Positions 1-64,000 of a DNA stretch of 64,000 bases are shown piece by piece. The stretch comes from Burkholderiales bacterium. Lineage in GTDB: Bacteria > Pseudomonadota > Gammaproteobacteria > Burkholderiales > SG8-41. The notes beneath the pieces are model-generated. The model did no database searches, had not been told where the DNA came from, and saw nothing but the letters and a program-made list of their open reading frames with translations. The stretch spans positions 1 through 64,000 of the forward strand of contig JAIETP010000009.1 in NCBI GenBank assembly GCA_019744975.1, in the 5' to 3' direction. Each line of letters opens with the position of its first letter. Position 1 is the first letter of the stretch. The position numbers and the translations under genes were made by a program.

Positions 1-41
1 GTTTCGGTAAACACAATGAAAATCTTCAGGGAGAATGAAGC

Positions 42-1331
42 ATGAAGAAAAATTTGATGGCTTTGGCTGTCGCGGGCGCGCTGGTTGCGCCGGCACTGGC
101 GTTCGCGCAAGCGAGCAGCGTGCAGATCTACGGAGCGATGGACGCCGGCTTTCAGTACGTGGATGCCCCTGGCGCCACCGGCGTCAATCAGTACCAGGCG
201 CGCACGCGTATCGCCAGCAACTCTTCACTGATCGGCTTCAGGGGTAGCGAAAACCTGGGTGGCGGCCTCAGGGCCATTTGGCAGTTGGAGAACCAGCTCT
301 CGATCGACGGCGTGGGCGGCAACAACACCCAGACCATGGCCAACGGCTGGAACACCCGGACCACCTTCGTCGGGCTGACCGGCGGCTTCGGCCAGGTGCT
401 GGTGGGTTACCTCAACCCGCCGCGCCGTGCGTATGCCGTCCGGAATGCTTTGGTGCCCGGTGGCACGGGTCCCCTCGCGGTCGTAAACTACGCGGGCCGG
501 ATTAACCTGGGCGCTGCGTTTGCTCCCTTGAACGCCGCCGCCAATACGACCGCCAACACTTTCGGGACCACCAACGGTCTTGCCAACCTCTCCAGCATCA
601 CTTCTCGTACCCAAGGTGTCTCGTACAAAACCCCCACCTTCGACGGCTTTGACGCCGAGATCATGTACACGCCGAACGAGAGCGCCGGCAACGTCGCTTT
701 GAGCGCGACCCAGGCGAAGCTCGATCCCAGTCTTTGGAACCTAGGGTTGAACTATGCCCGCGGCCCGTTCAACATGCAATTCAGCTATGCTAGGCTTAAC
801 GACTGGACGACCCAGAGTCTTACCAGCGCCAACCTCACCGCCCTCGGTATCACCGGCAGGGAGAGAACTGATGCGTGGATGTTGGGCGGCGGCTATGCAT
901 TCGGCGCGACCACGGTTGCTGCCCTATTCGAGCGCGTTGACGTCGGTTTGGGTCAGCAGCCGGGCTTGGGCGCCTTGAATATCAAGCGCGATCTGTGGAT
1001 GCTGCGGGGGAGGCACACGGCCGGCCCTCATAATGTCGTGCTCTCTTACACCCGGCTCGGCGACAACAGCGTAGACGGGCGCGCGCTGGCTGCCGGCTTC
1101 ACCTACGGCGAGAGCGGGGCGGACGTCTATGCGCTGCGCTATGGCTATAACTTCAGCAGGCGCACGGAGGTCAACTTCGTCTATTCCGATACCCGGAACA
1201 AGAAAAACGGTAACTATCAAACTGCAGGAGTGAGTTCGATGTTCCCGGGTGGGACCGGCGGCGGGGCCGGTGTGATCAATGCCGGAGCGGATCCGCGCAT
1301 CATCGGCATTGGTCTGCGTCATACCTTCTGA
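42..1331 (+). CDS. Outer-membrane trimeric porin (Porin_4 family), copy 1
   Basis: General diffusion porin of the outer membrane. The 429-residue product opens with a signal peptide (Lys-Lys, hydrophobic core, cleavage after AFAQA at about residue 22), then the SSVQIYG start of the first beta strand typical of betaproteobacterial porins, and ends in the Phe (LRHTF) that the BAM machinery recognises. A GGGAGA Shine-Dalgarno lies about 8 bases before the ATG. It is the first of three related porins in this window, and has tracts of identical DNA shared with copy 2 (286-374) and copy 3 (798-844). A strong terminator follows. Pore selectivity cannot be read from the sequence. Confidence 0.95.
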   Translation: MKKNLMALAVAGALVAPALAFAQASSVQIYGAMDAGFQYVDAPGATGVNQYQARTRIASNSSLIGFRGSENLGGGLRAIWQLENQLSIDGVGGNNTQTMANGWNTRTTFVGLTGGFGQVLVGYLNPPRRAYAVRNALVPGGTGPLAVVNYAGRINLGAAFAPLNAAANTTANTFGTTNGLANLSSITSRTQGVSYKTPTFDGFDAEIMYTPNESAGNVALSATQAKLDPSLWNLGLNYARGPFNMQFSYARLNDWTTQSLTSANLTALGITGRERTDAWMLGGGYAFGATTVAALFERVDVGLGQQPGLGALNIKRDLWMLRGRHTAGPHNVVLSYTRLGDNSVDGRALAAGFTYGESGADVYALRYGYNFSRRTEVNFVYSDTRNKKNGNYQTAGVSSMFPGGTGGGAGVINAGADPRIIGIGLRHTF

Positions 1332-1373
1332 TTTTGTATCGGGCGGGTCCCGAGTCAAAAGGCAAGTATCGAA

Positions 1374-1401
1374 CGGGCATCTGCGGATGCCTGTTTTTTT
1401 T
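1374..1401 (+). terminator. Rho-independent terminator of porin copy 1
   Basis: A hairpin with stem GGCATC (1376-1381) and GATGCC (1386-1391), extended by a G-T and a C-G pair, is followed by eight Ts (1394-1401). It sits about 40 bases after the stop codon. The 40 bases before the hairpin are almost identical to those after porin copy 2. Confidence 0.9.
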
Positions 1402-1451
1402 GGTGCGCCCGGCAGGGCGCACTTACTTTGCTGTCATGGAATCACATTATT

Positions 1452-1490
1452 TTGTTGCACTGTATTCACGCAACAATCTTTTGTTGTTGC
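1452..1490. promoter_or_regulatory. Inverted repeat upstream of porin copy 2, possible operator
   Basis: TTGTTGC (1452-1458) and GCAACAA (1470-1476) form a perfect 7-bp inverted repeat with an 11-base spacer, and a third half-site, TTGTTGTTGC, follows at 1481-1490. It lies about 140-175 bases before the porin 2 start, where a promoter is expected. The half-site spacing is close to one helical turn plus the site, which would suit a dimeric regulator. The regulator is unknown and no clear -35/-10 pair is visible. Confidence 0.35.
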
Positions 1491-1627
1491 GGATCAGCCC
1501 GCCGTTTGGTAGTTTAGCGCTGTCCGCACCGTAAAGCGGGCGTGCAGTTAGTTGGGAGGCCTACAGAGAAGAGAAATGAAATCATGTCGCGATGTTCAGC
1601 GTTGAAAAAAACTCGAGGAGATTTATT

Positions 1628-2935
1628 ATGAAAAAGATAGTAAAAGCAGTGGCTGTGGCAGGGGCTTTGGCCGCACCGGCAGTAGCGTTCGCGCAAGCGA
1701 GCACCGTGCAAATCTACGGGCAGATGTACAGCGGCTATGATCAGGTGTCCGCCTCCGGAGCCACCGCCGGCCCAAGCGGCCCGAGCAACCAATACGCCTC
1801 GCGTGGGCGTATCCCCAGCAACTCTGCGCTAATTGGCTTCAGAGGTAGCGAGAACCTGGGTGGCGGCCTCAGGGCCATTTGGCAGGTGGAGAACCAGCTC
1901 TCGATCGACGGCGTGGGCGGCAACAACACCCAGACCATGGCCAACGGCTGGAACACCCGGACCACCTTCGTCGGGATGACCGGCGGCTTTGGTCAGGTGC
2001 TAGTGGGTTTCCTTAACCCGCCGCGCCGTCAGTTTGGCAGCATGGTTGCTTTAGTGCCCGGCTCCACCGGCACCCTTGTGGCCAATACCCTCCTAAGCGC
2101 GGTGAACATAGGCGCGGTGTTCCAGCCCTTGAACGTTGCCACCAATACGACTACCAACACTTTCGGGACCGGGACCGGCGGACTTGCCAACAACATCGGC
2201 ACTATTTTCCGCAGCCAGGGGGTCTCATACACAACTCCCACCTTCAACGGCTTTAAGGCCGAGATCATGTACACGCCGGACGAGAGCCGCGACAACACCG
2301 CTGTGGGCGCCGGCCAGGCGCAGCGCGCTGCCAAGCTTTGGAACTTGGGGTTGAACTACGATCGCGGCCCGTTACGAATGAAAATGAGCTATGCCAAGCT
2401 CGACGACTGGACGCTCCAGACCCGTACCTCCGCCCAACTCACCGCCCTCGGTCTCACTGGCGCGGATAAAACCGAGCAGTGGATGTTGGGCGCTGGCTAC
2501 GCACTCGGCGGCGGGACCACGGTTGCCGGCCTATTCCAGCGCGCTACCCTCGATCTCGCTCAGAGCGGGGGCTTGGGCGACTTGAGTATCAGGCGCGATT
2601 TGTGGCTGCTTCGGGCAAGGCACGATGTCGGCCCTCATGGTTTCGTCGCCTCTTACGCCCGGTTCGGCGACAACAGTGTAAGCGGCCGCGCGCTCGCCGC
2701 CAACACGACCTACGGCAATAGCGGGGCGGACACATTCGGGCTGCGCTATAGCTATAGTTTCAGCAAGCGCACCCAAGTCGGCGTCGATTATGCTGAACTC
2801 CGGAACAAGGCCAACGGTAACTATTTTATAGGAGTCAGCCCGATGCTCGGTGGTGGGACCGGCGGCGGCGCCGGCGTGGTCAATGCCGGAGCGGATCCGC
2901 GCATCATCAGTATCAATCTGTACCACAGCTACTGA
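1628..2935 (+). CDS. Outer-membrane trimeric porin (Porin_4 family), copy 2
   Basis: Paralogue of the porins on either side, 435 residues, predicted 16-strand outer-membrane beta barrel. I chose the ATG at 1628 because it follows a GAGGAG Shine-Dalgarno by 8 bases and begins a proper signal peptide (MKKIVKAVAVAGAL, cleavage after AFAQA). An upstream in-frame ATG at 1592 would add 12 charged residues and has no ribosome binding site. The mature protein starts STVQIYGQ. The C-terminal residue is Tyr (LYHSY) rather than Phe, still an aromatic beta-signal. An 89-bp tract is identical to porin copy 1. Its own terminator follows. Confidence 0.95.
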   Translation: MKKIVKAVAVAGALAAPAVAFAQASTVQIYGQMYSGYDQVSASGATAGPSGPSNQYASRGRIPSNSALIGFRGSENLGGGLRAIWQVENQLSIDGVGGNNTQTMANGWNTRTTFVGMTGGFGQVLVGFLNPPRRQFGSMVALVPGSTGTLVANTLLSAVNIGAVFQPLNVATNTTTNTFGTGTGGLANNIGTIFRSQGVSYTTPTFNGFKAEIMYTPDESRDNTAVGAGQAQRAAKLWNLGLNYDRGPLRMKMSYAKLDDWTLQTRTSAQLTALGLTGADKTEQWMLGAGYALGGGTTVAGLFQRATLDLAQSGGLGDLSIRRDLWLLRARHDVGPHGFVASYARFGDNSVSGRALAANTTYGNSGADTFGLRYSYSFSKRTQVGVDYAELRNKANGNYFIGVSPMLGGGTGGGAGVVNAGADPRIISINLYHSY

Positions 2936-2977
2936 TTTTGCATCGGGCGGGTCCCGAGTCAAAAGGCAAGTATCGAA

Positions 2978-3004
2978 CGGGCATCTTCGGATGCCCGTTT
3001 TTTT
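2978..3004 (+). terminator. Rho-independent terminator of porin copy 2
   Basis: An 8-bp perfect stem (CGGGCATC, 2978-2985, with GATGCCCG, 2990-2997) is closed by a stable UUCG tetraloop and followed by seven Ts. It stands between the convergent porin and the lipoprotein gene whose stop is at 3010. Confidence 0.95.
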
Positions 3005-3009
3005 AGCTA

Positions 3010-3516
3010 CTAGTTTGATGACTCGCCGGGCTCATGCTCGCGGAGTATCAAGACCTGCGTGACAATACCGGCTTCGTTAAAGATGACGTGCAACCCGGAC
3101 GGATAACCCCATAGGTCCCTGAAGCGATAATCCCAAAACTCTTCCTTGCGCTGCTCGAAATAGCCGGTGCGCCAGGGCGAGCCGATCCGCCGCAGCACAT
3201 CTTCGCGCGTGATTTTGTCGCTTCCCAGAAGCGTGAGGCTGTGCTCGCCCAATACCTGTTCGATGCTCTTGAGCACACGGTTTTTGTCGAGATGCGCCAT
3301 ATAAGTATGAAAACCCATCGGCCCGCGCGGATACTCCCAGATTTCGCTTCCGTCAGCCTCGCGATAGACGTTACGCGGCGCGCCCATGGTTTGCCGTACC
3401 TCGTCCGCGGTGGCGAGGCCGGGCTTGAGGCTCGAGCCGCTGTATGAGGCGCAACCGCCAAACCAGGCTGCGAAGCACAGCGCCACCACGACCCGTGTCA
3501 GGGAAAGCAATCGCAT
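3010..3516 (-). CDS. Lipoprotein with two BamE/SmpA-like repeats
   Basis: Predicted lipoprotein of 168 residues. The N terminus is a lipoprotein signal (AAWFGGC lipobox, acylated Cys at about 22). The mature part holds two similar modules, about residues 35-80 (ATADEVRQTMGAP, then a W-E-Y strand) and 100-160 (ITREDVLRRIGSP, then W-D-Y). The pattern of Thr-x-x-x-Val followed by a Gly-Ala/Ser-Pro turn is that of the BamE/SmpA/OmlA fold. It is therefore probably an outer-membrane-anchored periplasmic protein that helps envelope assembly or stability, but the classical BamE has one domain, so this is a relative rather than BamE itself. It stands alone, convergent with porin copy 2. Confidence 0.8.
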   Translation of the reverse strand: MRLLSLTRVVVALCFAAWFGGCASYSGSSLKPGLATADEVRQTMGAPRNVYREADGSEIWEYPRGPMGFHTYMAHLDKNRVLKSIEQVLGEHSLTLLGSDKITREDVLRRIGSPWRTGYFEQRKEEFWDYRFRDLWGYPSGLHVIFNEAGIVTQVLILREHEPGESSN

Positions 3517-3565
3517 AATCCCCTCCGTATATCAAAGATAAGATCGGATTTTCGTCCCGCTGCCA

Positions 3566-3716
3566 CCTAGCAGTCTGTTGAAAAAGTGATGCGCGAGCGC
3601 GTGGGGAGCGAAGCGACCAAGCGCACACGCGTACAAGTCATTGATTTAACGAGAGTTGAAAAATCTGGTGTGTCAGCCAATAGCATCAATTTCGAGAATT
3701 TCAACAAACTGCTAGG
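3566..3716. mobile_element. MITE-like element with 18-bp terminal inverted repeats
   Basis: The 18 bases at 3566-3583 (CCTAGCAGTCTGTTGAAA) are matched 17 of 18 by the reverse complement of 3699-3716, enclosing 151 bp with no convincing gene. The termini resemble those of several insertion-sequence families with CTGTTGAAA ends, so this is probably a non-autonomous element or the joined ends of a decayed one. No transposase is present in the window. Confidence 0.6.
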
Positions 3717-3748
3717 AGTTTGTCGGACTTGGCCCCGACAAACTCCTA
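3713..3748. repeat. Perfect 14-bp stem-loop at the edge of the MITE-like element
   Basis: TAGGAGTTTGTCGG (3713-3726) pairs perfectly with CCGACAAACTCCTA (3735-3748) around an 8-base loop. The left arm overlaps the right terminal repeat of the adjacent MITE-like element by four bases. There is no T-run on either side, so it is more likely part of the mobile or palindromic element than a terminator. Confidence 0.7.
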
Positions 3749-3914
3749 AAATGGAAAAAACTGAAGAACGAGACGATTATGGGTACAACACCATGCAAGT
3801 GACGCTTATTCCGGCCGACACAGCATTTTGACTCGCAAAACTTCTTTTTTAAGCAACTTGGCGCCGAAGCGTCGATCAACAGCGATTCGTTAACGCTACG
3901 CGTTTCGGTATTCC
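3749..3914. other. Intergenic stretch without a recognisable gene
   Basis: Between the palindrome and the copK terminator I see no supported gene. A short plus-strand reading frame ending at 3831 has no signal, motif or ribosome binding site. Confidence 0.5.
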
Positions 3915-3915
3915 C

Positions 3916-3942
3916 AAAAAAGCGGCCCCATGAAGGGGCCGC
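3916..3942 (-). terminator. Rho-independent terminator of copK
   Basis: Read on the minus strand: GCGGCCCC (3942-3935), a short TTCAT-type loop, GGGGCCGC, then six Ts (3921-3916). It follows the copK stop codon by about 36 bases. Confidence 0.9.
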
Positions 3943-3978
3943 AAGGGTGAGTCAATTGCTGCTGATTGACGGAAACGG

Positions 3979-4266
3979 TCATTCGCGATGCGTACTATGA
4001 AGCAATTCTTGGGCGCGCCAGATCTCGTTTCCGTTCATGATGATTTTCTTGCCGTCCTTGGTTTCCATGGCGTGACCCTGCTTCATGACGGTGGCACGTC
4101 CGAGCTTGTCTTCCATGCCCATCTTTCCATCCTTGAAAATGTACACCGTCGAGCCATCCTTGAGGGGGATGGATTTCGACACTTGGGCCATGTCAACTGC
4201 AAAGGCGGACAGTGCGATTGTGCTGCTTACTGCTATTACAGCGGCCACCAAAATCTTCTTTAACAT
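3979..4266 (-). CDS. copK: Periplasmic copper-binding protein, CopK family
   Basis: Small exported protein of 95 residues. A signal peptide ends at SAFA (about residue 22), and the mature part starts VDMAQVSKS. The mature sequence matches the CopK pattern known from Cupriavidus copper resistance: KDGKMGMEDK, then Met-rich positions (ATVMKQ, HAMETKDG) and KIIMNGNEIWR. In CopK these Met residues bind Cu(I) cooperatively with Cu(II) in the periplasm. The start at 4266 is preceded by AAGGAG and gives a clean signal peptide; a longer in-frame start has no such support. CopK is usually part of a large cop cluster, but no other copper gene is visible here. A perfect TATAAT lies 30 bases upstream. 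Confidence 0.88.
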   Translation of the reverse strand: MLKKILVAAVIAVSSTIALSAFAVDMAQVSKSIPLKDGSTVYIFKDGKMGMEDKLGRATVMKQGHAMETKDGKKIIMNGNEIWRAQELLHSTHRE

Positions 4267-4297
4267 AAACTTCTCCTTTTTATTGATCAAGTAGCCC

Positions 4298-4303
4298 ATT
4301 ATA
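4298..4303 (-). promoter_or_regulatory. -10 element of the copK promoter
   Basis: Minus-strand TATAAT (consensus) lies about 32 bases before the copK ATG, leaving a short leader with the AAGGAG site. No good -35 hexamer sits at 16-18 bases (GAGTTT is there), which would fit a promoter needing an activator. That last point is inference. Confidence 0.6.
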
Positions 4304-4567
4304 CTACAACATGGGGGTTCAAACTCGAAATGCAAAGGCCTGTCTTTTGCCACCCCCTAATATTGTCGCAAAAAAACAACACAAGAACACCTAAATACGA
4401 ATAAATATATGTGCAGTTCTTGCTGTTGGGGGCGTGGCTTGTCAGAATTGTTCCTAACTACTGCAATGGCAATGGGGTAAGGGTAGGGAACAGTGTAGAA
4501 GTATACGCAAGGGGGGCTAATAGAAAAGCCTCCGACAATGGCAAACACAAACGAAGGAGTATTGCAC
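4304..4567 (+). promoter_or_regulatory. Divergent upstream region of copK and porin copy 3
   Basis: About 260 bases with higher AT content than the surroundings (for example 4391-4412). It must contain the porin copy 3 promoter, but I cannot place one with confidence. The last 15 bases hold the AAGGAG Shine-Dalgarno (about 4554-4559) of porin copy 3. Confidence 0.4.
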
Positions 4568-5854
4568 ATGAACAAGAAACTGATTGTATTGGCGGTTGCG
4601 GGCGCTTGCGCGGCGCCTGCCCTCGCTCTGGCGCAAGCGAGCACCGTGCAAATCTACGGTGTGATGGACGGCTCCTATGAGCAAGTGTCGGCCAGCGGCG
4701 CCACCGGTGCCAACCAGTACGCCTCGCGTGGGCGTATCGCCACCAACTCTTCGCTGCTCGGCTTCAAGGGCACCGAGAAACTGGGCAGCGGTCTCAGTGC
4801 TATTTGGCAACTGGAGAACCAGATTTCCCTTGACGGCGTGGGCGGCAACAATACCCAGACCATGCCCAACGGCTGGAACACCCGGGACACCTTCGTCGGG
4901 CTGACCGGAGGCTTTGGCCAGGCAAAGGTCGGCTTCCTCTCCACGCCGCACCGTCTGACCCTTGTCAAGTTTGACGTGATGCCCGGCGCCACCGGCCCTG
5001 GCTCGTCGCTGAACTACATCGGCCGCGTGAACGTCGGCGCGGTGTTCAACCCCTTGAACGTTGCCACCAATACGACTGCCAACACTTTCGGGACCACTAA
5101 CGGGCTCGCCAACAACGTGGGCACCGTCTTCCGGAGCCAACAGATCGCGTATTCCACGCCGAGCTTCAACGGCTTTAGCGCTATGGCAGCCTATACGCCG
5201 AATGAGAGCCGCGGCAATGTCGCTCTGGGTGCCGGCCAGGCGAGGCTCGATCCGAATCTTTGGAACCTGGCGGGGTTCTACGACAACGGTCCGTTGAGCG
5301 TGGGCGTGAGCTATGTCAAACTCAACGACTGGACGACCCAGAGTCTTACCAGCGCCAACCTCACCGCCCTTGGCCTCACCGGCAGGGAGGATACGCGGAA
5401 TTGGATATTAGGCGCGTCCTACGCCTTCGGCGCGACCAAGGTGTCGGTCATGTATGACCGCGTTGATAGCGACTTCAGCTTGGCTGGCGGTGGCAATGCG
5501 AATCTGAAACGCAACAATTGGTATCTCGGTGCGAAGCACACAGCAGGCGCCCACGAAATCGCCGGTACCTACACCCGATTCGGTGACAATGGCGTAAGCG
5601 GTCGCACGCTCGCCGCCAACCAGACCTACGGGCAGAGCGGGGCGGCCGCGTATGTTCTGCGCTATGGTTATAACTTCAGCAAGCGCACCCAGCTCTACGC
5701 TGTCTACGCCGATATCCGGAACAAGGCCAACGGTAACTTCGAGATGTCCGCGATCGACCCGATGCTCGGTGGTGGGACCGGCGGCGGGGCCGGTGTGATC
5801 AATGCCGGAGCGGATCCGCAGGTGATCGGTATCGGTGTGCGCCACACCTTCTAA
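4568..5854 (+). CDS. Outer-membrane trimeric porin (Porin_4 family), copy 3
   Basis: Third porin paralogue, 428 residues. The ATG at 4568 follows AAGGAG by 8 bases and begins a signal peptide (MNKKLIVLAVAGAC, cleavage after ALAQA); the in-frame ATG at 4538 would add ten residues before it. The mature protein starts STVQIYGV and ends VRHTF, the C-terminal Phe signal for barrel assembly. Glycine-rich GGGTGGGAGVINAGADP near the end is common to all three porins and probably forms a periplasmic turn before the last strand. A 47-bp tract is identical to porin copy 1. It is separated from copies 1 and 2 by copK and a lipoprotein gene, and has its own terminator. Confidence 0.95.
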   Translation: MNKKLIVLAVAGACAAPALALAQASTVQIYGVMDGSYEQVSASGATGANQYASRGRIATNSSLLGFKGTEKLGSGLSAIWQLENQISLDGVGGNNTQTMPNGWNTRDTFVGLTGGFGQAKVGFLSTPHRLTLVKFDVMPGATGPGSSLNYIGRVNVGAVFNPLNVATNTTANTFGTTNGLANNVGTVFRSQQIAYSTPSFNGFSAMAAYTPNESRGNVALGAGQARLDPNLWNLAGFYDNGPLSVGVSYVKLNDWTTQSLTSANLTALGLTGREDTRNWILGASYAFGATKVSVMYDRVDSDFSLAGGGNANLKRNNWYLGAKHTAGAHEIAGTYTRFGDNGVSGRTLAANQTYGQSGAAAYVLRYGYNFSKRTQLYAVYADIRNKANGNFEMSAIDPMLGGGTGGGAGVINAGADPQVIGIGVRHTF

Positions 5855-5896
5855 TTGGGTATCGGGCAGGTCCCGAATCAAAGGGGAAGTATCGAA

Positions 5897-5924
5897 CGGG
5901 CGCCTTCGGGCGCCCGTTTTTTTT
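5897..5924 (+). terminator. Rho-independent terminator of porin copy 3
   Basis: An 8-bp stem (CGGGCGCC with GGCGCCCG) closed by UUCG and followed by eight Ts, about 40 bases after the stop codon. It is the third member of the shared porin 3' UTR family. Confidence 0.95.
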
Positions 5925-6124
5925 AGCCACTTACGCACAACGCGCGCACTTGGCGTTGCGGCGGCTGACGATGCCGCGGAGCGAGTGGCTGGGGGATGCG
6001 GAGAAATCGGGAACGGCTCCTGTGGCCTGTCTGCGCTGTAGCCACGAATGCTTGGACACTGCGCCGTGATCTACCTAGAATGTGGCCGCAGATTCAATCC
6101 CCCAATCCGCATCAGGGCTCACTG

Positions 6125-7561
6125 ATGGCCGACCGTCAGGAAATCCGTCCCGGAGTAGAAAAGCAGCTCGAGCAGGTGATCGAGCTGCTGCACCGGCACG
6201 AGCTGGTGGAGAACCTGGTTCATCGCCAGCAAAGCCCGCGCCACGAACTGGTCGAAACGCTGGTGCATCGCCAGCATCTGGGCGCGCTGCAACAGCTGCT
6301 CGACCGTTTGCATTCGGCGGACATCGCTTATGTGCTGGAGGCGCTGCCGCTCGACCAGCGGCTGGTGGTATGGGATCTGGTCAAGGCCGAGCGCGACGGT
6401 GAAATCCTGCTCGAGGTCTCGGATGCGGTGCGCGAGACGCTGATTGCGCACATGGACGAGGGCGAACTGGTTGCCGCCACCGGCCAGCTTGATACCGATG
6501 AAATCGCCGACCTTGCCCCGGATCTGCCGCGTGAGGTCATACAGGACGTTTTCAAGTCGCTGTCGACCGAGGAGCGCGAGCAGTTGCGCGCCGCAATGTC
6601 GTACCCGGAAGAGGCGGTCGGCGCGCTGATGGATTTCGAGATGATCGAGGTGCGCGAGGACGTCACGCTGGAAGTGGTGCTGCGTTACCTGCGCCGCCTT
6701 GACCAGTTGCCGGACCATACCGACCAGTTGTTCGTGGTTGATCGCGATGAACATCTGCAGGGTCTGCTGCCGGTGAACCGGTTGCTGGTCGGCGACCCCG
6801 ACGTTTTGGTCGGTGAGGTGATGATCCGGGATTACACCAGTTTCCATCCTGAACAGGATGCACATGACGCCGCCAGCGCCTTCGAGCGTTATGACCTGGT
6901 GTCGGCGCCGGTGATCGACGGTGAAGGCTGCCTGGTTGGCCGAATGACGGTCAATGCCGTGGTGGATTTCATCCGCGAGGCGAAGGACAGCGAGACGCTG
7001 GCCGCCGGCGGCCTGGCCGAGGACGAAGACCTGTTTGCTCCCGTGTGGAGAAGCGTGCGCAATCGCTGGGCGTGGCTGGCAATCAATCTGGTCACGGCAT
7101 TCATTGCTTCGCGCGTGATCGGCGTGTTTGAGAACTCGATTGCGCAACTGGTGGCGCTGGCGGCGCTGATGCCCATCATCGCCGGCATAGGCGGTAATTC
7201 CGGCAACCAGACGACAACCATGATCGTGCGGGCGCTGGCGCTGGGCCAGATCACCCAGGACAGCGCCCGCACGCTGTTTTTGAAGGAAATCAGCGTATCG
7301 GCGCTGAACGGCTTGATCTGGGGCAGCCTGGTCGGCCTGTTTGCGTTCCTGATTTACCACAGCTGGCAGCTGGGCCTGGTGATGACCGGCGCAATGGTGC
7401 TGAATCTGCTGCTGGCGGCGGTGATGGGGGTGGCGATTCCGCTGGTGATGGAGAAGTTCGGCCGTGATCCGGCCATCGGTTCCAGCGTCATGATCACAGC
7501 CATCACCGACAGCGGTGGATTTTTCATATTCCTCGGTCTCGCCACGCTGTTTTTGGTCTGA
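6125..7561 (+). CDS. mgtE: Magnesium transporter MgtE
   Basis: Inner-membrane Mg2+ channel/transporter of 478 residues. Order of domains: N-terminal MgtE_N helical domain (about 60-165, LHSADIAYVLEALPLDQRL), two CBS domains (about 175-310, ending with the SAPVIDGEGCLVGRMTV type strand), and the C-terminal membrane domain with five helices (about 345-478), including the pore-region motif GIGGNSGNQTTT conserved in MgtE. The cytosolic part senses Mg2+ and gates the pore in the family. The ATG at 6125 was chosen because residues before it are not conserved-looking; the ribosome site there is weak. The repeated HELVE-LVHRQ near the N terminus is common in proteobacterial MgtE. Monocistronic in appearance. 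Confidence 0.95.
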   Translation: MADRQEIRPGVEKQLEQVIELLHRHELVENLVHRQQSPRHELVETLVHRQHLGALQQLLDRLHSADIAYVLEALPLDQRLVVWDLVKAERDGEILLEVSDAVRETLIAHMDEGELVAATGQLDTDEIADLAPDLPREVIQDVFKSLSTEEREQLRAAMSYPEEAVGALMDFEMIEVREDVTLEVVLRYLRRLDQLPDHTDQLFVVDRDEHLQGLLPVNRLLVGDPDVLVGEVMIRDYTSFHPEQDAHDAASAFERYDLVSAPVIDGEGCLVGRMTVNAVVDFIREAKDSETLAAGGLAEDEDLFAPVWRSVRNRWAWLAINLVTAFIASRVIGVFENSIAQLVALAALMPIIAGIGGNSGNQTTTMIVRALALGQITQDSARTLFLKEISVSALNGLIWGSLVGLFAFLIYHSWQLGLVMTGAMVLNLLLAAVMGVAIPLVMEKFGRDPAIGSSVMITAITDSGGFFIFLGLATLFLV

Positions 7562-7653
7562 ACGGCGCCGTTGTTGCCGCCGCCGCGTAAAATTGTCCGG
7601 TGAGCACCGGTGGGAATAACCCCGGGCAGCCCGGTGTTCAGGAGGTAACGGCA

Positions 7654-8175
7654 GTGAATCGACCCGCAGCCGACGTGTTTGCCGCCCAGGCCATGCAGTA
7701 CATCCCGCGTCTGCGCCGTTATGCGCGCGCGCTGACGGGGGACGCCAGCGCAGCCGACGATCTGGTGCAGGACGCGCTGGAGCGTGCGCTGGTCAAACGA
7801 AGCCTGTGGCGTGAGGGTACGGATCTGCGCGCCTGGCTGTTTACCGTGATGCATAACGTATTCGTGAACCAGGTGCGCAGCGCCGCCGTCAGCCGGACGG
7901 TGCAGCTCGACGATGCAATGGCTGACCGACCGCAGCCGCAAAGCACCGACCGGCTGGAAATACGCGATCTGGATGCGGCACTGCAGGCGCTGCCGGAAGA
8001 GCAGCGTGCCGTGGTGTTATTGGTGGGACTGGAACAGATGACTTACGACGAAGCAGCGCGCGTACTCGAAGTGCCGATAGGCACGGTGATGTCGCGGCTG
8101 TCGCGCGGCCGGGAGCGGCTGCGCCGGCTGATGCAGGGCCTGCCGGAAACGGTGCCGCTGAAGGTGGTGAAATGA
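7654..8175 (+). CDS. RNA polymerase sigma factor, ECF subfamily
   Basis: Sigma-70 family ECF factor of 173 residues. Region 2 is at about 15-80 (LVQDALERAL, then LRAWLFTVMHNVFVNQVR) and region 4 at about 110-160 (LPEEQRAVVLLVGLEQMTYDEAA with the helix-turn-helix GTVMSRLSRGRERLR). I chose the GTG at 7654 because a near-perfect GGAGGT lies 7 bases before it; a GTG further upstream (7600) lacks one. The downstream gene, 10 bases on, encodes a membrane anti-sigma factor, so the pair likely forms an autoregulated stress-response unit. The signal and the target promoters are unknown. Confidence 0.9.
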   Translation: MNRPAADVFAAQAMQYIPRLRRYARALTGDASAADDLVQDALERALVKRSLWREGTDLRAWLFTVMHNVFVNQVRSAAVSRTVQLDDAMADRPQPQSTDRLEIRDLDAALQALPEEQRAVVLLVGLEQMTYDEAARVLEVPIGTVMSRLSRGRERLRRLMQGLPETVPLKVVK

Positions 8176-8185
8176 CGGTGATGAG

Positions 8186-8956
8186 ATGAGCACGCAGCCG
8201 GTGACGGAGGCCGAACTGCAGGCTTATGTTGATGGTCAGCTGCCGGCGGCACGCGCGGCCGAGGTGGCACAGCACCTGGCGCAGCACGAGGAAGACGCGC
8301 AACGCGTGGCAGCCTACCGCCGCCAGAACGAAACCTTGCGAACGGCCTACGATCCGCTGCTGGCCGCGGCGGTACCCGCCCGGTTGCGGCCGGGTACGCC
8401 ACGCGGCTGGTGGGCGCCGGTGCAGCCGCTTCTGCGGCATTACGCCATTGCCGCGGCACTGACGGCGGTCAGCGGCATCGCCGGCTGGCACATGCATGCC
8501 ACTGTTGCCGGCGAGCGCATTCAAACCGTCTATCTGGCCCGGGTCGCCGCGGTCGCCCATGCCGTTTACAGTCCGGAAGTGCGGCATCCGGTGGAAGTCG
8601 GCGCCGACCAGGAAGAACACCTGGTGCGCTGGCTGTCGAAACGGCTGGGTGCCGGCCTGAAGATCCCCCATCTTGCGGCGCAGGGGTATGCGCTGGTCGG
8701 CGGACGTTTGCTGCCGGGTGAACGCGGACCGGCGGCGCAGTTCATGTATCAGGACATGAAGGGCCAGCGCCTGACACTGTATGTACGCGTCAGCAAGGAA
8801 GCGCGCGAACAGACTGCATTTCGTTTTGCGCAGGAAAATAAAGTCGGCGTGTTTTACTGGCTTGATGGCCGGCTGGGTTACGCCTTGTCCGGTGAAACGG
8901 ATCGCGCTGAATTATTGCGCGTCGCTGACGCTGTTTACCGTCAACTCAATCCCTGA
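8186..8956 (+). CDS. Membrane-anchored anti-sigma factor
   Basis: Product of 256 residues. The N-terminal 60 residues (ELQAYVDGQLPAARAAEVAQHL) match the cytoplasmic anti-sigma domain of RsiW/zf-HC2-like regulators, though the zinc-binding Cys residues are absent. One transmembrane helix is at about 85-102, and the rest is a periplasmic domain. It should hold the ECF sigma factor encoded just upstream (10-base gap) at the membrane until a signal arrives. Assignment rests on the N-terminal pattern, membrane topology and gene order. Confidence 0.85.
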   Translation: MSTQPVTEAELQAYVDGQLPAARAAEVAQHLAQHEEDAQRVAAYRRQNETLRTAYDPLLAAAVPARLRPGTPRGWWAPVQPLLRHYAIAAALTAVSGIAGWHMHATVAGERIQTVYLARVAAVAHAVYSPEVRHPVEVGADQEEHLVRWLSKRLGAGLKIPHLAAQGYALVGGRLLPGERGPAAQFMYQDMKGQRLTLYVRVSKEAREQTAFRFAQENKVGVFYWLDGRLGYALSGETDRAELLRVADAVYRQLNP

Positions 8957-9027
8957 ACAGTCCCTGCGTGATGGCGCGTGTATCCATGGTGTTGCAAATG
9001 CCATGGGCTTTACCGCGAGAGTATCGA

Positions 9028-9045
9028 TAAGTATTTGATTTTATT
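9028..9045 (-). repeat. AT-rich 18-mer repeat, copy d
   Basis: Minus-strand core AATAAAATCAAATACTTA, about 70 bases after the anti-sigma stop codon. It is preceded by TATC, as in the copies at 17787 and 60087. One of five closely matching copies in the window. Confidence 0.75.
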
Positions 9046-9177
9046 GATATTTTTATGGTTTTCTGGCACTGCCAATTACCCCGATCACTAGCGCAGGAAA
9101 AACTTCAGAAAATCGATGAACGGGGTGTTGCCGGAAATCAATGCGCACGGGGAATGCGCAAGAGGAGATGCTGAAAT

Positions 9178-9206
9178 GCGAAGGCCGGGGGTTACCCGGC
9201 CTTCGC
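9178..9206 (-). terminator. 12-bp stem-loop after the lysine-rich microprotein gene
   Basis: GCGAAGGCCGGG (9178-9189) pairs perfectly with CCCGGCCTTCGC (9195-9206). On the minus strand it starts 9 bases after the stop codon of the microprotein and is followed by ATTT, a weak T-run. A factor-independent terminator is the best reading. Confidence 0.65.
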
Positions 9207-9214
9207 AACTGCTA

Positions 9215-9277
9215 CTACTTCTTCTTGGCTGCTTTCTTCTTACCAGCTTTTTTCTTTGCTTTTTTCTTCGCTGCCAT
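9215..9277 (-). CDS. Lysine-rich 20-residue microprotein
   Basis: A 20-codon gene encoding MAAKKKAKKKAGKKKAAKKK, made only of Met, Ala, Lys and one Gly. Evidence that it is real: a strong AAGGAG Shine-Dalgarno 7 bases before the ATG, a stop followed by a 12-bp terminator-like hairpin, and a near match to the first residues of the SWIB-domain protein at 53966 (MAAKKKATKKPAAKKK). It resembles the basic C-terminal tails of bacterial histone H1-like and HU-like proteins and probably binds nucleic acid. It is not a remnant of a longer gene in the same frame that I can see. Function is inferred only from composition. Confidence 0.6.
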   Translation of the reverse strand: MAAKKKAKKKAGKKKAAKKK

Positions 9278-9577
9278 AATCGTCTCCTTAAAAGTTAACT
9301 CAGGCATCGTTTGAATGCGGCTTTTGTTCCGCACTACCAGCACACGATTTTCAAGAACATTTCACGGCGTTTTATTAACCGCCATTCCGCGCTCCAACCA
9401 AAAAAATTGGCGAGAACCGTGTTCGGTGCGCCAATTCTATGCTAAGCGGAAAAATAAATGCAACACCTTTGTAAAGATTATTTGATCAAGCGATTCCGGT
9501 TGTGGATTTGCGGCAACAGCCTATTGCAACGCAAAAGTACGTACTCAACACCGTTTTGATGCCCCGATATGACGTCA
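9278..9577. other. Upstream region of the microprotein gene and 3' side of lysA
   Basis: No gene seen in these 300 bases. Minus-strand transcription of the microprotein must start here, but no clear -35/-10 pair could be picked out. Confidence 0.4.
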
Positions 9578-10837
9578 TTAATCCGGCAAACGATGCTCGT
9601 TTGCCATCAGCATGGCGATGGTTTCGCGGTCGCGGATGCGGTGTACGCGATCACCATCCACCATGATTTCGGCGGCGCGCGGCCGGGTGTTGTAGTTGGA
9701 GGACATGCTCATGCCATATGCGCCGGCCGACGCGATGGCGATCAAATCCCCCGGATTTACAGCCAGTTGACGGTCGCGCGCGAGGAAATCACCGCTTTCA
9801 CAGACCGGGCCGACGATGTCGTATGACTTGCCGCCCGCTGCTGTTTCGCGCAGCGGCAGAACCTCATGCCAGGCCTCGTACAGCGCCGGGCGCATCAGAT
9901 CGTTCATCGCGGCATCGACGATCGCGAAATTCTTGCTTTGTCCCGGCTCCTGCCCGGGTTTCAGGTAAAGCACGGTACTCAGCAGCACCCCGGCGTTGCC
10001 GGTCAACAGCCGGCCCGGTTCAAATAATAGTTTCTGAGGGCGTTGGCCGAGCGCCTTGAGCAGCGCCTGCGCGTATTCGGCGACCGGTGGCGGTGTCTCG
10101 TCCTGGTAACGAATGCCCAGTCCGCCGCCGAGATCAATGTGGTGGATGGCGATGCCGTCACGTGCCAGGACATCGACCAACGCCAGTACCCGCTCCAGTG
10201 CGGCGAGGAACGGCGCCGTTTCCGTCAGCTGCGAACCGATATGGCAGTCGATGCCTTCGATGCGCAGATGCGGCAGTTCGCTGGCGCGGCGGTACACCGC
10301 TGGCGCATCGGTATAGGCCACGCCGAACTTGTTTTCCTTCAGGCCGGTGGCGATGTAAGGGTGGGTTTTGGCGTCGACATCGGGGTTCACACGCAGGCTG
10401 ACCGGGGCGGTCATGCCCATTTCGCCGGCGACCCGGCTCAGCAGTTCCAGTTCCGGCGCGGATTCGACGTTGAAGCACAAAATGCCGGCCTGCAGGGCCT
10501 GGCGCATTTCGGCGGCGGTCTTGCCGACCCCCGAAAACACCACTTTGCGCGGATCACCACCGGCGGCGATGACCCGCGCCAGCTCGCCGCCGGACACGAT
10601 GTCGAAACCGCTGCCGAGGCGCGCAAAAACATTCAGAACGCCGAGATTGGGATTGGCTTTTACCGCATAACACAGCAGATGATCGCGCCCGGCGAAGGCG
10701 GCGTCGAAGTCGCGCCAGGCCCGGGTCAGTTCGGCGCGCGAGTACACATAACAGGGGGTGCCGAATTCCGCGGCGATGCGCGACAGGGGCACCATTTCGG
10801 CATGGAGTTCGCCATTGCGGTAGCTGAACGGGTTCAT
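9578..10837 (-). CDS. lysA: Diaminopimelate decarboxylase
   Basis: PLP-dependent decarboxylase of 419 residues that converts meso-diaminopimelate to L-lysine, the last step of lysine synthesis, in the cytosol. The N-terminal alanine-racemase-like barrel carries the PLP lysine in CYAVKANPN (Lys60) and the HIGSQL motif. The C-terminal beta domain has the CESGDFLA motif whose Cys and Glu reach the active site across the dimer, and the late Tyr in GAYGMSMSSNYN. Length is normal for the family. The start codon overlaps the stop of lptM (ATGA), so the two are translationally coupled. Confidence 0.97.
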   Translation of the reverse strand: MNPFSYRNGELHAEMVPLSRIAAEFGTPCYVYSRAELTRAWRDFDAAFAGRDHLLCYAVKANPNLGVLNVFARLGSGFDIVSGGELARVIAAGGDPRKVVFSGVGKTAAEMRQALQAGILCFNVESAPELELLSRVAGEMGMTAPVSLRVNPDVDAKTHPYIATGLKENKFGVAYTDAPAVYRRASELPHLRIEGIDCHIGSQLTETAPFLAALERVLALVDVLARDGIAIHHIDLGGGLGIRYQDETPPPVAEYAQALLKALGQRPQKLLFEPGRLLTGNAGVLLSTVLYLKPGQEPGQSKNFAIVDAAMNDLMRPALYEAWHEVLPLRETAAGGKSYDIVGPVCESGDFLARDRQLAVNPGDLIAIASAGAYGMSMSSNYNTRPRAAEIMVDGDRVHRIRDRETIAMLMANEHRLPD

Positions 10838-10998
10838 GGCGAAGGTGTAGTTGCTGATGGCTCCGCTGCAGGCTTGGCTGCCGGGGGTTTGGGAGCAGGC
10901 TTTGCGGCGACGGGTTTGTCTTTGGCAAAATACAGCGGGCCTTTGTAGCCGCAGCCGGCGACAGACAGCGTCAGGATCATCAAAATGAGTGTCGTACG
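10834..10998 (-). CDS. lptM: Small lipoprotein LptM (YifL family)
   Basis: Short outer-membrane lipoprotein. The family signature is present: lipobox LSVAGC directly followed by GYKGPLYFAKDK, the segment by which LptM mimics LPS and helps mature the LptD-LptE translocon. A Pro/Ala/Lys-rich tail follows. I prefer the GTG at 10998 (54 residues, Cys at 17) because this gives a compact lipoprotein signal; an ATG at 11046 would add 16 residues. It overlaps lysA by 4 bases, as lptM does in many proteobacteria. The cyaY gene that often sits divergently beside it is absent here. Confidence 0.85.
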   Translation of the reverse strand, partial: RTTLILMILTLSVAGCGYKGPLYFAKDKPVAAKPAPKPPAAKPAAEPSATTPSP

Positions 10999-11085
10999 CA
11001 CAGGAATACTCGCGCGGAAAGTGGCAGGAAGTTTAGCACAGCACATTAATGCGCCTGCCTTGTACGCATCGGGTTGCGCAGTGGT

Positions 11086-11835
11086 TTAGAGCAGCAGATA
11101 ACGATGTGCTTCGCGGCGTAATGCAGCCCGGCGTTCGGCGTAATCAGGAACCAGTGCAGCGACGGCATGCCAGAACGCCGGTGAATGATTCATCTGGCGC
11201 AGGTGGGCGACTTCATGCGCGGCGACATAGCTTATCCACGCCATCGGTGCCTGCACCAGCCGCCAGTTCATGCTGATGCGGCCATTGGCATGGCAGCTGC
11301 CCCAGCGCGTGCGCGCATTCGACAGCCGCACCGCCGGCGCCGGCAGATCCAGTTGCGCGCTGTAATCGCGGCAGTGCCCGGTAAAACACGGCAACGCCTG
11401 CTGTTTCAGCCAGTGGCGCACTCCGGATTCGATGGCTGTCGGCGCCAGTTGCGGGTCAAACAGCAGCCGGTCCTGTTGCAGTTGCGGCAGCTTGATGCCG
11501 GCGTATGCCTCCAGCGTCACCGGTGCGCCGTACAACATGATTTGTGCGCCGGAGACCCATGAAAGCGGCGGCGGGCGCTTTTGCTGCCAGTCCCGGACCT
11601 TGCGGATCACCCAGACGGCATGCAGCCGTAGCAGATCGTCTATGGCCCGTTGCGGCGCTTTAAGCGGTGCTGCGACGCGCAGGCCGCGTTCATCAATCAA
11701 CAGCGAGATCGTGTGCCGGCGCCGGGTGCGCTGCAGCGTGTAGCTGATGTGTTGCCCGCCCAAGTCGATGACCGGACCGGATTCCGGCGCTGCAAGCAGC
11801 GGCATTTCGGATTGCCGGGCCGGATTTTGGGTCAT
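11086..11835 (-). CDS. YgjP-like zinc metallopeptidase (DUF45)
   Basis: Protein of 249 residues in the YgjP/WLM family. Zinc site HEVAH (207-211) with the third ligand His217 in MNHSPAFW, preceded by the family motif NARTRWGSC (174-181) and SMNWRLVQAP. It is predicted to be a cytosolic metal-dependent hydrolase; substrates are unknown in the family. The ATG at 11835 was chosen because it lies 10 bases from the plsC stop and the longer reading frame only adds residues antisense to plsC. It is the last gene of the minus-strand cluster that begins at miaB. Confidence 0.85.
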   Translation of the reverse strand: MTQNPARQSEMPLLAAPESGPVIDLGGQHISYTLQRTRRRHTISLLIDERGLRVAAPLKAPQRAIDDLLRLHAVWVIRKVRDWQQKRPPPLSWVSGAQIMLYGAPVTLEAYAGIKLPQLQQDRLLFDPQLAPTAIESGVRHWLKQQALPCFTGHCRDYSAQLDLPAPAVRLSNARTRWGSCHANGRISMNWRLVQAPMAWISYVAAHEVAHLRQMNHSPAFWHAVAALVPDYAERRAALRREAHRYLLL

Positions 11836-11845
11836 TGCTGCTGAT

Positions 11846-12580
11846 TCAGCGGGTGTCGAGCAGCGGCATCTCGCCCTCGATCCAGTCTTCCACGCGTTTG
11901 GCCAGCGTTTCCGCGTCAGTGCCATCAGGCCGCATGGCTGGGCCGATGCTGACGGTGATCAACCCCGGGCGCTTGAGGAAGGCGTTGCGGCCCCAGCAGG
12001 TGCCGGCGTTATGTGCGACCGGAATTACCGTGGTGCCGGTTTGTACCGCAAGTCGTGCGCCGCCGGGACGGTATTTGCCGCGGCTCCCCGGCGGGATGCG
12101 GGTGCCTTCGGGGAAAATGACGATACAGAATCCCGCCGCGAGTCGTTGAACCCCCTGTTCGACCAGTTGCTGCAGCGCTTCGCGGCGCAAACTGCGGTCG
12201 ATGGCGATGGGCGACAGCATGGCCAGTCCCCAGCCGAAAAACGGCACGCGCAGCAGTTCGCGCTTCAACACCCAGACCTGTGGCGGAAAAATCTGCTGGA
12301 AGGCCAGTGTTTCCCAGGCCGACTGGTGTTTGGACAGGATGATGCAGGGCTCGGCGGGGATGTTTTCGCGGCCGATCACACGGTAGCGGATGCCACAGAT
12401 GACGCGGGCAGCCCACATCACCCAATGTGTCCATAGGGAAATGATGCGATAACGCGTCAGCGCCGGCAGCGGGAAGGTCAGCAGCGCAATGACCGCAAAA
12501 ACGGGGGTGATCAGGGCCAGGAATAAAGCGAACAGCGTGGAACGCAGAGTGATTATTGAAAGTTGCATAAATGATGACAA
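11846..12580 (-). CDS. plsC: 1-acyl-sn-glycerol-3-phosphate acyltransferase
   Basis: Membrane acyltransferase of 244 residues that makes phosphatidic acid from lysophosphatidic acid. An N-terminal hydrophobic stretch (about 8-40) anchors it. The acyltransferase motifs are visible: block I as KHQSAWE (about 84-90, with Glu where most members have Asp), block III FPEGTR (about 155-160), and block IV VIPVAHNAG. It is placed between gmhB and the YgjP-like gene, as in many betaproteobacteria, in an envelope-lipid context. A second possible start (Met5) cannot be excluded. Confidence 0.92.
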   Translation of the reverse strand: MSSFMQLSIITLRSTLFALFLALITPVFAVIALLTFPLPALTRYRIISLWTHWVMWAARVICGIRYRVIGRENIPAEPCIILSKHQSAWETLAFQQIFPPQVWVLKRELLRVPFFGWGLAMLSPIAIDRSLRREALQQLVEQGVQRLAAGFCIVIFPEGTRIPPGSRGKYRPGGARLAVQTGTTVIPVAHNAGTCWGRNAFLKRPGLITVSIGPAMRPDGTDAETLAKRVEDWIEGEMPLLDTR

Positions 12581-12644
12581 AAACAGGCCTCTGCTCGGTT
12601 GGCAGATTCGGCTGTCATGTTTTTGGAAAAATTCAATAACCCCA

Positions 12645-13178
12645 TCATTGCAGCAGGCTGCGCACGGCTGCCGCGAGATCGTCGTAAACGACGGTGCCTT
12701 CCGGCAGGCCGCCGTCCTTGCGGGTTTTTTTGCCCTTGCCGGTCAGCACCAGAATTGGCTGCGCGCCGACCGCGACAGCGGCCTGCAGGTCGCGCAGCGA
12801 ATCGCCGATGAATGGCACGCCTTCCAGGCTGACACCGAAACGGTGGGCGATTTCTTCCAGCAGCCCGGGTTTCGGCTTGCGGCAGTTGCAGCCGGCGTCC
12901 TGCGAGTGCGGGCAGTAGAAAATCCCGTCAATGCGGCCACCGGCGAGGCCCAGCGCGCGGTGCATCTTGTCGTGGATCGCGTTCAGCGTCGCCATTTCGA
13001 ACAGGCCGCGGCCGACCCCCGACTGGTTGGTGGCAACCAGCACCCGGTACCCGGCCTGGCTCAGCAGCGCGATCGCCTCCAGGCTGCCCGGGATCGGTTT
13101 CCACTCCTCCGGGCTTTTGATGTACGCCGGGCTGTCGTGGTTGATGACACCGTCGCGGTCGAGGATGATCAGTTTCAT
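12645..13178 (-). CDS. gmhB: D-glycero-beta-D-manno-heptose-1,7-bisphosphate 7-phosphatase
   Basis: HAD-family phosphatase of 177 residues that removes the C7 phosphate in ADP-heptose synthesis for the LPS inner core. The nucleophile motif is LDRDGVIN (Asp7, Asp9), motif II is ATNQSG, and motif IV is GDSLRDL. The four zinc ligands that mark GmhB are present in CPHSQDAGCNCRKPKP. Cytosolic. It lies 43 bases downstream of glyS on the same strand, and plsC follows 64 bases later. Confidence 0.95.
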   Translation of the reverse strand: MKLIILDRDGVINHDSPAYIKSPEEWKPIPGSLEAIALLSQAGYRVLVATNQSGVGRGLFEMATLNAIHDKMHRALGLAGGRIDGIFYCPHSQDAGCNCRKPKPGLLEEIAHRFGVSLEGVPFIGDSLRDLQAAVAVGAQPILVLTGKGKKTRKDGGLPEGTVVYDDLAAAVRSLLQ

Positions 13179-13221
13179 CGGTTGGCGAGGAGTGAGGGGC
13201 GGGGATTGAGGAGTGAAGGCG

Positions 13222-15290
13222 TCATGCGGCGAGTTTGGAGATGTCGGCGAAGCGGTTAAAAGCGTTTTCGAGCTTCATCAACAGCAGCAGGCGGTTACTG
13301 CGAAGAGCCGGATCCTCGACGTTGACCATGACTTTGTCGAAAAACGCATCCACGGCCGGCTTTAACACGGCCAGCGCCTGCAGGGTTTCCGTAAATTGTC
13401 CGGCCTCGTAGGCGGCATCCGCTTTTGTGTCGGCGGACATGAAGGCCTTGTAAAGCTCGGACTCTTCCCTGGCCTGAAAATGCTTTTCGGAGAACACGTC
13501 GCCGGCAGAGGGGGCTGATTTCCCGATGATGTTCTTGATGCGCTTGTTGGCTGCCGCCAGGCTCGCCGCCTCGGGCAGCGCCGCAAAGGCCCGCACGGCT
13601 GAGAGTTGCAGCGGGATTTTATGAATCAGGGCCGGGCTCATGCTCAGCACCGCATCGATTTCCTGTGTGTTGTAACCGGCATCGGTGAAATAACCGCGCA
13701 TGCGCTCGAAGATGAAGATTTCGAGGTCAGTATGCGCATCCGCGATCTTGGGATGGAATGCGGTAAACGCTGCGCTGACCAGTTCATCCAGACGCAACGG
13801 CAGGTCGCGCTCGATCAGGATGCGAATCACGCCCAGCGCATGGCGGCGCAGCGCGAAGGGATCGCGGTCGCCGGTAGGTAATTGACCGATGCCGAACAGA
13901 CCGGCAAGGGTTTCCAGTTTGTCTGCCAAGGCGACGGCACAGGACACTTTGTTTTCGGGCAGCCGTTCGCCTGCAAACCGGGGTTGGTAATGCTCTGCGA
14001 TCGCATCGGCGACTGCGGCAGGTTCGCCGTCATGCCGCGCGTAATAACGACCCATGATGCCTTGCAGTTCCGGAAATTCGCCGACCATGCCGGTTGTCAG
14101 GTCGGCTTTGGCCAGCCAGGCGGCGCGTTCCGCCTGCGCCGCGTCAGCATTCAGCAACCGCGCGATTTTCCCGGCCAGCAACTGCACGCGCTGGACACGC
14201 TGCAACTGGGTGCCGAGTTTGTTGTGATAAACGACCTTTTCCAGCCGCGGGACCCGGGTTTCCAGCCGTTCCTTGCGGTCCTGGTTGTAGAAAAAGCGCG
14301 CATCTTCCAGTCGCGGCCGGATCACGCGCTGGTTGCCGCTGATGATGTGCGCCGGATCGGCGAGCTGCATATTGCTGACGATCAGGAAGCGGTTTGTCAG
14401 TTTCCCGGTGCCGTCGAACAGCGGGAAGTATTTCTGGTTCTGGCGCATGGTCAAAATCAGGCATTCGGCGGGGACTTCGAGGAATCCCGCATCAAAGGCG
14501 CCGACATAGACTGAGGGATGTTCGACGAGTGCTGTGACCTCGTCGAGAAGATCCTGATACTCGCCCAGCGTGGCCTGCTGCTTTTTCGCTTCCGCCTGCA
14601 GCAGTCCGTCGATCATGCTGCGGCGTTGGGCAAAATCGGCGATGACCATGCCGTCTTTGGCCAGTACGGTTTCGTAGGCTTCGGCATTGGGGATGACCAG
14701 TTCCGACTGCCCCATGAAGCGATGGCCACGGGTTTTGTTGTCCGAGGGGATGCCGAGCACGGTGCCGGGCACGACGGATGCGCCGTGCAACATGATCAGG
14801 CCGTGCACCGGGCGTACAAATTCTGCGTCGCCGTCGCCCCAGCGCATCATTTTGGCGACGGGCAGTTTTTTCAGGGCGGCTTCGACTTTTGCGGCCAGCG
14901 TGTTTTTCAGCGCACTGCCGTTGGCGGTTTTGCGGCAGGCGAACACCATGCCCTTGGCTGATTCGATCTGCACCAGGTCTTCGACCGCAATACCGTTTTT
15001 CTTGGCGAAGCCGGCCAGTGCCGGTGTGGCTTTGCCGTCCTTGTCGAGCCCGACCTTGACCGACGGCCCCTGGATTTCCAGCGCCTTGTCCGGGGACTGC
15101 GCGAGCACTTGCGTGATCTGCACCGCAAGACGCCGCGGTGTGGCATAGGCGCGCGATGCGCTGCCTGTGGCGAGAAAACCTTCCTGCTGCAGATCTTCAG
15201 TCAGTGCTTTGCGGAACGCTTCAGCCAGTCGTGCCAGCGATTTCGGCGGCAGTTCCTCGGTCAGCAGTTCGACCAACAGTGTCGCGGCCG

Positions 15291-15294
<4 letters not shown>
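13222..15294 (-). CDS. glyS: Glycine--tRNA ligase beta subunit
   Basis: Beta subunit (690 residues) of the heterotetrameric bacterial glycyl-tRNA synthetase. It begins with the typical [15 protein letters not shown] and carries the HD-like and DALR anticodon-binding regions towards the C terminus ([15 protein letters not shown], then [22 protein letters not shown]). It binds the tRNA while the alpha subunit catalyses. It overlaps glyQ by 4 bases (ATGA type), which suits equal production of the two subunits. Confidence 0.97.
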
Positions 15295-16166
<872 letters not shown>

Positions 16167-16254
16167 GAAAAATGAGCATGGCAGGGCGTTGATAAGCCGC
16201 GAATTTTACAGGGTTTGCCGCGCTGCGCCAAAGGCGGGGCGCTGTCCGGCGCGC

Positions 16255-17763
16255 TTATTTTCGTGCGCGGCGCAGAGTGAAAAGGGCGACTGCGATGCCG
16301 ATCACGCACAACAGCAGCGCTACGGAATTGCCCCAGCGCACATACGGCGTTGCGCCGCGCATGCCGGCGACCGTCCGTGTCAGTACCGCTGACTGGAATT
16401 CGGGTGCAACAGCTTCAACGAGACCTTGCGGACTGACCACCGCCGTCATGCCGGTATTGGTGGCGCGCAGCATGTAACGGCCGGTTTCCAGCGCGCGCAT
16501 TTGCGCGATCTGCAGATGCTGCTGCGGCGCAATCGATCGGCCGAACCAGGCAACATTGCTGACATTGACCAGCAGCGTGGCCTGCGGCAACTGGCGGATG
16601 ATTTCATCACCAAAGACGTCTTCGTAACAGATGTTGATCGCAACCTGTTCGCCGGCGACGGCCAGCGGTTGCTGCTCAGGCGTGCCGCGTGAGAAATCCT
16701 GCAGCGGAATCGCCAGCCTCGATACCACTTCGCCGAGTACCGGGCGCAGCGGAATGAATTCACCGAAGGGCACCAGATGGCTTTTGCGGTAGGTCTGGCG
16801 CGCGGCGCTGCCGACGGAAATCACGCTGTTGTAATAGTTGCCGTTGGGCAGGCGTTCGGGGACGCCGATCAGCACATCGCCGTTGTTGCGCTTGGCGTGT
16901 TCCGCCAGTGCATCCAGATAGTTTTCGGGTACGTCGCGCAGAAACAGCGGCAAGGCGGTCTCGGGCAGGATGATCAAACGCGCATCGCTGCCGCGGACCA
17001 TGCCGAGGTAAGTGTCCAGCGTCGCGCGCAACTGATCCTCGCGCCATTTCTGATCCTGGTCGATATTGCCCTGGAGCAGGCTGACGGAGATGCGGGTGCC
17101 GGTGGGCTCGGTCCAGGCGATGGTTTTAAGGCCGGCGCCGGCGATCCAGATGGCAAGCAGCGCCGCTGGCCAGGGCCACAGCGCGCGCGCTTGTTTCCAC
17201 GGTTTCACCAGCCATGCCCAGCACAAGACACCGGCGGTGGCGAACAGCAACAGGGTGATGCCGTGCAGGCCGAGCACGGCGGCATAGCCCGCGAGCGGAC
17301 TGACGGGGGCCTGCGAATAACCGGGGTTGAGCCAGGGGAATCCGGTGAACAACCATTCGCGTACCCATTCGATCAGCGTGAAAGCGGCAGGCACGAACAC
17401 GATCCAGTTCAGCGCCGGCGAAAGCGCAAAGCGTTTGCTCAGCCAGCCGATGAGGGCCGGATGCAGTGCAAGGTAGGCGCATAACAATAAGGTGGCGGCG
17501 GCGGCCAGGGGCGCCGGCATCGCACCGAATACATTCAAGCTGATATAGATCCAGGACACACCGGCGCAGAACCAGCCGAGGCCAAAGGCAAAACCAAGCA
17601 GTGCAGCGTCGCGGCCGGTGGCTGCGCGTTGCCACAGCAGAAACAGCGCAGCGAAAGTCAGCAGCGGCAGTGGAAACAGGTAGAACGGTGCGAAACCCGC
17701 CACGGTGATGGCGCCCAGCGCCGCGGCGATGACCCACTGGGTGCTGCGGCGTGGCGTGGGCAT
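16255..17763 (-). CDS. lnt: Apolipoprotein N-acyltransferase
   Basis: Inner-membrane enzyme of 502 residues that adds the third acyl chain to the N-terminal Cys of lipoproteins, which releases them to the Lol system. About seven hydrophobic segments fill residues 1-210, followed by a nitrilase-fold domain. The catalytic triad can be placed: Glu in ILPETALPLF, Lys in YRKSHLVPFGE, and Cys in INICYEDVFGDE. It follows corC in the conserved ybeZ-ybeY-corC-lnt order, with a 54-base gap that holds one copy of the AT-rich 18-mer. Confidence 0.96.
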   Translation of the reverse strand: MPTPRRSTQWVIAAALGAITVAGFAPFYLFPLPLLTFAALFLLWQRAATGRDAALLGFAFGLGWFCAGVSWIYISLNVFGAMPAPLAAAATLLLCAYLALHPALIGWLSKRFALSPALNWIVFVPAAFTLIEWVREWLFTGFPWLNPGYSQAPVSPLAGYAAVLGLHGITLLLFATAGVLCWAWLVKPWKQARALWPWPAALLAIWIAGAGLKTIAWTEPTGTRISVSLLQGNIDQDQKWREDQLRATLDTYLGMVRGSDARLIILPETALPLFLRDVPENYLDALAEHAKRNNGDVLIGVPERLPNGNYYNSVISVGSAARQTYRKSHLVPFGEFIPLRPVLGEVVSRLAIPLQDFSRGTPEQQPLAVAGEQVAINICYEDVFGDEIIRQLPQATLLVNVSNVAWFGRSIAPQQHLQIAQMRALETGRYMLRATNTGMTAVVSPQGLVEAVAPEFQSAVLTRTVAGMRGATPYVRWGNSVALLLCVIGIAVALFTLRRARK

Positions 17764-17786
17764 CGTTGGCGCTAATCTAAAATATC

Positions 17787-17804
17787 AATAAAAACAAATA
17801 TTTA
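17787..17804 (+). repeat. AT-rich 18-mer repeat, copy a
   Basis: Core AATAAAAACAAATATTTA, preceded by ATATC, in the 54-base gap between corC and lnt (13 bases beyond the corC stop). See the copies at 9028, 31545, 49017 and 60087. Confidence 0.75.
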
Positions 17805-17817
17805 CGTTATGCCGCCG

Positions 17818-18654
17818 TTACGTGGCCGGTTTATCGAGCTTTTTCGCGACCTGCAGCAGATAAACCCGCCGACTGTCGGCGCGTAACACGCGGAAATTCC
17901 ACTGCTCGATCAGCAGTTGCTCGCCGCGTTTGGGCACACGGCCGAACCGTTTGAGTACCAGGCCGCCGACGGTGTCGAATTCCTCGTCGCTGAAGTCCGT
18001 GCCGAAGGTGGCATTGAAATCGGCAATCTCGGTCAGCGCTTTGACGCGGTAGATGCCGCGTTTTTCCTGCACGATGTTGTCTTCGGCTTCGTCGAAATCG
18101 TATTCATCTTCGATGTCACCGACGATCTGCTCCAGCACGTCCTCGATGGTGATCAGGCCGGCAACACCACCATACTCATCGACCACGATGGCGATATGGT
18201 TGCGGTTTTTGCGGAATTCCTTGAGCAGTACATTCAGCGGCTTCGATTCCGGAATGAACACCGCCGGGCGCAGCATTTCGCGCACGTTGAATTCTTCCTC
18301 CCCGGCGTAATAACGCAGCAGGTCCTTGGCGAGCAGGATGCCGATGACGTCGTCCTTGCCGTCACCGATCACCGGGAAACGCGAGTGCGCGGTTTCGATG
18401 ACCAGCGGAATGAAGCGATCCGGGGGTTCGTTGACGTCGATGACGTCCATCTGTGCGCGCGGCACCATGATGTCGCGCGCCTGCATTTCGGCGACCTGCA
18501 TCACGCCTTCGATCATCGCCAGGCCGTCGGCGTCGAGCAGGTTGTGGTCGTGCGCCGAGCGCAGCAGGGCAATCAGTTGTTCGCGGTCTTCGGGCTCGCG
18601 CAGCAGCAGCGCCGAGAGTCTTTCGAGCAGGGTGGGTTTTTGTGGTTCAGTCAT
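17818..18654 (-). CDS. corC: CBS-domain transport regulator CorC (YbeX)
   Basis: Cytosolic protein of 278 residues. Two CBS domains (about 65-125 and 130-190: RDIMVPRAQMDVI, then IAIVVDEYGGVAGLITIEDV) are followed by a CorC_HlyC domain (about 205-275). The family is linked to magnesium/cobalt efflux and, with YbeY and YbeZ, to ribosome and heat-shock physiology. It lacks the DUF21 membrane domain, as usual for CorC/YbeX. Located between ybeY (14-base gap) and lnt. Confidence 0.93.
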   Translation of the reverse strand: MTEPQKPTLLERLSALLLREPEDREQLIALLRSAHDHNLLDADGLAMIEGVMQVAEMQARDIMVPRAQMDVIDVNEPPDRFIPLVIETAHSRFPVIGDGKDDVIGILLAKDLLRYYAGEEEFNVREMLRPAVFIPESKPLNVLLKEFRKNRNHIAIVVDEYGGVAGLITIEDVLEQIVGDIEDEYDFDEAEDNIVQEKRGIYRVKALTEIADFNATFGTDFSDEEFDTVGGLVLKRFGRVPKRGEQLLIEQWNFRVLRADSRRVYLLQVAKKLDKPAT

Positions 18655-18668
18655 GGGCGGTGTTGTAG

Positions 18669-19154
18669 TCAGGCGCCGCGTACCGGAGCAGGGCGATACG
18701 GGTCAGGATACCCGAAGCGGGCGAGCAGTGTTTTTTCACGGCGCTCCATCGCTGCGGCATCCTGATCATTTTCGTGGTCGTACCCCTGCAGATGCAGCAG
18801 GCCGTGTATGACCATGTGCGCGTAATGCGCGGCGACGGTTTTGCGCTGGGCGCGCGCTTCGCGCGTGATCACCGGCGCGCACAAAGCGATGTCGCCTTCG
18901 AGCGGCGGCGTATCGCGAAAAACAAAAGTCAGCACGTTGGTGGCGTAATCCCTGTTGCGGTAGCTGCGGTTCAACAGCCGGCCTTCGGCCTGACCGACGA
19001 TACGAATGGTGACGCGCGCGTCGCCGGCCGCATTGCTGGCCAGCGCCGCGCGCGCCCACCGGCGGATGCGCGCGGGCGTCGGTACGTTGCGCGCGGTGGC
19101 CACGCATTGCACATCGATGCGCCGTGCCGCAGTGCGTCTGGCGGCAGCTTTCAC
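18669..19154 (-). CDS. ybeY: Endoribonuclease YbeY
   Basis: Single-strand-specific endoribonuclease of 161 residues involved in 16S rRNA 3' maturation and ribosome quality control. The zinc motif HGLLHLQGYDH (His117, His121, His127) is intact, and LNRSYRNRDYATNVLTF is the conserved segment before it. The N-terminal Arg-rich 20 residues are longer than in E. coli. The start overlaps the stop of ybeZ by 4 bases, in keeping with the two working together. Confidence 0.95.
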   Translation of the reverse strand: MKAAARRTAARRIDVQCVATARNVPTPARIRRWARAALASNAAGDARVTIRIVGQAEGRLLNRSYRNRDYATNVLTFVFRDTPPLEGDIALCAPVITREARAQRKTVAAHYAHMVIHGLLHLQGYDHENDQDAAAMERREKTLLARFGYPDPYRPAPVRGA

Positions 19155-20131
19155 TTCCTGGTCCCGTCAGCGGCTTTACCACCTTCAGTGGTTTTACCAT
19201 AGCGGTCGTAAGCGTTGACGATGCGCTGTACCAGCGGGTGGCGCACCACGTCTTCGGCCTTGAAAAACGTAAAGGCGATGCCGCGCACTTTTTTCAGCAC
19301 CACCTGCGCCTCAACGAGGCCGCTGATCATGCCCTTGGGCAGGTCGATCTGGGTGACGTCGCCGGTGATCACGGCTTTGCTGCCGAAACCGATGCGGGTC
19401 AGGAACATTTTCATCTGTTCGCGGGTGGTGTTCTGCGCCTCGTCGAGGATGATGAAGGCGTGGTTCAGCGTGCGGCCGCGCATGAAGGCAAGGGGTGCGA
19501 TTTCAATCGCCTGGCGCTCAAACATCCTGGCAACCTTGTCGTAACCCATCAGGTCATACAGCGCGTCGTAGAGCGGGCGCAGGTACGGATCCACCTTCTG
19601 CGCCATGTCGCCGGGCAGGAAACCCAGCCGTTCTCCGGCCTCGACCGCGGGGCGGACCAGGATGATGCGTTCCACCGCGTCGCGTTCCAGCGCGTCGACC
19701 GCGCAGGCCACCGCCAGATAGGTCTTGCCGGTGCCGGCCGGGCCGATGCTGAAGGTGATGTCATGTTTCTGGATGTTCAGCAGGTATTCGTTCTGGCGCG
19801 GTGTGCGGCCGTGCAGATCGGTCTTGCGGGTGATCAGCGCGGGCACCGGGAGCGAGGCATGCGCTGCACCCTGGTGGCCGGCTTCGATCAGCGCGAGTTG
19901 TATGGCATCGAGCGACAGCGAATCCTGCGATTTGGCATAGAAATCCTGCAGCACTTTACTGGCGATACGTACGCGATCCAGTGAGCCGGTCAGCGCGAAA
20001 TGTTCGTTGCGCCGTGCGATGCCGACATCGAGTGCGGTTTCGATCTGGCGCAGGTTTTCGTCGAGCGGTCCGCACAAGTTGGCCAGGCGATGGTTGTCGA
20101 CCGGGGTAAAGCTGATATCAAGGGATTTCAT
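19151..20131 (-). CDS. ybeZ: PhoH-family ATPase YbeZ
   Basis: Cytosolic ATPase/predicted helicase of 326 residues. The Walker A is GPAGTGKT (130-137) and the Walker B is FIILDEAQNTT (about 225). It belongs to the PhoH-like family that partners with YbeY in rRNA processing. The gene starts directly after the miaB stop (no gap) and ends in a 4-base overlap with ybeY, so the three are co-translated. Confidence 0.95.
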   Translation of the reverse strand: MKSLDISFTPVDNHRLANLCGPLDENLRQIETALDVGIARRNEHFALTGSLDRVRIASKVLQDFYAKSQDSLSLDAIQLALIEAGHQGAAHASLPVPALITRKTDLHGRTPRQNEYLLNIQKHDITFSIGPAGTGKTYLAVACAVDALERDAVERIILVRPAVEAGERLGFLPGDMAQKVDPYLRPLYDALYDLMGYDKVARMFERQAIEIAPLAFMRGRTLNHAFIILDEAQNTTREQMKMFLTRIGFGSKAVITGDVTQIDLPKGMISGLVEAQVVLKKVRGIAFTFFKAEDVVRHPLVQRIVNAYDRYGKTTEGGKAADGTRK

Positions 20132-21478
20132 TCAATGTGTTAATGCGCTTTCAGTGGCGACCAGTTCACCGCGCAGGGTGTGTGCCTGCATTTCGGTGAT
20201 CAGGACTTCGGCAAAGGTGCCGATGCGGTGCTGCGGGCCGGGGAAATTCACCACGCGGTTGTTGTCGGTGCGGGCGGCGAGTTCCTTGGCATCGCGGCGC
20301 GAGACGCCGTCGATCAGCACGCGTTGACGGGTGCCGACCATGGCGGCGCTGAGGGTGCGCGCCTGCCGGGCAATCAGCGTTTGCAGGCGCTGCAGTCGTT
20401 GCAGTTTCATTTCTTGCGGCGTGTCATCCGCCAAGTCGGCGGCGGGCGTGCCGGGGCGCGGGCTGTAGACAAAGCTGTAGCTGTCGTCAAAACCGACTTC
20501 GGTGATCAGTTGCAAAGTCGCCTCAAAGTCGTGTTCGGTTTCACCGGGGAAGCCGACGATAAAATCCGAGGAAATGCTGATGCCCGGTCGCGCGGCGCGC
20601 AGGCGGCGAATGATGGATTTGTATTCAAGAGCGGTGTAACCGCGTTTCATCGCCGCCAGCACGCGGTCGGAACCCGATTGCACCGGCAGATGCACGTGAT
20701 CCCCCAGTTGCGGGATGCGGGCATGGGCCTCGATCAGACGCGCCGTGAATTCCTTGGGATGCGAGGTCGTGTAGCGGATGCGTTCGATGCCGGGAATGCC
20801 GGCGACATACTCGAGCAGCAGTGCCAGATCCGCGCCATCAGCCTCACCCTCGACGGGGGTGCGGTACGCATTGACGTTCTGGCCGAGCAGCGTGACCTCG
20901 CGCACACCCTGCAGCGCCAGCTCGGCGATGTCGGTAAGCACGTCATCGAAGGGGCGTGACACTTCCTCGCCGCGGGTGTACGGCACCACGCAGAATGAAC
21001 AGTATTTACTGCAGCCTTCCATGATCGATACGAAGGCTGTGACGCCTTCGACGCGTGCGGGGGGCAGGTGGTCGAATTTTTCGATCGCCGGGAAGCTGAT
21101 GTCGACCTGCGGCTGGCCGGTGCTGCGGCGCGCGGCGATCAGCTGCGGCAGGCGGTGCAGGGTCTGCGGGCCGAACACCACATCGACATAGGGCGCGCGT
21201 TTGACGATGGCGGCACCTTCCTGGCTGGCGACGCAGCCGCCGACGCCGATGATCAGCCTGGGGTTGTGCAGTTTGAGTTCACGCACGCGGCCGAGTTCGT
21301 GAAAGACTTTTTCCTGGGCTTTTTCGCGCACCGAACAGGTGTTGAACAGGATCACGTCGGCGGCAGCGGGGTCATCGGTGGGGGTCAATCCTTCACCGGT
21401 GCGGAGTACGTCGGCCATTTTGCCCGAGTCATACTCGTTCATCTGGCAGCCGAAGGTTTTGATGTAAACCTTGCCCAC
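20132..21478 (-). CDS. miaB: tRNA-2-methylthio-N6-dimethylallyladenosine synthase
   Basis: Radical-SAM methylthiotransferase (448 residues) that modifies A37 of tRNAs reading UNN codons. The N-terminal UPF0004 domain binds one [4Fe-4S] cluster (Cys11, Cys48, Cys82); the radical-SAM cluster is in CSKYCSFC (156, 160, 163); a TRAM domain ends the protein. The start is GTG at 21478 and has no Shine-Dalgarno: only 3 bases separate it from the end of the palindromic element at 21482-21752, whose arrival probably replaced the native leader. No alternative start inside the conserved [15 protein letters not shown] region is possible. Confidence 0.95.
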
Positions 21479-21481
21479 GAT

Positions 21482-21752
21482 TAGGGCCTGTTAATAATCA
21501 TTTCGTGAGATGCGTTGTGTCCAAAATCGTCAGTGGCAAGGCGTTTGCCGCGACTCATATCGGGAATATGGGTAAGGCAAACAACGCAGCCAGTGGCGAT
21601 TTTGGACACAACCCGGAGGGACGGGACGATTTGGCCCCGGGCCATTGTCGCCCCTTCGCTTATTTGCCAACGGGCAAACCGCGCTCGGTGCTTCGCGTCC
21701 CAGGGCCAAATCGTCGCCGTCGCACTCATGAAATGATTATTAACAGGCCCTA
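21482..21752. mobile_element. Three-armed palindromic MITE-like element flanked by TA
   Basis: Outer repeats 21482-21509 and 21725-21752 are reverse complements at 27 of 28 positions. Inside are two further closed arms: arm A, GTTGTGTCCAAAATCG (21514-21529) with its perfect 16-bp complement (21597-21612); and arm B, GACGATTTGGCCC (21625-21637) with its perfect 13-bp complement (21703-21715). Read as single strand it would fold as a three-way junction. Each end is TA, matching the TA target duplication of IS630/Tc1-mariner-type transposons. It carries no gene, ends 3 bases before the miaB start and overlaps the stop codon of the next gene. Confidence 0.8.
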
Positions 21753-22064
21753 CTTTTTAGCGCTGTTGAGCCGAGCCTGTTCCTCTGGCGTCAGGATCAC
21801 GATGCGCTGCACCTCGCCATTGCGGTCGAGTTGGTACAGTACTTCTGAATTCGGGGGCAGCTGGCCCTGGGTGATGGTGAGGTTGTTGCTGTTGACGATG
21901 ATGCCGCCGGGCGCCAGGCGCAGAATGTCTTTGCCGATCTGTACCGTGGGGAACATTTGGCGTTCGCCGGTGGTGCCGCGTTTGGCTTCAGCCGGCAGCG
22001 CACGCTGCGCCCAGGCGGGTGCAGCGAAAGCCAAAAAAGCCAATAAAAGCATTAACTTACGCAT
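21750..22064 (-). CDS. Exported hypothetical protein
   Basis: A 104-residue protein I do not recognise. It has a clear signal peptide (MRKLMLLLAFLAF, cleavage after APAWAQ at about residue 19) and a small soluble domain (about 40-95) with alternating hydrophobic residues (LRLAPGGIIVNSNNLTI, VLYQLDRNGEVQRIVIL), probably beta-rich. I chose the ATG at 22064 for the signal peptide; a longer reading frame starts at 22121. The stop codon (21750-21752) is formed by the end of the palindromic element, so the C terminus may have been changed by the insertion. Confidence 0.65.
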   Translation of the reverse strand: MRKLMLLLAFLAFAAPAWAQRALPAEAKRGTTGERQMFPTVQIGKDILRLAPGGIIVNSNNLTITQGQLPPNSEVLYQLDRNGEVQRIVILTPEEQARLNSAKK

Positions 22065-22090
22065 GGTTTCACGATAACACGCTGGGCATG

Positions 22091-22115
22091 GTCCGGCAAA
22101 CATATTGTGCCGGAC
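22091..22115 (-). other. Stem-loop downstream of the tRNA
   Basis: GTCCGGCA (22091-22098) and TGCCGGAC (22108-22115) form a perfect 8-bp stem with a 9-base loop, 12 bases after the tRNA 3' end on the minus strand. It has no T-run, so it may stabilise or process the transcript rather than terminate it. Confidence 0.4.
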
Positions 22116-22127
22116 AAACAAAAGAAA

Positions 22128-22203
22128 TGGTGGCGAGTCAGGGATTTGAACCCCGGACCAATGGATTATGATTCCACTGCTCTAACCACTGAGCTAACTC
22201 GCC
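22128..22203 (-). tRNA. tRNA with CAU anticodon, probably tRNA-Ile2 (lysidine type)
   Basis: A 76-base tRNA with encoded CCA. All arms fold: acceptor GGCGAGT/ACTCGCC, D arm GCTC/GAGC, anticodon arm GTGGA-ATCATAA-TCCAT (G-T first pair), T arm CGGGG/CCCTG region with TTCAAAT loop. The anticodon is CAT. The 8-base D loop (AGTGGTTA), the following AG and the TTGGTC variable region match tRNA-Ile2 rather than elongator tRNA-Met, which usually has AGTTGGTTA. If so, TilS converts C34 to lysidine and it reads AUA. Automatic tools would label it Met. Confidence 0.93.
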
Positions 22204-22356
22204 ACGGGAAGGCGGCGCAGTCTAAATAGAGGGGGTGGCCTTGTCAAGGCCAGCCGCCGCTGCCATTTTACTGATTTTCCTGAATAATCCGGACCTTGCC
22301 GCTGTTTGTTGGAAAAGTCTTTCCGTTGTCGTTACGTCTGCCTGGAATATCAGATC

Positions 22357-23562
22357 GTGGAATCTCGAACGAACAAAACCAAAACCGCCGGGTATGGATG
22401 CCACGACGCCGCCATCGTCGGTGGCGGCCTGGTCGGGGCCTGTCTGGCCCTGGCTTTACAGCGCGCCGGGCTGGATGTGGCCTTGATCGATCCGCAAGTG
22501 CCACAAATTCCCCCTGTCGCCGGAGCTTGGGACAGCCGCATTTACGCAATCAGCCCCGGCAATGCCGATTTTCTGGGGGGTCTGGGCGTGTGGTCGCGGC
22601 TGGATACGCAGCGTATACAGCGTGTCGAAACCATGTCGATCTACGGTGATGCGCCGGCCGGACGTCTGGAATTCAGCGCGTACGAGGCAGGGTTGCGCGA
22701 GCTGGCTTATATCGTTGAAGGCAGCGCCCTGCTGCAGGCCCTGCATGCGGCGATTGCCGATACCGGTCAGGTTCGCGTGGAGCGTCCGGCGCAGGCGGCT
22801 TCGCTGGAGATTAATGCGCATGTCGCACAGCTCACGCTGGCCGATGACAGACAAATGGCGGCTCAACTGGTGATCGGCACGGACGGCGGGGATTCCTGGG
22901 TACGGCGTGCCGCCGGCATTGCGGCGCGTGTCAGCGATTACCACCAGCTGGGCGTTGTAGCCAACTTCGAGACTGAAAAAAGTCATGGTGGAACCGCATT
23001 CCAGTGGTTTCGCGCGGACGGTGTGCTGGCGTTGTTGCCGCTGCCGGGCAAACAGGTGTCGATGGTGTGGTCGGCGACGGAGGAACACGCTCAATTACTG
23101 TTGGCGATGGACGCTGCGGCACTGGCCGACGCGGTGGCTACAGCCAGCGGCGGTGCAGTCGGCGGATTGCGGCTGGTGACGCCGGCGGCCGGATTCCCGC
23201 TGCGCCTGGCGCATATCGAAAACCTCGTTGCGCCGCGGATTGCGCTGGCCGGCGATGCTGCGCATCATGTGCACCCGCTGGCGGGGCAGGGGGTGAACCT
23301 GGGTTTCCGCGATGTGCGCGAACTCACCGCGGTGCTGGCCGGCCGCGCGCCGCAGCAGGATTGCGGAGATTTGTCACTGTTGCGCCGTTACGCGCGGGCC
23401 CGGCGCGAGGATATTGCTACCATGGAGCTGGGCACGGATGTTTTACAGAAACTTTTCACCGCGCAGTCGGTCTGGCTTTCCGGGGCGCGCAATTCCGGCA
23501 TGGCCGCCGTGAACCGGCTGCCGTTCCTGAAAAACCTGCTGATCCGGCACGCTGCGGCTTAG
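22357..23562 (+). CDS. UbiH/UbiF-family FAD-dependent ubiquinone hydroxylase
   Basis: Aromatic-ring hydroxylase of the UbiH/COQ6 type, about 401 residues, acting in ubiquinone synthesis at the inner face of the membrane. The Rossmann motif AAIVGGGLVGACLALAL is near the N terminus, DSRIYAISPGN follows, and the second FAD motif LAGDAAHHVHPLAGQGVNLG is at about 300. Which ring position it hydroxylates (UbiH, UbiF, UbiI or a combined enzyme) cannot be settled here. Start uncertain: the GTG at 22357 is used, TTG codons at 22306/22309 are in frame, and no good Shine-Dalgarno is seen. Followed by dsbC in the same direction. Confidence 0.85.
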   Translation: MESRTNKTKTAGYGCHDAAIVGGGLVGACLALALQRAGLDVALIDPQVPQIPPVAGAWDSRIYAISPGNADFLGGLGVWSRLDTQRIQRVETMSIYGDAPAGRLEFSAYEAGLRELAYIVEGSALLQALHAAIADTGQVRVERPAQAASLEINAHVAQLTLADDRQMAAQLVIGTDGGDSWVRRAAGIAARVSDYHQLGVVANFETEKSHGGTAFQWFRADGVLALLPLPGKQVSMVWSATEEHAQLLLAMDAAALADAVATASGGAVGGLRLVTPAAGFPLRLAHIENLVAPRIALAGDAAHHVHPLAGQGVNLGFRDVRELTAVLAGRAPQQDCGDLSLLRRYARARREDIATMELGTDVLQKLFTAQSVWLSGARNSGMAAVNRLPFLKNLLIRHAAA

Positions 23563-23661
23563 TTGCGTAGATGAGTTGGGTAAGCAGATTAGACAGGCTG
23601 AGCCGGGCAAATCACAGTTGTATTGATCAATCTGATGGGCAATCTGCCCAGGGAATTCCAA

Positions 23662-24372
23662 ATGTTTAACCGAATTGCAGTGGTCTTGAGCGCCGTATTG
23701 TTGCTGATCTTTCCGGCGCGGGCCGACGAAGGCAGCGTGCGCAAGGCTTTTGAGGCCAAATTTCCGTCGATGAAAATCGAAAGCGTTACCCGCATGCCGT
23801 TTCCGGGGTTGTACGAAATCGTGTTTGACGGGCAGGTGGTCTACACCGATGAAAAACTCACTTATCTGATGAATGGCAACCTGTTTGACCTGCGTGATGC
23901 CAAGGAGCGCAATCTGACGCGCGAGCGGCGCGACCAGATCGCCTCGGGCGCGCTGGTGAAGGCGCAGCCGAATGCGATCAAACGCGTCAAGGGCAGCGGC
24001 AAGCGGGTGGTCTACACCTTCGAGGATCCCAACTGCGGTTACTGCAAGGAACTGCAGAAGGAACTCAACAAGATGAAAGACATCACCGTGTACACCTTCC
24101 TGCTGCCGATCCTGTCGGCGGATTCTGCGGAAAAATCGAAGGCGGTATGGTGTGCCAGGGATCGCGCCAAGGCCTGGGATGACCTGATGAACAAGGCGTC
24201 CTTGCCGGCGAATGCGGTAAAAACCTGCGCCACACCGCTGGAAGAAAATCAGTTGCTGGCGCAGCGTTTCGGCGTGCGCGGCACGCCGGCGGTGTACCTT
24301 GCCAACGGCCAGCAGGTCGGTGGTTTTCTCCCCGCTGACAAACTGGAGCAGGCGCTCGCCGCGGTGCAGTAA
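23662..24372 (+). CDS. dsbC: Thiol:disulfide interchange protein DsbC
   Basis: Periplasmic disulfide isomerase, 236 residues. The signal peptide ends at FPARA (about residue 21). An N-terminal dimerisation domain (about 25-85) with the LTYLMNGNLFDL strand is followed by a thioredoxin-fold domain with the active site CGYC (125-128) and the cis-Pro loop GTPAVYLANG. The ATG at 23662, with AGGGAA about 9 bases upstream, gives a normal signal; a longer start at 23623 does not. It needs DsbD to keep it reduced, and no dsbD gene is in the window. Confidence 0.95.
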   Translation: MFNRIAVVLSAVLLLIFPARADEGSVRKAFEAKFPSMKIESVTRMPFPGLYEIVFDGQVVYTDEKLTYLMNGNLFDLRDAKERNLTRERRDQIASGALVKAQPNAIKRVKGSGKRVVYTFEDPNCGYCKELQKELNKMKDITVYTFLLPILSADSAEKSKAVWCARDRAKAWDDLMNKASLPANAVKTCATPLEENQLLAQRFGVRGTPAVYLANGQQVGGFLPADKLEQALAAVQ

Positions 24373-24402
24373 CCGCGACACGTCCACGGCGTATCCCGCG
24401 TG

Positions 24403-25053
24403 ATGATTGCCGCCCGTCATTCCGCCCTGCAGCGCGACCTGCCGGCACGACGGATACTGATTGCCCTGGGGGCGTCACTGCTGGTGCATTTTCTGCTGGT
24501 CGGCTACCAAGGTGGTTCCGGTGCGATACACAGCGCCGCGACTGTGCTGGCGCCCTTGCAGGCGCGGCTGGAATTGACGCCTGAGGCGCTTCCGCCACCG
24601 GCAGAAGCCGAAATCCCGCCGCTCATGAAGCCCTTCATTGAGCCCCTCATTAAACCCCTTGCCACGCCGGTCACCACAGCAAAGCAGCCGGCGGCACCGC
24701 TGCATCGTCTCCCGGTCGCTGCCGCTGTTGCTGCTCAGCCGTTGCCGGCCGGTGCTGGTTCGAGCGGGCCGGATCTGCGGTTTTATCTGGCGCGCGAACT
24801 CGACCAGTATCCATCGCCATTGTCGGCATTGAGTCTGGACAATGGTCGCGGGACTGCCGGCAGCGCACGGTTGTGGGTCAGCATCGATCAGGCGGGACAG
24901 GTTGTGGATGCGGCGGTCATTGATGCCGATCCGCCCGGCGAGTTCGAACGGCTGGCGCGAGACCGCGTGCTGGCGACACGTTTTGTGCCGGCACAGCGCG
25001 AAGGGAGGGCGGTAAAAAGCCGGGTTTTGCTGGTGTTGCGCCAAGGCGCCTGA
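24403..25053 (+). CDS. TonB-family energy transducer
   Basis: Protein of 216 residues with the TonB layout: an N-terminal membrane anchor (about 20-40, RILIALGASLLVHFLLVGY, including the conserved His of the anchor), a Pro-rich spacer (about 55-110), and a C-terminal TonB domain (about 130-216: SARLWVSIDQAGQVVDAAVI, then ATRFVPAQREGRAVKSRVLL). It would pass proton-motive energy to an outer-membrane receptor or a related envelope system. No exbB, exbD or receptor gene is nearby, so it may borrow a complex encoded elsewhere. The start could also be the adjacent GTG at 24400. Confidence 0.8.
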   Translation: MIAARHSALQRDLPARRILIALGASLLVHFLLVGYQGGSGAIHSAATVLAPLQARLELTPEALPPPAEAEIPPLMKPFIEPLIKPLATPVTTAKQPAAPLHRLPVAAAVAAQPLPAGAGSSGPDLRFYLARELDQYPSPLSALSLDNGRGTAGSARLWVSIDQAGQVVDAAVIDADPPGEFERLARDRVLATRFVPAQREGRAVKSRVLLVLRQGA

Positions 25054-25266
25054 ATCCGCGCCGGCCGGCGGCCAACGAGGTTTGCCCGGGTTGTGGAACT
25101 GCGACTTGCCGGCGCGGGCTTTAGAGTAAAATTACCGGCCCTATACTCCCCCGCGAAAGTGCAGCATGACGTCCGTAACCGGAACCCTGATCTCTGCTGC
25201 CGATTCTGCGACCTTTCCCGCGCGCCGCGATGGCGCAGTGGCCCGGACCTAAGTCGGGAGACGGCC

Positions 25267-26034
25267 ATGCGACTCCGCGTACTGGGCTGCTCCGGCAGCA
25301 TCGGTGGACAGCAGCATCGAACGACCTCGTTCCTGGTCGATCAGGACATATTGATCGACGCCGGCACCGGGGTGGGCGAGTTGTCGCTGGCCGAGCTGAC
25401 CCTGATCGACCATATTTTCATCACCCATTCACACCTCGACCACGTCGATTCCATTGCTTTTTTCCTCGATTCGGTCGGCGCATTGCGGCCCAAGCCGGTC
25501 ACCGTTTATGCGACGGGGCCGACCATCGAAATCCTGAAAAAAAACCTGTTCAACTGGGATATCTGGCCCGATTTCACGGTGATACCGACGCCCGAGGAGC
25601 CGTTCATGCGTTACCGGGAAATTGCCGTGGGTAATGTCATTGAACTGGGCGGCCGGAAAATCACGGCACTACCGGCGATCCATACCGTGCCCGCAGTGGG
25701 TTACCTGCTCGACAGCGGCAAAAGCAGTCTGGTGTTCAGTGGTGATACCGGGCCCAATGACGGCCTGTGGAAAATCGTGAATAACACTGTAAATCTGAAA
25801 TACCTGATCATCGAGACCGCATTTTCGGACAAGGATCGCCGGCTGGCCGAGCTGGCCAAGCACTTGTGTCCATCCATGCTCGGCGAGGAACTGTCCAAGC
25901 TGGAGCGGGCAGCGGAGGTCTACATTACCCATCTGAAGCCCAGTGAAATCGAGCTGACGATGCAGGAAATCGAGGAGCTTTCGGCGAAAACACCGCCGCG
26001 CCTGCTGCAGAACAATCACGTATTCGAATTTTGA
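25267..26034 (+). CDS. Class II 3',5'-cyclic-nucleotide phosphodiesterase-like protein (metallo-beta-lactamase fold)
   Basis: Metallo-beta-lactamase-fold protein of 255 residues. The metal motif THSHLDHVDSI (about 58-68) fits the class II cyclic phosphodiesterase pattern HxHLDH better than the usual HxHxDH of lactamases. Later ligands are His in PAIHTVPAVGY, Asp in FSGDTGPND and His in YITHLKP. The start ATG follows GGGAG by 6 bases. The upstream extension of the frame is not conserved-looking. It is predicted to hydrolyse cAMP or a related cyclic nucleotide, fitting the adenylate cyclase gene 3 kb downstream and two c-di-GMP-type genes between them. The substrate is not proven by sequence. 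Confidence 0.82.
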   Translation: MRLRVLGCSGSIGGQQHRTTSFLVDQDILIDAGTGVGELSLAELTLIDHIFITHSHLDHVDSIAFFLDSVGALRPKPVTVYATGPTIEILKKNLFNWDIWPDFTVIPTPEEPFMRYREIAVGNVIELGGRKITALPAIHTVPAVGYLLDSGKSSLVFSGDTGPNDGLWKIVNNTVNLKYLIIETAFSDKDRRLAELAKHLCPSMLGEELSKLERAAEVYITHLKPSEIELTMQEIEELSAKTPPRLLQNNHVFEF

Positions 26035-26130
26035 ACCGGTCGCGACGCACTTGCGCATGCTGCCCGCAGGACGGAGAATTCTCCGGGTTATCAGGGGTGC
26101 TGGCGGCGGCGGATTGATTCCATCAAAAAA

Positions 26131-27381
26131 ATGAAAAAAGAAGTTCCCGTAGAAAAACTCGAATTCGGCGTTTTTATCTCCGAACTCGACCGCCCGTGGA
26201 CGGAAACACCGTTCATGTACCAGGGCTTCGTACTCAATAACGAAAAGCAGCTCGAGGCCCTGAAAAAGTACTGCAAGAAAGTCATCATCGACCTCGACAA
26301 GGGACCGGATCTTCCTGAGCGCAACGAATTGCTGACCAGTCGCACCGGAGAGGGCGCCCGTCCCAAGCTGGCTGAGCCGCTCGGCCCCAGCGTGCTGACG
26401 GCGATCAAGCAGAAGGTCACCTACAGGGAAAAAGCGACCGTCGACGAAGAGTTGCCGGTCGCGCGTTCGGTTCAGCAGAAAACCGAAGTGGTACTGAAAG
26501 ACATCATGGGCACGGTGCAGGCGGGCAAGGCGCTGGACGCGCCGCGCGTGCAGGAAGCCGTGACCAGCATGACCGACAGCGTCGTGCGCAACCCCGATGC
26601 GATGATGCTGCTGGCCAAACTGAAAGCCAAAGGCGGGCATACGCTCGATCGCGCATTCGGTGTGTCCATTTACATGCTGACCTTCGGCCGCTTTCTCCAG
26701 CTGCCGCGCGAACAGCTCGACCTGCTCGGCATGCTCGGTCTGTTGCAGGATGTCGGCATGACCGCGGTCCCTGAGGAGGTGGTGGCGAAAAAAGAGCCGC
26801 TGTCCAAGGTTGAGCTGATGGTCTGCCGCAGCCATGTCGCCCATTCGGTATCCATCATCAAGGAGACGCCCGGGTTGCCGCCTGAGCTGTCGGGGCTCGC
26901 TGAGTTGCATCACGAACGTTACGACGGCAGCGGTTATCCCAAGGGGCTGAAGGCTGACCGGATCGGCCTGTTCGGATCGATCGCCGGACTGGTCGACTGT
27001 TTCGATGCGATGACGCATCCCCGGCCCTATGCTGAGGTGTATTCACCTTCCAATGCGCTCAATTACCTCTACAACACGCGCAACGTCCAGTTCGACGGCC
27101 CGCTGGTCGAGCAGTTCGTGCAGTGCATCGGCATTTTCCCGGTCGGCGCCCTGGTGGAACTGAATTCCGGTGAAGTGGGCATCGTGATCGCGCAGAATCT
27201 GGTGCGGCGCCTGCTGCCGAAAGTGATGGTGGTGCTCGATGCCAAGGGCAACCCGCTGCGGCCGCAGGTGATCCTTGACCTCGCCAGCGAACCCAAGGCC
27301 GCGCCTGGCGTCCCGTACCGTATCAAACGCACGCTGGAGCAGGGCAGTGTCCCCATCGATCCCTCCGAATTCTTCCTCTGA
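26131..27381 (+). CDS. HD-GYP-domain protein with DUF3391, degenerate catalytic site
   Basis: Protein of 416 residues: an N-terminal DUF3391 (about 1-125, VEKLEFGVFISELDRPW) and an HD-GYP domain (about 165-370). HD-GYP enzymes degrade c-di-GMP. Here the second-half motifs HHERYDGSGYP (260-270) and DCFDAMTHPRPY are kept, but the metal-binding HD dyad reads LLQDVGM (Gln206-Asp207) where active enzymes have LLHDIGK, and the preceding helix lacks the usual His. It may be inactive and act as a c-di-GMP sensor or a partner protein. It lies 13 bases before a degenerate GGDEF-EAL gene, in an apparent operon. Confidence 0.88.
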   Translation: MKKEVPVEKLEFGVFISELDRPWTETPFMYQGFVLNNEKQLEALKKYCKKVIIDLDKGPDLPERNELLTSRTGEGARPKLAEPLGPSVLTAIKQKVTYREKATVDEELPVARSVQQKTEVVLKDIMGTVQAGKALDAPRVQEAVTSMTDSVVRNPDAMMLLAKLKAKGGHTLDRAFGVSIYMLTFGRFLQLPREQLDLLGMLGLLQDVGMTAVPEEVVAKKEPLSKVELMVCRSHVAHSVSIIKETPGLPPELSGLAELHHERYDGSGYPKGLKADRIGLFGSIAGLVDCFDAMTHPRPYAEVYSPSNALNYLYNTRNVQFDGPLVEQFVQCIGIFPVGALVELNSGEVGIVIAQNLVRRLLPKVMVVLDAKGNPLRPQVILDLASEPKAAPGVPYRIKRTLEQGSVPIDPSEFFL

Positions 27382-27394
27382 TCCCGGCACAGCA

Positions 27395-29140
27395 GTGGAT
27401 CCCGTCGTTCAGCCCGGAGTAAGCCTGGACGCCCTGGTCATGCGCCTCGCCGAAGAATTTGGCGCCGGACCCGAAACCATGCTCCGGGTGGCCATGGTAT
27501 TCCGCGATGTCAGTGAGCGTGCCCCCGATCTGTTTGTGCCTGCGGCCGGTACGCTGGCCACGGCGTTCACCGCCCAGGCGACTGCCGGGGGCACGGATGC
27601 CGGGATCATCCACGCCGCGCTGGGTGAGTGGGCGCTGGACGCCGAGAATGAACCGCTGGAGCGCATGCGGCGGGATTGTCAGCGTTTCCAGGATGCAATG
27701 ACGCGAGGTGCCCTGCGTCTTTACGCCGACGATGCCGCGCAGTGCACGGAAAATCTGCTTGCGCTGCAGCGTTTCAATTTCCTGCAGCTGGCCCTGCTGG
27801 CTTCGCTGGCGACCCGCAGCCAGGAAGAGGGCGGTGTGGTGCGCACGTTGCCGACGCCGGAATACGCGGCGTTCATGGAGATTTTCCGCACTACCATCGA
27901 AAGTCACCGCCAGGACGGCAAACAGCTGGGATTGTTGCTGCTGCAGGTCGGCAAGGTGGAGCAGATCGACCGCCAGCTCGGACTGCAGAAGGGTGAGGCG
28001 TTCATGCTGCGCGTCACGCGGCGCATGCGTGAAGGGGTGCTGCGCAAGCAGGATCAACTGGGCCGCGTCAGCCGCGACCAGTTTGCCTGCCTGCTGCCGC
28101 GAATCGCCGGTGAAGGTGTGGCGATACTGGCGGCGAACAAGGTGCTGGGCGCGTTGGAGGCGCCGATCCCGATCGGTGACCGCACGTTTGATACGGATAC
28201 TGTGATCGGCATCGTGGTCTATCCGGATCACGGCGCGGATCCGCAGGCGCTGGTGCGTAATGCCAAACTCGCAGCGCGCGCGGCACGCGGGGGCTCGGAA
28301 CGTACCGCTGTTTATGATCCGGCCCATGGCGAGAACGAAGAGCGCCAGATGCGCTTTGAGACCCGGTTGCGCCACGCGCTGGAACAAAACACGCTGGGGC
28401 TGGCGTTCGAGCTGCAGCTCGACGCGCAGTCGGGCCGCATCGGCGGACTGGAGTGCGTGTTGCGCTGGACGGATGCGGAGCTGGGCGAGGTGACGGAGGC
28501 GCAGGCGCTGGAAACCGCGGAAAGCGCCGGCCTGGTCCGCGAGGTGACCTGGTGGATATTCAACAATGCCCTGCGCCAGGGGGCGGAATTCGCGCGCGCC
28601 GGTTTGCAGTGCAAGATCGGACTCAAGGTGTCGGCGAGCGGTTTGTTGCAGCCGGATTTTCCGGAGTTTGTCGACCGCGCGCTGCGCACCTGGGGCGTGC
28701 CGCCGGGACGGGTGGTGATCGGGGTGCACGAGACGGCAATAGCCGGAGAACTGGGCCCGGTGAAAGATGCGTTTGCACGCCTGAAGCGGCTCGGACTGCG
28801 CCTGGGCATCGACGGTTTTGCCACCGGCGCCTCTTCGCTCAGCAATCTGGCGCAATTGCCGTTTGACGAATTGAAACTGAACGCCTCGTTTGTGCATGAC
28901 ATGCAGCGTTCGGCGCTGCACGGGAAAATCGTCCGTTCACTGGTGCGCCTGGCCCGTGATCTTGGACTGCAGGTGACGGCGGAGGGTGTCGGTGACGGCG
29001 AAACGGTACTCGCCCTGCTCGCACTGGGCTGCGAGCGGGTGCAGGGCCCGCATGTCAGCCTGCCGCTGACCGCCGAGGAAATTCTGGTGTTCGAAAAAAG
29101 CGGCGCAGGACTGGCCAAGTTGAGATTGTCCGATCTTTAG
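27395..29140 (+). CDS. Degenerate GGDEF-EAL protein
   Basis: Protein of about 581 residues. Residues 1-150 are an unassigned, mostly helical region; about 155-315 is a GGDEF-like fold in which the active loop reads SRDQF (226-230) instead of GGDEF; about 330-575 is an EAL-like domain with ECVLRW (353-358) for EALxRW and DGFATG (473-478) for DDFGTG. The QG near the end is retained (VQGPHVSLPL). Several metal ligands are therefore missing, so both catalytic activities are doubtful. The start is uncertain: GTG at 27395 (used) or ATG at 27440. It sits between the HD-GYP gene and the cyclase gene. Confidence 0.85.
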   Translation: MDPVVQPGVSLDALVMRLAEEFGAGPETMLRVAMVFRDVSERAPDLFVPAAGTLATAFTAQATAGGTDAGIIHAALGEWALDAENEPLERMRRDCQRFQDAMTRGALRLYADDAAQCTENLLALQRFNFLQLALLASLATRSQEEGGVVRTLPTPEYAAFMEIFRTTIESHRQDGKQLGLLLLQVGKVEQIDRQLGLQKGEAFMLRVTRRMREGVLRKQDQLGRVSRDQFACLLPRIAGEGVAILAANKVLGALEAPIPIGDRTFDTDTVIGIVVYPDHGADPQALVRNAKLAARAARGGSERTAVYDPAHGENEERQMRFETRLRHALEQNTLGLAFELQLDAQSGRIGGLECVLRWTDAELGEVTEAQALETAESAGLVREVTWWIFNNALRQGAEFARAGLQCKIGLKVSASGLLQPDFPEFVDRALRTWGVPPGRVVIGVHETAIAGELGPVKDAFARLKRLGLRLGIDGFATGASSLSNLAQLPFDELKLNASFVHDMQRSALHGKIVRSLVRLARDLGLQVTAEGVGDGETVLALLALGCERVQGPHVSLPLTAEEILVFEKSGAGLAKLRLSDL

Positions 29141-29163
29141 ACTCACCGACGGACACAGCGGAC

Positions 29164-31521
29164 ATGAAGATCGATTTCGAAATCATCCGCGGCATCCTGG
29201 AACGGCGCTTGCAGCAGACGGACATCGAGCGCTTGCTCGGCGGGCTGTCGGACACAGAAAAGACCCAGCTGCTGATCCGCATCACCGAACTCGTGCGCCG
29301 CACCACCGCACTGGTCGATGTCGCCAACCGCGTGTCCGACACCCTGTCGCTCGACGTGTTGTTCCCGCGGCTGATGGAAGTGGTGACCGAAACCCTCAAC
29401 GTCGAACGCAGCTCGCTGTTTCTCTACGACGCTGAAACGAAAGAGCTGTTTTCCCGCGTGATGCAGGGCAACGCAATGGGAGAAATCCGGTTTCCCGCGG
29501 ACCGCGGCATTGCGGGTTCGGTGTTCACCAGCGGTGAAGGCGAGATCATTCCCGACGCCTATGCTGACCCACGGTTTAATCGCAAGGTTGATACGGACAC
29601 CGGTTATCGCACACGAAACATCCTCTGCGTGCCCATCCGCAACAAGAAACAGGTGGTGATCGGCGTCACGCAGGCGCTGAACAAGCGGGAGGGCGGATTT
29701 GACACCGAGGACCAGCAGTCACTGGAGGCGCTGTCCTCGCAGGCCGCTGCTGCGCTGGAGAACGCGCGGATATTCGAGAAAGTCGAGCGCTCGCAACGCG
29801 AAGAGGCGTTGCTGCTCGATGTGGTGAGTTCGATTACTTCGGAAATCCTGCTCGATCCGCTGCTCGAAAAAATTCTTGCTGCGGCGACACAGTTGCTGGG
29901 CGCCGACCGCGGCTCGCTGTTCCTTCACGATCCGGCCAGCAATGAGCTGTGGTCCCGTGTCGCGGGCGGTGAATCGTCCCGCCAGATCCGGTTCCCGGCC
30001 GGCGCCGGCATCGCCGGTGAGTGTTTCACCAGGGGGGCGCGTATCAACATCGATGACGCCTACAAGGATTCGCGCTTCAACCCGGATGTGGACAAGGGCA
30101 CGGGTTACCGTACCCGCAACATCCTGTGCATGCCGATCACCACCAAGGGCGGCAACAAGGTCGGGGTGATGGAAATCCTCAACAAAAAGGAGGGGTCCTT
30201 TACCGCCAGCGACCAGCGGCGCCTCGCCGCATTGTGCGCCCAGGCGGCGGTGTCCATCGAAAACGCGCAGTTGTTCGAGGATGTCAGCAATGCACGAAAC
30301 TACAACGAAAGCATCCTGCGCAGCATGAGCAACGGCGTGCTGACGCTGGACAAGACCAATGTGATCAGCAAGGTCAACCAGTCTGCACTGCGCATCCTGC
30401 AGCGCGCCGAGCCGGAGATGGTCAACCGCGGGATCGGCGAAGTGTTCGGCGGCCCCAACAGCTGGGTGACCAACAGCCTGGACAAGGTGTTGCGCACCGG
30501 CCGCATCGACAACACCGTGGATTCGGACCTGGTGCTTGACGGGCGCCGGGCGGTATCGGTGAACATGACCGCGGTACCTTTGCAGGACCAGCGCGACGAA
30601 CAACTCGGCGCCATGCTGATCATGGAGGACATCACCCAGGAAAAACGGCTGCGCAACACCATGTCGCGCTACATGAGCAAGGCGGTGATGGACGAACTGC
30701 TGGCGGGCGGCGAGGCGGTGCTGGGCGGCACCAATCGTAAAGTGAGTGTGCTGTTTTCGGACATTCGCGGCTTCACCACCATGTCGGAGCGGCTGGGAGC
30801 GCGGGAAACCGTGGCCATGCTCAACGATTATTTCACCGACATGGTCGACATCGTATTTGCCCATAACGGCATCCTCGACAAATACATCGGCGACATGATC
30901 ATGGCGGTGTTCGGTTCGGTGCGCGCAACACAGCAGGACGCGGAAAACGCCGTGGCCGTGGGCAGCAAAATGATGGTTGCGCTGCATGAACTGAACCGTC
31001 GCCGCGCGCCGGCCGGGCATGAACCGATCCGCGTCGGGATCGGCATCAGCACCGGTGAAGTGGTCGCCGGCAGCATCGGTTCACCCAAGCGGCTCGAGTA
31101 CACGGTGATCGGTGATCGCGTCAATTTCGCCGAGCGCCTGCAGAACGCCAACAAGTATTACGGCACCAATGTGCTGATCTGCGAATCCACCGCAGCGCGG
31201 CTGCCCAAGCCGGTGCGGATGCGCGAACTGGATCTGATCCGCGTGCGCGGCATGCAGAAACCGGTGGCCATCTGCGAGGTGCTGGAACACCACACTGCGG
31301 AGAGTTTTCCGCATTTGGACGAAGTCATTTTTGCGTTTGCAGAAGCGGTGGCGTATTACCGCAACCGATCGTGGGCGCACGCCGCTGCGCTGTTCGCCGA
31401 CGTTCTCAAGGCCAATCCTGCCGACCGGCCGTCGCAGCTCTATCTGGAGCGCTGCGAGATCTACCGCAAAAACCCGCCGCCCGAGGATTGGGACGGGGTC
31501 TGGACGCTGCAGGTGCAGTGA
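29164..31521 (+). CDS. GAF-GAF-PAS class III adenylate/guanylate cyclase
   Basis: Cytosolic signalling enzyme of 785 residues. Two GAF domains at about 45-195 and 220-370 share the repeated pattern RFPA-(D/G)-x-GIAG and D-x-RFN. A PAS-like domain is at about 380-490 (YNESILRSMSNGVLTL), a helical linker follows, then a class III cyclase domain (about 525-700) with the metal-binding Asp in VSVLFSDIRGFTTMSERL and LEYTVIGDRVNFAERLQ. The C-terminal 70 residues look TPR-like. It probably makes cAMP (cGMP not excluded) in response to a GAF ligand. It lies 23 bases after the EAL-like gene. Confidence 0.93.
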   Translation: MKIDFEIIRGILERRLQQTDIERLLGGLSDTEKTQLLIRITELVRRTTALVDVANRVSDTLSLDVLFPRLMEVVTETLNVERSSLFLYDAETKELFSRVMQGNAMGEIRFPADRGIAGSVFTSGEGEIIPDAYADPRFNRKVDTDTGYRTRNILCVPIRNKKQVVIGVTQALNKREGGFDTEDQQSLEALSSQAAAALENARIFEKVERSQREEALLLDVVSSITSEILLDPLLEKILAAATQLLGADRGSLFLHDPASNELWSRVAGGESSRQIRFPAGAGIAGECFTRGARINIDDAYKDSRFNPDVDKGTGYRTRNILCMPITTKGGNKVGVMEILNKKEGSFTASDQRRLAALCAQAAVSIENAQLFEDVSNARNYNESILRSMSNGVLTLDKTNVISKVNQSALRILQRAEPEMVNRGIGEVFGGPNSWVTNSLDKVLRTGRIDNTVDSDLVLDGRRAVSVNMTAVPLQDQRDEQLGAMLIMEDITQEKRLRNTMSRYMSKAVMDELLAGGEAVLGGTNRKVSVLFSDIRGFTTMSERLGARETVAMLNDYFTDMVDIVFAHNGILDKYIGDMIMAVFGSVRATQQDAENAVAVGSKMMVALHELNRRRAPAGHEPIRVGIGISTGEVVAGSIGSPKRLEYTVIGDRVNFAERLQNANKYYGTNVLICESTAARLPKPVRMRELDLIRVRGMQKPVAICEVLEHHTAESFPHLDEVIFAFAEAVAYYRNRSWAHAAALFADVLKANPADRPSQLYLERCEIYRKNPPPEDWDGVWTLQVQ

Positions 31522-31544
31522 GCGCGGCAGCCCACTAAAAACTC

Positions 31545-31562
31545 AATAAAAACAAATAGTTA
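31545..31562 (+). repeat. AT-rich 18-mer repeat, copy b
   Basis: Core AATAAAAACAAATAGTTA, 23 bases after the cyclase stop codon and 46 bases from the convergent mltA stop. The core differs from copy e (inside uvrA) at one position only. Confidence 0.75.
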
Positions 31563-31607
31563 CAATGCATTTTCTATGAGCGGGCGCTTACTTTAAGTTT
31601 ACCGACG

Positions 31608-32840
31608 CTACTCTGCCGACGCGACCGGATAACCTTGGGGCAGCAGCACCCACATCCGCAATGACTGTTTCATGCGTCCCGCTTCGCGCCCCGCTTCATC
31701 ACCGTAACCCCAGAAAAAATCGGCGCGCACCGCGCCGCGGATGGCGGAGCCGGTGTCCTGGGCGAGCATCAACTGGTTCAGCGGTTTGTTGCTGAGCGGC
31801 CATGTGGTGGCGAGAAACACCGGCGCACCCAGCGGCACGAAACGCGGATCGACGGCAATCGAACGGCGTGCGGTCAGCGGCACACCCAGCGCACCCAATG
31901 GCCCGCCGAGGCCCGCCGGCAATTCACGGAAAAAAATGTAGCGCGGGTTGTAATCGAGGACTTCGCGCAGTTTGTCCGGATTCTGCTGCGCCCAGGCCTT
32001 GATGCCCTGCATCGATGCACGCTCCGCCGGCAGTTCGCCGCGGTCAATCAGCAGGCGGCCGATGGAGCGATAGGGATGCCCGTTGTGATCGGCGAAACCC
32101 AGGCGCATCACGCCGCCACCATCGAGATCAAGCCGGCCCGAGCCCTGGATCTGCAGGAAAAACAGTTCCACCGGATCATCGACCCAGGCGATTTCGCGTC
32201 CGCGCAGCGACGCTGCACCGGCTTCGATCTGTGCGCGATCGAAATACGGTACCACGCGTTTGCCGTCCAGTCGCGCACGCAGCCGCGATTCGCGCGCATC
32301 GATGCCGAAGGCCGGCAGGTCGATGCTGATCAGGTCGTCGGGCGTGCCGTACACGGGATAACGGTATCGCGCCGTCGGTTTGCGGCTGCCGCGCAGCAGG
32401 GGTTCGTAATAACCGGTGGCAAGGCCTTCGACACCGCCGTCGGATTGATGTAACTGGTACGGCAGGAAGTTCAATTCAAAAAAGCGCCGGGCGTGCTCAC
32501 GGTCGGGGCGGGGTGCGGCCAGTGCAGCGGCGCAGACCGCGCGCCACGCCTCCTGCGTCTTCAGGGCGCCGCAACTCGTGAGCAAAGCCTCCCAGGCCGC
32601 GGCCGGATCATCCTCGCGCCAGCCGGGCAGATCGGTCCAGTTGCCGCGGCGCAGATGGCTGCCGGTAATCGGTGCGGTTGCCGTGACTGCCGACGCAGGT
32701 TCCGGCAGCAGCGCCGGTTGTGCCGGTGCCGGCGTCACGGCTGCAACCGGCGGCGGCGATACCGGCGCTGCCGCGGGTTTGTCCGGTGTCGAACGGCAGG
32801 CGGCCATGACCAGTGCCACGACCACGGCGGTGAACGTCAT
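31608..32840 (-). CDS. mltA: Membrane-bound lytic murein transglycosylase A
   Basis: Outer-membrane lipoprotein of about 410 residues that cleaves peptidoglycan glycan strands to 1,6-anhydro-muropeptides. The lipobox is LVMAAC after a short hydrophobic signal; I therefore chose the ATG at 32840, while the frame allows 23 more residues. A Pro/Ala linker follows. The MltA domain covers about 120-330, and the 3D domain at the C terminus holds the catalytic Asp in LAQDTGSAIRGAVRADFFWG. It is convergent with the cyclase operon and divergent from a small membrane-protein gene. Confidence 0.93.
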   Translation of the reverse strand: MTFTAVVVALVMAACRSTPDKPAAAPVSPPPVAAVTPAPAQPALLPEPASAVTATAPITGSHLRRGNWTDLPGWREDDPAAAWEALLTSCGALKTQEAWRAVCAAALAAPRPDREHARRFFELNFLPYQLHQSDGGVEGLATGYYEPLLRGSRKPTARYRYPVYGTPDDLISIDLPAFGIDARESRLRARLDGKRVVPYFDRAQIEAGAASLRGREIAWVDDPVELFFLQIQGSGRLDLDGGGVMRLGFADHNGHPYRSIGRLLIDRGELPAERASMQGIKAWAQQNPDKLREVLDYNPRYIFFRELPAGLGGPLGALGVPLTARRSIAVDPRFVPLGAPVFLATTWPLSNKPLNQLMLAQDTGSAIRGAVRADFFWGYGDEAGREAGRMKQSLRMWVLLPQGYPVASAE

Positions 32841-32910
32841 GAGCGCCCCGGAGGAAGTTCTCCTGGGGGGCGGCGGGAATTTGTTAAAGTCGGAACGATG
32901 CATGGGCAAT

Positions 32911-33648
32911 TCAAAAGGCGGGCGTAATGACCGGATTGATGTGGTATTTGATCGAGGCTGCGGTGGCCTTGGCGTTGCTGGGCGGCATCGTCTGGCTGAC
33001 CTGGCCGCGCCGTGATGATGACGACAGGGATGATTCCGGCAAGCCCTGATCCGCGATTTTCTCCAGGGTAATCATGCGGAACCAGCCTCCCGCCATGACC
33101 GGTTCGTCGGCGATGACCCGCAGTTCGTTGAGACCGGTCAACGCTTCCTCGAATACGACATTGGTGCGAGTGGCAATCTGCCGCGCCAGCGGATTGATCA
33201 TTCGCCGCAGCCATGCGGCCTCGCCCTGGCGCAGGAATTTGTCGAGTATGAACAGCTGTCCGCCCACCCTGACCACGCGCGCGGCTTCACGCAGCGCTGC
33301 GCGGGTGTCCGGCACGATGGCGAGGATCAGGTGCAGCAATACATGGTCGAATGCCCCGCTGCGGAATGGCAGCCGCTGGCTGTCGCCTTGCGTCCATTGC
33401 AGGTTGAGATGGCTGCCGCGCGGCAGCGCTTTTTGCAGCATGGCCCGCGTCAGGTCGAGTGCGGTGTAGCGATGCGTGGCCGGGAGCAGCGGCAGGTCGA
33501 GTCCGGTGCCGATGCCGTTGAGCAGGATGTGCGCGCCGCCGGAGCGGGGCAGGCGCGCGAGGCTTTTGGCACGCACCCGGCCGAGCGCCGGGCCGATCAG
33601 CCAGTCATAAAACGGCGCGATCAGTGTGTAACTGGTGCGGAGGGACAT
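32911..33648 (-). CDS. Class I SAM-dependent methyltransferase
   Basis: Cytosolic methyltransferase of 245 residues. Motif I is LNGIGTGLDLPLLP (about 43-56), then ALDLTRAMLQKA, the acidic post-motif GDSQRLPF, and VVRVGGQLFILDKF, as in the Methyltransf_11 group that contains UbiE-like enzymes. The first 35 residues (YTLIAPFYDWLIGPALGR) resemble the start of membrane-lipid or quinone methyltransferases. The last 40 residues (after about 205) are low-complexity and lie antisense to the small membrane-protein gene, so they may not matter. Substrate unknown. Confidence 0.8.
   Translation of the reverse strand: MSLRTSYTLIAPFYDWLIGPALGRVRAKSLARLPRSGGAHILLNGIGTGLDLPLLPATHRYTALDLTRAMLQKALPRGSHLNLQWTQGDSQRLPFRSGAFDHVLLHLILAIVPDTRAALREAARVVRVGGQLFILDKFLRQGEAAWLRRMINPLARQIATRTNVVFEEALTGLNELRVIADEPVMAGGWFRMITLEKIADQGLPESSLSSSSRRGQVSQTMPPSNAKATAASIKYHINPVITPAF
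32927..33049 (+). CDS. Small single-span membrane protein (40 residues)
   Basis: A 40-codon gene: residues 1-28 form one transmembrane helix (MTGLMWYLIEAAVALALLGG and onward), followed by a strongly charged tail (PRRDDDDRDDSGKP). AAAGGCGG lies about 7 bases before the ATG. The pattern of helix plus charged tail is that of real small membrane proteins. It overlaps, on the other strand, the C-terminal extension of the methyltransferase gene, so one of the two reading frames may not be expressed in that stretch. Function unknown. Confidence 0.55.
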   Translation: MTGLMWYLIEAAVALALLGGIVWLTWPRRDDDDRDDSGKP

Positions 33649-33659
33649 GCCCGCAGTGA

Positions 33660-34040
33660 CTAGTGCAGCACGCGCGGCGCGGACAGCGTGAATTCGGGGA
33701 TGGTGGCGTCGAAACGTGTGCCGTCCTCGGCCAGCATCTGGTAGGCGCCGCGCATCGTACCCACCGGTGTCGCCAGCACCGAACCGCTGGTGTATTCAAA
33801 ACTTTCGCCGGGCTTGAGTTTCGGCTGGGCGCCGACCACGCCCTGGCCTTTGACTTCCTGCACCAGGTTGTTGGCATCGGTGATGATCCAGTGACGGCTC
33901 AGCAGTTGTGCCGGCACTGCGCCGGTGTTGGTGATGGTGATGGTATAGGCGAACGCGTAACGATCGGCGTCGGCATCGGATTGTTCCGCGATGTAGGTCG
34001 CGCGCGGCGACACGGTAATTTGATATTTGTGTTCGGTCAT
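33660..34040 (-). CDS. apaG: ApaG protein
   Basis: Small cytosolic protein of 126 residues with the fibronectin-type-III-like ApaG fold. The conserved core is visible: YAFAYTITITNTGAVPAQLLSRHWIITDA, VQEVKGQGVVGAQPKLKPGE and YTSG-x-x-L-x-TPVGTMRGAYQM. The family binds pyrophosphate compounds in vitro; its cellular role is unsettled. The start ATG at 34040 is fixed by homology; the same frame stays open for 1.3 kb upstream only because it is antisense to rpe and gph. It lies 11 bases downstream of the methyltransferase start, tail to head. Confidence 0.95.
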   Translation of the reverse strand: MTEHKYQITVSPRATYIAEQSDADADRYAFAYTITITNTGAVPAQLLSRHWIITDANNLVQEVKGQGVVGAQPKLKPGESFEYTSGSVLATPVGTMRGAYQMLAEDGTRFDATIPEFTLSAPRVLH

Positions 34041-34139
34041 GGCCGTATTCTCGCATCCGCGGCGCGCCTGCGGAAGTTCCGCATGTCCGTCACCGGCGGG
34101 AACGGGTAGAATTATCGGGTCACTCACCCGGATTCCGTC

Positions 34140-34802
34140 ATGACCCACCGTCTCGCGCCCAGCATCCTGTCCGCCGACTTTGCCCGCCTGGGCGAGGAAG
34201 TGCAGGCGGTGGTCGCCGCGGGCGCTGACCTGATCCATTTTGACGTGATGGACAACCACTATGTGCCCAACCTGACCATCGGACCCCTGGTGTGCCAGGC
34301 GATCCGCCCGCTGGTCAAGGTGCCGATCGACGTGCATCTGATGGTGAAACCGGTGGACCGCATCGTGCCGGATTTCGCCAAGGCCGGCGCCAATATCATT
34401 TCCTTCCACCCGGAAGCCTCCGAACACATCGACCGCACCATCGGCCTGATCAAGGAGCATGGTTGCAAGGCCGGGCTGGTGTTCAATCCTGCGACGCCAC
34501 TGGACTACCTCGACCACGTCATGGACAAACTTGACTTGATACTGATCATGTCGGTGAATCCCGGTTTCGGCGGGCAGGCCTTCATTCCGGGTGCGCTGGC
34601 CAAGCTCGCCGCCGTGCGCAAACGCATAACTCAGAGCGGCCGTGATATCTGGCTGGAAGTGGATGGCGGGGTCAAAACCGACAACATCGCGGAAATCGCC
34701 AAAGCCGGCGCGGATACCTTTGTCTCGGGCTCGGCGATATTCGGCACCAGGGACTACAAGACCACCATCGCGGCGATGCGCGCAGCGCTCGCCAAATCCT
34801 GA
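34140..34802 (+). CDS. rpe: Ribulose-phosphate 3-epimerase
   Basis: TIM-barrel epimerase of 220 residues interconverting ribulose 5-phosphate and xylulose 5-phosphate (pentose-phosphate pathway, Calvin cycle). Catalytic and metal residues are in [33 protein letters not shown], and [12 protein letters not shown], all intact. It begins the rpe-gph-trpEGDC cluster common in beta- and gammaproteobacteria and is divergent from apaG with a 99-base gap. Confidence 0.97.
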
Positions 34803-34868
34803 ACTCTCCGGTAGTGCGGCGTCGCGGCCGGTGAGCCGCGCTGCCCTGCCGTTTCCTGCAGCTGAATC

Positions 34869-35555
34869 ATGAAAAAAACGTTTCCGATTGCCGTGCAGGC
34901 CGTGATGATTGATCTCGACGGCACCCTGCTCGATACCATTCCTGATCTTGCTGCTGCGGCCAACCTGATGCTGGAGGCGCTGGGCCACGCGCCGCTGCCG
35001 CTGGATGCCGTGCGCACTTTCGTCGGCAAGGGCATACCGCGGCTGGTCGAGCGTGCGCTGGCCCGCGACATCGACGGCCATGCCGATGCTGTGGCGATGG
35101 CAGAGGCGCTGCCGGTGTTCGAGCGTTTTTACACCGAGGTCAACGGGCGTTACACCACGGTGTATCCCGGAGTCATGGAGGGCCTGGAGCAATTCCGTGC
35201 CGGCGGTTTCCCGCTGGCCTGCGTCACCAACAAATCCGGCGCATTCACGCTGCCGCTGCTGGAGCGCATGGGTATGGCCCATTTTTTTGCGCAGACCATT
35301 TCCGGCGACACGCTGGCGCGCAAAAAACCCGATCCCATGCAGTTGCTGCATGCCTGCGCGCAGTTTGGTGTTGCACCGGAGCGCATGCTGATGATCGGCG
35401 ACTCGGTGAATGACGCGCAGGCGGCGCGCGCGGCGGGTTGCCCGGTGTTCTGCGTGCCCTACGGCTATAACGAGGGGCTGGCTGTGCAGAGCCTTGATGT
35501 TGATGCTATAGTAGGCGCGCTGACTGAATGTATCCCTTTGATTAAAAAGATTTAA
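34869..35555 (+). CDS. gph: Phosphoglycolate phosphatase
   Basis: HAD-family phosphatase of 228 residues that removes 2-phosphoglycolate, formed from DNA repair or by Rubisco oxygenation. Nucleophile motif DLDGTLLDT (Asp17, Asp19), motif II VTNKSG, motif III lysine in KKPDP, motif IV GDSVNDAQAA. It lies 66 bases after rpe in the same direction and directly before the leader region of trpE. Confidence 0.95.
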   Translation: MKKTFPIAVQAVMIDLDGTLLDTIPDLAAAANLMLEALGHAPLPLDAVRTFVGKGIPRLVERALARDIDGHADAVAMAEALPVFERFYTEVNGRYTTVYPGVMEGLEQFRAGGFPLACVTNKSGAFTLPLLERMGMAHFFAQTISGDTLARKKPDPMQLLHACAQFGVAPERMLMIGDSVNDAQAARAAGCPVFCVPYGYNEGLAVQSLDVDAIVGALTECIPLIKKI

Positions 35556-35581
35556 TCGTGTCTTTAAACGTATTGCTCCCG

Positions 35582-35638
35582 ATGAGGTTGAAAACGGTGT
35601 CTGGCGCCTGGCGCTGGCGTCGCGATTGGCGTTGCTGA
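35582..35638 (+). CDS. trpL: Candidate trp leader peptide (18 residues, three Trp)
   Basis: An 18-codon reading frame between gph and trpE encodes MRLKTVSGAWRWRRDWRC, with Trp at positions 10, 12 and 16. Three Trp codons within seven, 61 bases before the trpE start, is the arrangement expected of an attenuation leader. Support is incomplete: the ATG lacks a clear Shine-Dalgarno, and no GC-rich hairpin with a T-run follows. Two weak alternative foldings are visible: CGCGAT with ATCGCG around the stop codon, and GCTC with GAGC over the trpE ribosome site. Control could thus be translational. Confidence 0.5.
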   Translation: MRLKTVSGAWRWRRDWRC

Positions 35639-35698
35639 TCGCGCGTTGCCGGACTGCTGTTCCGTTTCCGTACCCGAGCTCATTTCGTGGAGCAAGAC

Positions 35699-37183
35699 AT
35701 GACTGAATCTGAATTCGATCGACTCGCCGCCGCGGGTTACAACCGCGTGCCGGTGGTGCTCGAAACCTTTGCCGACCTCGACACGCCGCTGTCGATTTAC
35801 CTGAAGCTTGCCAACCAGCCGTACAGCTATCTGCTGGAGTCGGTGGTCGGGGGTGAACGTTTCGGGCGTTATTCCTTCATCGGCCTCGCCGCCGGCACCC
35901 GCATCGAAGTGCGCGACCACAGCTGCATCGAGGTGCGCGGCGGCAAGGAGGCGCTGCGCGAAGAAGCCGATGATCCCCTGACATTCGTTGAAAATTACCT
36001 GAAACGCTTCAAGGTCGCGACCGATCCACGGCTGCCGCGGTTCTGCGGCGGGCTGGTCGGTTATTTCGGTTACGACACCGTGCGGTACATCGAAAAACGC
36101 CTCGCCCGCAGCAACAAGCGCGACGAATTGGGCACGCCGGACATCCTGCTGCTGGTTTCCGAGGAAATCGCCATTGTCGACAACTTATCGGGCAAGTTGT
36201 CGCTGGTGGTGTATGCCGAACCGGGCAAACCCGGCGCTTACGCCGCAGCGCGTGCGCGGCTTGCCGTGCTGCTGGTAAAACTGCGCGCGCCGGTGAAGCT
36301 GCCGGAAAGTGCACCGACCCAATCCGAACCCGCAGTATCCGGTTTCGGCGAAGCCGCTTATTACAAAGCGGTGGAACGCGCGAAAAAGTACATTTTCGAA
36401 GGCGACATCATGCAGGTGGTGCCGTCGCAACGTATGAGCAAACCCTTCCACGCTTCGCCGCTGTCCTTGTATCGTGCGTTGCGCGCGCTGAATCCCTCCC
36501 CGTACATGTTCTCATTCAATTTCGGTGATTTCCATGTCGTCGGCGCTTCGCCGGAAATCCTCGCGCGGCTGGAAGGCGACGTGGTCACGGTGCGGCCGAT
36601 TGCCGGCACGCGCCGCCGCGGCGCCACACCGGAAGAAGATGCTGCACTGGCGACGGAATTGCTGGCGGACGCCAAGGAGCGTGCCGAGCACCTGATGCTG
36701 GTCGATCTTGGCCGCAACGATGCGGGACGCGTCGCCCAGACCGGCAGCGTCAAAGTCACCGAGCAGATGATCATCGAGCGTTATTCGCATGTGATGCACA
36801 TCGTATCCAGCGTCGAGGCCAAACTCAAACCGGGGCTCAACGCGATCGATGTGCTGCGCGCGACTTTCCCGGCAGGCACGGTGTCGGGTGCGCCCAAGGT
36901 GCGGGCGATGGAAATCATCGACGAACTGGAGCCGGTCAAACGCAGCATTTATGCCGGCGCGGTCGGCTATCTCGGTTTCCACGGCAACATGGATGTGGCA
37001 ATTGCCTTGCGCACTGCGGTGATCAAGGACGGCCGTTTGCATGTTCAGGCGGGCGGCGGCGTGGTCGCTGATTCGCAGCCGGAAGCCGAATGGCAGGAAA
37101 CGCAGAGCAAGGCGCGGGCCCTGCTGCGTGCCGCCGAGATCGCCGAAGCCGGCCTGGATACTCGACTAGATGCGCACGACTGA
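35699..37183 (+). CDS. trpE: Anthranilate synthase component I
   Basis: Large subunit (494 residues) that makes anthranilate from chorismate and ammonia in tryptophan synthesis. The N-terminal regulatory region has the LLES motif (about 40-43) used for Trp feedback binding; the chorismate-binding domain (about 225-480) contains [50 protein letters not shown] and [13 protein letters not shown]. The ATG at 35699 has GGAG 6 bases upstream; a GTG at 35687 is in frame but lies over that site. It leads trpE-trpG-trpD-trpC and is preceded by a candidate Trp leader. Confidence 0.97.
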
Positions 37184-37195
37184 AAGGGGGTCGCC

Positions 37196-37765
37196 ATGTT
37201 ACTGATGATTGATAATTACGATTCCTTCACTTACAACCTGGTGCAGTATTTCGGTGAGCTCGGCGAAGAGGTGGCCGTGCATCGCAACGACGAAATCACG
37301 CTGGCTGACATTGCACGACTGAAGCCGGCATGTATTGTCGTGTCACCGGGGCCGTGTACGCCGAACGAAGCGGGCGTATCGGTGCCGCTGATCAAGGAGT
37401 TTGCCGGGAAAATCCCCATTCTCGGCGTCTGCCTTGGCCACCAGAGCGTCGGCCAGGCTTTCGGCGGGAAAATCGTCCATGCGCGGCAGTTGATGCACGG
37501 CAAAACTTCGCCGATCCAGCATGAGGGCGCGGGGGTGTTTCGCGGATTGCCACGGCCGTTTTCGGCGACGCGTTACCATTCGCTGGTGATCGAGCGCAGC
37601 AGTCTGCCCGATTGTCTGGCGGTGACGGCCTGGACCGATGACGGCGAAATCATGGGGGTGCGCCACAAGACGCTGGCGGTCGAGGGGGTGCAGTTTCACC
37701 CGGAATCGATACTGACCGAACATGGCCACCAGATGCTGAAGAATTTCCTCGAGGAAAAACGATGA
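37196..37765 (+). CDS. trpG: Anthranilate synthase component II (glutamine amidotransferase)
   Basis: Class I glutamine amidotransferase of 189 residues supplying ammonia to TrpE. Catalytic Cys in [15 protein letters not shown] and the His/Glu pair in VQFHPESIL; the start [19 protein letters not shown] is the family hallmark. In some bacteria this subunit also serves aminodeoxychorismate synthesis (PabA). It follows trpE by 12 bases and overlaps trpD by 4. Confidence 0.97.
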
Positions 37766-38799
37766 CCGATACGGCGATGAAACCGCAGGAAGCGCTGGCG
37801 CGCATCATCGAGCACCGCGAGATTTTTCACGACGAGATGCTGTCGCTGATGCGGCAGATCATGAGTGGCGAGGTGTCACCGGTGCTGATCGCCGCGATCA
37901 TCTCCGGGTTGCGCGTCAAAAAGGAAACCATCGGTGAAATTGCCGCTGCGGCAACCGTAATGCGCGAATTTGCCACCCAGGTGCCGGTGCCCGATGCGCC
38001 GGAACTGATCGATACCTGCGGCACCGGTGGCGATTCAGCGCACACATTCAACGTGTCGACGGCGGCGATGTTCGTTGCCGCTGCCGCCGGCGCCAAAATC
38101 GCCAAACACGGCGGCCGTTCAGTCTCCAGCAAATCCGGCAGCGCGGACGTGCTGGAATTGCTGGGCGTGAACATCAACCTGAAACCCGAAGCCGTGGCGG
38201 AGTCGATTGCATCTACCGGCATCGGCTTCATGTTTGCGCCCAATCATCACAGCGCGATGAAACATGCCGCACCGGTGCGCCGTGAACTGGGTGTTAAAAC
38301 CATATTCAACATCCTCGGGCCGCTGACCAACCCGGCGGGGGCAAAACAACAGGTGATGGGCGTATTCCATCCCGATCTGGTTGGCATCCAGGCGCGGGTG
38401 CTGCAGCGTCTGGGCAGTCGCCGCGTGATGATCGTGCACGGTCTGGAGGGTCTCGACGAATTGTCGATCAGCGGGCCGACTACGGTCGGCGAACTGAAAG
38501 ACGGTCAGGTGCGCGAATACATGGTGGCGCCGGCGGATGTCGGGCTGAAAACCCACAATAACGCGGCGATCCGCGTCGAAGGTATCGAGCAGTCGCGCGA
38601 TATGCTGCTCGCTGCGCTGGACAACAAGCCGGGTGCGGCGCGTGACATCGTCGCGTTGAATGCCGGGGCAAGCATTTATGTCGCCGGACTGACGCCGACC
38701 CTGATCGACGGTGTCAAAAAAGCGCTGGCCATACTGGACAGCGGCGCGGCGCGGCAGAAGCTTGATCAGTTCGTGGCGTTCACCAAAAACCATGGCTGA
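37762..38799 (+). CDS. trpD: Anthranilate phosphoribosyltransferase
   Basis: Transfers phosphoribose from PRPP to anthranilate, the second step of tryptophan synthesis; 345 residues. The PRPP-binding [17 protein letters not shown] and the glycine-rich [18 protein letters not shown] are intact, and [20 protein letters not shown] is the anthranilate-side motif. It overlaps trpG by 4 bases and trpC by 8, so the whole block is translationally coupled. Confidence 0.97.
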
Positions 38800-39589
38800 C
38801 ATCCTGCAACGCATACTTGCAGTCAAGGCGCAGGAAATCAGCGCGGCGCAGGCGCGCATGCCGCTGATGGAGATGCAGGCTGTGGCACGGGCTACGGCTC
38901 CGGCGCGCGATTTTGCCGGTGCGCTGCGCGCCAAAATAGCTGCCGGCAAACCGGCGGTGATTGCCGAAGTCAAAAAAGCCAGTCCGAGCAAGGGCGTGTT
39001 GCGCGAGCAGTTTGATCCAGCGGCGATTGCCGCCACCTACGAGCGCCACGGTGCGGCCTGCCTGTCAGTGCTGACTGACCACCAGTTTTTCCAGGGCAAG
39101 CTGGATGACCTGAAAGCCGCTCGCGGCGCCTGCAGGTTGCCGGTGTTGCGCAAGGATTTCATGATGGATCCGTACCAGGTCTACGAGGCGCGCGCCGCCG
39201 GCGCCGACTGCATTCTGCTGATTGTCGCTGCACTGGAAGCCAGCCGCATGCGTGAACTCGAAGCCACGGCCTACGAACTGGGCATGGCGGTATTGGTGGA
39301 AGTGCATGATGGTGCTGAACTCGACGCAGCACTGGCGCTCAAGACCCCGCTGATCGGTGTCAACAACCGCAACCTGCGCACCTTCGAAACCACGCTGGAC
39401 ACCACACTGGGTCTGCTGCAGAAAATCCCGGCAGAGCGGCTGGTGATTACCGAAAGTGGCATTCTCAAGCCTCAGGATGTGGAAAAAATGCGCGCCCACG
39501 CCGTGCACGGTTTCCTCGTTGGAGAAGCGTTCATGCGCGCCGCCGACCCTGGTGCGGAACTGGAACGTTTGTTTGGAAAGGCGGCCTGA
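38792..39589 (+). CDS. trpC: Indole-3-glycerol phosphate synthase
   Basis: TIM-barrel enzyme of 265 residues closing the indole ring in tryptophan synthesis. Conserved segments: [11 protein letters not shown] (catalytic Lys), [50 protein letters not shown] and ESGI. It is monofunctional (no PRAI domain). The start at 38792 lies within the end of trpD; a longer frame is only overlap. trpF, trpB and trpA are not in this window. Confidence 0.97.
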
Positions 39590-39591
39590 CC

Positions 39592-40218
39592 ATGCTGCGC
39601 ATCGACGAACTGATCATCGGTTTTGACAAGGGTTTGCGCACGTTGTTTGCCCCGGCCCGCAGCACCCGTCCGGTTCCCGGCGAAACACTCCCGGATGCCG
39701 ACCTGGACGCCGCGCAGCGCTCCCTCGCTGCAGCGCTGATGCGGGTGAATCACAGTGGTGAAATCTGCGCCCAGGCCCTGTATCAGGGACAGGCGCTGAC
39801 CGCGCGCGATTCCGGCGCACGTGCTGCGCTGGAGGCTGCGGCGCAGGAAGAAACCGAACACCTGGCGTGGACCGAGAGGCGTATTGCCGAACTGGGTGGC
39901 CGCAAGAGCCTGTTGAATCCGCTGTGGTACGCCGGCTCCTTCGCGATCGGTGCGGCGGCCGGTGCGCTGGGTGACAAATGGAATCTCGGATTTCTCGCTG
40001 AAACCGAACGCCAGGTCGAGCGCCATCTTGAGGATCATCTTGCGCGCCTGCCGGTAACTGATCAGAAAAGTCGCGCCATCGTGGAGCAGATGTGCGCTGA
40101 CGAAGCGCGCCATGCCATTACTGCGCGCCAACATGGTGGCGCGGAACTGCCGACACCGGTCAAGGCGGTGATGCAGGTTTCGTCGAAAGTGATGACCGGC
40201 GCTTCGTTCCTGGTGTGA
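39592..40218 (+). CDS. coq7: 3-demethoxyubiquinol 3-hydroxylase (Coq7 type)
   Basis: Di-iron hydroxylase of 208 residues acting at a late step of ubiquinone synthesis on the membrane; it replaces UbiF in many betaproteobacteria. Iron ligands are in [31 protein letters not shown], and MCADEARHA near the C terminus, the ferritin-like pattern of Coq7. It starts 2 bases after trpC, so it shares that transcript. A UbiH-family hydroxylase gene at 22357 acts in the same pathway. Confidence 0.94.
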
Positions 40219-40228
40219 CGGACGGAGT

Positions 40229-40651
40229 TTAAGTTTCCGCTTCGCGGATTTCAAAATCGTGGGAGATCGCCGCGGTCTTGCCCAGCATGATCGACGCCGA
40301 ACAGTATTTTTCCGCTGACAGATGCACCGCGCGCTCGACTTGTGCCGCCTTCAGGCCTTTGCCGGTGATGATGAAGTGGAAATGGATTTTGGTGAATACC
40401 TTGGGATCTTCCGCGGCGCGCTCGGAATCGATTTCCAGTACGCAATCGGTGACCGGCGCGCGCGATTTGCGCAGGATGTGCATGACGTCATAGGCGGTGC
40501 AGCCGCCGGTGCCCATCAGCACCACTTCCATCGGCCGGGGGCCCAGGTCGCGGCCGCCGCCTTCCGGCGCGCCATCAATTACCAGCGCGTGGCCGCTGCC
40601 CGACTCGGCGACAAAACTGACATTCTCGATCCACTTGATGCGTGCTTTCAT
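40229..40651 (-). CDS. OsmC/YhfA-family protein
   Basis: Small alpha/beta protein of 140 residues of the OsmC superfamily. The two redox Cys residues of the family are present: one in MGTGGCTAYDVMHIL and one in SAEKYCSASIML. Members reduce organic hydroperoxides, but the closest type (YhfA-like, with RPMEVVLMGTGGC) is poorly characterised. It is convergent with coq7 and shares its direction with the downstream ElyC-like gene (21-base gap). Confidence 0.88.
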   Translation of the reverse strand: MKARIKWIENVSFVAESGSGHALVIDGAPEGGGRDLGPRPMEVVLMGTGGCTAYDVMHILRKSRAPVTDCVLEIDSERAAEDPKVFTKIHFHFIITGKGLKAAQVERAVHLSAEKYCSASIMLGKTAAISHDFEIREAET

Positions 40652-40672
40652 GCCTGCCTCCGCGATCAGCCC

Positions 40673-41425
40673 TCATAAAATGAGGCGCAAACGATACCAG
40701 ACTATGCCGATGACTTCGTGGAAAAACAGCGCGCTGTTGCGCAGTGCCAGCGCGCTCGGCAGAAAATCAAGGATGGTCAGCCGGAAACGCGTGGTGTACG
40801 CCGTTGCGGCCGGGATGACCTTGAATCCGGCGGCCTCGAAAACAAGTTGCGCGCGCGGCATGTGCCAGGCGTGGGTGACCAGATGGATGCTGCGGATGTT
40901 CTCAGCGGCCAGCATGCGGTAGCTGAGGCGGGCGTTGTCCAGCGTATTGGCAGAGCCACCCTCAACCCAGCGCACCGGCGCCGAAAACTCCTGCTGCAGC
41001 GTGCGTTGCATCAGTTCCGCTTCGGTCTGCGGACTGTCTTCGGAGCTGCCGCCGCTGACCAGGATGGGCAGCCCTGTCCGGCGTTGCAGATGCGCCGCGT
41101 AACGCAACCGCACCAGTGTGGCCCCATGCACGGTGTCGCCGCCGAACTCCGGTGCACTGTGCGATTTGCCGCCGCCCAGCACGACGATTGCGGCGCCGCC
41201 ATCCGTCGTGGCTGCTGGCGGCTGTGGTTCCCAGCCGGCGAGCAGAACATGCGCGGTCAAGGGCATCGAGAGTACATACAACGCTGCCAGGCCGCTGGCG
41301 ATCAGCCCTGTGCCGAGGCGCGGCCAGCGGCAGCGCAACGCCAGGCCACCGGCCATGGCCAGAATCAGGATGCCCGGAGGCAACAACAGTGCGGTCAGTG
41401 TATTGGTTAATTGCCAGGACAGCAT
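40673..41425 (-). CDS. ElyC/YdcF-family (DUF218) membrane protein
   Basis: Inner-membrane protein of 250 residues. Two N-terminal hydrophobic helices (about 5-30 and 38-65) are followed by a DUF218 domain (about 75-240) with IVVLGGGKSH, LVSGGSSEDSPQTEAELM, NTLDNARLS and LVTHAWHMPRAQLVF. ElyC (SanA/YdcF group) is needed for envelope integrity and use of the undecaprenyl carrier in E. coli; the reaction is unknown. The start is 148 bases from rplM, divergent. Confidence 0.9.
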   Translation of the reverse strand: MLSWQLTNTLTALLLPPGILILAMAGGLALRCRWPRLGTGLIASGLAALYVLSMPLTAHVLLAGWEPQPPAATTDGGAAIVVLGGGKSHSAPEFGGDTVHGATLVRLRYAAHLQRRTGLPILVSGGSSEDSPQTEAELMQRTLQQEFSAPVRWVEGGSANTLDNARLSYRMLAAENIRSIHLVTHAWHMPRAQLVFEAAGFKVIPAATAYTTRFRLTILDFLPSALALRNSALFFHEVIGIVWYRLRLIL

Positions 41426-41430
41426 TGTCG

Positions 41431-41448
41431 TAAATTATTGTTTTTAAA
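41431..41448 (-). repeat. Degenerate copy of the AT-rich 18-mer (copy f)
   Basis: Minus strand TTTAAAAACAATAATTTA; from AAAAAC onward it matches copy a at 15 of 17 positions. It lies just upstream of the ElyC-like gene. Weak on its own and listed only because of the five better copies. Confidence 0.35.
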
Positions 41449-41503
41449 AAGTTTTTTGACGAATCGCGGCTGTGGTAACCGATATCGGGAAAGTGTCTGA
41501 AGT

Positions 41504-41533
41504 TTGACACATCCGCTTGATTTCCCATAGAAT
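41504..41533 (+). promoter_or_regulatory. Sigma-70 promoter of rplM-rpsI
   Basis: TTGACA (41504-41509, consensus) and TAGAAT (41528-41533, 5 of 6) are separated by 18 bases, placing transcription start near 41540 and leaving about 34 bases of leader before the rplM ATG. This is the best promoter match in the window. Confidence 0.8.
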
Positions 41534-41573
41534 TCGCGGTTTCCCTGAATCACGAGAGCGCGCAGGAACAAGC

Positions 41574-42002
41574 ATGAAAACCTATTCCGCAAAACCGAGC
41601 GACGTCAAACGCGACTGGTACGTGGTTGACGCCTCCGACAAAGTGCTGGGCCGGCTCGCCGCGGGGATCGCGCATCGCCTGCGCGGCAAACACAAGCCCG
41701 AGTTCACCCGCCACATCGACACCGGTGATTTTATCGTTGTTGTCAACGTCGACAAGCTGCGTGTGACCGGCAACAAGGCCAAGGACAAGCTCTACAACCG
41801 CCACAGCGGTTATCCCGGCGGCCTGTACACCACGAACTTTGAAAAAATGCAGGAAAAATTTCCGGCACGCGTACTCGAAAAAGCGGTGAAGGGCATGCTG
41901 CCCAAGGGACCGCTCGGTTACGCGATGCTGAAAAAAATGAAAGCCTATGTGGGTACCGATCACCCGCATGTCGCCCAACAGCCCAAGACCCTCGAAATCT
42001 AG
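41574..42002 (+). CDS. rplM: 50S ribosomal protein L13
   Basis: Ribosomal protein of 142 residues, an early 50S assembly protein. [29 protein letters not shown] and the tail [18 protein letters not shown] are typical. The ATG at 41574 has AGGAA 6 bases upstream and fits the family start; 19 extra residues upstream are not needed and would lie largely within the leader. It forms a two-gene operon with rpsI (11-base gap). Confidence 0.98.
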
Positions 42003-42013
42003 GATCACAGACC

Positions 42014-42406
42014 ATGGCAGTTCAAAAGAACTACGGTACCGGCCGGCGCAAAAGCGCAGTGGCCCGTGTTTACCTGCAGCCCGGCAAGGGCAGCATCGTC
42101 GTCAACGGCAAACCGGTCGACGAATTCTTCTCGCGTGAAACCGGCCGCATGGTCGTGCGCCAGCCGCTGGCGCTGATCGAGAAGCTGGATACCTTCGATA
42201 TCAAGGTCAACGTGACCGGCGGTGGCGAATCCGGGCAGGCCGGTGCAGTGCGCCACGGCATCACCCGCGCACTGATCGATTACGACGCCGCGCTGAAACC
42301 GGTACTGCGCAAGGCGGGCCTCGTCACGCGCGACGCGCGTGAAGTCGAACGCAAAAAAGTCGGTTTGCGCAAAGCGCGGCGGCGCAAGCAGTTCTCCAAG
42401 CGGTAA
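42014..42406 (+). CDS. rpsI: 30S ribosomal protein S9
   Basis: Ribosomal protein of 130 residues. The start [16 protein letters not shown] and the C-terminal tail [11 protein letters not shown], which reaches the P-site tRNA, are diagnostic. It is co-transcribed with rplM and ends in a strong hairpin terminator. Confidence 0.98.
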
Positions 42407-42432
42407 CGCATTTTTTGGCAGAACAGTGTTCG

Positions 42433-42460
42433 GACAAAGCCGCCCCAGGGCGGCTTTGTC
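42433..42460 (+). terminator. Terminator of the rplM-rpsI operon
   Basis: Perfect 12-bp stem GACAAAGCCGCC (42433-42444) with GGCGGCTTTGTC (42449-42460) and a CCAG loop, 27 bases after rpsI. The internal A/T tracts supply the U-run in part; only GTCT follows, so some factor help is possible. Confidence 0.8.
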
Positions 42461-42518
42461 GTCTCTGGCGGAAGTGTCGTTATAAGCCGACAAACCGGCG
42501 GACAGGGAAGGGCGGGAC

Positions 42519-43580
42519 ATGACGGAGAAGACCATCAAGGTGGGAATCGTCGGCGGCACCGGGTATACCGGGGTCGAATTGCTGCGTTTGCTGGCCCAGC
42601 ATCCGCATTGCGAGTTGCGCGCGATCACTTCGCGCAAGGAAGCCGGCATGCCGGTGGCCGAGATGTTTCCGAATCTGCGCGGCCGGGTCAGCCTGCGCTT
42701 CAGCGAGCCTGCTGCGTCGGGCCTCGATCAATGTGACGTGGTGTTTTTTGCGACGCCCAACGGGGTGGCGATGCAGGAAGCACGCGTACTGGTCGACGCC
42801 GGGGTGAAGGTCATCGACCTGGCTGCCGACTTCCGCATCCGTGATGTGGCGGTCTGGGAACAGTATTACAAGATGAAACATGCCTGCCCGGAACTGGTGG
42901 CCGAGGCGGTGTACGCCTTGCCCGAAATCAACCGGGCTGAAATCAAAAAAGCCCGTGTGATTGCCAATCCGGGGTGTTACCCAACCGCAGTCCAACTGGG
43001 TTTTTTGCCGCTGATCGAGGCCGGCTGCGTCGATGTCGGCCATCTGATTGCCGATGCCAAGTCCGGCGTGTCCGGCGCCGGCCGCAAGGCTGAAACGCAT
43101 ATCCTTCATGCCGAGGCCGCTGATAATTTCAAGGCCTACGGTGTCGGCACCCATCGCCATCAACCGGAAATTGCGCAAGGACTGGTCCGCGCCGCCGGAA
43201 AACCGGTCGGCCTGGTGTTTGTACCGCATTTGACGCCGATGATCCGCGGCATCCATGCCACGCTGTATGCGCGGCTGACTGACTCGGCAAAAGCGTCAAT
43301 GACAGCGTCGGGTTTGCAGGCATTGTATGAAAAACGCTATGCCGGCGAAGCGTTTGTCGACGTGATGCCGGCAGGCAGCCATCCCGAAACGCGTTCGGTG
43401 CGCGGTGCCAACCAGTGCCGTATTGCCGTGCACCAGCCGCAGGGCGGGGACACCGTGGTCGTGTTGTCGGTGATCGACAACCTGGTCAAGGGAGCGGCCG
43501 GCCAAGCCGTGCAGAACATGAATATCCTGTTCGGGTTGGCCGAGGATACCGGTCTGACCCAGGTGGCCTTGCTGCCCTGA
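42519..43580 (+). CDS. argC: N-acetyl-gamma-glutamyl-phosphate reductase
   Basis: NADPH-dependent reductase of 353 residues, third step of arginine synthesis. The nucleotide-binding [17 protein letters not shown] is near the start, the catalytic Cys is in [13 protein letters not shown], and the His is in the GTHRHQPEI / PHLTPMIRG region. Cytosolic. It lies 58 bases after the rpsI terminator, so it probably has its own promoter; the next gene begins 4 bases after its stop. Confidence 0.96.
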
Positions 43581-43584
43581 TGGC

Positions 43585-44334
43585 ATGAAGCGCACGCTCA
43601 AAAACATCGTGCGCCGTTTCGGCATCGACGCACCGCGACTCGCGGTGCGCCCACACATGCCTTGGTACTGGCGCTGGAGCGGTGTGGTTGCCGGCGGGAT
43701 GCTGGTTGCCGGCGTGGCCTGGTTTACCTATGACTTTGGCCTGGAATACGCCGGTTTTCGCCAGGGAGAGGCGACGCGCCTGCGCGCGCAGCTCGACGAA
43801 ACTGTACGCAAGCAGCAGGTCGAACTCGCGGAACTGAATGCCAAAACCGCAGCCGCCGAACGCCAGTTGCAGATCGAACGCGCAACCTACGGCGACCTTG
43901 CGCGTCAGGTCAAATCGCTGGCCCAGGAAAACGCCACGCTGAAGGAAGATCTCGCGTTTTTCCAGTCGCTGACCGCCGCCACCGGCAAGGAAGGCGCTGT
44001 CAGCATCAACCGTTTCCGCCTGATGCCGGAGACCGTCCCCGGTGAATATCGCTACCAGCTGCTGCTGGTGCAGACGGGGGAGCGGGCCAAAGAGTTCAAC
44101 GGCCGCTTGCAGTTCGTATTGAATCTGCAGCAGGATGGCCGTAAAGTAGTCCTGATGCTGCCGCCGGATCCCAAGGCGGCGTCCAAGGAATATCAGGTCA
44201 GTTTCAAGCTGTTCCAGCGCGTCGAGGGCATGTTCAGGATTGCTCCTGGTGCGGCGGTCAAGGGTCTGCAGGTGCGCGTGTTTGAAGGCAACTCCGATGC
44301 ACCGAAATTGACCCACAATGTCACGATTTCATAG
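43585..44334 (+). CDS. Membrane-anchored coiled-coil protein (DUF6776-like)
   Basis: Protein of 249 residues that I know only as a conserved hypothetical family near argC and bactofilin in betaproteobacteria. One transmembrane helix is at about 30-52, a coiled coil at about 60-125 (long runs of Glu, Leu, Gln, Ala), then a beta-rich domain (about 135-249: INRFRLMPETVPGEYRYQLL, YQVSFKLFQRVEGMFRI). The topology puts the C-terminal part in the periplasm. It is 4 bases after argC and 14 bases before the bactofilin gene, so a link with bactofilin scaffolds and cell shape is plausible. Confidence 0.75.
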   Translation: MKRTLKNIVRRFGIDAPRLAVRPHMPWYWRWSGVVAGGMLVAGVAWFTYDFGLEYAGFRQGEATRLRAQLDETVRKQQVELAELNAKTAAAERQLQIERATYGDLARQVKSLAQENATLKEDLAFFQSLTAATGKEGAVSINRFRLMPETVPGEYRYQLLLVQTGERAKEFNGRLQFVLNLQQDGRKVVLMLPPDPKAASKEYQVSFKLFQRVEGMFRIAPGAAVKGLQVRVFEGNSDAPKLTHNVTIS

Positions 44335-44348
44335 CGGGAGACATCATC

Positions 44349-44756
44349 ATGTTCGGTAATAAACCCAGCAAACCCCAGAATCGCATCGATTGCCTGATCG
44401 GCGCGGGAACCGTGATCAAGGGCGATCTGACCTTCGACGGCGGACTGCGCGTGGATGGCCTTGTGCACGGCAACGTGATTTCCGTGGAAGGAAAACCGGG
44501 CACGCTGGTTCTGTCGGAAGCCGCCCGCATCGAAGGTGAAATCCGCGTCTCCCATGTGGTTATCAACGGCACGGTGGTTGGCCCGGTGCATGCCGCCGAT
44601 TACGTCGAACTGCAGAGCAAAGCGAATGTCACAGGGGATGTGTATTACCGGACCCTGGAAATGCAGCTGGGTGCCGTGGTGCAGGGTCGGCTGGTCTACC
44701 AGGATGACGTCAAAGCCGATAAAGTCGTCAAATTCAAGCCCGCATCGGCCGAGTAA
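44349..44756 (+). CDS. Bactofilin
   Basis: Polymer-forming cytoskeletal protein of 135 residues. The central domain (about 15-110) is built from short repeating beta turns with alternating Gly and hydrophobic residues (GDLTFDGGLRVDGLVHGNV, EGEIRVSHVVINGTVVGPV), the right-handed beta-helix of the DUF583/bactofilin family. Bactofilins scaffold peptidoglycan enzymes and chromosome proteins at the membrane. An AGCGGGAGAC site lies just before the ATG. Co-directional with the coiled-coil membrane protein gene. Confidence 0.93.
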   Translation: MFGNKPSKPQNRIDCLIGAGTVIKGDLTFDGGLRVDGLVHGNVISVEGKPGTLVLSEAARIEGEIRVSHVVINGTVVGPVHAADYVELQSKANVTGDVYYRTLEMQLGAVVQGRLVYQDDVKADKVVKFKPASAE

Positions 44757-44819
44757 GCGCTGGCAGGTGCCGGGGGATATAATGTCCCCTGCAGCACAGC
44801 ACTGAATCAGGAGCAAACC

Positions 44820-45173
44820 ATGAATGCAGTCGTTGAAATGATGCCGGATCCGTTGGTGTTCACTGAGAACGCCGCGGCCAAAGTGCGGCAATTGATCGAA
44901 GAAGAAGGCAATCCCGGACTCAAGCTGCGGGTGTTCGTCACCGGTGGCGGCTGTTCCGGATTCCAGTATGGCTTCACCTTCGACGAAGCCGTGAACGAAG
45001 ATGACACCTCCCTGCAAAAAGGCGGTGTGACGCTGCTGGTCGATCCAATGAGCCTGCAATACCTGACTGGCGCGGAAATCGACTATCAGGAAAACGTCGA
45101 AGGTGCGCAGTTCGTGATCAAGAATCCGAACGCCAGCTCCACCTGCGGTTGCGGTTCGTCGTTCTCCGCCTGA
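44820..45173 (+). CDS. erpA: Iron-sulfur cluster insertion protein ErpA
   Basis: A-type iron-sulfur carrier of 117 residues. The three cluster ligands are Cys45 in [12 protein letters not shown] and Cys109 and Cys111 in STCGCGSSF. It delivers clusters to enzymes such as those of isoprenoid synthesis and respiration. CAGGAG lies just before the ATG. It is followed by a good terminator shared in space with the convergent anmK gene. Confidence 0.96.
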
Positions 45174-45197
45174 GCTGAAACGTAAGGCTGCAATCAT

Positions 45198-45227
45198 AAC
45201 GGGGGCTTTTGCTCCCGTTTTTGTTTT
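45198..45227 (+). terminator. Terminator after erpA
   Basis: Stem AACGGGGGC with GCTCCCGTT (one G-T pair), loop TTTT, then TTTTGTTTTT. It starts 25 bases after the erpA stop. Confidence 0.9.
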
Positions 45228-45259
45228 TCAGGTTCGGCAGGTTTTCGACCCGGAAATCG

Positions 45260-46348
45260 TCAGGCCGGATAAATCGCGCCCAGTACGCGCAGGCCACGCG
45301 CTCCCGTGACCTGCGGCAGGTTGCCGGGCTCCCCGGCCAGCGCACGCTGCGCCAGCCAGGCAAACGCCGCGGCTTCCACGGACTCGGCGGCAATACCCAG
45401 TTCGTCGGTGACCGCCACGCGCTTTCCCGGCAGCAGCGCGGCAAGGCGCTTGCGCAGTACATCGTTGCGGGCCCCGCCCCCACACAGATAAACCTCGAAG
45501 GCATCGGCACAATGCGTTGCCAGTGCCCGGGCGATGCCGGTCGCCGTCAGTTCGCACAGCGTAGCCTGCACGTCCACCGGCCGTTCGTTGCCGGCCAGCG
45601 TTCGTTTGAGGTTTTGCAGATTGAAGGTTTCACGCCCGGTGCTTTTCGGCGGCAAACGTTCGAAAAACTCATGGGTCAGCAGGCGCTCCAGCAATTCCGG
45701 CAATACGGTGCCCTGTGCTGCCCAGGCGCCGCCAGCGTCGTAGCTGGCGCCCTGATGCGCCATGATCCAGCCGTCCATCAGTACATTGCCGGGACCACAG
45801 TCGAAACCGGTGACATCGCCCTGTGCCGGCAGGCTGGTGATATTGGCGATGCCGCCGATATTGACCACCGCGCGCGATTGTTGCGGATGTGCGAACACTG
45901 CGCGATGGAAAGCCGGGACCAGCGGTGCGCCTTCACCGCCGGCGGCGATGTCGCGGCTGCGAAAATCGCAGACCACGCGAATGCCGGCGAGTTCGGCCAG
46001 CAGCGCAGCATTGACCAGTTGCAGGGTGTAGCCGGATTCCGGGCGATGGCGCACGGTCTGACCATGGCAACCGATGGCGACGACCTGATCGGTAGTCGCC
46101 TGCGCCTGTGCCAGCAGCGTGCGCGCCACCGTGGCATAACCCAGCGCCAGCGCGTTGGCGGCGAGGGCGGCGCGATGCAGTTCATCGTCGCCCGGTTCGT
46201 TCAGCGCGAGCAGTGCCGCGCGCAATTGCGGCGAAAACGGCTGGTGGCTGTGGTGCAGCAGTTTGGGGGTGTTGCCGAGATCGACCAGCACGGCGTCGAT
46301 GCCGTCCATGCTGGTGCCGGACATCAACCCGATATACAGACCGGGCAT
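45260..46348 (-). CDS. anmK: Anhydro-N-acetylmuramic acid kinase
   Basis: Sugar kinase of 362 residues that phosphorylates and opens anhydro-MurNAc recovered from cell-wall turnover. The start LYIGLMSGTSMDGIDAVLVD and later IGCHGQTVRHRP, VVNIGGIANIT, FDCGPGNVLMD and VYLCGGGARND are family signatures. Cytosolic. It lies 11 bases after a secreted M23 peptidase gene on the same strand, so the pair links wall cleavage and recycling; MltA (31608) makes its substrate. Confidence 0.96.
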   Translation of the reverse strand: MPGLYIGLMSGTSMDGIDAVLVDLGNTPKLLHHSHQPFSPQLRAALLALNEPGDDELHRAALAANALALGYATVARTLLAQAQATTDQVVAIGCHGQTVRHRPESGYTLQLVNAALLAELAGIRVVCDFRSRDIAAGGEGAPLVPAFHRAVFAHPQQSRAVVNIGGIANITSLPAQGDVTGFDCGPGNVLMDGWIMAHQGASYDAGGAWAAQGTVLPELLERLLTHEFFERLPPKSTGRETFNLQNLKRTLAGNERPVDVQATLCELTATGIARALATHCADAFEVYLCGGGARNDVLRKRLAALLPGKRVAVTDELGIAAESVEAAAFAWLAQRALAGEPGNLPQVTGARGLRVLGAIYPA

Positions 46349-46359
46349 CGCGTCGTGCT

Positions 46360-47676
46360 TTAGCGGGTAACCGGGGAAATCTGCCGCAGCAACGCGAGGC
46401 GATCATTCATCGGGCGAGTGACCTCGTTAAACGCGGCGCGGTATTGCGGTGCCAGCGGCGGCGCCGGCGGCATCGCAACGCGCAAGGGATCCTGGTGGGT
46501 ATTGTTGATGCGGAATTCGTAATGCAGGTGGGGGCCGGTGGCGAGCCCGGTGCTGCCGACATAACCGATGACGTCGCCCTGGGATACACGTTTGCCGCGC
46601 TGCATGCCCGGTGCGAATCCTGACAGATGGCCGTACCACGTTGTGTATTTCGACTGATGCCGTATGACCACCAGGTTGCCGTAACCGCCCTGGCGCCCGG
46701 CAAACTCGACGATGCCGCTGCCGGTGGCCTTGATCCGGGTGCCGGTGGGCGCTGCGTAATCGACACCGGTGTGGGCGCGCCAGGTTTTCAGCACCGGATG
46801 AAAGCGCGCTTTCGTGAAACCCGAACTGATACGCGAGAATTCCAGTGGTGAACGCAGGAAGGCCTTGCGGATGTTTTTGCCGTCCAGGGTGTAATAACCG
46901 CCCTCGCCCTCAGGGTTCTGGAACCATACCGCATGGAAGGTTTTGCCTTGATTGGTGAATTCCGCAGCCAGCAGGCGGTTGGTCTTCACCGGTTCACCCT
47001 GGTGATACTGCACTTCATAAATGGCGGAGAAACGGTCGCCGCGCCGGAGGTCTCGATGAAAATCAATATCGGTGGAGAATATGTCCGCAATCTGCACGGC
47101 GACTGCGTCGGACATGCCGGCGGCGTCGGTTGCGGCAAACAGCGAGGACACGATTTCGCCGGAGCGCATGTGGATCTGGGTCTCGACGGCGGCGGGGCCT
47201 TCCCAGACCTGCAGCACATCGTTGCCGGCTTGGTCGATTTTCAGCAATTGCGCGCCATTGAGGTAACGCAGTGCCAGCAGGCGGCCGTCGCCGGTGGTCT
47301 GGGCGCGCACCGTGCGGCCCGGGATCAGCCGGTACAACGCACGCGCCTGTCGCGTATGTTGCAGCAACAGCGCCGAACCCGCCTCGTCGATCTGCAGGCG
47401 TTGCAGGATGGAGGCGATGGTGTCGCCGCGCTCGATGCGTGTTTCGCGCCAGTAGGTTTCACCGGCAATGTTGGTAACGGGGAGGGTCGGCAATACCAGC
47501 TCTTCGACCACGTTTTCCCGTGCCACGGTGTCGGTGACGGTGTCGGGGGCAATGCCGAATGCCGCCATTACGCCGACAAATGGCAGTACCAGCGCAAGCA
47601 GCACGCGCCGCGCCACGCCGCCGTGGAGCCAGCCTGAAAGTTTTTGCGCTAGAATCGCGAATCGCGCCGACAACAT
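46360..47676 (-). CDS. M23-family murein endopeptidase (MepM-like)
   Basis: Envelope peptidase of 438 residues. An N-terminal signal anchor is at about 20-45, a LysM/OapA-like region (about 65-220, RETRIERGDTIASILQRLQ) follows, and the LytM/M23 zinc domain is at about 305-400: HPVLKTWRAHTGVDYAAPTGT (His and Asp ligands) and TGPHLHYEFRIN (HxH ligand). It cuts peptidoglycan cross-links during growth. The arrangement is that of E. coli MepM (YebA). Divergent from tyrS, cotranscribed with anmK. Confidence 0.93.
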   Translation of the reverse strand: MLSARFAILAQKLSGWLHGGVARRVLLALVLPFVGVMAAFGIAPDTVTDTVARENVVEELVLPTLPVTNIAGETYWRETRIERGDTIASILQRLQIDEAGSALLLQHTRQARALYRLIPGRTVRAQTTGDGRLLALRYLNGAQLLKIDQAGNDVLQVWEGPAAVETQIHMRSGEIVSSLFAATDAAGMSDAVAVQIADIFSTDIDFHRDLRRGDRFSAIYEVQYHQGEPVKTNRLLAAEFTNQGKTFHAVWFQNPEGEGGYYTLDGKNIRKAFLRSPLEFSRISSGFTKARFHPVLKTWRAHTGVDYAAPTGTRIKATGSGIVEFAGRQGGYGNLVVIRHQSKYTTWYGHLSGFAPGMQRGKRVSQGDVIGYVGSTGLATGPHLHYEFRINNTHQDPLRVAMPPAPPLAPQYRAAFNEVTRPMNDRLALLRQISPVTR

Positions 47677-47797
47677 GCGCTTTCCTTATGATTTACAACG
47701 GGATTTGCAGCGAATTTAGAAGCGTTTTCAGCCCGAAGTTTAGCAGAGTACCGTGGGCTGGAAAACCCGTTTTTTGCAATGTGAAATATCACACCGA

Positions 47798-49009
47798 ATG
47801 ACCAACAACGTGACCAGCATCGATCACCAAATCGAGGTTATCCGCCGTGGTTGCGACGAATTGCTGCGCGAACCGGAATTGCGCGAAAAACTCGCCACCG
47901 GCCGGCCCCTGCGCATCAAAGCCGGGTTTGATCCGACGGCACCGGACCTGCACTTGGGGCATACCGTGCTGATCAACAAGCTGCGCCAGTTCCAGGAACT
48001 CGGCCACCATGTCCTGTTCCTGATCGGTGATTTCACCGGCATGATCGGCGACCCGACCGGAAAAAATGCCACCCGTCCACCACTGACCCGCGAGGAGGTT
48101 GCGCGCAACGCCGTGACTTACACCGAGCAGGTGTTTCGCATCCTCGACCGTGAGCGCACCGAGGTGGTATTCAACTCGACCTGGATGGACCGCATGAGTG
48201 CGGTGGACATGATCAAACTGGCGGCTTCGCACACCGTCGCGCGCATGCTCGAACGCGATGATTTTTCCAAACGTTACCGCGGCAACCAGCCGATTGCGAT
48301 CCACGAATTCCTCTACCCGCTGGTGCAGGGCTACGATTCGGTGGCGCTGCAGGCCGACGTCGAACTCGGCGGCACCGACCAGAAATTCAACCTGCTGATG
48401 GGGCGCGAACTGCAGAAACACCACGGCCAGGCACCGCAGTGCATCCTGACCATGCCGCTGCTTGAGGGACTGGACGGTGTCAACAAAATGTCGAAATCCC
48501 TGGGCAATTATGTCGGTATCCAGGAAGCACCCAACGAGATTTTCGGCAAACTGATGTCGGTCTCCGACGAGCTGATGTGGCGCTACCTCGAGCTGCTGTC
48601 ATTTGAGCCATTGGAAAAAATAAGAGCGAAAAAAACCGCAGTCAATGAAGGGTCTAATCCACGCGATGTAAAATTTGAGTTCGCTCAAGAAATTGTCGAA
48701 CGTTTTCACGGGAAAAATGCTGCGCAACTTGCCGCTAGCGATTTCATCGCGCGTTTCCGGCGCGATGAAATTCCAGAAGACATCGCCGAAGTCAGCCTAG
48801 AAGGCGAAGCCGACGGCCTGACGATTGCCGCAGTGCTCAAACTGGCCGGGCTGACGCCGAGTACTTCGGATGCGCTGCGCATGTTGGCGCAAGGCGGTGT
48901 CAAAATGGACGGTGAAAAAATCAGCGACAAATCGCTGAAACTCGCGCGTGGCGCAAGCGTGGTTTTGCAGGTCGGCAAGCGCAAATTCGCGCGCGTCACC
49001 GTCAGTTAA
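47798..49009 (+). CDS. tyrS: Tyrosine--tRNA ligase
   Basis: Class I aminoacyl-tRNA synthetase of 403 residues. The HIGH signature appears as [12 protein letters not shown], the KMSKS as [12 protein letters not shown], and an S4 RNA-binding domain forms the C terminus (about 340-403). This is the longer TyrZ-like subgroup. The ATG at 47798 starts the family N terminus; 15 upstream residues are in frame but not supported. A stretch of about 200 bases (48600-48790) is noticeably AT-richer than the rest. An AT-rich 18-mer begins 8 bases after the stop. Confidence 0.96.
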
Positions 49010-49016
49010 AAACATA

Positions 49017-49034
49017 AATAAAATCAAATACTTA
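49017..49034 (+). repeat. AT-rich 18-mer repeat, copy c
   Basis: Core AATAAAATCAAATACTTA, identical over all 18 bases to copy d at 9028. It lies between convergent genes, 8 bases after the tyrS stop, and its last three bases form the stop codon of the oxidoreductase on the other strand. Confidence 0.8.
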
Positions 49035-50162
49035 TGATATATGTGCGGCGCGATAGCGCTGCATGAACGCTGTGTCGATGTAATCCTTCCATCGCCACAC
49101 CCACGCGCCGCCAAACGCAAACGATCCGTATGACGCCACTGCATAACGGTCGCCGGTACTGATCAAGGCCAGCGCCCTGCGCTGCGGGTGGTATTCAAGC
49201 AGTGTGCCGCCGCGCAGTGCGCGGCGCAGGTTTTCCGTCAGCGGCGGACCCTGGCGCACCGCATAGACACCGGATTTCGGCCGCGGCGTTGACGGCATGG
49301 CCGCGATGTCGCCGGTGGCAAACACGCAGTCATGAGACGGTGATTGCAGATGCGCATTGACGACGATGAAGCCGGCGGCATCGGTCAGCAGTCCGCATTC
49401 CCGCGGCCAGGCTGGCGCCGCAGCGCCAGTGACCCAGATCACATGGTCGGCGCGCAACATTTCGCCGCCACCCAGCACCAGTCCTTCAGCTGTTGCCGTC
49501 TGCACCGGGGCATTGAGGCGCAGCGTAATGCAGCGTTCGCGCAATACCGCGCTGAAACGCCGCTGCACGCCTGCCGGATGCGCGGCCAGCAGCGTCGGGC
49601 CGTCGCTGATGACAGTGAACTGCGCATGGCCATTGTCGGCACGGATGCGGTTGTGCATGGCTAATGCCAGCTCGACGCCGCCGGCACCGGCACCGACGAT
49701 GGCGATGCGCAAATCGGCGCTTGCGCTGCGCGCCGCTGCGCGCAGTGTCGTCCAATAGTCGAGGAAGGCGGGGACTGGTTTAACCGGTATGCCGTGTTGT
49801 GCCGCGCCGGGAATGCCGGCGATGACCGGTGTTGAGCCGCTGTCGATGGCAACCACGTCGAAGGCGTACTCTGTGCCGTCAGCGCAACGGGCGATGCGGC
49901 GTTGCAAATCGATGCCGCCGACCGTTCCCGCCACGCGCGTGACGCCGGCGCTGCGGCACAGTGTTTCCAGATCGATATGGCAGTCTTCAAAACGGTAATG
50001 CCCGGCGATGTAGCCGGGCAGCATTCCCGAATAAGTCGTATGCCGGTCGGGGCTGACCAGGGTTACTGCAACGCCCGGTTCGGGGTTGAGGCCGAAGCGC
50101 CGGATGACTTCGACGTGGCTGTGGCCGCCGCCGATCAGCAGCAGGCGCTTCTGCATCACCAC
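49032..50162 (-). CDS. FAD-dependent NDH-2-like oxidoreductase (stand-alone relative of the SelD-fused type)
   Basis: Pyridine nucleotide-disulfide oxidoreductase of 376 residues. First dinucleotide fold RLLLIGGGHSHVEVIRRFG, second fold IAIVGAGAGGVELALAMHNR (about 150), and the FAD motif CVFATGDIAAMP (about 290). The GGGHSHVEV start and the YSGMLPGYIAG segment are typical of the domain that in other bacteria is fused to, or next to, selenophosphate synthase SelD. Here no selD is present in the window. Likely electron acceptor and role unknown; it ends 4 bases before the exported msrA start region in the same direction. Confidence 0.82.
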   Translation of the reverse strand: MVMQKRLLLIGGGHSHVEVIRRFGLNPEPGVAVTLVSPDRHTTYSGMLPGYIAGHYRFEDCHIDLETLCRSAGVTRVAGTVGGIDLQRRIARCADGTEYAFDVVAIDSGSTPVIAGIPGAAQHGIPVKPVPAFLDYWTTLRAAARSASADLRIAIVGAGAGGVELALAMHNRIRADNGHAQFTVISDGPTLLAAHPAGVQRRFSAVLRERCITLRLNAPVQTATAEGLVLGGGEMLRADHVIWVTGAAAPAWPRECGLLTDAAGFIVVNAHLQSPSHDCVFATGDIAAMPSTPRPKSGVYAVRQGPPLTENLRRALRGGTLLEYHPQRRALALISTGDRYAVASYGSFAFGGAWVWRWKDYIDTAFMQRYRAAHIS

Positions 50163-50166
50163 TGGC

Positions 50167-50808
50167 TTATTGGGTTTTCCACACTTCCTTCAATCGCGCC
50201 GCGCGACCGCAGCTGGTCTTGTAGTAGGTGTAACGGACCGGGTTTTTCTTGTAATAGTCCTGATGGTATTCCTCGGCGACATAAAACTCCGTCGCCTTGT
50301 TGATCAGCGTATGCACGTCGCCGGTGAAAGGTTTGTCCTTCAGCAGCTTTGTTTTTGAGGCCTCGGCCGCTTTGCGCTGGTCTTCAGTGTGATAAAAAAT
50401 TTCGCTGCGGTACTGCGAACCGTGATCGCAGAACTGACCGTTGGCCTGGGTCGGATCGATGTTGCGCCAGAAGGTGTCGAGCAGCTGTGCGTAAGTGACT
50501 TTCGCCGGGTCAAAGGCCACCTGCACCACCTCGTTGTGGCCGGTGTTGCCTGCCGAAACCTGGGGATAAGTCGGGTTCTTGGTGCGGCCGCCCATGTAGC
50601 CGGAAGTGGTCGAAATCACGCCGGGCACCTTGTCGAAGGCTTCTTCGACGCACCAGAAACAGCCGCCACCGAATGTGGCAACCGAGGTGGCTGCTGCGGG
50701 GGCGGCGGCCGCCGGTTTGCTGGCCTGGGCTTGCGCCAGCGCCGGCAGCAGCATTGCGCACAGCAATGCGAAGCGCCAGAAAATACCCTTGAAAATCATG
50801 TACATCAT
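50167..50808 (-). CDS. msrA: Peptide methionine-S-sulfoxide reductase MsrA, exported form
   Basis: MsrA of 213 residues with a signal peptide (cleavage near ALAQAQA, residue 28), so it acts in the periplasm on oxidised Met of envelope proteins. The active site is GGGCFWCVEEAF (Cys50) and a resolving Cys lies near the C terminus (KTSCGR). The Ala-rich 35-45 stretch is a linker. A GGGAG site 6 bases upstream supports the first ATG. The start is divergent from fbp. A second, cytosolic MsrA is encoded beyond fbp. Confidence 0.93.
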   Translation of the reverse strand: MMYMIFKGIFWRFALLCAMLLPALAQAQASKPAAAAPAAATSVATFGGGCFWCVEEAFDKVPGVISTTSGYMGGRTKNPTYPQVSAGNTGHNEVVQVAFDPAKVTYAQLLDTFWRNIDPTQANGQFCDHGSQYRSEIFYHTEDQRKAAEASKTKLLKDKPFTGDVHTLINKATEFYVAEEYHQDYYKKNPVRYTYYKTSCGRAARLKEVWKTQ

Positions 50809-50894
50809 TTGTGTCTCCCGGTTAAAACCAGTATATCGGATAATCTTTATTCACAGACCCGGCGTGCCGGGCTTCGTTCATTAGTGGAGAAAAC

Positions 50895-51890
50895 ATGCGG
50901 CGCATTACACTCACGCAGTATCTGGTTGAACAACAGCGCGAAAAAGGCGTTGTTTCCGCGGAACTGCGCTTGCTGGTTGAAGTGGTCGCGCGCGCCTGCA
51001 AATCGATCAGCAATGCCGTCAGCAAGGGTGCGCTGACCGGCATCCTCGGCAATGCCGGCAGCGACAATGTGCAGGGCGAGGCGCAGAAAAAACTCGACGT
51101 CATTTCCAACGAAGTGCTGCTCGAGGCCAACGAGTGGGGCGGCCACCTGGCGGCGATGGCTTCCGAGGAAATGGAGCACCCGCACCAGATCCCCAACCGT
51201 TATCCACGCGGTGAATTCCTGCTGCTGATGGATCCGCTGGATGGTTCTTCGAACATCGATGTCAACGTGTCGATCGGCACCATTTTTTCGGTGCTGCGCT
51301 GCCCCGAAGGCTGCGAACCCAACGAACAGGCCTTCCTGCAGCCCGGGGTGAAACAAGTGGCGGCCGGTTTTGCGGTCTACGGCCCGTCGGCCATCCTTGT
51401 GCTGACGGTGGGCAACGGTGTCGCGGGCTTCACGCTGGACCGCGAACTAGGCAGCTGGGTGCTGACCCAGCCGAAAATCGAAATCCCCGCCGAAACCGCC
51501 GAATTCGCGATCAACATGTCGAACATGCGCAATTGGGGGGCGCCGGTGAAGCGCTACATCGACGAATGCCTCGCCGGTAAAACGGGCCCCCTGGGCAAGG
51601 ACTACAACATGCGCTGGGTGGCCTCGATGGTGGCCGACGTTTACCGCATCCTGTCGCGCGGCGGCATTTTCATGTATCCGCAGGACGCCAAACACAAGGA
51701 AGGCCGCTTGCGGCTGATGTACGAAGCCAACCCGATGGCGTTCATTGTCGAACAGGCGGGCGGCGCCGCCACCAACGGGCACGAGCGCATCCTGGAGGTC
51801 CAGCCGACCAAATTGCACCAGCGTGTCGGGGTGATCCTTGGCTCGCGCAACGAAGTCGAACGCGTGACCGGCTACCACCGCAAGGCATAA
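50895..51890 (+). CDS. fbp: Fructose-1,6-bisphosphatase class I
   Basis: Gluconeogenic (and Calvin-cycle) phosphatase of 331 residues. Metal-binding [20 protein letters not shown] is intact, and [43 protein letters not shown] with [19 protein letters not shown] complete the active site. Cytosolic homotetramer in the family. GTGGAG lies 6 bases before the ATG. Located between the two msrA genes. Confidence 0.97.
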
Positions 51891-51960
51891 GCTGTCCGGC
51901 TGTCAGGAACCGGCGCTGCCGGCGACAGATTCGCGCTGGACCCAACATAAGGAGGCATCA

Positions 51961-52521
51961 ATGCCGGCTACCGATGAACATGCAGGTGCGCGCGAAGTCG
52001 CCACTCTGGGCGGCGGCTGTTTCTGGTGTATCGAGGCGGTGTTCGACAGCCTGCAGGGCGTAATCTCGGTCGAATCCGGTTACAGCGGCGGACATCAGCC
52101 GAATCCGACCTACGAAGACATTTGTGGGGGTGATACCGGACATGCCGAAGTCATCCGGGTGAGCTTTGACCCCGCTGTGGTGACCTACCGCGACATCCTC
52201 GATATTTTTTTCGAAATCCACGATCCGACCACGCTGAATGCCCAGGGCAATGACGTCGGCACCCAGTACCGCTCGGTGATTTATTACCATACGCCGGAGC
52301 AGAAGGCCGCTGCCGAAGCGGTAATCCGGGCGCTGACCGCGGCGAAGGCCTTCAGCCGGTCCATCGTCACCGAAATAGCGCCGGCGCCGCAGTTCTACGT
52401 CGCCGAGCCGTACCACCAGGAATATTTCGAGCGCAATCCACGTCAACCGTACTGCCAGTACGTGGTTTCACCCAAGGTGGCCAAATTCCGCAAGCAGTTC
52501 GCCGCGCGACTCAAAAAATAA
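51961..52521 (+). CDS. msrA: Peptide methionine-S-sulfoxide reductase MsrA, cytosolic form
   Basis: Second MsrA, 186 residues, without a signal peptide. Active site LGGGCFWCIEAVFD (Cys20), with EVIRVSFDPAVVTYRDIL and GNDVGTQYRSVIYYHT typical of the family; a Cys late in the chain (QPYCQYV) could resolve. AAGGAGG lies 7 bases before the ATG. It is 70 bases after fbp in the same direction. The two MsrA proteins differ enough not to be a recent duplication. Confidence 0.95.
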   Translation: MPATDEHAGAREVATLGGGCFWCIEAVFDSLQGVISVESGYSGGHQPNPTYEDICGGDTGHAEVIRVSFDPAVVTYRDILDIFFEIHDPTTLNAQGNDVGTQYRSVIYYHTPEQKAAAEAVIRALTAAKAFSRSIVTEIAPAPQFYVAEPYHQEYFERNPRQPYCQYVVSPKVAKFRKQFAARLKK

Positions 52522-52549
52522 CCGGCGCCCGCGGCAAGTGTGCGGTTTC

Positions 52550-53560
52550 TCACGCCTTCCCGGCCTGCTGACGCTGCCGCACTGAGGTGACGATGGCTTG
52601 GGCCAATTTGATCAAGGTCAGCGGCGCTGATCCCTCGGCCTTGTTGTTGACAATCACCGTGCATTCATGGCCCGCCGCCAGTGTCGCGGTGCACAGCCGG
52701 GCGATGGATTCACGCGTCGCGCTGTCCTCGTCGATCAGCCGGTCGAACGGGGTAAAACGTGCCTTGGCTTCCTCATAGCTGTAGCCCGCCTTGAGATTCC
52801 AGCGCACGATCAGCGGTCCCGGACCGAAACCCGACATCGCCGCCGCTTGTGTAGCGACCGGCGGCATCCGCGGGTGTACGCCGAGGCAATAACGCACGCC
52901 AAGCTCTTTCAATGATGCAAAAAACCGCCGCGTGATGATCCGGTCATCGCGCATTTCGACCGCATACAACGGTCCCTGCGGCAGCCGGCTGAGGAATTCC
53001 TGCAGTTGCGCGATGAACCGTTCCGGCGCCCGTGTCAGCGTACGCCCCAGTGGCGGAAACTGGAACAGCAGCGGTCCCGCGTTTGCGCCCAGCCCCTCGC
53101 GCGCGGGCTCGACGAACTGTTGAATGGCATACGCGGCGTCGAGGAACAAGGCATTGTTTTTCCCTCTGCCGCCGTCTTCGCCGTGAATCCAGGGGCTGGT
53201 CAGCAGGCTGGGCGCTTTGATGACAAAACGAAAGCTGACAGGAACCTGACGGGCATAACTCTCGTACTGGCGCGTCGACAGCGGCGCATAAAACGACCGG
53301 TCAACGCCGACGGTGCTGAACAGCGGATGCTGCGCATAGGCGGCGAGTCCGTAGCGCGAAAGGTCGCCCGGCGTCACCGCGTCCGCCCAGACAATATCGC
53401 GCCAGCCGGGGAAATGCCATGACGAAGTACCCAGCCGTATTCCCGGCGGCAATTGGCGCGCCAGGTCGCGTACCTCCGGTGTGACCGCCGCGCCGGCGAT
53501 GGCTGGCTGCGCCGCGCCAGCACGGGTTTCACCCTCGAACAGGGAAAGCTGTCTGGCCAT
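52550..53560 (-). CDS. DUF72 family protein
   Basis: TIM-barrel-like protein of 336 residues of the DUF72 (YecE) family. Conserved segments: IRLGTSSWHFPGWRDIVW, FSTVGVDRSFYAPLS, VPVSFRFVIKAP, GPLLFQFPP, YAVEMRD and HECTVIVNNKAEGSAP. The biochemical function is unknown in the family; some members resemble nucleases or xylose isomerase-like enzymes. It is longer at the N terminus (about 38 residues) than typical members. Convergent with the cytosolic msrA. Confidence 0.85.
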   Translation of the reverse strand: MARQLSLFEGETRAGAAQPAIAGAAVTPEVRDLARQLPPGIRLGTSSWHFPGWRDIVWADAVTPGDLSRYGLAAYAQHPLFSTVGVDRSFYAPLSTRQYESYARQVPVSFRFVIKAPSLLTSPWIHGEDGGRGKNNALFLDAAYAIQQFVEPAREGLGANAGPLLFQFPPLGRTLTRAPERFIAQLQEFLSRLPQGPLYAVEMRDDRIITRRFFASLKELGVRYCLGVHPRMPPVATQAAAMSGFGPGPLIVRWNLKAGYSYEEAKARFTPFDRLIDEDSATRESIARLCTATLAAGHECTVIVNNKAEGSAPLTLIKLAQAIVTSVRQRQQAGKA

Positions 53561-53965
53561 GGTTAAGCGGTGTTTCCCGGGGGAAATAGCGCCATGGCGT
53601 CACCGTGCGGCGACGCCATATTGCCCGTGCATGATCGCAGATGTTGCAGAGACACAATTCAAGTTTCCCGTTTAGGTCATTGATTTGTTTCTGCTCTTGC
53701 GCCGTGGACAAGGTCCCGGAGACGGCGGGCGAGGGAGGCGCTATTGTGCTGCGAGTCGGCCGGAGATACAAACGATGCGCATTCCGGCGGGGGTGCCCGT
53801 CCGTACATGCCGGTTGCTTTAGCTGCTGTACGCTCTTATTTTCCCTCTGGCAAACATTGACAAAGGTGTTTTCCCTCGGCATCCTCTCGTCACCGTGCGC
53901 TATCACGGCAAACCAGACTAACCTGACCAACTGATCCAATCCGGACCTACACGGGAGAATAATCG
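53561..53965 (+). promoter_or_regulatory. Intergenic region upstream of the SWIB gene
   Basis: About 400 bases with no supported gene. It contains an 8-bp inverted repeat ATGGCGTC/GACGCCAT (53594-53601, 53612-53619) and a consensus TTGACA at about 53859 without a good -10 at the right distance. GGGAG about 10 bases before 53966 is the ribosome site of the next gene. Confidence 0.4.
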
Positions 53966-54280
53966 ATGGCTGCAAAGAAAAAAGCTACCAAGAAACCCGC
54001 TGCAAAGAAAAAGAAAGCTGCTGCGAAACGCAAACCCAATGCAGCATTCATGAAGCCCATGCAGCCGAGCGCAGCGCTCGGTGCGGTGATCGGCAACGGC
54101 ATGATGCCGCGTACCGAAGTCACCAAGAAAATCTGGGGCTACATCAAGAAGCACGGCCTGCAAGACAGCAAGAACCGCCGCAACATCAACGCCGACGAGA
54201 AACTGAAAGACGTTTTCGGCGGCAAAAAGCAGGTGTCGATGTTTGAAATGACCAAACTGGTCAACAAGCATCTGAAATAA
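53966..54280 (+). CDS. SWIB/MDM2-domain protein with lysine-rich N-terminal tail
   Basis: Small protein of 104 residues. Residues 1-23 are a basic tail (MAAKKKATKKPAAKKKKAAA and onward), and about 28-104 form a SWIB domain (MPRTEVTKKIWGYIKKHGLQD, INADEKLKDVFGGKKQVSMFEMTKLVNKHL). Such proteins are seen in chlamydiae and many betaproteobacteria and are thought to bind DNA and condense or regulate the chromosome; the bacterial role is not established. The tail is much like the 20-residue microprotein at 9215. It has a strong terminator. Confidence 0.93.
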   Translation: MAAKKKATKKPAAKKKKAAAKRKPNAAFMKPMQPSAALGAVIGNGMMPRTEVTKKIWGYIKKHGLQDSKNRRNINADEKLKDVFGGKKQVSMFEMTKLVNKHLK

Positions 54281-54301
54281 TCTGCCTCACGGCAGGACTG
54301 T

Positions 54302-54329
54302 AACGGGGCGCTCAGGCGCCCCGTTTCTT
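54302..54329 (+). terminator. Terminator of the SWIB gene
   Basis: Stem ACGGGGCGC (54303-54311) with GCGCCCCGT (54316-54324), loop TCAG, then TTCTTTT. A second small inverted repeat, TTGTACG/CGTACAA, follows at 54330-54348. Confidence 0.92.
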
Positions 54330-54380
54330 TTGTACGGTTTTCGTACAAGTATCCCCACGGTTTTTGCCCCGCTTTTACTT

Positions 54381-55508
54381 CTAGCGCCTGCTGACGTAGG
54401 CGCCCCCCAGCAGCAGTATCACCGCCATCGCCCAGAACACCGGTGTCATGCCCAGTGTCGCGCCGAGGATGCCGAACAGCAGGGGAATGCCCACCTGGGT
54501 CAGGTTGAGCAGGAAGGTGCGCACACCGACCACCTCGCCACCGCGTCCCGGGGGTGCTGCGTTATACAGCAGCGCCATGATCATCGGTTGTGTGCCGCCG
54601 ATGGCCAGGCCGAGTGCGAAGGCCACCGCCATCAGCAGCGGCACCTGCTCGATCAGCGGGAACACCGTCATCGCCGCAGCGGTGGCGAACATGCCGCCGA
54701 TTACCAGCGGCCATTCGCGCACCCGGTGCGCGATCAGCGGCAACAACACACGCACCAGGAAAATCGCGCCGCCGAATGCACCGAGAATCAGACCGATGGT
54801 GGATGCCGAGAGTCCGAGGCCGGTGCCATGGATCGGCGTGACAAAGGTGAACAGGTCCCAGGCCATCGACAGGGTTGCGCTGGCGATGAAGGCGCGGCGC
54901 AGCCCGCGCATGCGGAACAGGTCGCTGACCCGCTTGGCTGGCGCATCGTGGGCCGGCGCCGGATGGGCGGGGAGCGTGATCGGCCGGGTCAGCAGCAGTA
55001 CGATGGCGATCACCACGCTGGCGCCCAGCAGCAGGAAGGTCAGCCGGTGGCCGATCAGGTCGATGGCAAAACCGGAAATCATCGGTCCGAGAAAACCCGA
55101 GGTTGAAAACGCCAGCGCAAGCAGGCTGAAATTGCGCGAGCGCTGCTCCGGCGTGCCGAGCAGGCCGATGGCGTGGTTGACACAGATATGCACCAGCATG
55201 AACCCGCTGCCGGTCACCGCGCTGACGATGAACAGGGTTTCGATGCGCGGAATGGCGACCGCCAGCAGCAGCGCGCCGAGCACTGCGCCGGCACCGATGA
55301 ACAGCGGTGTGCGCACACCGATGCGGTCAATGCTGCGTCCCCAGCCCACCGAAAACACCAGCGGCACCGCCGCCAGCAGCGAAATCAGCACACCCACCGC
55401 CAGCGCTGACGCGTGCAAGTGCAGCGCGAACAGCGACAGCGTGACGCGCGAGCCGGCAAACGCCAGGTGCAGCAGGATGGTCAGCAGCAGTACGAGGCGG
55501 ATGCTCAT
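54381..55508 (-). CDS. Major facilitator superfamily transporter
   Basis: Inner-membrane transporter of 375 residues with about 11-12 hydrophobic helices over its whole length (start MSIRLVLLLTILLHLAFAGS; the loop after helix 2 has VGWGRSIDRIGVRTPLFIG, the MFS motif A region). A cytosolic loop at about 180-200 splits the two halves. The substrate is unknown; an efflux role is a guess. The ATG at 55508 overlaps the stop of the EamA gene (TGATG), so translation is coupled. Confidence 0.9.
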   Translation of the reverse strand: MSIRLVLLLTILLHLAFAGSRVTLSLFALHLHASALAVGVLISLLAAVPLVFSVGWGRSIDRIGVRTPLFIGAGAVLGALLLAVAIPRIETLFIVSAVTGSGFMLVHICVNHAIGLLGTPEQRSRNFSLLALAFSTSGFLGPMISGFAIDLIGHRLTFLLLGASVVIAIVLLLTRPITLPAHPAPAHDAPAKRVSDLFRMRGLRRAFIASATLSMAWDLFTFVTPIHGTGLGLSASTIGLILGAFGGAIFLVRVLLPLIAHRVREWPLVIGGMFATAAAMTVFPLIEQVPLLMAVAFALGLAIGGTQPMIMALLYNAAPPGRGGEVVGVRTFLLNLTQVGIPLLFGILGATLGMTPVFWAMAVILLLGGAYVSRR

Positions 55509-56407
55509 CAAGCGGCCTGCGGCGCACGGCGCTGCCACGACACCAGAGCCACGCCGAGGCAGGTGATGACGATACCGGCCAGCGAAATGGCGGTTGGCAC
55601 CACACCAAACAGCAACAGCTCCAGTGCCACTGCAAAAATCGGGGTCAGGTAAATCAGGCTGGTGACCCGCGTCGCCTGACCGCGCCGCATCAGCGTATGC
55701 AGCGCATTGACGGCGAGTATCGAGGCGCCGATCACCAGGAAAACGATGGTGCCGGCGAGTGTCCATGACCAACGCACGGCGGCGCCCTCGACCAGCCACG
55801 CCAGGGGGGCCAGCACGACGATGTTGCCGGCGAACTGGATCAATGCCGCCGCACGAAGGTCGACCGCCGGGCAGTACACGCGCTGGTACAAGGTGCCGGC
55901 GGTCACGCCGATCAACGACACCGTCACCGCCAGCAGCGCCCCCAGCGTGGCTTCACGGATGTCAATCTTGTGCCAGACGATCAGTGTCACGCCGGCCAGC
56001 CCGATGGCGATGCCCAGCCATTGCCGCAGACCCAGGCGTTCGCCCATCCAGCGCCCGGCAATCACCGCGGTCAGCAGCGGCTGGATCGACAGCAACACGG
56101 CAGTGATGCCTGCCGACATGCCGAGGTACTGGGTGTAATGGCTGCCGCCGAGGTGTACGGTGTGCATCAGCAGTCCGGCGACGATGATGTGGCCATACTC
56201 GCCACGATGTTCCGGCCAGCGTGGTTTGGAAATCAGGACGATCGGAATCAGGCACAGGATACCGAAGGCAAAACGCAGCGCGAGGAAAGTGAAGGGCGCC
56301 GCATGCTGCAGGCCGATTTTGGTGGCGAGGAAGCCTGAGCCCCAAACCGAGACGAAATACCACGCCAGCAGGGTTTCGTAATGACGGGCGGAAAGCGGGG
56401 AAGCCAA
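55508..56407 (-). CDS. EamA/DMT-family transporter
   Basis: Inner-membrane protein of about 299 residues with ten hydrophobic helices in two EamA repeats (about 10-135 and 145-285), the pattern of drug/metabolite exporters such as RhaT/YdcZ relatives. Motifs: VWGSGFLATKIGLQ near the start and SLIYLTPIFAVALELL in the second repeat. The start is uncertain: no ATG fits well, the TTG at 56407 gives a family-length protein, and upstream in-frame ATGs would run into the divergent YHS gene. Substrate unknown. Confidence 0.82.
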   Translation of the reverse strand: MASPLSARHYETLLAWYFVSVWGSGFLATKIGLQHAAPFTFLALRFAFGILCLIPIVLISKPRWPEHRGEYGHIIVAGLLMHTVHLGGSHYTQYLGMSAGITAVLLSIQPLLTAVIAGRWMGERLGLRQWLGIAIGLAGVTLIVWHKIDIREATLGALLAVTVSLIGVTAGTLYQRVYCPAVDLRAAALIQFAGNIVVLAPLAWLVEGAAVRWSWTLAGTIVFLVIGASILAVNALHTLMRRGQATRVTSLIYLTPIFAVALELLLFGVVPTAISLAGIVITCLGVALVSWQRRAPQAA

Positions 56408-56513
56408 GATGGCGGGGCGGCAAAGCCGTAAAGGCGTTGAGTATAACGCGGCACGCGGTTGAAAGCCGCTGCGGACAGGAACGTCGTAAGATGTACTGAA
56501 GGAGGGACATGTC

Positions 56514-57113
56514 ATGACCCGGAAAAGCACATTCATTGCATCACGCCTGTTGTTTCTGCTGGTGCTGCTGGCACTGTTGCCCGGTTGCGCGACGATGAAC
56601 GTGGTATCCGACGGCGCCGATTCGCAACTGATGCTGCGCGGCAATGATCCGGTGGCGTATCACACGCAGGGCAAGGCGGTGCCCGGAGATCCGCAGATCA
56701 AAGTGCAGCATGACGGCCTGACCTATCGTTTTGCCAGCGAGGAGCACCGCAGGATGTTTGCCGCCGCCCCGCAGCGCTATGTGCCGGCGTATGGCGGTTT
56801 TTGCGCCAGCGGCGCGCCCTATGCCTTGAAGTCCAATATCGGCGCCAATACCTTCAAAATCGTCGACGGCCGGCTCTATTTGTTCGGCGGCCCGCGCTCA
56901 CGCCGGCATTGGGAAATGGATCAGCAGCAGAATATTGCGCTGGGCGACCGCTATTGGGAGCAGGAGACCAGGGACCGCCCGTTCCGCCCGCAGAACTGGT
57001 ATCGCTATACCTTTCGCGTGCCGCACTATAAAACGGATGCCGAACTCGAGGCCGAGTGGCAGCGGCGTTACGGCAAGCCGGGTGCCGAACCGATCAAGGC
57101 GCCAGCCGGCTGA
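56514..57113 (+). CDS. YHS-domain lipoprotein
   Basis: Predicted lipoprotein of 199 residues: lipobox LLPGC (Cys25), then a YHS domain (about 38-100: [50 protein letters not shown]). YHS domains are linked to metal binding, often copper, because of their Tyr, His and Cys residues. The remaining 90 residues have no domain I recognise. AAGGAGGG lies just upstream. Its 3' end overlaps the convergent pdxH gene by 20 bases. Confidence 0.85.
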
Positions 57114-57732
57114 TGCTCCAGCGAGCGCCGTCGCGCGAGTACAGCAAGCGGTCGTGCAGTCGGTTGCGCCGGCCCTGCCAGAATTCCACCGCTATTGGTT
57201 TTAACCTGTAGCCGCCCCAGTGTGCTGGGCGGGCGGGTGCTTCGCCCTGATTTTTGGCGACTTCAGCAAAGCGGGTTTCGAGCGCGCTGCGACTGGCGAC
57301 TACCGTGCTTTGCGGCGATGCGATGGCGGCATGACGGCTGCCCAGCGGCCGGCTGGAAAAATAGTCGTCGGATTCTGCGGCGCTGGTTTTTTCAACCGCG
57401 CCTTCGATACGCACTTCGCGCTCAAGCTCAACCCAGTGAAATACCATCACGGCGCGCGGATTGGCCGCCAGTTCGCGGCCCTTGCGGCTCTGGTAGTTGG
57501 TGTAAAACACGAAGCCTTGTTGATCCGCGCCCTTCAGCAGCACGATGCGTGCACCCGGCGTGCCGTCAGCGGCCACTGTGGCCAGAGTCATCGCATTCGG
57601 CGTCGGCAGTTCGGCACGGACGGCTTCATCAAACCAGTGCTGGAATTGCGTCAGCGGATCAGCGGCGGCATCAGCCTCATCAAGGCTGGCACGCCGGTAT
57701 TCGTTGCGCATCGCGGCCAAATTCAAGGACAC
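57094..57732 (-). CDS. pdxH: Pyridoxamine 5'-phosphate oxidase
   Basis: FMN-dependent oxidase of about 212 residues that makes pyridoxal 5'-phosphate, the cofactor used by LysA among others. Conserved: [24 protein letters not shown] (FMN and phosphate contacts), [33 protein letters not shown] and the C-terminal [18 protein letters not shown]. Start uncertain: the GTG at 57732 was chosen for the family-like [15 protein letters not shown] at 57753 or ATG at 57711 are possible. Overlaps the YHS gene end on the opposite strand. Confidence 0.93.
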
Positions 57733-57795
57733 TCCCGGACTGGTTGGTGGCAATGCATTTTATCGCTCAGTTTATCGTTCAGTTTAGCGCGCACT

Positions 57796-58662
57796 TTACC
57801 GCTCAGGCAGGGGAATGAATTCCGTTTCGCCGGGCACGCCGGGGAAACGCTGTTCGCGCCAGCGGCTGCGCGCGTCTTCGATCAGTTCCTTGCTGCTGGC
57901 GACAAAATTCCAGGAAATAAAACGGTCGCCGTCCATCGCCGCACCGCCAAACGCCATGATGCGCGCAGCGGAACTGGTGTTCACGGTCACTGGTACGCCA
58001 GGTTCGAACACGGCGACCGTATGCGGTGCGGTGACGGTGCCGCAGACGCTGACATCACCGTCAACGACATAAATCGCGCGCTCGGCATGTTCCGGCGGCA
58101 GCTCGAACTGCGCCGCACCACTGGTGGTGATGGCGCCATAAAACATCGGCGAAAAAGTTTTCACCGGTGCCTGCAGTCCCCAGCCCGATCCTGCGATCAG
58201 GCGCAGCTCCGCATTCGGCCAATGTTTGACCGGCAGCGTGGCTGCCGGATGGTGGGCAAACGCCGGATCGGTGCGCTCGTCGGCGACCGGCAGCGCAATC
58301 CAGGTCTGGATGCCATGCAGCCCGCGAGCTTTCCCGCGCTCGTCCTCGGGGCTGCGCTCGGAATGCACGATGCCGTGGCCGGCGGTCATCCAGTTGACGT
58401 CGCCGGGAGTGATGCGTTGTTCATAACCCAGACTGTCGCGATGCATGATCGCGCCCTCGAACAGATAGGTCACGGTCGCCAGCCCGATGTGCGGATGCGG
58501 CCGCACGTCGATGGCGCGGCCGGGCGCGAAGTTGACCGGGCCCATGTGGTCGAAAAAAATGAAAGGGCCGACCATCTTGCGCGTCGCCGCCGGCAGCAGG
58601 CGCCGCACTGTAAAGCCGTCGCCCAAGTCCTTGGTGTGGGCCTTCAGGGTCTGAGAAATCAT
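57796..58662 (-). CDS. Pirin family protein
   Basis: Bicupin protein of 288 residues. The metal site of pirins is seen in DVRPHPHIGLATVTYLFEG and the His-Ser-Glu of GIVHSERSPED; the segment VGPFIFFDHMGP is also typical. Bacterial pirins such as YhhW can act as quercetin dioxygenases, others as regulators of central metabolism; which applies here is unclear. Cytosolic. It stands alone between pdxH and a META-domain lipoprotein gene, all on the minus strand. Confidence 0.93.
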   Translation of the reverse strand: MISQTLKAHTKDLGDGFTVRRLLPAATRKMVGPFIFFDHMGPVNFAPGRAIDVRPHPHIGLATVTYLFEGAIMHRDSLGYEQRITPGDVNWMTAGHGIVHSERSPEDERGKARGLHGIQTWIALPVADERTDPAFAHHPAATLPVKHWPNAELRLIAGSGWGLQAPVKTFSPMFYGAITTSGAAQFELPPEHAERAIYVVDGDVSVCGTVTAPHTVAVFEPGVPVTVNTSSAARIMAFGGAAMDGDRFISWNFVASSKELIEDARSRWREQRFPGVPGETEFIPLPER

Positions 58663-58680
58663 AACGGAGTCATAACTGCG

Positions 58681-59139
58681 TCATGGCTGCAGTTTTGCAG
58701 CGGGTTTTTCCGCCGGTTTTTCAACACTGCGGCGGAAACGCGCGCTGTCGTCGCCGGCGGAGAGGATCAGCGCATCGCCTTCAGTACGGAAATAGGGTTT
58801 GCCCTGCAGCAGCTTGAAATAACGGCCTTCAAAACTGCCGACCGGTTCGATGCAGGCACGGCGGGTGACGGCCAGCGGGGTCGCGACCATTCTGCCGTCG
58901 ACCGAACTTACTGCGCCGGTGCCGGTGTTGCAGCCGCTGAAAGCCGAAATGCGCCCGTCGCGGAGCAGCAGGGTCGCGCGCGCCAGGCCGGGCATGCGGC
59001 CGATGTCGACAAAGCTCGACGTAGTCATTTCCCACCGGCCTTCCGGCAGCGGGATGGGTTTGTCGACAACGGCGCAGGACGCGCTGAAGATGGCGACCGC
59101 GGCGCACAGCAGTTTCAGGCGGAAGAAGCTTGATGACAT
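58681..59139 (-). CDS. META-domain (HslJ-like) lipoprotein
   Basis: Predicted lipoprotein of 152 residues: lipobox FSASC (Cys22), then a META domain (about 35-130) recognised by the strand-turn RISAFSGCNTGTGAVSSVDGR that is near-diagnostic for HslJ/META proteins. Members are secreted or lipid-anchored and linked to stress or motility, with no known activity. The ATG at 59139 gives a proper lipoprotein signal; the frame upstream is open only because it runs antisense into uvrA. The last 20 residues are Lys/Pro/Glu rich. Confidence 0.8.
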   Translation of the reverse strand: MSSSFFRLKLLCAAVAIFSASCAVVDKPIPLPEGRWEMTTSSFVDIGRMPGLARATLLLRDGRISAFSGCNTGTGAVSSVDGRMVATPLAVTRRACIEPVGSFEGRYFKLLQGKPYFRTEGDALILSAGDDSARFRRSVEKPAEKPAAKLQP

Positions 59140-59218
59140 GGGGTCGTGAGAGCGTAATGGGGACGTTGATACAGGGGAGACGTGATTATAAACCGCGTTG
59201 TTGTTGCGGGATTCCCAA

Positions 59219-62200
59219 TCAGATGCCGCGTTCGCGCAGGAATTCGCCGAGTATGCGCGCGGTATGCGAGCGCCTGGGGTTTTTGACCACCTGCGCCGGC
59301 GGCCCTTCGGCGACAATGCGTCCGCCGCCGTCGCCGCCCTCGGGTCCCAGATCGATGATCCAGTCGGCTTCGGCCATCACGTCAAGATTGTGTTCGATCA
59401 CCACCACCGAATTGCCGGCATCGACCAGCCGGTGCAGCACATGGATCAGCTTCTCGACATCCGCCATGTGCAGTCCGACGGTCGGCTCGTCGAGCACATA
59501 CAGTGTACGTTTCTGCGCGCCTGAACGACCCGGCCGCCCGCCCGCGTCATCACCGTTGACGCGGACCTTGGCCAGTTCGGTGACCAGCTTGATGCGCTGG
59601 GCTTCACCTCCCGACAACGTCGGACTTTGCTGGCCCAGTGTCAGGTAACCGAGGCCGACATCCTGCAGCAGCCGCAGCGTGTGGTGAATCATCGGGTGCG
59701 CCGCGAAAAAATCCACCGCGTCATCCACACTCATTGCCAGCACATCACCGATGGATTTTTCCTTAAACCGTACCGCCAGCGTTTCCGTATCAAACCGCGC
59801 GCCATTGCAGACATCGCAGGGCACTTTCACATCGGGTAGAAAACTCATTTCGATTTTCTGCACGCCTTGTCCTTCGCAGGCCTCGCAACGGCCGCCCTTG
59901 GTGTTGAAGGAGAAACGGCTCGCCGTGTAACCGCGCATGCGCGCTTCCGGCGCTTCGGTGTAGAGGCGGCGGATGGTGTCCCAGAATCCGACATAGGTCG
60001 CGGGACAGGAGCGTGGTGTTTTGCCGATGGGGGTCTGATCGACTTCCAATACCCGGCCTACTGCGTCCCAGCCCGTGATTGTTTTGCAACTATTTGTTTT
60101 TATTGATAATTTTGATTTGTTGTTGACCAGGCGCACGAGGTTGGCATGCAACACATCGCGTGCCAGTGTTGATTTGCCCGAGCCTGATACGCCCGTGATC
60201 ACCGTCAGACGTCCCAGCGGCACACCTGCGGTCACGCGTTGCAGGTTGTGCAAAGCGGCTTCGCGAATGATCAGCAACGATGTGTGTTTGTCGACTCGCC
60301 GCGGCGGATGTAATGGATGCTGCAGCGGTTTGGCCAGCAGACGGCCGGTGACCGACTGCGGATTGGACTGCAGTTCGGCCGCAGTGCCGGCCGCAACGAC
60401 ATGGCCGCCGCGACGTCCGGCACCGGGGCCGAGGTCGATCACATGGTCGGCGCGGCGGATGGTGTCTTCATCGTGTTCGACCACGATCAGGGTGTTCCCC
60501 TTGGTCTGCAGTTTGGCCAGCGTGTCGAGCAGGATGCGGTTGTCGCGCGGATGCAGGCCGATGGTCGGTTCATCGAGAATGTAGGCGACGCCGCGCAGGT
60601 TCGATCCCAATTGCGCCGCGAGGCGGATACGCTGTGCTTCGCCACCCGACAGCGTGGGCGCGGCGCGGTCCAGCGCCAAATAACCCAGACCGACTTCATC
60701 GAGAAAACTCAGCCGGCTGCGGATTTCACTGACAATGTCGCGCGCAATCGCCGCTTCGCGACCACTGAATGACACATCAGTGAATTCGCGCGCAAGTTTG
60801 GCCACCGGCAAAGCAGCGAGCGCTGCAATCGAACGTTTGCGGTAACGCACCGCCAGTGCCGTCGGATTCAGGCGTTGGCCGTCACAGCTCGGGCAGGGTT
60901 CATCGACCTCCAGCCAGTTCAGCCAGGAATCCAGCACATGTTCCTCGGTGCCGGTTTTTTCACGCTCTTCGTCCCAGTCGATTTTTTCCAGGGTCAGTCC
61001 GGTGCCGAAGCACGACGGGCACCAGCCGTGTTTGGAGTTGTACGAAAACAATCGCGGATCGAGTTCGGGAAAACTCTTGTTGCAGGACGGACAGGCGCGT
61101 TTGATCGAATACACAACCTCGGTCAGTTTGATCCGGCGCGCATCCTTTTTCGCCATCGCCTCGGCCAGCGTATCGATGCCGCCCAGCACCTGCACGATGC
61201 CCTTGCCGTGCTCCAATGCCGTCGCCAGTCCGGCGCGCAGGGCGGCTTCGTTTTCCGGCGTGACGCGAATGTCGGCGACCGGCAGTTCAATGCTGTGTTC
61301 CTTGAAGCGCGCCAGCCGCGGCCAGGGCGAGGTCGGGATGAATTCACCATCGACCCGGAGATGGGTGTAACCCCTGCCCGCGGCCCATTTCGCGAGGTCG
61401 GTGTAATAACCCTTGCGGTTGACCACCAGGGGGGCCAGCAGGCCGACGCGATCATTGCGGTACTGCTTCATGATGCGCGCGGTGATCTGGTCGATGCTCT
61501 GCGGTTCGATCGCGACATCGCAGTCCGGGCAGTACTGGGTGCCGAGTTTGACGTAGAGCAGGCGCAGGAAATGGTAGATCTCGGTCAGTGTGGCCACCGT
61601 GCTGCGCCGGCCGCCGCGGCTGGTGCGCTGCTCGATGGCCACGGTCGGTGGAATGCCGTAAATCGCATCGACGTCGGGACGTGCCGCCGCCTGCACAAAC
61701 TGGCGGGCGTAGGCATTCAATGACTCCAGGTAACGCCGCTGGCCTTCGGCAAACACGATATCGAAAGCCAGTGTCGATTTGCCGCTGCCCGACACCCCCG
61801 TGACCACGGTGAATTTGCCGCGCGGAATGTTGACGCTGATGTTTTGCAGATTGTGTTCGCGGGCGTGGCTGACACTGATGTTGTTGCCGTTGCGCAATGC
61901 CGTCATCGGCAGGGGTTGTGGTGCAACCGGCGCACCTAGCGAAGCGGTGTAGTCGCGCAAGGCTTTGCCGGTATGCGAAACCGGGTGTGCGGCGACAATG
62001 TCCGGCGTGCCCGTGCACACCACTTCGCCGCCGGCGTCTCCACCCTCGGGGCCGAGGTCGATGATCCAGTCGGCGGCGCGGATCACGTCGAGATTGTGTT
62101 CGATGACCATCAGCGAATGACCGGCGGCAATCAGCTTGCGGAACGCACCCAGCAGTTTGCGTACATCATCGAAATGCAGCCCCGTGGTCGGTTCATCGAA

Positions 62201-64000
62201 CAGGAACAATATGTTTTTGCGTCCGGCCGCATTACGTCCAACATTGGCGGCTTCAGCGAGGAAGCCCGCGAGTTTCAGCCGCTGCGCTTCGCCGCCCGAC
62301 AGCGTCGGCACCGGCTGGCCCAGTTTCAGGTAATCAAGGCCGACATCGGTCAGTGGTTGCAGGACGCGCGCAATGTCCGGCGCGTGGTTGAAAAACGCCA
62401 GCGCATCGGCGACGGTCAGTTCGAGCACGTCGGCGATCGATTTGCCGTCGACGGTGATTTCCAGCACCTCGGCGCGATAACGCCGGCCGTCGCAGTCCGG
62501 GCAGCGCAGATAGACGTCGGACAGGAACTGCATCTCCACGTGTTCGAAACCATTGCCGCTGCAGGTCGGGCAGCGCCCGGTACCCGAATTGAAGCTGAAG
62601 GTGCCGGCGGTGTAACCGCGTGACTGGGCCAGCGGCGCTGATGAAAAGCGGCTGCGGATGGCGTCGAAGGCGCCGACATAACTCGCCGGGTTCGAGCGCG
62701 TGGTGCGGCCGATGGAAGATTGATCAACCATCACCACGTCGCTGATGTGGTCCGCGCCGTAGAGTCCGTCGTGTTTGCCCGGCGCTTCCGTCGGTTTGCC
62801 CAGTGCCTTGCGCAGCGCGGCGTACAACACATCCTGCACCAGCGTCGACTTGCCCGAACCCGATACGCCGGTGATGCAGGTCAGCCGCCCCAGCGGGAAA
62901 TCGACGTCGATGTTTTTCAGATTGTGTTCGGTGACGCCGCGCAGCCGCAGTTGCGCTGTGTTCTTGGTCGGCACACGCGGCGCGTCATGACCGGCCGCAC
63001 GCAACTCTCCCGACAGATAACGCCCAGTGATCGAATCCCTGGCGCCCATGATCCGTGCCGGCGTGTCGAAGCCGACAATTTCGCCGCCGCGTGAGCCGGG
63101 GCCCGGGCCGATGTCGAGGATGCGGTCGGCAGCGAGCATCACCTGCGGATCGTGCTCCACCACCACCAGCGAATTGCCGGCGTTGCGCAGCTTGTGCATG
63201 ACGCCGATGACACGGCCCATGTCGCGCGGATGCAGACCGATCGACGGCTCATCCAGTACAAACAGTGTGTTGACCAGCGATGTGCCGAGCGCCGTGGTCA
63301 GGTTGATGCGTTGTACTTCGCCGCCGGACAAGGTGCGCGACTGGCGGTCCAGTGTCAGGTAACCGAGGCCGACCTGGTTCAGATAATCGAGCCGGGTGCG
63401 GATTTCGCCGACCAGCATGTCGGTCGCTTCATCCAGCGGCGCCGGCAGTTCCAGCGCAGCAAAAAACAGTTTCGTGCGTTCCAGCGGCAGCAGCACCACG
63501 TCATGCAGCGTCAGTCCGGGCAGTGCGGCGAGCTGCTCATCGCTGTAATTCACGCCCAGCGGTTTGTAGCGGCCGCGCTTGTTTCCCCCTTCTCCTAATG
63601 CCGTGTTGGCGTTTGCCAGCGTGCCGACACGCCACAGCAGCGCATCGGTTTTTAATCGCGCGCCGCCGCAGGCCGTGCATTCGGTGTAGGCGCGGTACTT
63701 GGACAGCAGCACACGCACATGCATTTTGTACGACTTGGTTTCCAGCCATTTGAAAAACCGGCCGACGCCGTACCACACGCCCGGCCAGGATTTGCGCCAG
63801 CTCACCCATTCCGGTTCGCCGTCGAGCACCCAGCGTTTTTCCCTGGCTGACAGCTCGCGCCAGGGTTTGTCCAGCGGAATGTTACGTTTGCGGGCGTAGT
63901 TGAGTAAATCGTCCTGGCATTCCTTGTTCGACGGCGTCTGCCAGGGTTTGACCGCGCCGTCGCGCAGTGATTTGGATTCATCCGGAATTACCAGCCCGTA
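59219..64000 (-). CDS. uvrA: Double-length UvrA (tandem excinuclease ABC subunit A), N terminus outside the window
   Basis: At least 1594 residues, open through the right edge. DNA-damage-sensing ATPase of nucleotide excision repair, but with two UvrA units in one chain. The visible part has three Walker A motifs GVSGSGKSTL (near 62850, 61780 and 60180) and four LSGGE signatures (near 63320, 62300, 60650 and 59610). The second unit begins near 61890 and is complete, with zinc fingers CPSC-CPSC and CEAC-CDVC. Ordinary UvrA is about 940 residues. A short segment near 60080-60120 (KLSIKTNSCKT) is encoded by a copy of the dispersed AT-rich 18-mer, in a variable linker. Confidence 0.93.
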   Translation of the reverse strand, partial: YGLVIPDESKSLRDGAVKPWQTPSNKECQDDLLNYARKRNIPLDKPWRELSAREKRWVLDGEPEWVSWRKSWPGVWYGVGRFFKWLETKSYKMHVRVLLSKYRAYTECTACGGARLKTDALLWRVGTLANANTALGEGGNKRGRYKPLGVNYSDEQLAALPGLTLHDVVLLPLERTKLFFAALELPAPLDEATDMLVGEIRTRLDYLNQVGLGYLTLDRQSRTLSGGEVQRINLTTALGTSLVNTLFVLDEPSIGLHPRDMGRVIGVMHKLRNAGNSLVVVEHDPQVMLAADRILDIGPGPGSRGGEIVGFDTPARIMGARDSITGRYLSGELRAAGHDAPRVPTKNTAQLRLRGVTEHNLKNIDVDFPLGRLTCITGVSGSGKSTLVQDVLYAALRKALGKPTEAPGKHDGLYGADHISDVVMVDQSSIGRTTRSNPASYVGAFDAIRSRFSSAPLAQSRGYTAGTFSFNSGTGRCPTCSGNGFEHVEMQFLSDVYLRCPDCDGRRYRAEVLEITVDGKSIADVLELTVADALAFFNHAPDIARVLQPLTDVGLDYLKLGQPVPTLSGGEAQRLKLAGFLAEAANVGRNAAGRKNILFLFDEPTTGLHFDDVRKLLGAFRKLIAAGHSLMVIEHNLDVIRAADWIIDLGPEGGDAGGEVVCTGTPDIVAAHPVSHTGKALRDYTASLGAPVAPQPLPMTALRNGNNISVSHAREHNLQNISVNIPRGKFTVVTGVSGSGKSTLAFDIVFAEGQRRYLESLNAYARQFVQAAARPDVDAIYGIPPTVAIEQRTSRGGRRSTVATLTEIYHFLRLLYVKLGTQYCPDCDVAIEPQSIDQITARIMKQYRNDRVGLLAPLVVNRKGYYTDLAKWAAGRGYTHLRVDGEFIPTSPWPRLARFKEHSIELPVADIRVTPENEAALRAGLATALEHGKGIVQVLGGIDTLAEAMAKKDARRIKLTEVVYSIKRACPSCNKSFPELDPRLFSYNSKHGWCPSCFGTGLTLEKIDWDEEREKTGTEEHVLDSWLNWLEVDEPCPSCDGQRLNPTALAVRYRKRSIAALAALPVAKLAREFTDVSFSGREAAIARDIVSEIRSRLSFLDEVGLGYLALDRAAPTLSGGEAQRIRLAAQLGSNLRGVAYILDEPTIGLHPRDNRILLDTLAKLQTKGNTLIVVEHDEDTIRRADHVIDLGPGAGRRGGHVVAAGTAAELQSNPQSVTGRLLAKPLQHPLHPPRRVDKHTSLLIIREAALHNLQRVTAGVPLGRLTVITGVSGSGKSTLARDVLHANLVRLVNNKSKLSIKTNSCKTITGWDAVGRVLEVDQTPIGKTPRSCPATYVGFWDTIRRLYTEAPEARMRGYTASRFSFNTKGGRCEACEGQGVQKIEMSFLPDVKVPCDVCNGARFDTETLAVRFKEKSIGDVLAMSVDDAVDFFAAHPMIHHTLRLLQDVGLGYLTLGQQSPTLSGGEAQRIKLVTELAKVRVNGDDAGGRPGRSGAQKRTLYVLDEPTVGLHMADVEKLIHVLHRLVDAGNSVVVIEHNLDVMAEADWIIDLGPEGGDGGGRIVAEGPPAQVVKNPRRSHTARILGEFLRERGI
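60087..60104 (-). repeat. AT-rich 18-mer repeat, copy e, inside the uvrA reading frame
   Basis: Minus-strand core AATAAAAACAAATAGTTG, one base different from copy b, preceded by TATC as in copies a and d. It keeps the uvrA frame open. The surrounding codons are GC-rich, so the 35-base AT-rich island stands out. Confidence 0.75.

What the first reader, a model, noticed from the sequence alone, without database searches (positions are those of the whole stretch)
9028..60104. Dispersed AT-rich 18-mer, five strong copies in 64 kb, one inside uvrA
AATAAAA(A/T)CAAATA(C/G/T)TT(A/G) occurs at 9028-9045 (-), 17787-17804 (+), 31545-31562 (+), 49017-49034 (+) and 60087-60104 (-). Copies at 9028 and 49017 are identical over 18 bases; copies at 31545 and 60087 differ by one. 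Three share the 5' extension TATC. A weaker copy is at 41431. In a roughly 60 percent GC sequence such a run is not expected to recur by chance. Four copies lie just after stop codons, two of them between convergent genes, and one is read through as protein in UvrA. It has no palindrome, so it is not a standard terminator or REP. It could be a nucleoid-protein (IHF-like) site, a DNA-uptake or segregation signal, or a short mobile unit. I know of no described repeat with this sequence.
Basis: partly seen in the sequence, partly recalled or inferred. Interest (0 to 1): 0.75.

Follow-up and report, generated by a model that had tools for sequence, protein, structure and literature searches.

The report
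Evenly spaced genome-wide IHF-type sites
The short AT-rich sequence is one of several hundred near-perfect landing sites for the DNA-bending protein IHF, set at regular few-kilobase steps around the chromosomes of uncultured bacteria in which no HU protein was found, which suggests a built-in, testable scaffold for folding a bacterial chromosome.

Summary
All five copies are where stated and belong to a genome-wide set: 139 exact copies in 3.69 Mb, 0 for the backwards control. The true unit is about 30 bp: an A-tract, WWATC, AATAAAA W, then CAR-NNNN-TTR. Across six congeners, 171 of 203 directed comparisons of mappable sites keep a site at the same place and strand, against 0.8-3.2% for random positions. 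The four N columns change at the background rate while the flanking CAR and TTR are nearly fixed. That is the published IHF consensus WATCARNNNNTTR plus upstream A-tract, with W at its T. Sites are evenly spaced: about 7.6 kb here (CV 0.55, null 0.96), 3.4-3.9 kb in two genomes of a second genus (CV 0.41-0.45). The genome encodes IHF alpha and beta; no HU was found. In the family, 0 of 41 network genomes have a detected HU, against 21 of 33 others. Not a mobile element: the uvrA copy is a same-length substitution. Best reading: a selected lattice of high-affinity IHF sites with an architectural role. IHF occupancy is inferred. Main rival: an uptake-sequence family.

The parts
9026..9055 (-). 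IHF-type site (18-mer 9028-9045)
   Evidence: Exact 18-mer; matrix score 51.9; same-strand site in G005, G020, G016 and a weaker one (24.8) in G019; G013 does not cover it
17777..17806 (+). IHF-type site (18-mer 17787-17804)
   Evidence: Exact 18-mer; score 47.1; kept in G005, G020, G013, G016, weak (19.2) in G019
22032..22061 (+).
   Evidence: Score 30.9; kept in G005, G020, G013, G019, G016; tRNA at 22128-22203
31535..31564 (+). IHF-type site (18-mer 31545-31562), between convergent genes
   Evidence: Exact 18-mer; score 45.1; kept in G005, G020, G013, G019; none listed in G016
35529..35558 (-). weak candidate site
   Evidence: Score 22.7, below the 26-bit line used for counts; matches of 19.1-25.1 bits in G005, G020, G016, none listed in G013, G019
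41429..41458 (-).
   Evidence: Score 37.2; kept in G005, G020, G013, G019, G016 at 25.2-30.1 bits
49007..49036 (+). IHF-type site (18-mer 49017-49034) after tyrS, between convergent genes
   Evidence: Exact 18-mer; score 49.0; same-strand site in G005, G020, G013; in G016 a weak same-strand match (18.1) overlaps a strong one (43.9) on the other strand; none listed in G019 or G001
60085..60114 (-). IHF-type site inside the uvrA reading frame (18-mer 60087-60104)
   Evidence: Exact 18-mer; scored at 25.3-39.6 bits in G005, G020, G013, G019, G016, G001; same-length in-place version in 11 of 12 aligned orthologues

Best explanation
Each copy is a ~30-bp high-affinity binding site for integration host factor (IHF alpha/beta). 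IHF reads WATCAR and TTR on one side and the upstream A-tract on the other, and folds the DNA into a sharp bend. The chromosome carries roughly 480 such sites by extrapolation (60 in 464 kb), on either strand, about 7.6 kb apart. They lie mostly between genes; those deep inside genes lie far from the other sites. They are held in place by selection over the congeners examined. Because spacing is regular and position is largely independent of promoters, the most likely role is architectural: a lattice of fixed IHF bends or bridges that folds the nucleoid, in a lineage where no HU was detected. Shown: sites, footprint, spacing, in-place conservation, IHF genes present, HU not found. Inferred: that IHF occupies the sites, and that the purpose is nucleoid folding.
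For: The matrix fits WATCARNNNNTTR better than all of 20,000 column-shuffled matrices. 56 of 63 own-genome sites match WAWCARNNNNTTR in register, and 53 of 63 have at least 4 A in the 5-bp A-tract. Orthologous sites: mismatch 0.39-0.45 at the four N columns, 0.00-0.25 at columns 4-10, 0.00-0.08 at TTR, mostly 0.3-0.67 outside. Position and strand are kept in 171 of 203 directed comparisons of mappable sites. Even spacing: CV 0.55 against 0.96, 0 of 3000 nulls, in this genome; CV 0.41 in G254 and 0.45 in G154 of another genus; 0 of 2000 also against a mainly intergenic null. Twelve deep-coding sites lie further from the other sites than random coding positions do (median 6875 vs 3136 bp, P 0.015). 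Sites per intergenic kb: co-directional 0.98, divergent 0.90, convergent 0.66. IHF alpha and beta score above NCBIfam cut-offs and match the 1IHF chains. Network genomes with a detected HU: 0 of 41; others: 21 of 33. In uvrA, rare codons recur over the site: of 10 orthologues read, TCA in 7, ATA in 6, ACA in 10, codons that make up 7.1, 4.5 and 7.9% of their amino acids. IHF consensus, A-tract and bridging: PMC9820253 and PMC8421141 (passages read).
Against: Only 27 of 63 sites match the strict consensus, because position 3 (T) is A in about half. The bases AATAAAA between A-tract and core are more fixed than the published consensus asks. Relatives without the network also encode IHF. Absence of HU is not sufficient: 12 of 53 genomes without a detected HU (g4, g140, some g2 and g3) have no network. 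HU absence is soft: of the 41 network genomes two gave no PF00216 match at all and six only one, so even IHF subunits were missed there. No site of 26 bits or more near dnaA in the five g1 genomes looked at. No occupancy or bending data exist.
Confidence: 0.66

Rival explanations
1. A DNA uptake sequence: the motif is what this family's competence machinery recognises, and it accumulated by molecular drive; its likeness to an IHF site is coincidental or secondary.
For: Uptake sequences share reported even spacing, no strand bias, excess in non-coding DNA and near-matching forms; 35% of those of N. gonorrhoeae lie in reading frames, close to the 30% here (PMC1939737, passages). Fragment length can set the scale on which one site serves its surroundings (PMC7811141, passages).
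Against: Mean spacing here is 3.4-13.5 kb by stretch, against about 1 kb in H. influenzae. PMC1939737 holds known uptake sequences to be less evenly spaced than a compaction role would need. The fixed and free columns match IHF's consensus in register. Competence genes and the spacing CV of real uptake sequences were not tested.
Confidence: 0.14
2. IHF sites used mainly as ordinary gene-regulatory elements (promoter bends) that happen to be numerous.
For: About 70% of sites are intergenic, and IHF regulates many promoters (established knowledge).
Against: Sites per intergenic kb are 0.90 divergent, 0.98 co-directional and 0.66 convergent; per intergenic region of 30 bp or more 0.18, 0.14 and 0.19. 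Deep-coding sites exist and lie away from the others. Even spacing is not expected of promoters.
Confidence: 0.12
3. A binding site of another, lineage-specific nucleoid or segregation protein with an IHF-like footprint.
For: The motif is strict (40 bits) and in quantity limited to parts of one family in the genomes sampled, while IHF is also present in relatives without it.
Against: No such protein was sought or found. The free columns are those of IHF. Strands are balanced, against a polar signal.
Confidence: 0.06
4. A short mobile or replicating repeat.
For: High copy number and near-identity of copies.
Against: Flanks are unrelated in the 35 copies compared. The uvrA copy is a same-length substitution, not an insertion. 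Sites stay in place across species while non-contact bases drift.
Confidence: 0.02

Closest known systems
IHF binding sites (E. coli consensus WATCARNNNNTTR with upstream A-tract)
   Same: Core, free NNNN, TTR and upstream A-tract; asymmetric site of about 30-35 bp (PMC9820253, PMC8421141 passages)
   Different: Hundreds of near-identical copies, evenly spaced and held in place; W instead of T at position 3; extra fixed bases between A-tract and core
IHF-binding interspersed repeats of E. coli (RIB/RIP, BIME elements; recalled, not tested)
   Same: Dispersed intergenic IHF sites in many copies
   Different: Those are parts of palindromic REP/BIME elements; here there is no palindrome and no repeated flank
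DNA uptake sequences of Pasteurellaceae and Neisseriaceae
   Same: Non-palindromic, both strands, even spacing reported, non-coding bias
   Different: Sparser than the ~1 kb of H. influenzae, AT-rich, IHF-patterned; no link to competence shown
matS, KOPS, parS chromosome-organising motifs (recalled)
   Same: Dispersed short chromosomal motif with a proposed architectural role
   Different: Not palindromic, not polar; evenly spread over the regions examined

Membership tests
IHF binding site | Core WATCARNNNNTTR | tested here: inconclusive
   27 of 63 sites strict, 56 of 63 with W at position 3; no column-shuffled matrix of 20,000 fits as well
IHF binding site | Four N positions unconstrained | tested here: met
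   Mismatch 0.39-0.45 at these columns, as in the flanks, between near-fixed neighbours
IHF binding site | A-tract upstream of the core (most of the strongest sites) | tested here: met
   53 of 63 sites with at least 4 A of 5 at -9 to -5
IHF binding site | Organism encodes IHF alpha and beta | tested here: met
   Both above NCBIfam cut-offs
IHF binding site | Bound and bent by IHF | not testable with these tools
   No binding or ChIP data
DNA uptake sequence | Even spacing, both strands, non-coding bias | tested here: met
DNA uptake sequence | Recognised by the competence machinery | not tested
   Competence genes not searched; no uptake data
DNA uptake sequence | Density near one per kb (as in H. 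influenzae) | tested here: not met
   Mean gap 3.4-13.5 kb by stretch
REP/BIME | Palindromic stem-loop unit | tested here: not met
   The 30-bp matrix is asymmetric, without an inverted repeat (direct reading; no folding call was made)
Mobile element (MITE or similar) | Insertion relative to empty orthologous sites | tested here: not met
   uvrA stretch of the same length in 12 of 12 aligned orthologues, with and without the site; 7 of the 19 loci given were not aligned. Other sites were not tested base by base for insertion

The most novel reading that the evidence does not exclude
In this Burkholderiales family, loss of HU went with the evolution of a chromosome-wide lattice of optimised IHF sites at a lineage-set pitch (about 7.6 kb in one genus, 3.4-3.9 kb in two genomes of another): a sequence-encoded scaffold in which IHF replaces a sequence-blind architectural protein.
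Probability: 0.4. Interest if true: 0.88.

Novelty: new variant of a known kind. Interest (0 to 1): 0.74.

Why it matters
A review of the E. coli nucleoid says that higher-order DNA organisation by IHF in vivo needs further investigation (PMC6907758, passages on its non-specific binding). A genome that seems to write out its IHF sites at regular steps makes that testable: the pitch is predicted from sequence, differs between genera, and can be moved or removed. It would also offer a natural case of one DNABII protein taking over from another, and a check on the idea that regularly spaced motifs must be uptake sequences.

Tried and rejected
Chance: rejected. Mobile repeat: rejected. Terminator or 3'-end signal: no consistent stop-codon preference. 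Polar replication signal: strands balanced, C1 21+/24-. Known RNA: only the tRNA is found in the window. Presence at oriC: no site of 26 bits or more in the dnaA loci of five g1 genomes (best 16.7), nor in g23, g139, g2 (two), g3, g4 and g140; all three g22 genomes have at least one (26.4-41.1 bits) within their dnaA loci (the tested stretch is dnaA plus about 1.5 kb each side). Literature for the letters of the motif: 0 papers. Literature for REP-linked IHF sites, evenly spaced IHF sites, HU loss with IHF, or uptake sequences in Burkholderiales: I saw listings only, with nothing that matches by title or abstract start. The first rpoB tree used wrong frames for five rows and was replaced. The G154 matrix drifted onto opposite-strand matches and was not used for the consensus; the spacing of G154 uses the G000 matrix. 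G347's excess is doubtful: its near relative G348 has 2 sites and G347 is 72% complete. A plasmid search with the tyrS region gave only distant tyrS matches.

Full report
The five copies are real and are part of a much larger set. The 18-mer is found exactly at the five stated places, with 0.06 matches expected by chance. The window lies in a 3.69-Mb genome in 44 contigs that holds 139 exact copies, 69 on one strand and 70 on the other, while the pattern read backwards has none. With up to two mismatches there are 320 against 1.

In quantity the set is limited to parts of one family. Exact copies occur in 21 of 21 genomes of the genus, 8 to 139 each, and in 0 of 20 relatives of other genera in the same sample. 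In a sample of 300 genomes of the order, more than one copy is seen only in the same family; several others have one. With the relaxed core TCAATAAAAWCAANNNNTTR at up to two mismatches, all 74 genomes held for the family were counted. Genus g1 has 170-354, g22 86-1025, g23 68-134 and g139 519. Genera g2, g3, g4, g5 and g140 have 0-17, except G021 with 64 and G347 with 32; backwards controls are 0-26. In 369 genomes drawn from the class, the largest other counts are 261 (control 64), 198 (63), 155 (67) and 148 (63), against 354 (5) here. A capped exact scan of public genomes for a 21-mer gave mostly uncultured Betaproteobacteria/Burkholderiales assemblies, with single matches in a few other organisms, such as Psychrobacter and Noviherbaspirillum, and three in one Gallionellales assembly. 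Equal contig lengths tie three congeners to such assemblies.

The real unit is about 30 bp. A matrix built from own-genome sites has 40 bits. It reads, 5' to 3': five mostly-A positions, W, A or T, T, C, then AATAAAA, W, CAA, four weaker positions, TTR. Scores are bimodal: at 26 bits or more there are 89 matches in the sequence scanned and none in the reversed control (part of that sequence was fetched around known sites).

Evolution shows which bases matter. In the syntenic stretch of congeners, sites lie at the same place and on the same strand while their free bases differ. Over all directed pairs of six genomes, 171 of 203 mappable sites have a same-strand partner within 150 bp, against 0.8-3.2% for random positions (totals summed by me; unmappable sites were set aside, one site can count in several pairs, and partners were accepted at 16 bits or more, which favours conserved columns). 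Over up to 92 orthologous pairs the mismatch is 0.00-0.25 at columns 4-10, highest at the A/G column. It is 0.40-0.45 at the four N columns, 0.03-0.08 at TTR, 0.15-0.25 in the A-tract (0.36 at its first base) and 0.29-0.67 further out. The acceptance bias does not explain the free N columns, because three of them carry as much matrix weight as some conserved ones.

This is the IHF signature. Published IHF sites read WATCARNNNNTTR, with an A-tract upstream in most of the strongest ones (PMC9820253 and PMC8421141, passages read). The matrix fits that consensus better than any of 20,000 column-shuffled versions. Of 63 own-genome sites, 27 match the strict consensus, 56 match when its T may be A or T, and 53 have the A-tract. 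The genome encodes IHF alpha and beta, both above curated cut-offs and close to the chains of solved IHF structures.

It is not a mobile unit. Flanks beyond the 30 bp are unrelated between the 35 copies compared. In uvrA, 19 orthologue loci were given and 12 aligned; 11 of the 12 carry a version of the site, and the most divergent congener, G017, has unrelated sequence of the same length. Of 18 loci given to a codon listing, 10 were read correctly; over the site they use ACA in 10, TCA in 7 and ATA in 6, codons that make up 7.9, 7.1 and 4.5% of their amino acids in this genome. This points to selection on the DNA.

The sites are evenly spaced. In 484 kb of this genome there are 63 sites at 26 bits or more, mean gap 7.6 kb, CV 0.55 against 0.96 for random placement, with none of 3000 nulls as even. 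In 464 kb, 2 of 57 gaps are under 2.5 kb against 16 expected, and a mainly intergenic null gives the same answer. Among congeners, G005 and G020 are even on their own; the short stretches of G013, G019 and G016 are not significant alone; pooled CV is 0.57. In another genus the pitch is shorter, 3.4 kb in G254 and 3.9 kb in G154, with CV 0.41 and 0.45. About 70% of sites are intergenic (41 of 60 by the slightly different rule). The twelve deep-coding ones lie far from the others (median 6875 bp against 3136 for random coding positions, P 0.015). Sites per intergenic kb are 0.98 co-directional, 0.90 divergent and 0.66 convergent, which does not look like promoter control. All gene positions rest on my own simple caller.

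HU was not found where the network is. With Pfam PF00216 the own genome has two proteins only, IHF alpha and beta. Third copies in G020 and G358 are IHF-beta-like, and one of four in G330 is IHF-alpha-like; a third copy in G010 and the fourth in G330 were counted but not read. Calling a genome a network genome at 10 or more excess sites per Mb, and taking a match to profile positions 1-90 as HU, 0 of 41 network genomes and 21 of 33 others have HU; at 90% completeness or more, 0 of 32 and 10 of 17. Limits: the match list was cut at its weak end; two network genomes had no PF00216 match and six only one, so misses occur; and the HU label was checked by NCBIfam on two proteins only, where HU models score best although below their cut-offs. 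The link is one-way: 12 genomes without a detected HU have no network. On a midpoint-rooted rpoB tree of 25 genomes g1 groups with g139 and g22 (support 81/72), next to g140, and g23 with g2 (91/90), so related genomes are not independent points. G021, a g2 genome with 64 sites and no HU found, is the most telling single case.

Mechanism. I take the sites to be IHF-bound bends that fold the chromosome at a set pitch, with IHF also able to bridge DNA, as reported in vitro for DNA with several sites (PMC8421141). Occupancy and purpose are inference. The strongest rival is an uptake-sequence family, since such sequences are reported as evenly spaced, unpolar and enriched between genes (PMC1939737). 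I hold it less likely because spacing is several-fold wider than the ~1 kb of H. influenzae and because the free and fixed columns are those of IHF; competence genes were not tested. I found no report of such a network in the held library (searches, listings seen); most subscription papers are not held there.

Noticed in passing
L001, L018, L028: Some copies sit on a start codon so that the site would encode the first residues (M-N-K-I-K-Y-L) of what look by eye like signal peptides.
   Followed up: no
window 59219-63829 (-): UvrA reading frame of 1536 aa with repeated UvrA-type ATPase signatures, longer than the usual UvrA (recalled).
   Followed up: no
L317 (G020), L318 (G358), L323 (G330): Extra IHF-beta-like or IHF-alpha-like paralogues beside the normal IHF pair; G358 has the lowest site count of its genus.
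   Followed up: partly
G000 C2 34949-44386 and 39165-66421: A 9.4-kb reading frame adjoins the longest gap between sites (27 kb); GC content is ordinary apart from one 3-kb window at 70%.
   Followed up: partly
G347 and G348 (genus g3): Identical IHF-alpha frames but 32 and 2 sites: possible foreign contigs in one assembly.
   Followed up: no
   Followed up: no
G379; G540, G396, G646 of family f83 (class sample): G379 has 45 relaxed-core matches against 0 in the control, and family f83 has 106-261 against 32-67: perhaps smaller separate sets of optimised IHF sites.
   Followed up: no
PMC6907758, Table 2 as held: The binding motifs of H-NS and IHF appear to be exchanged in the table.
   Followed up: no
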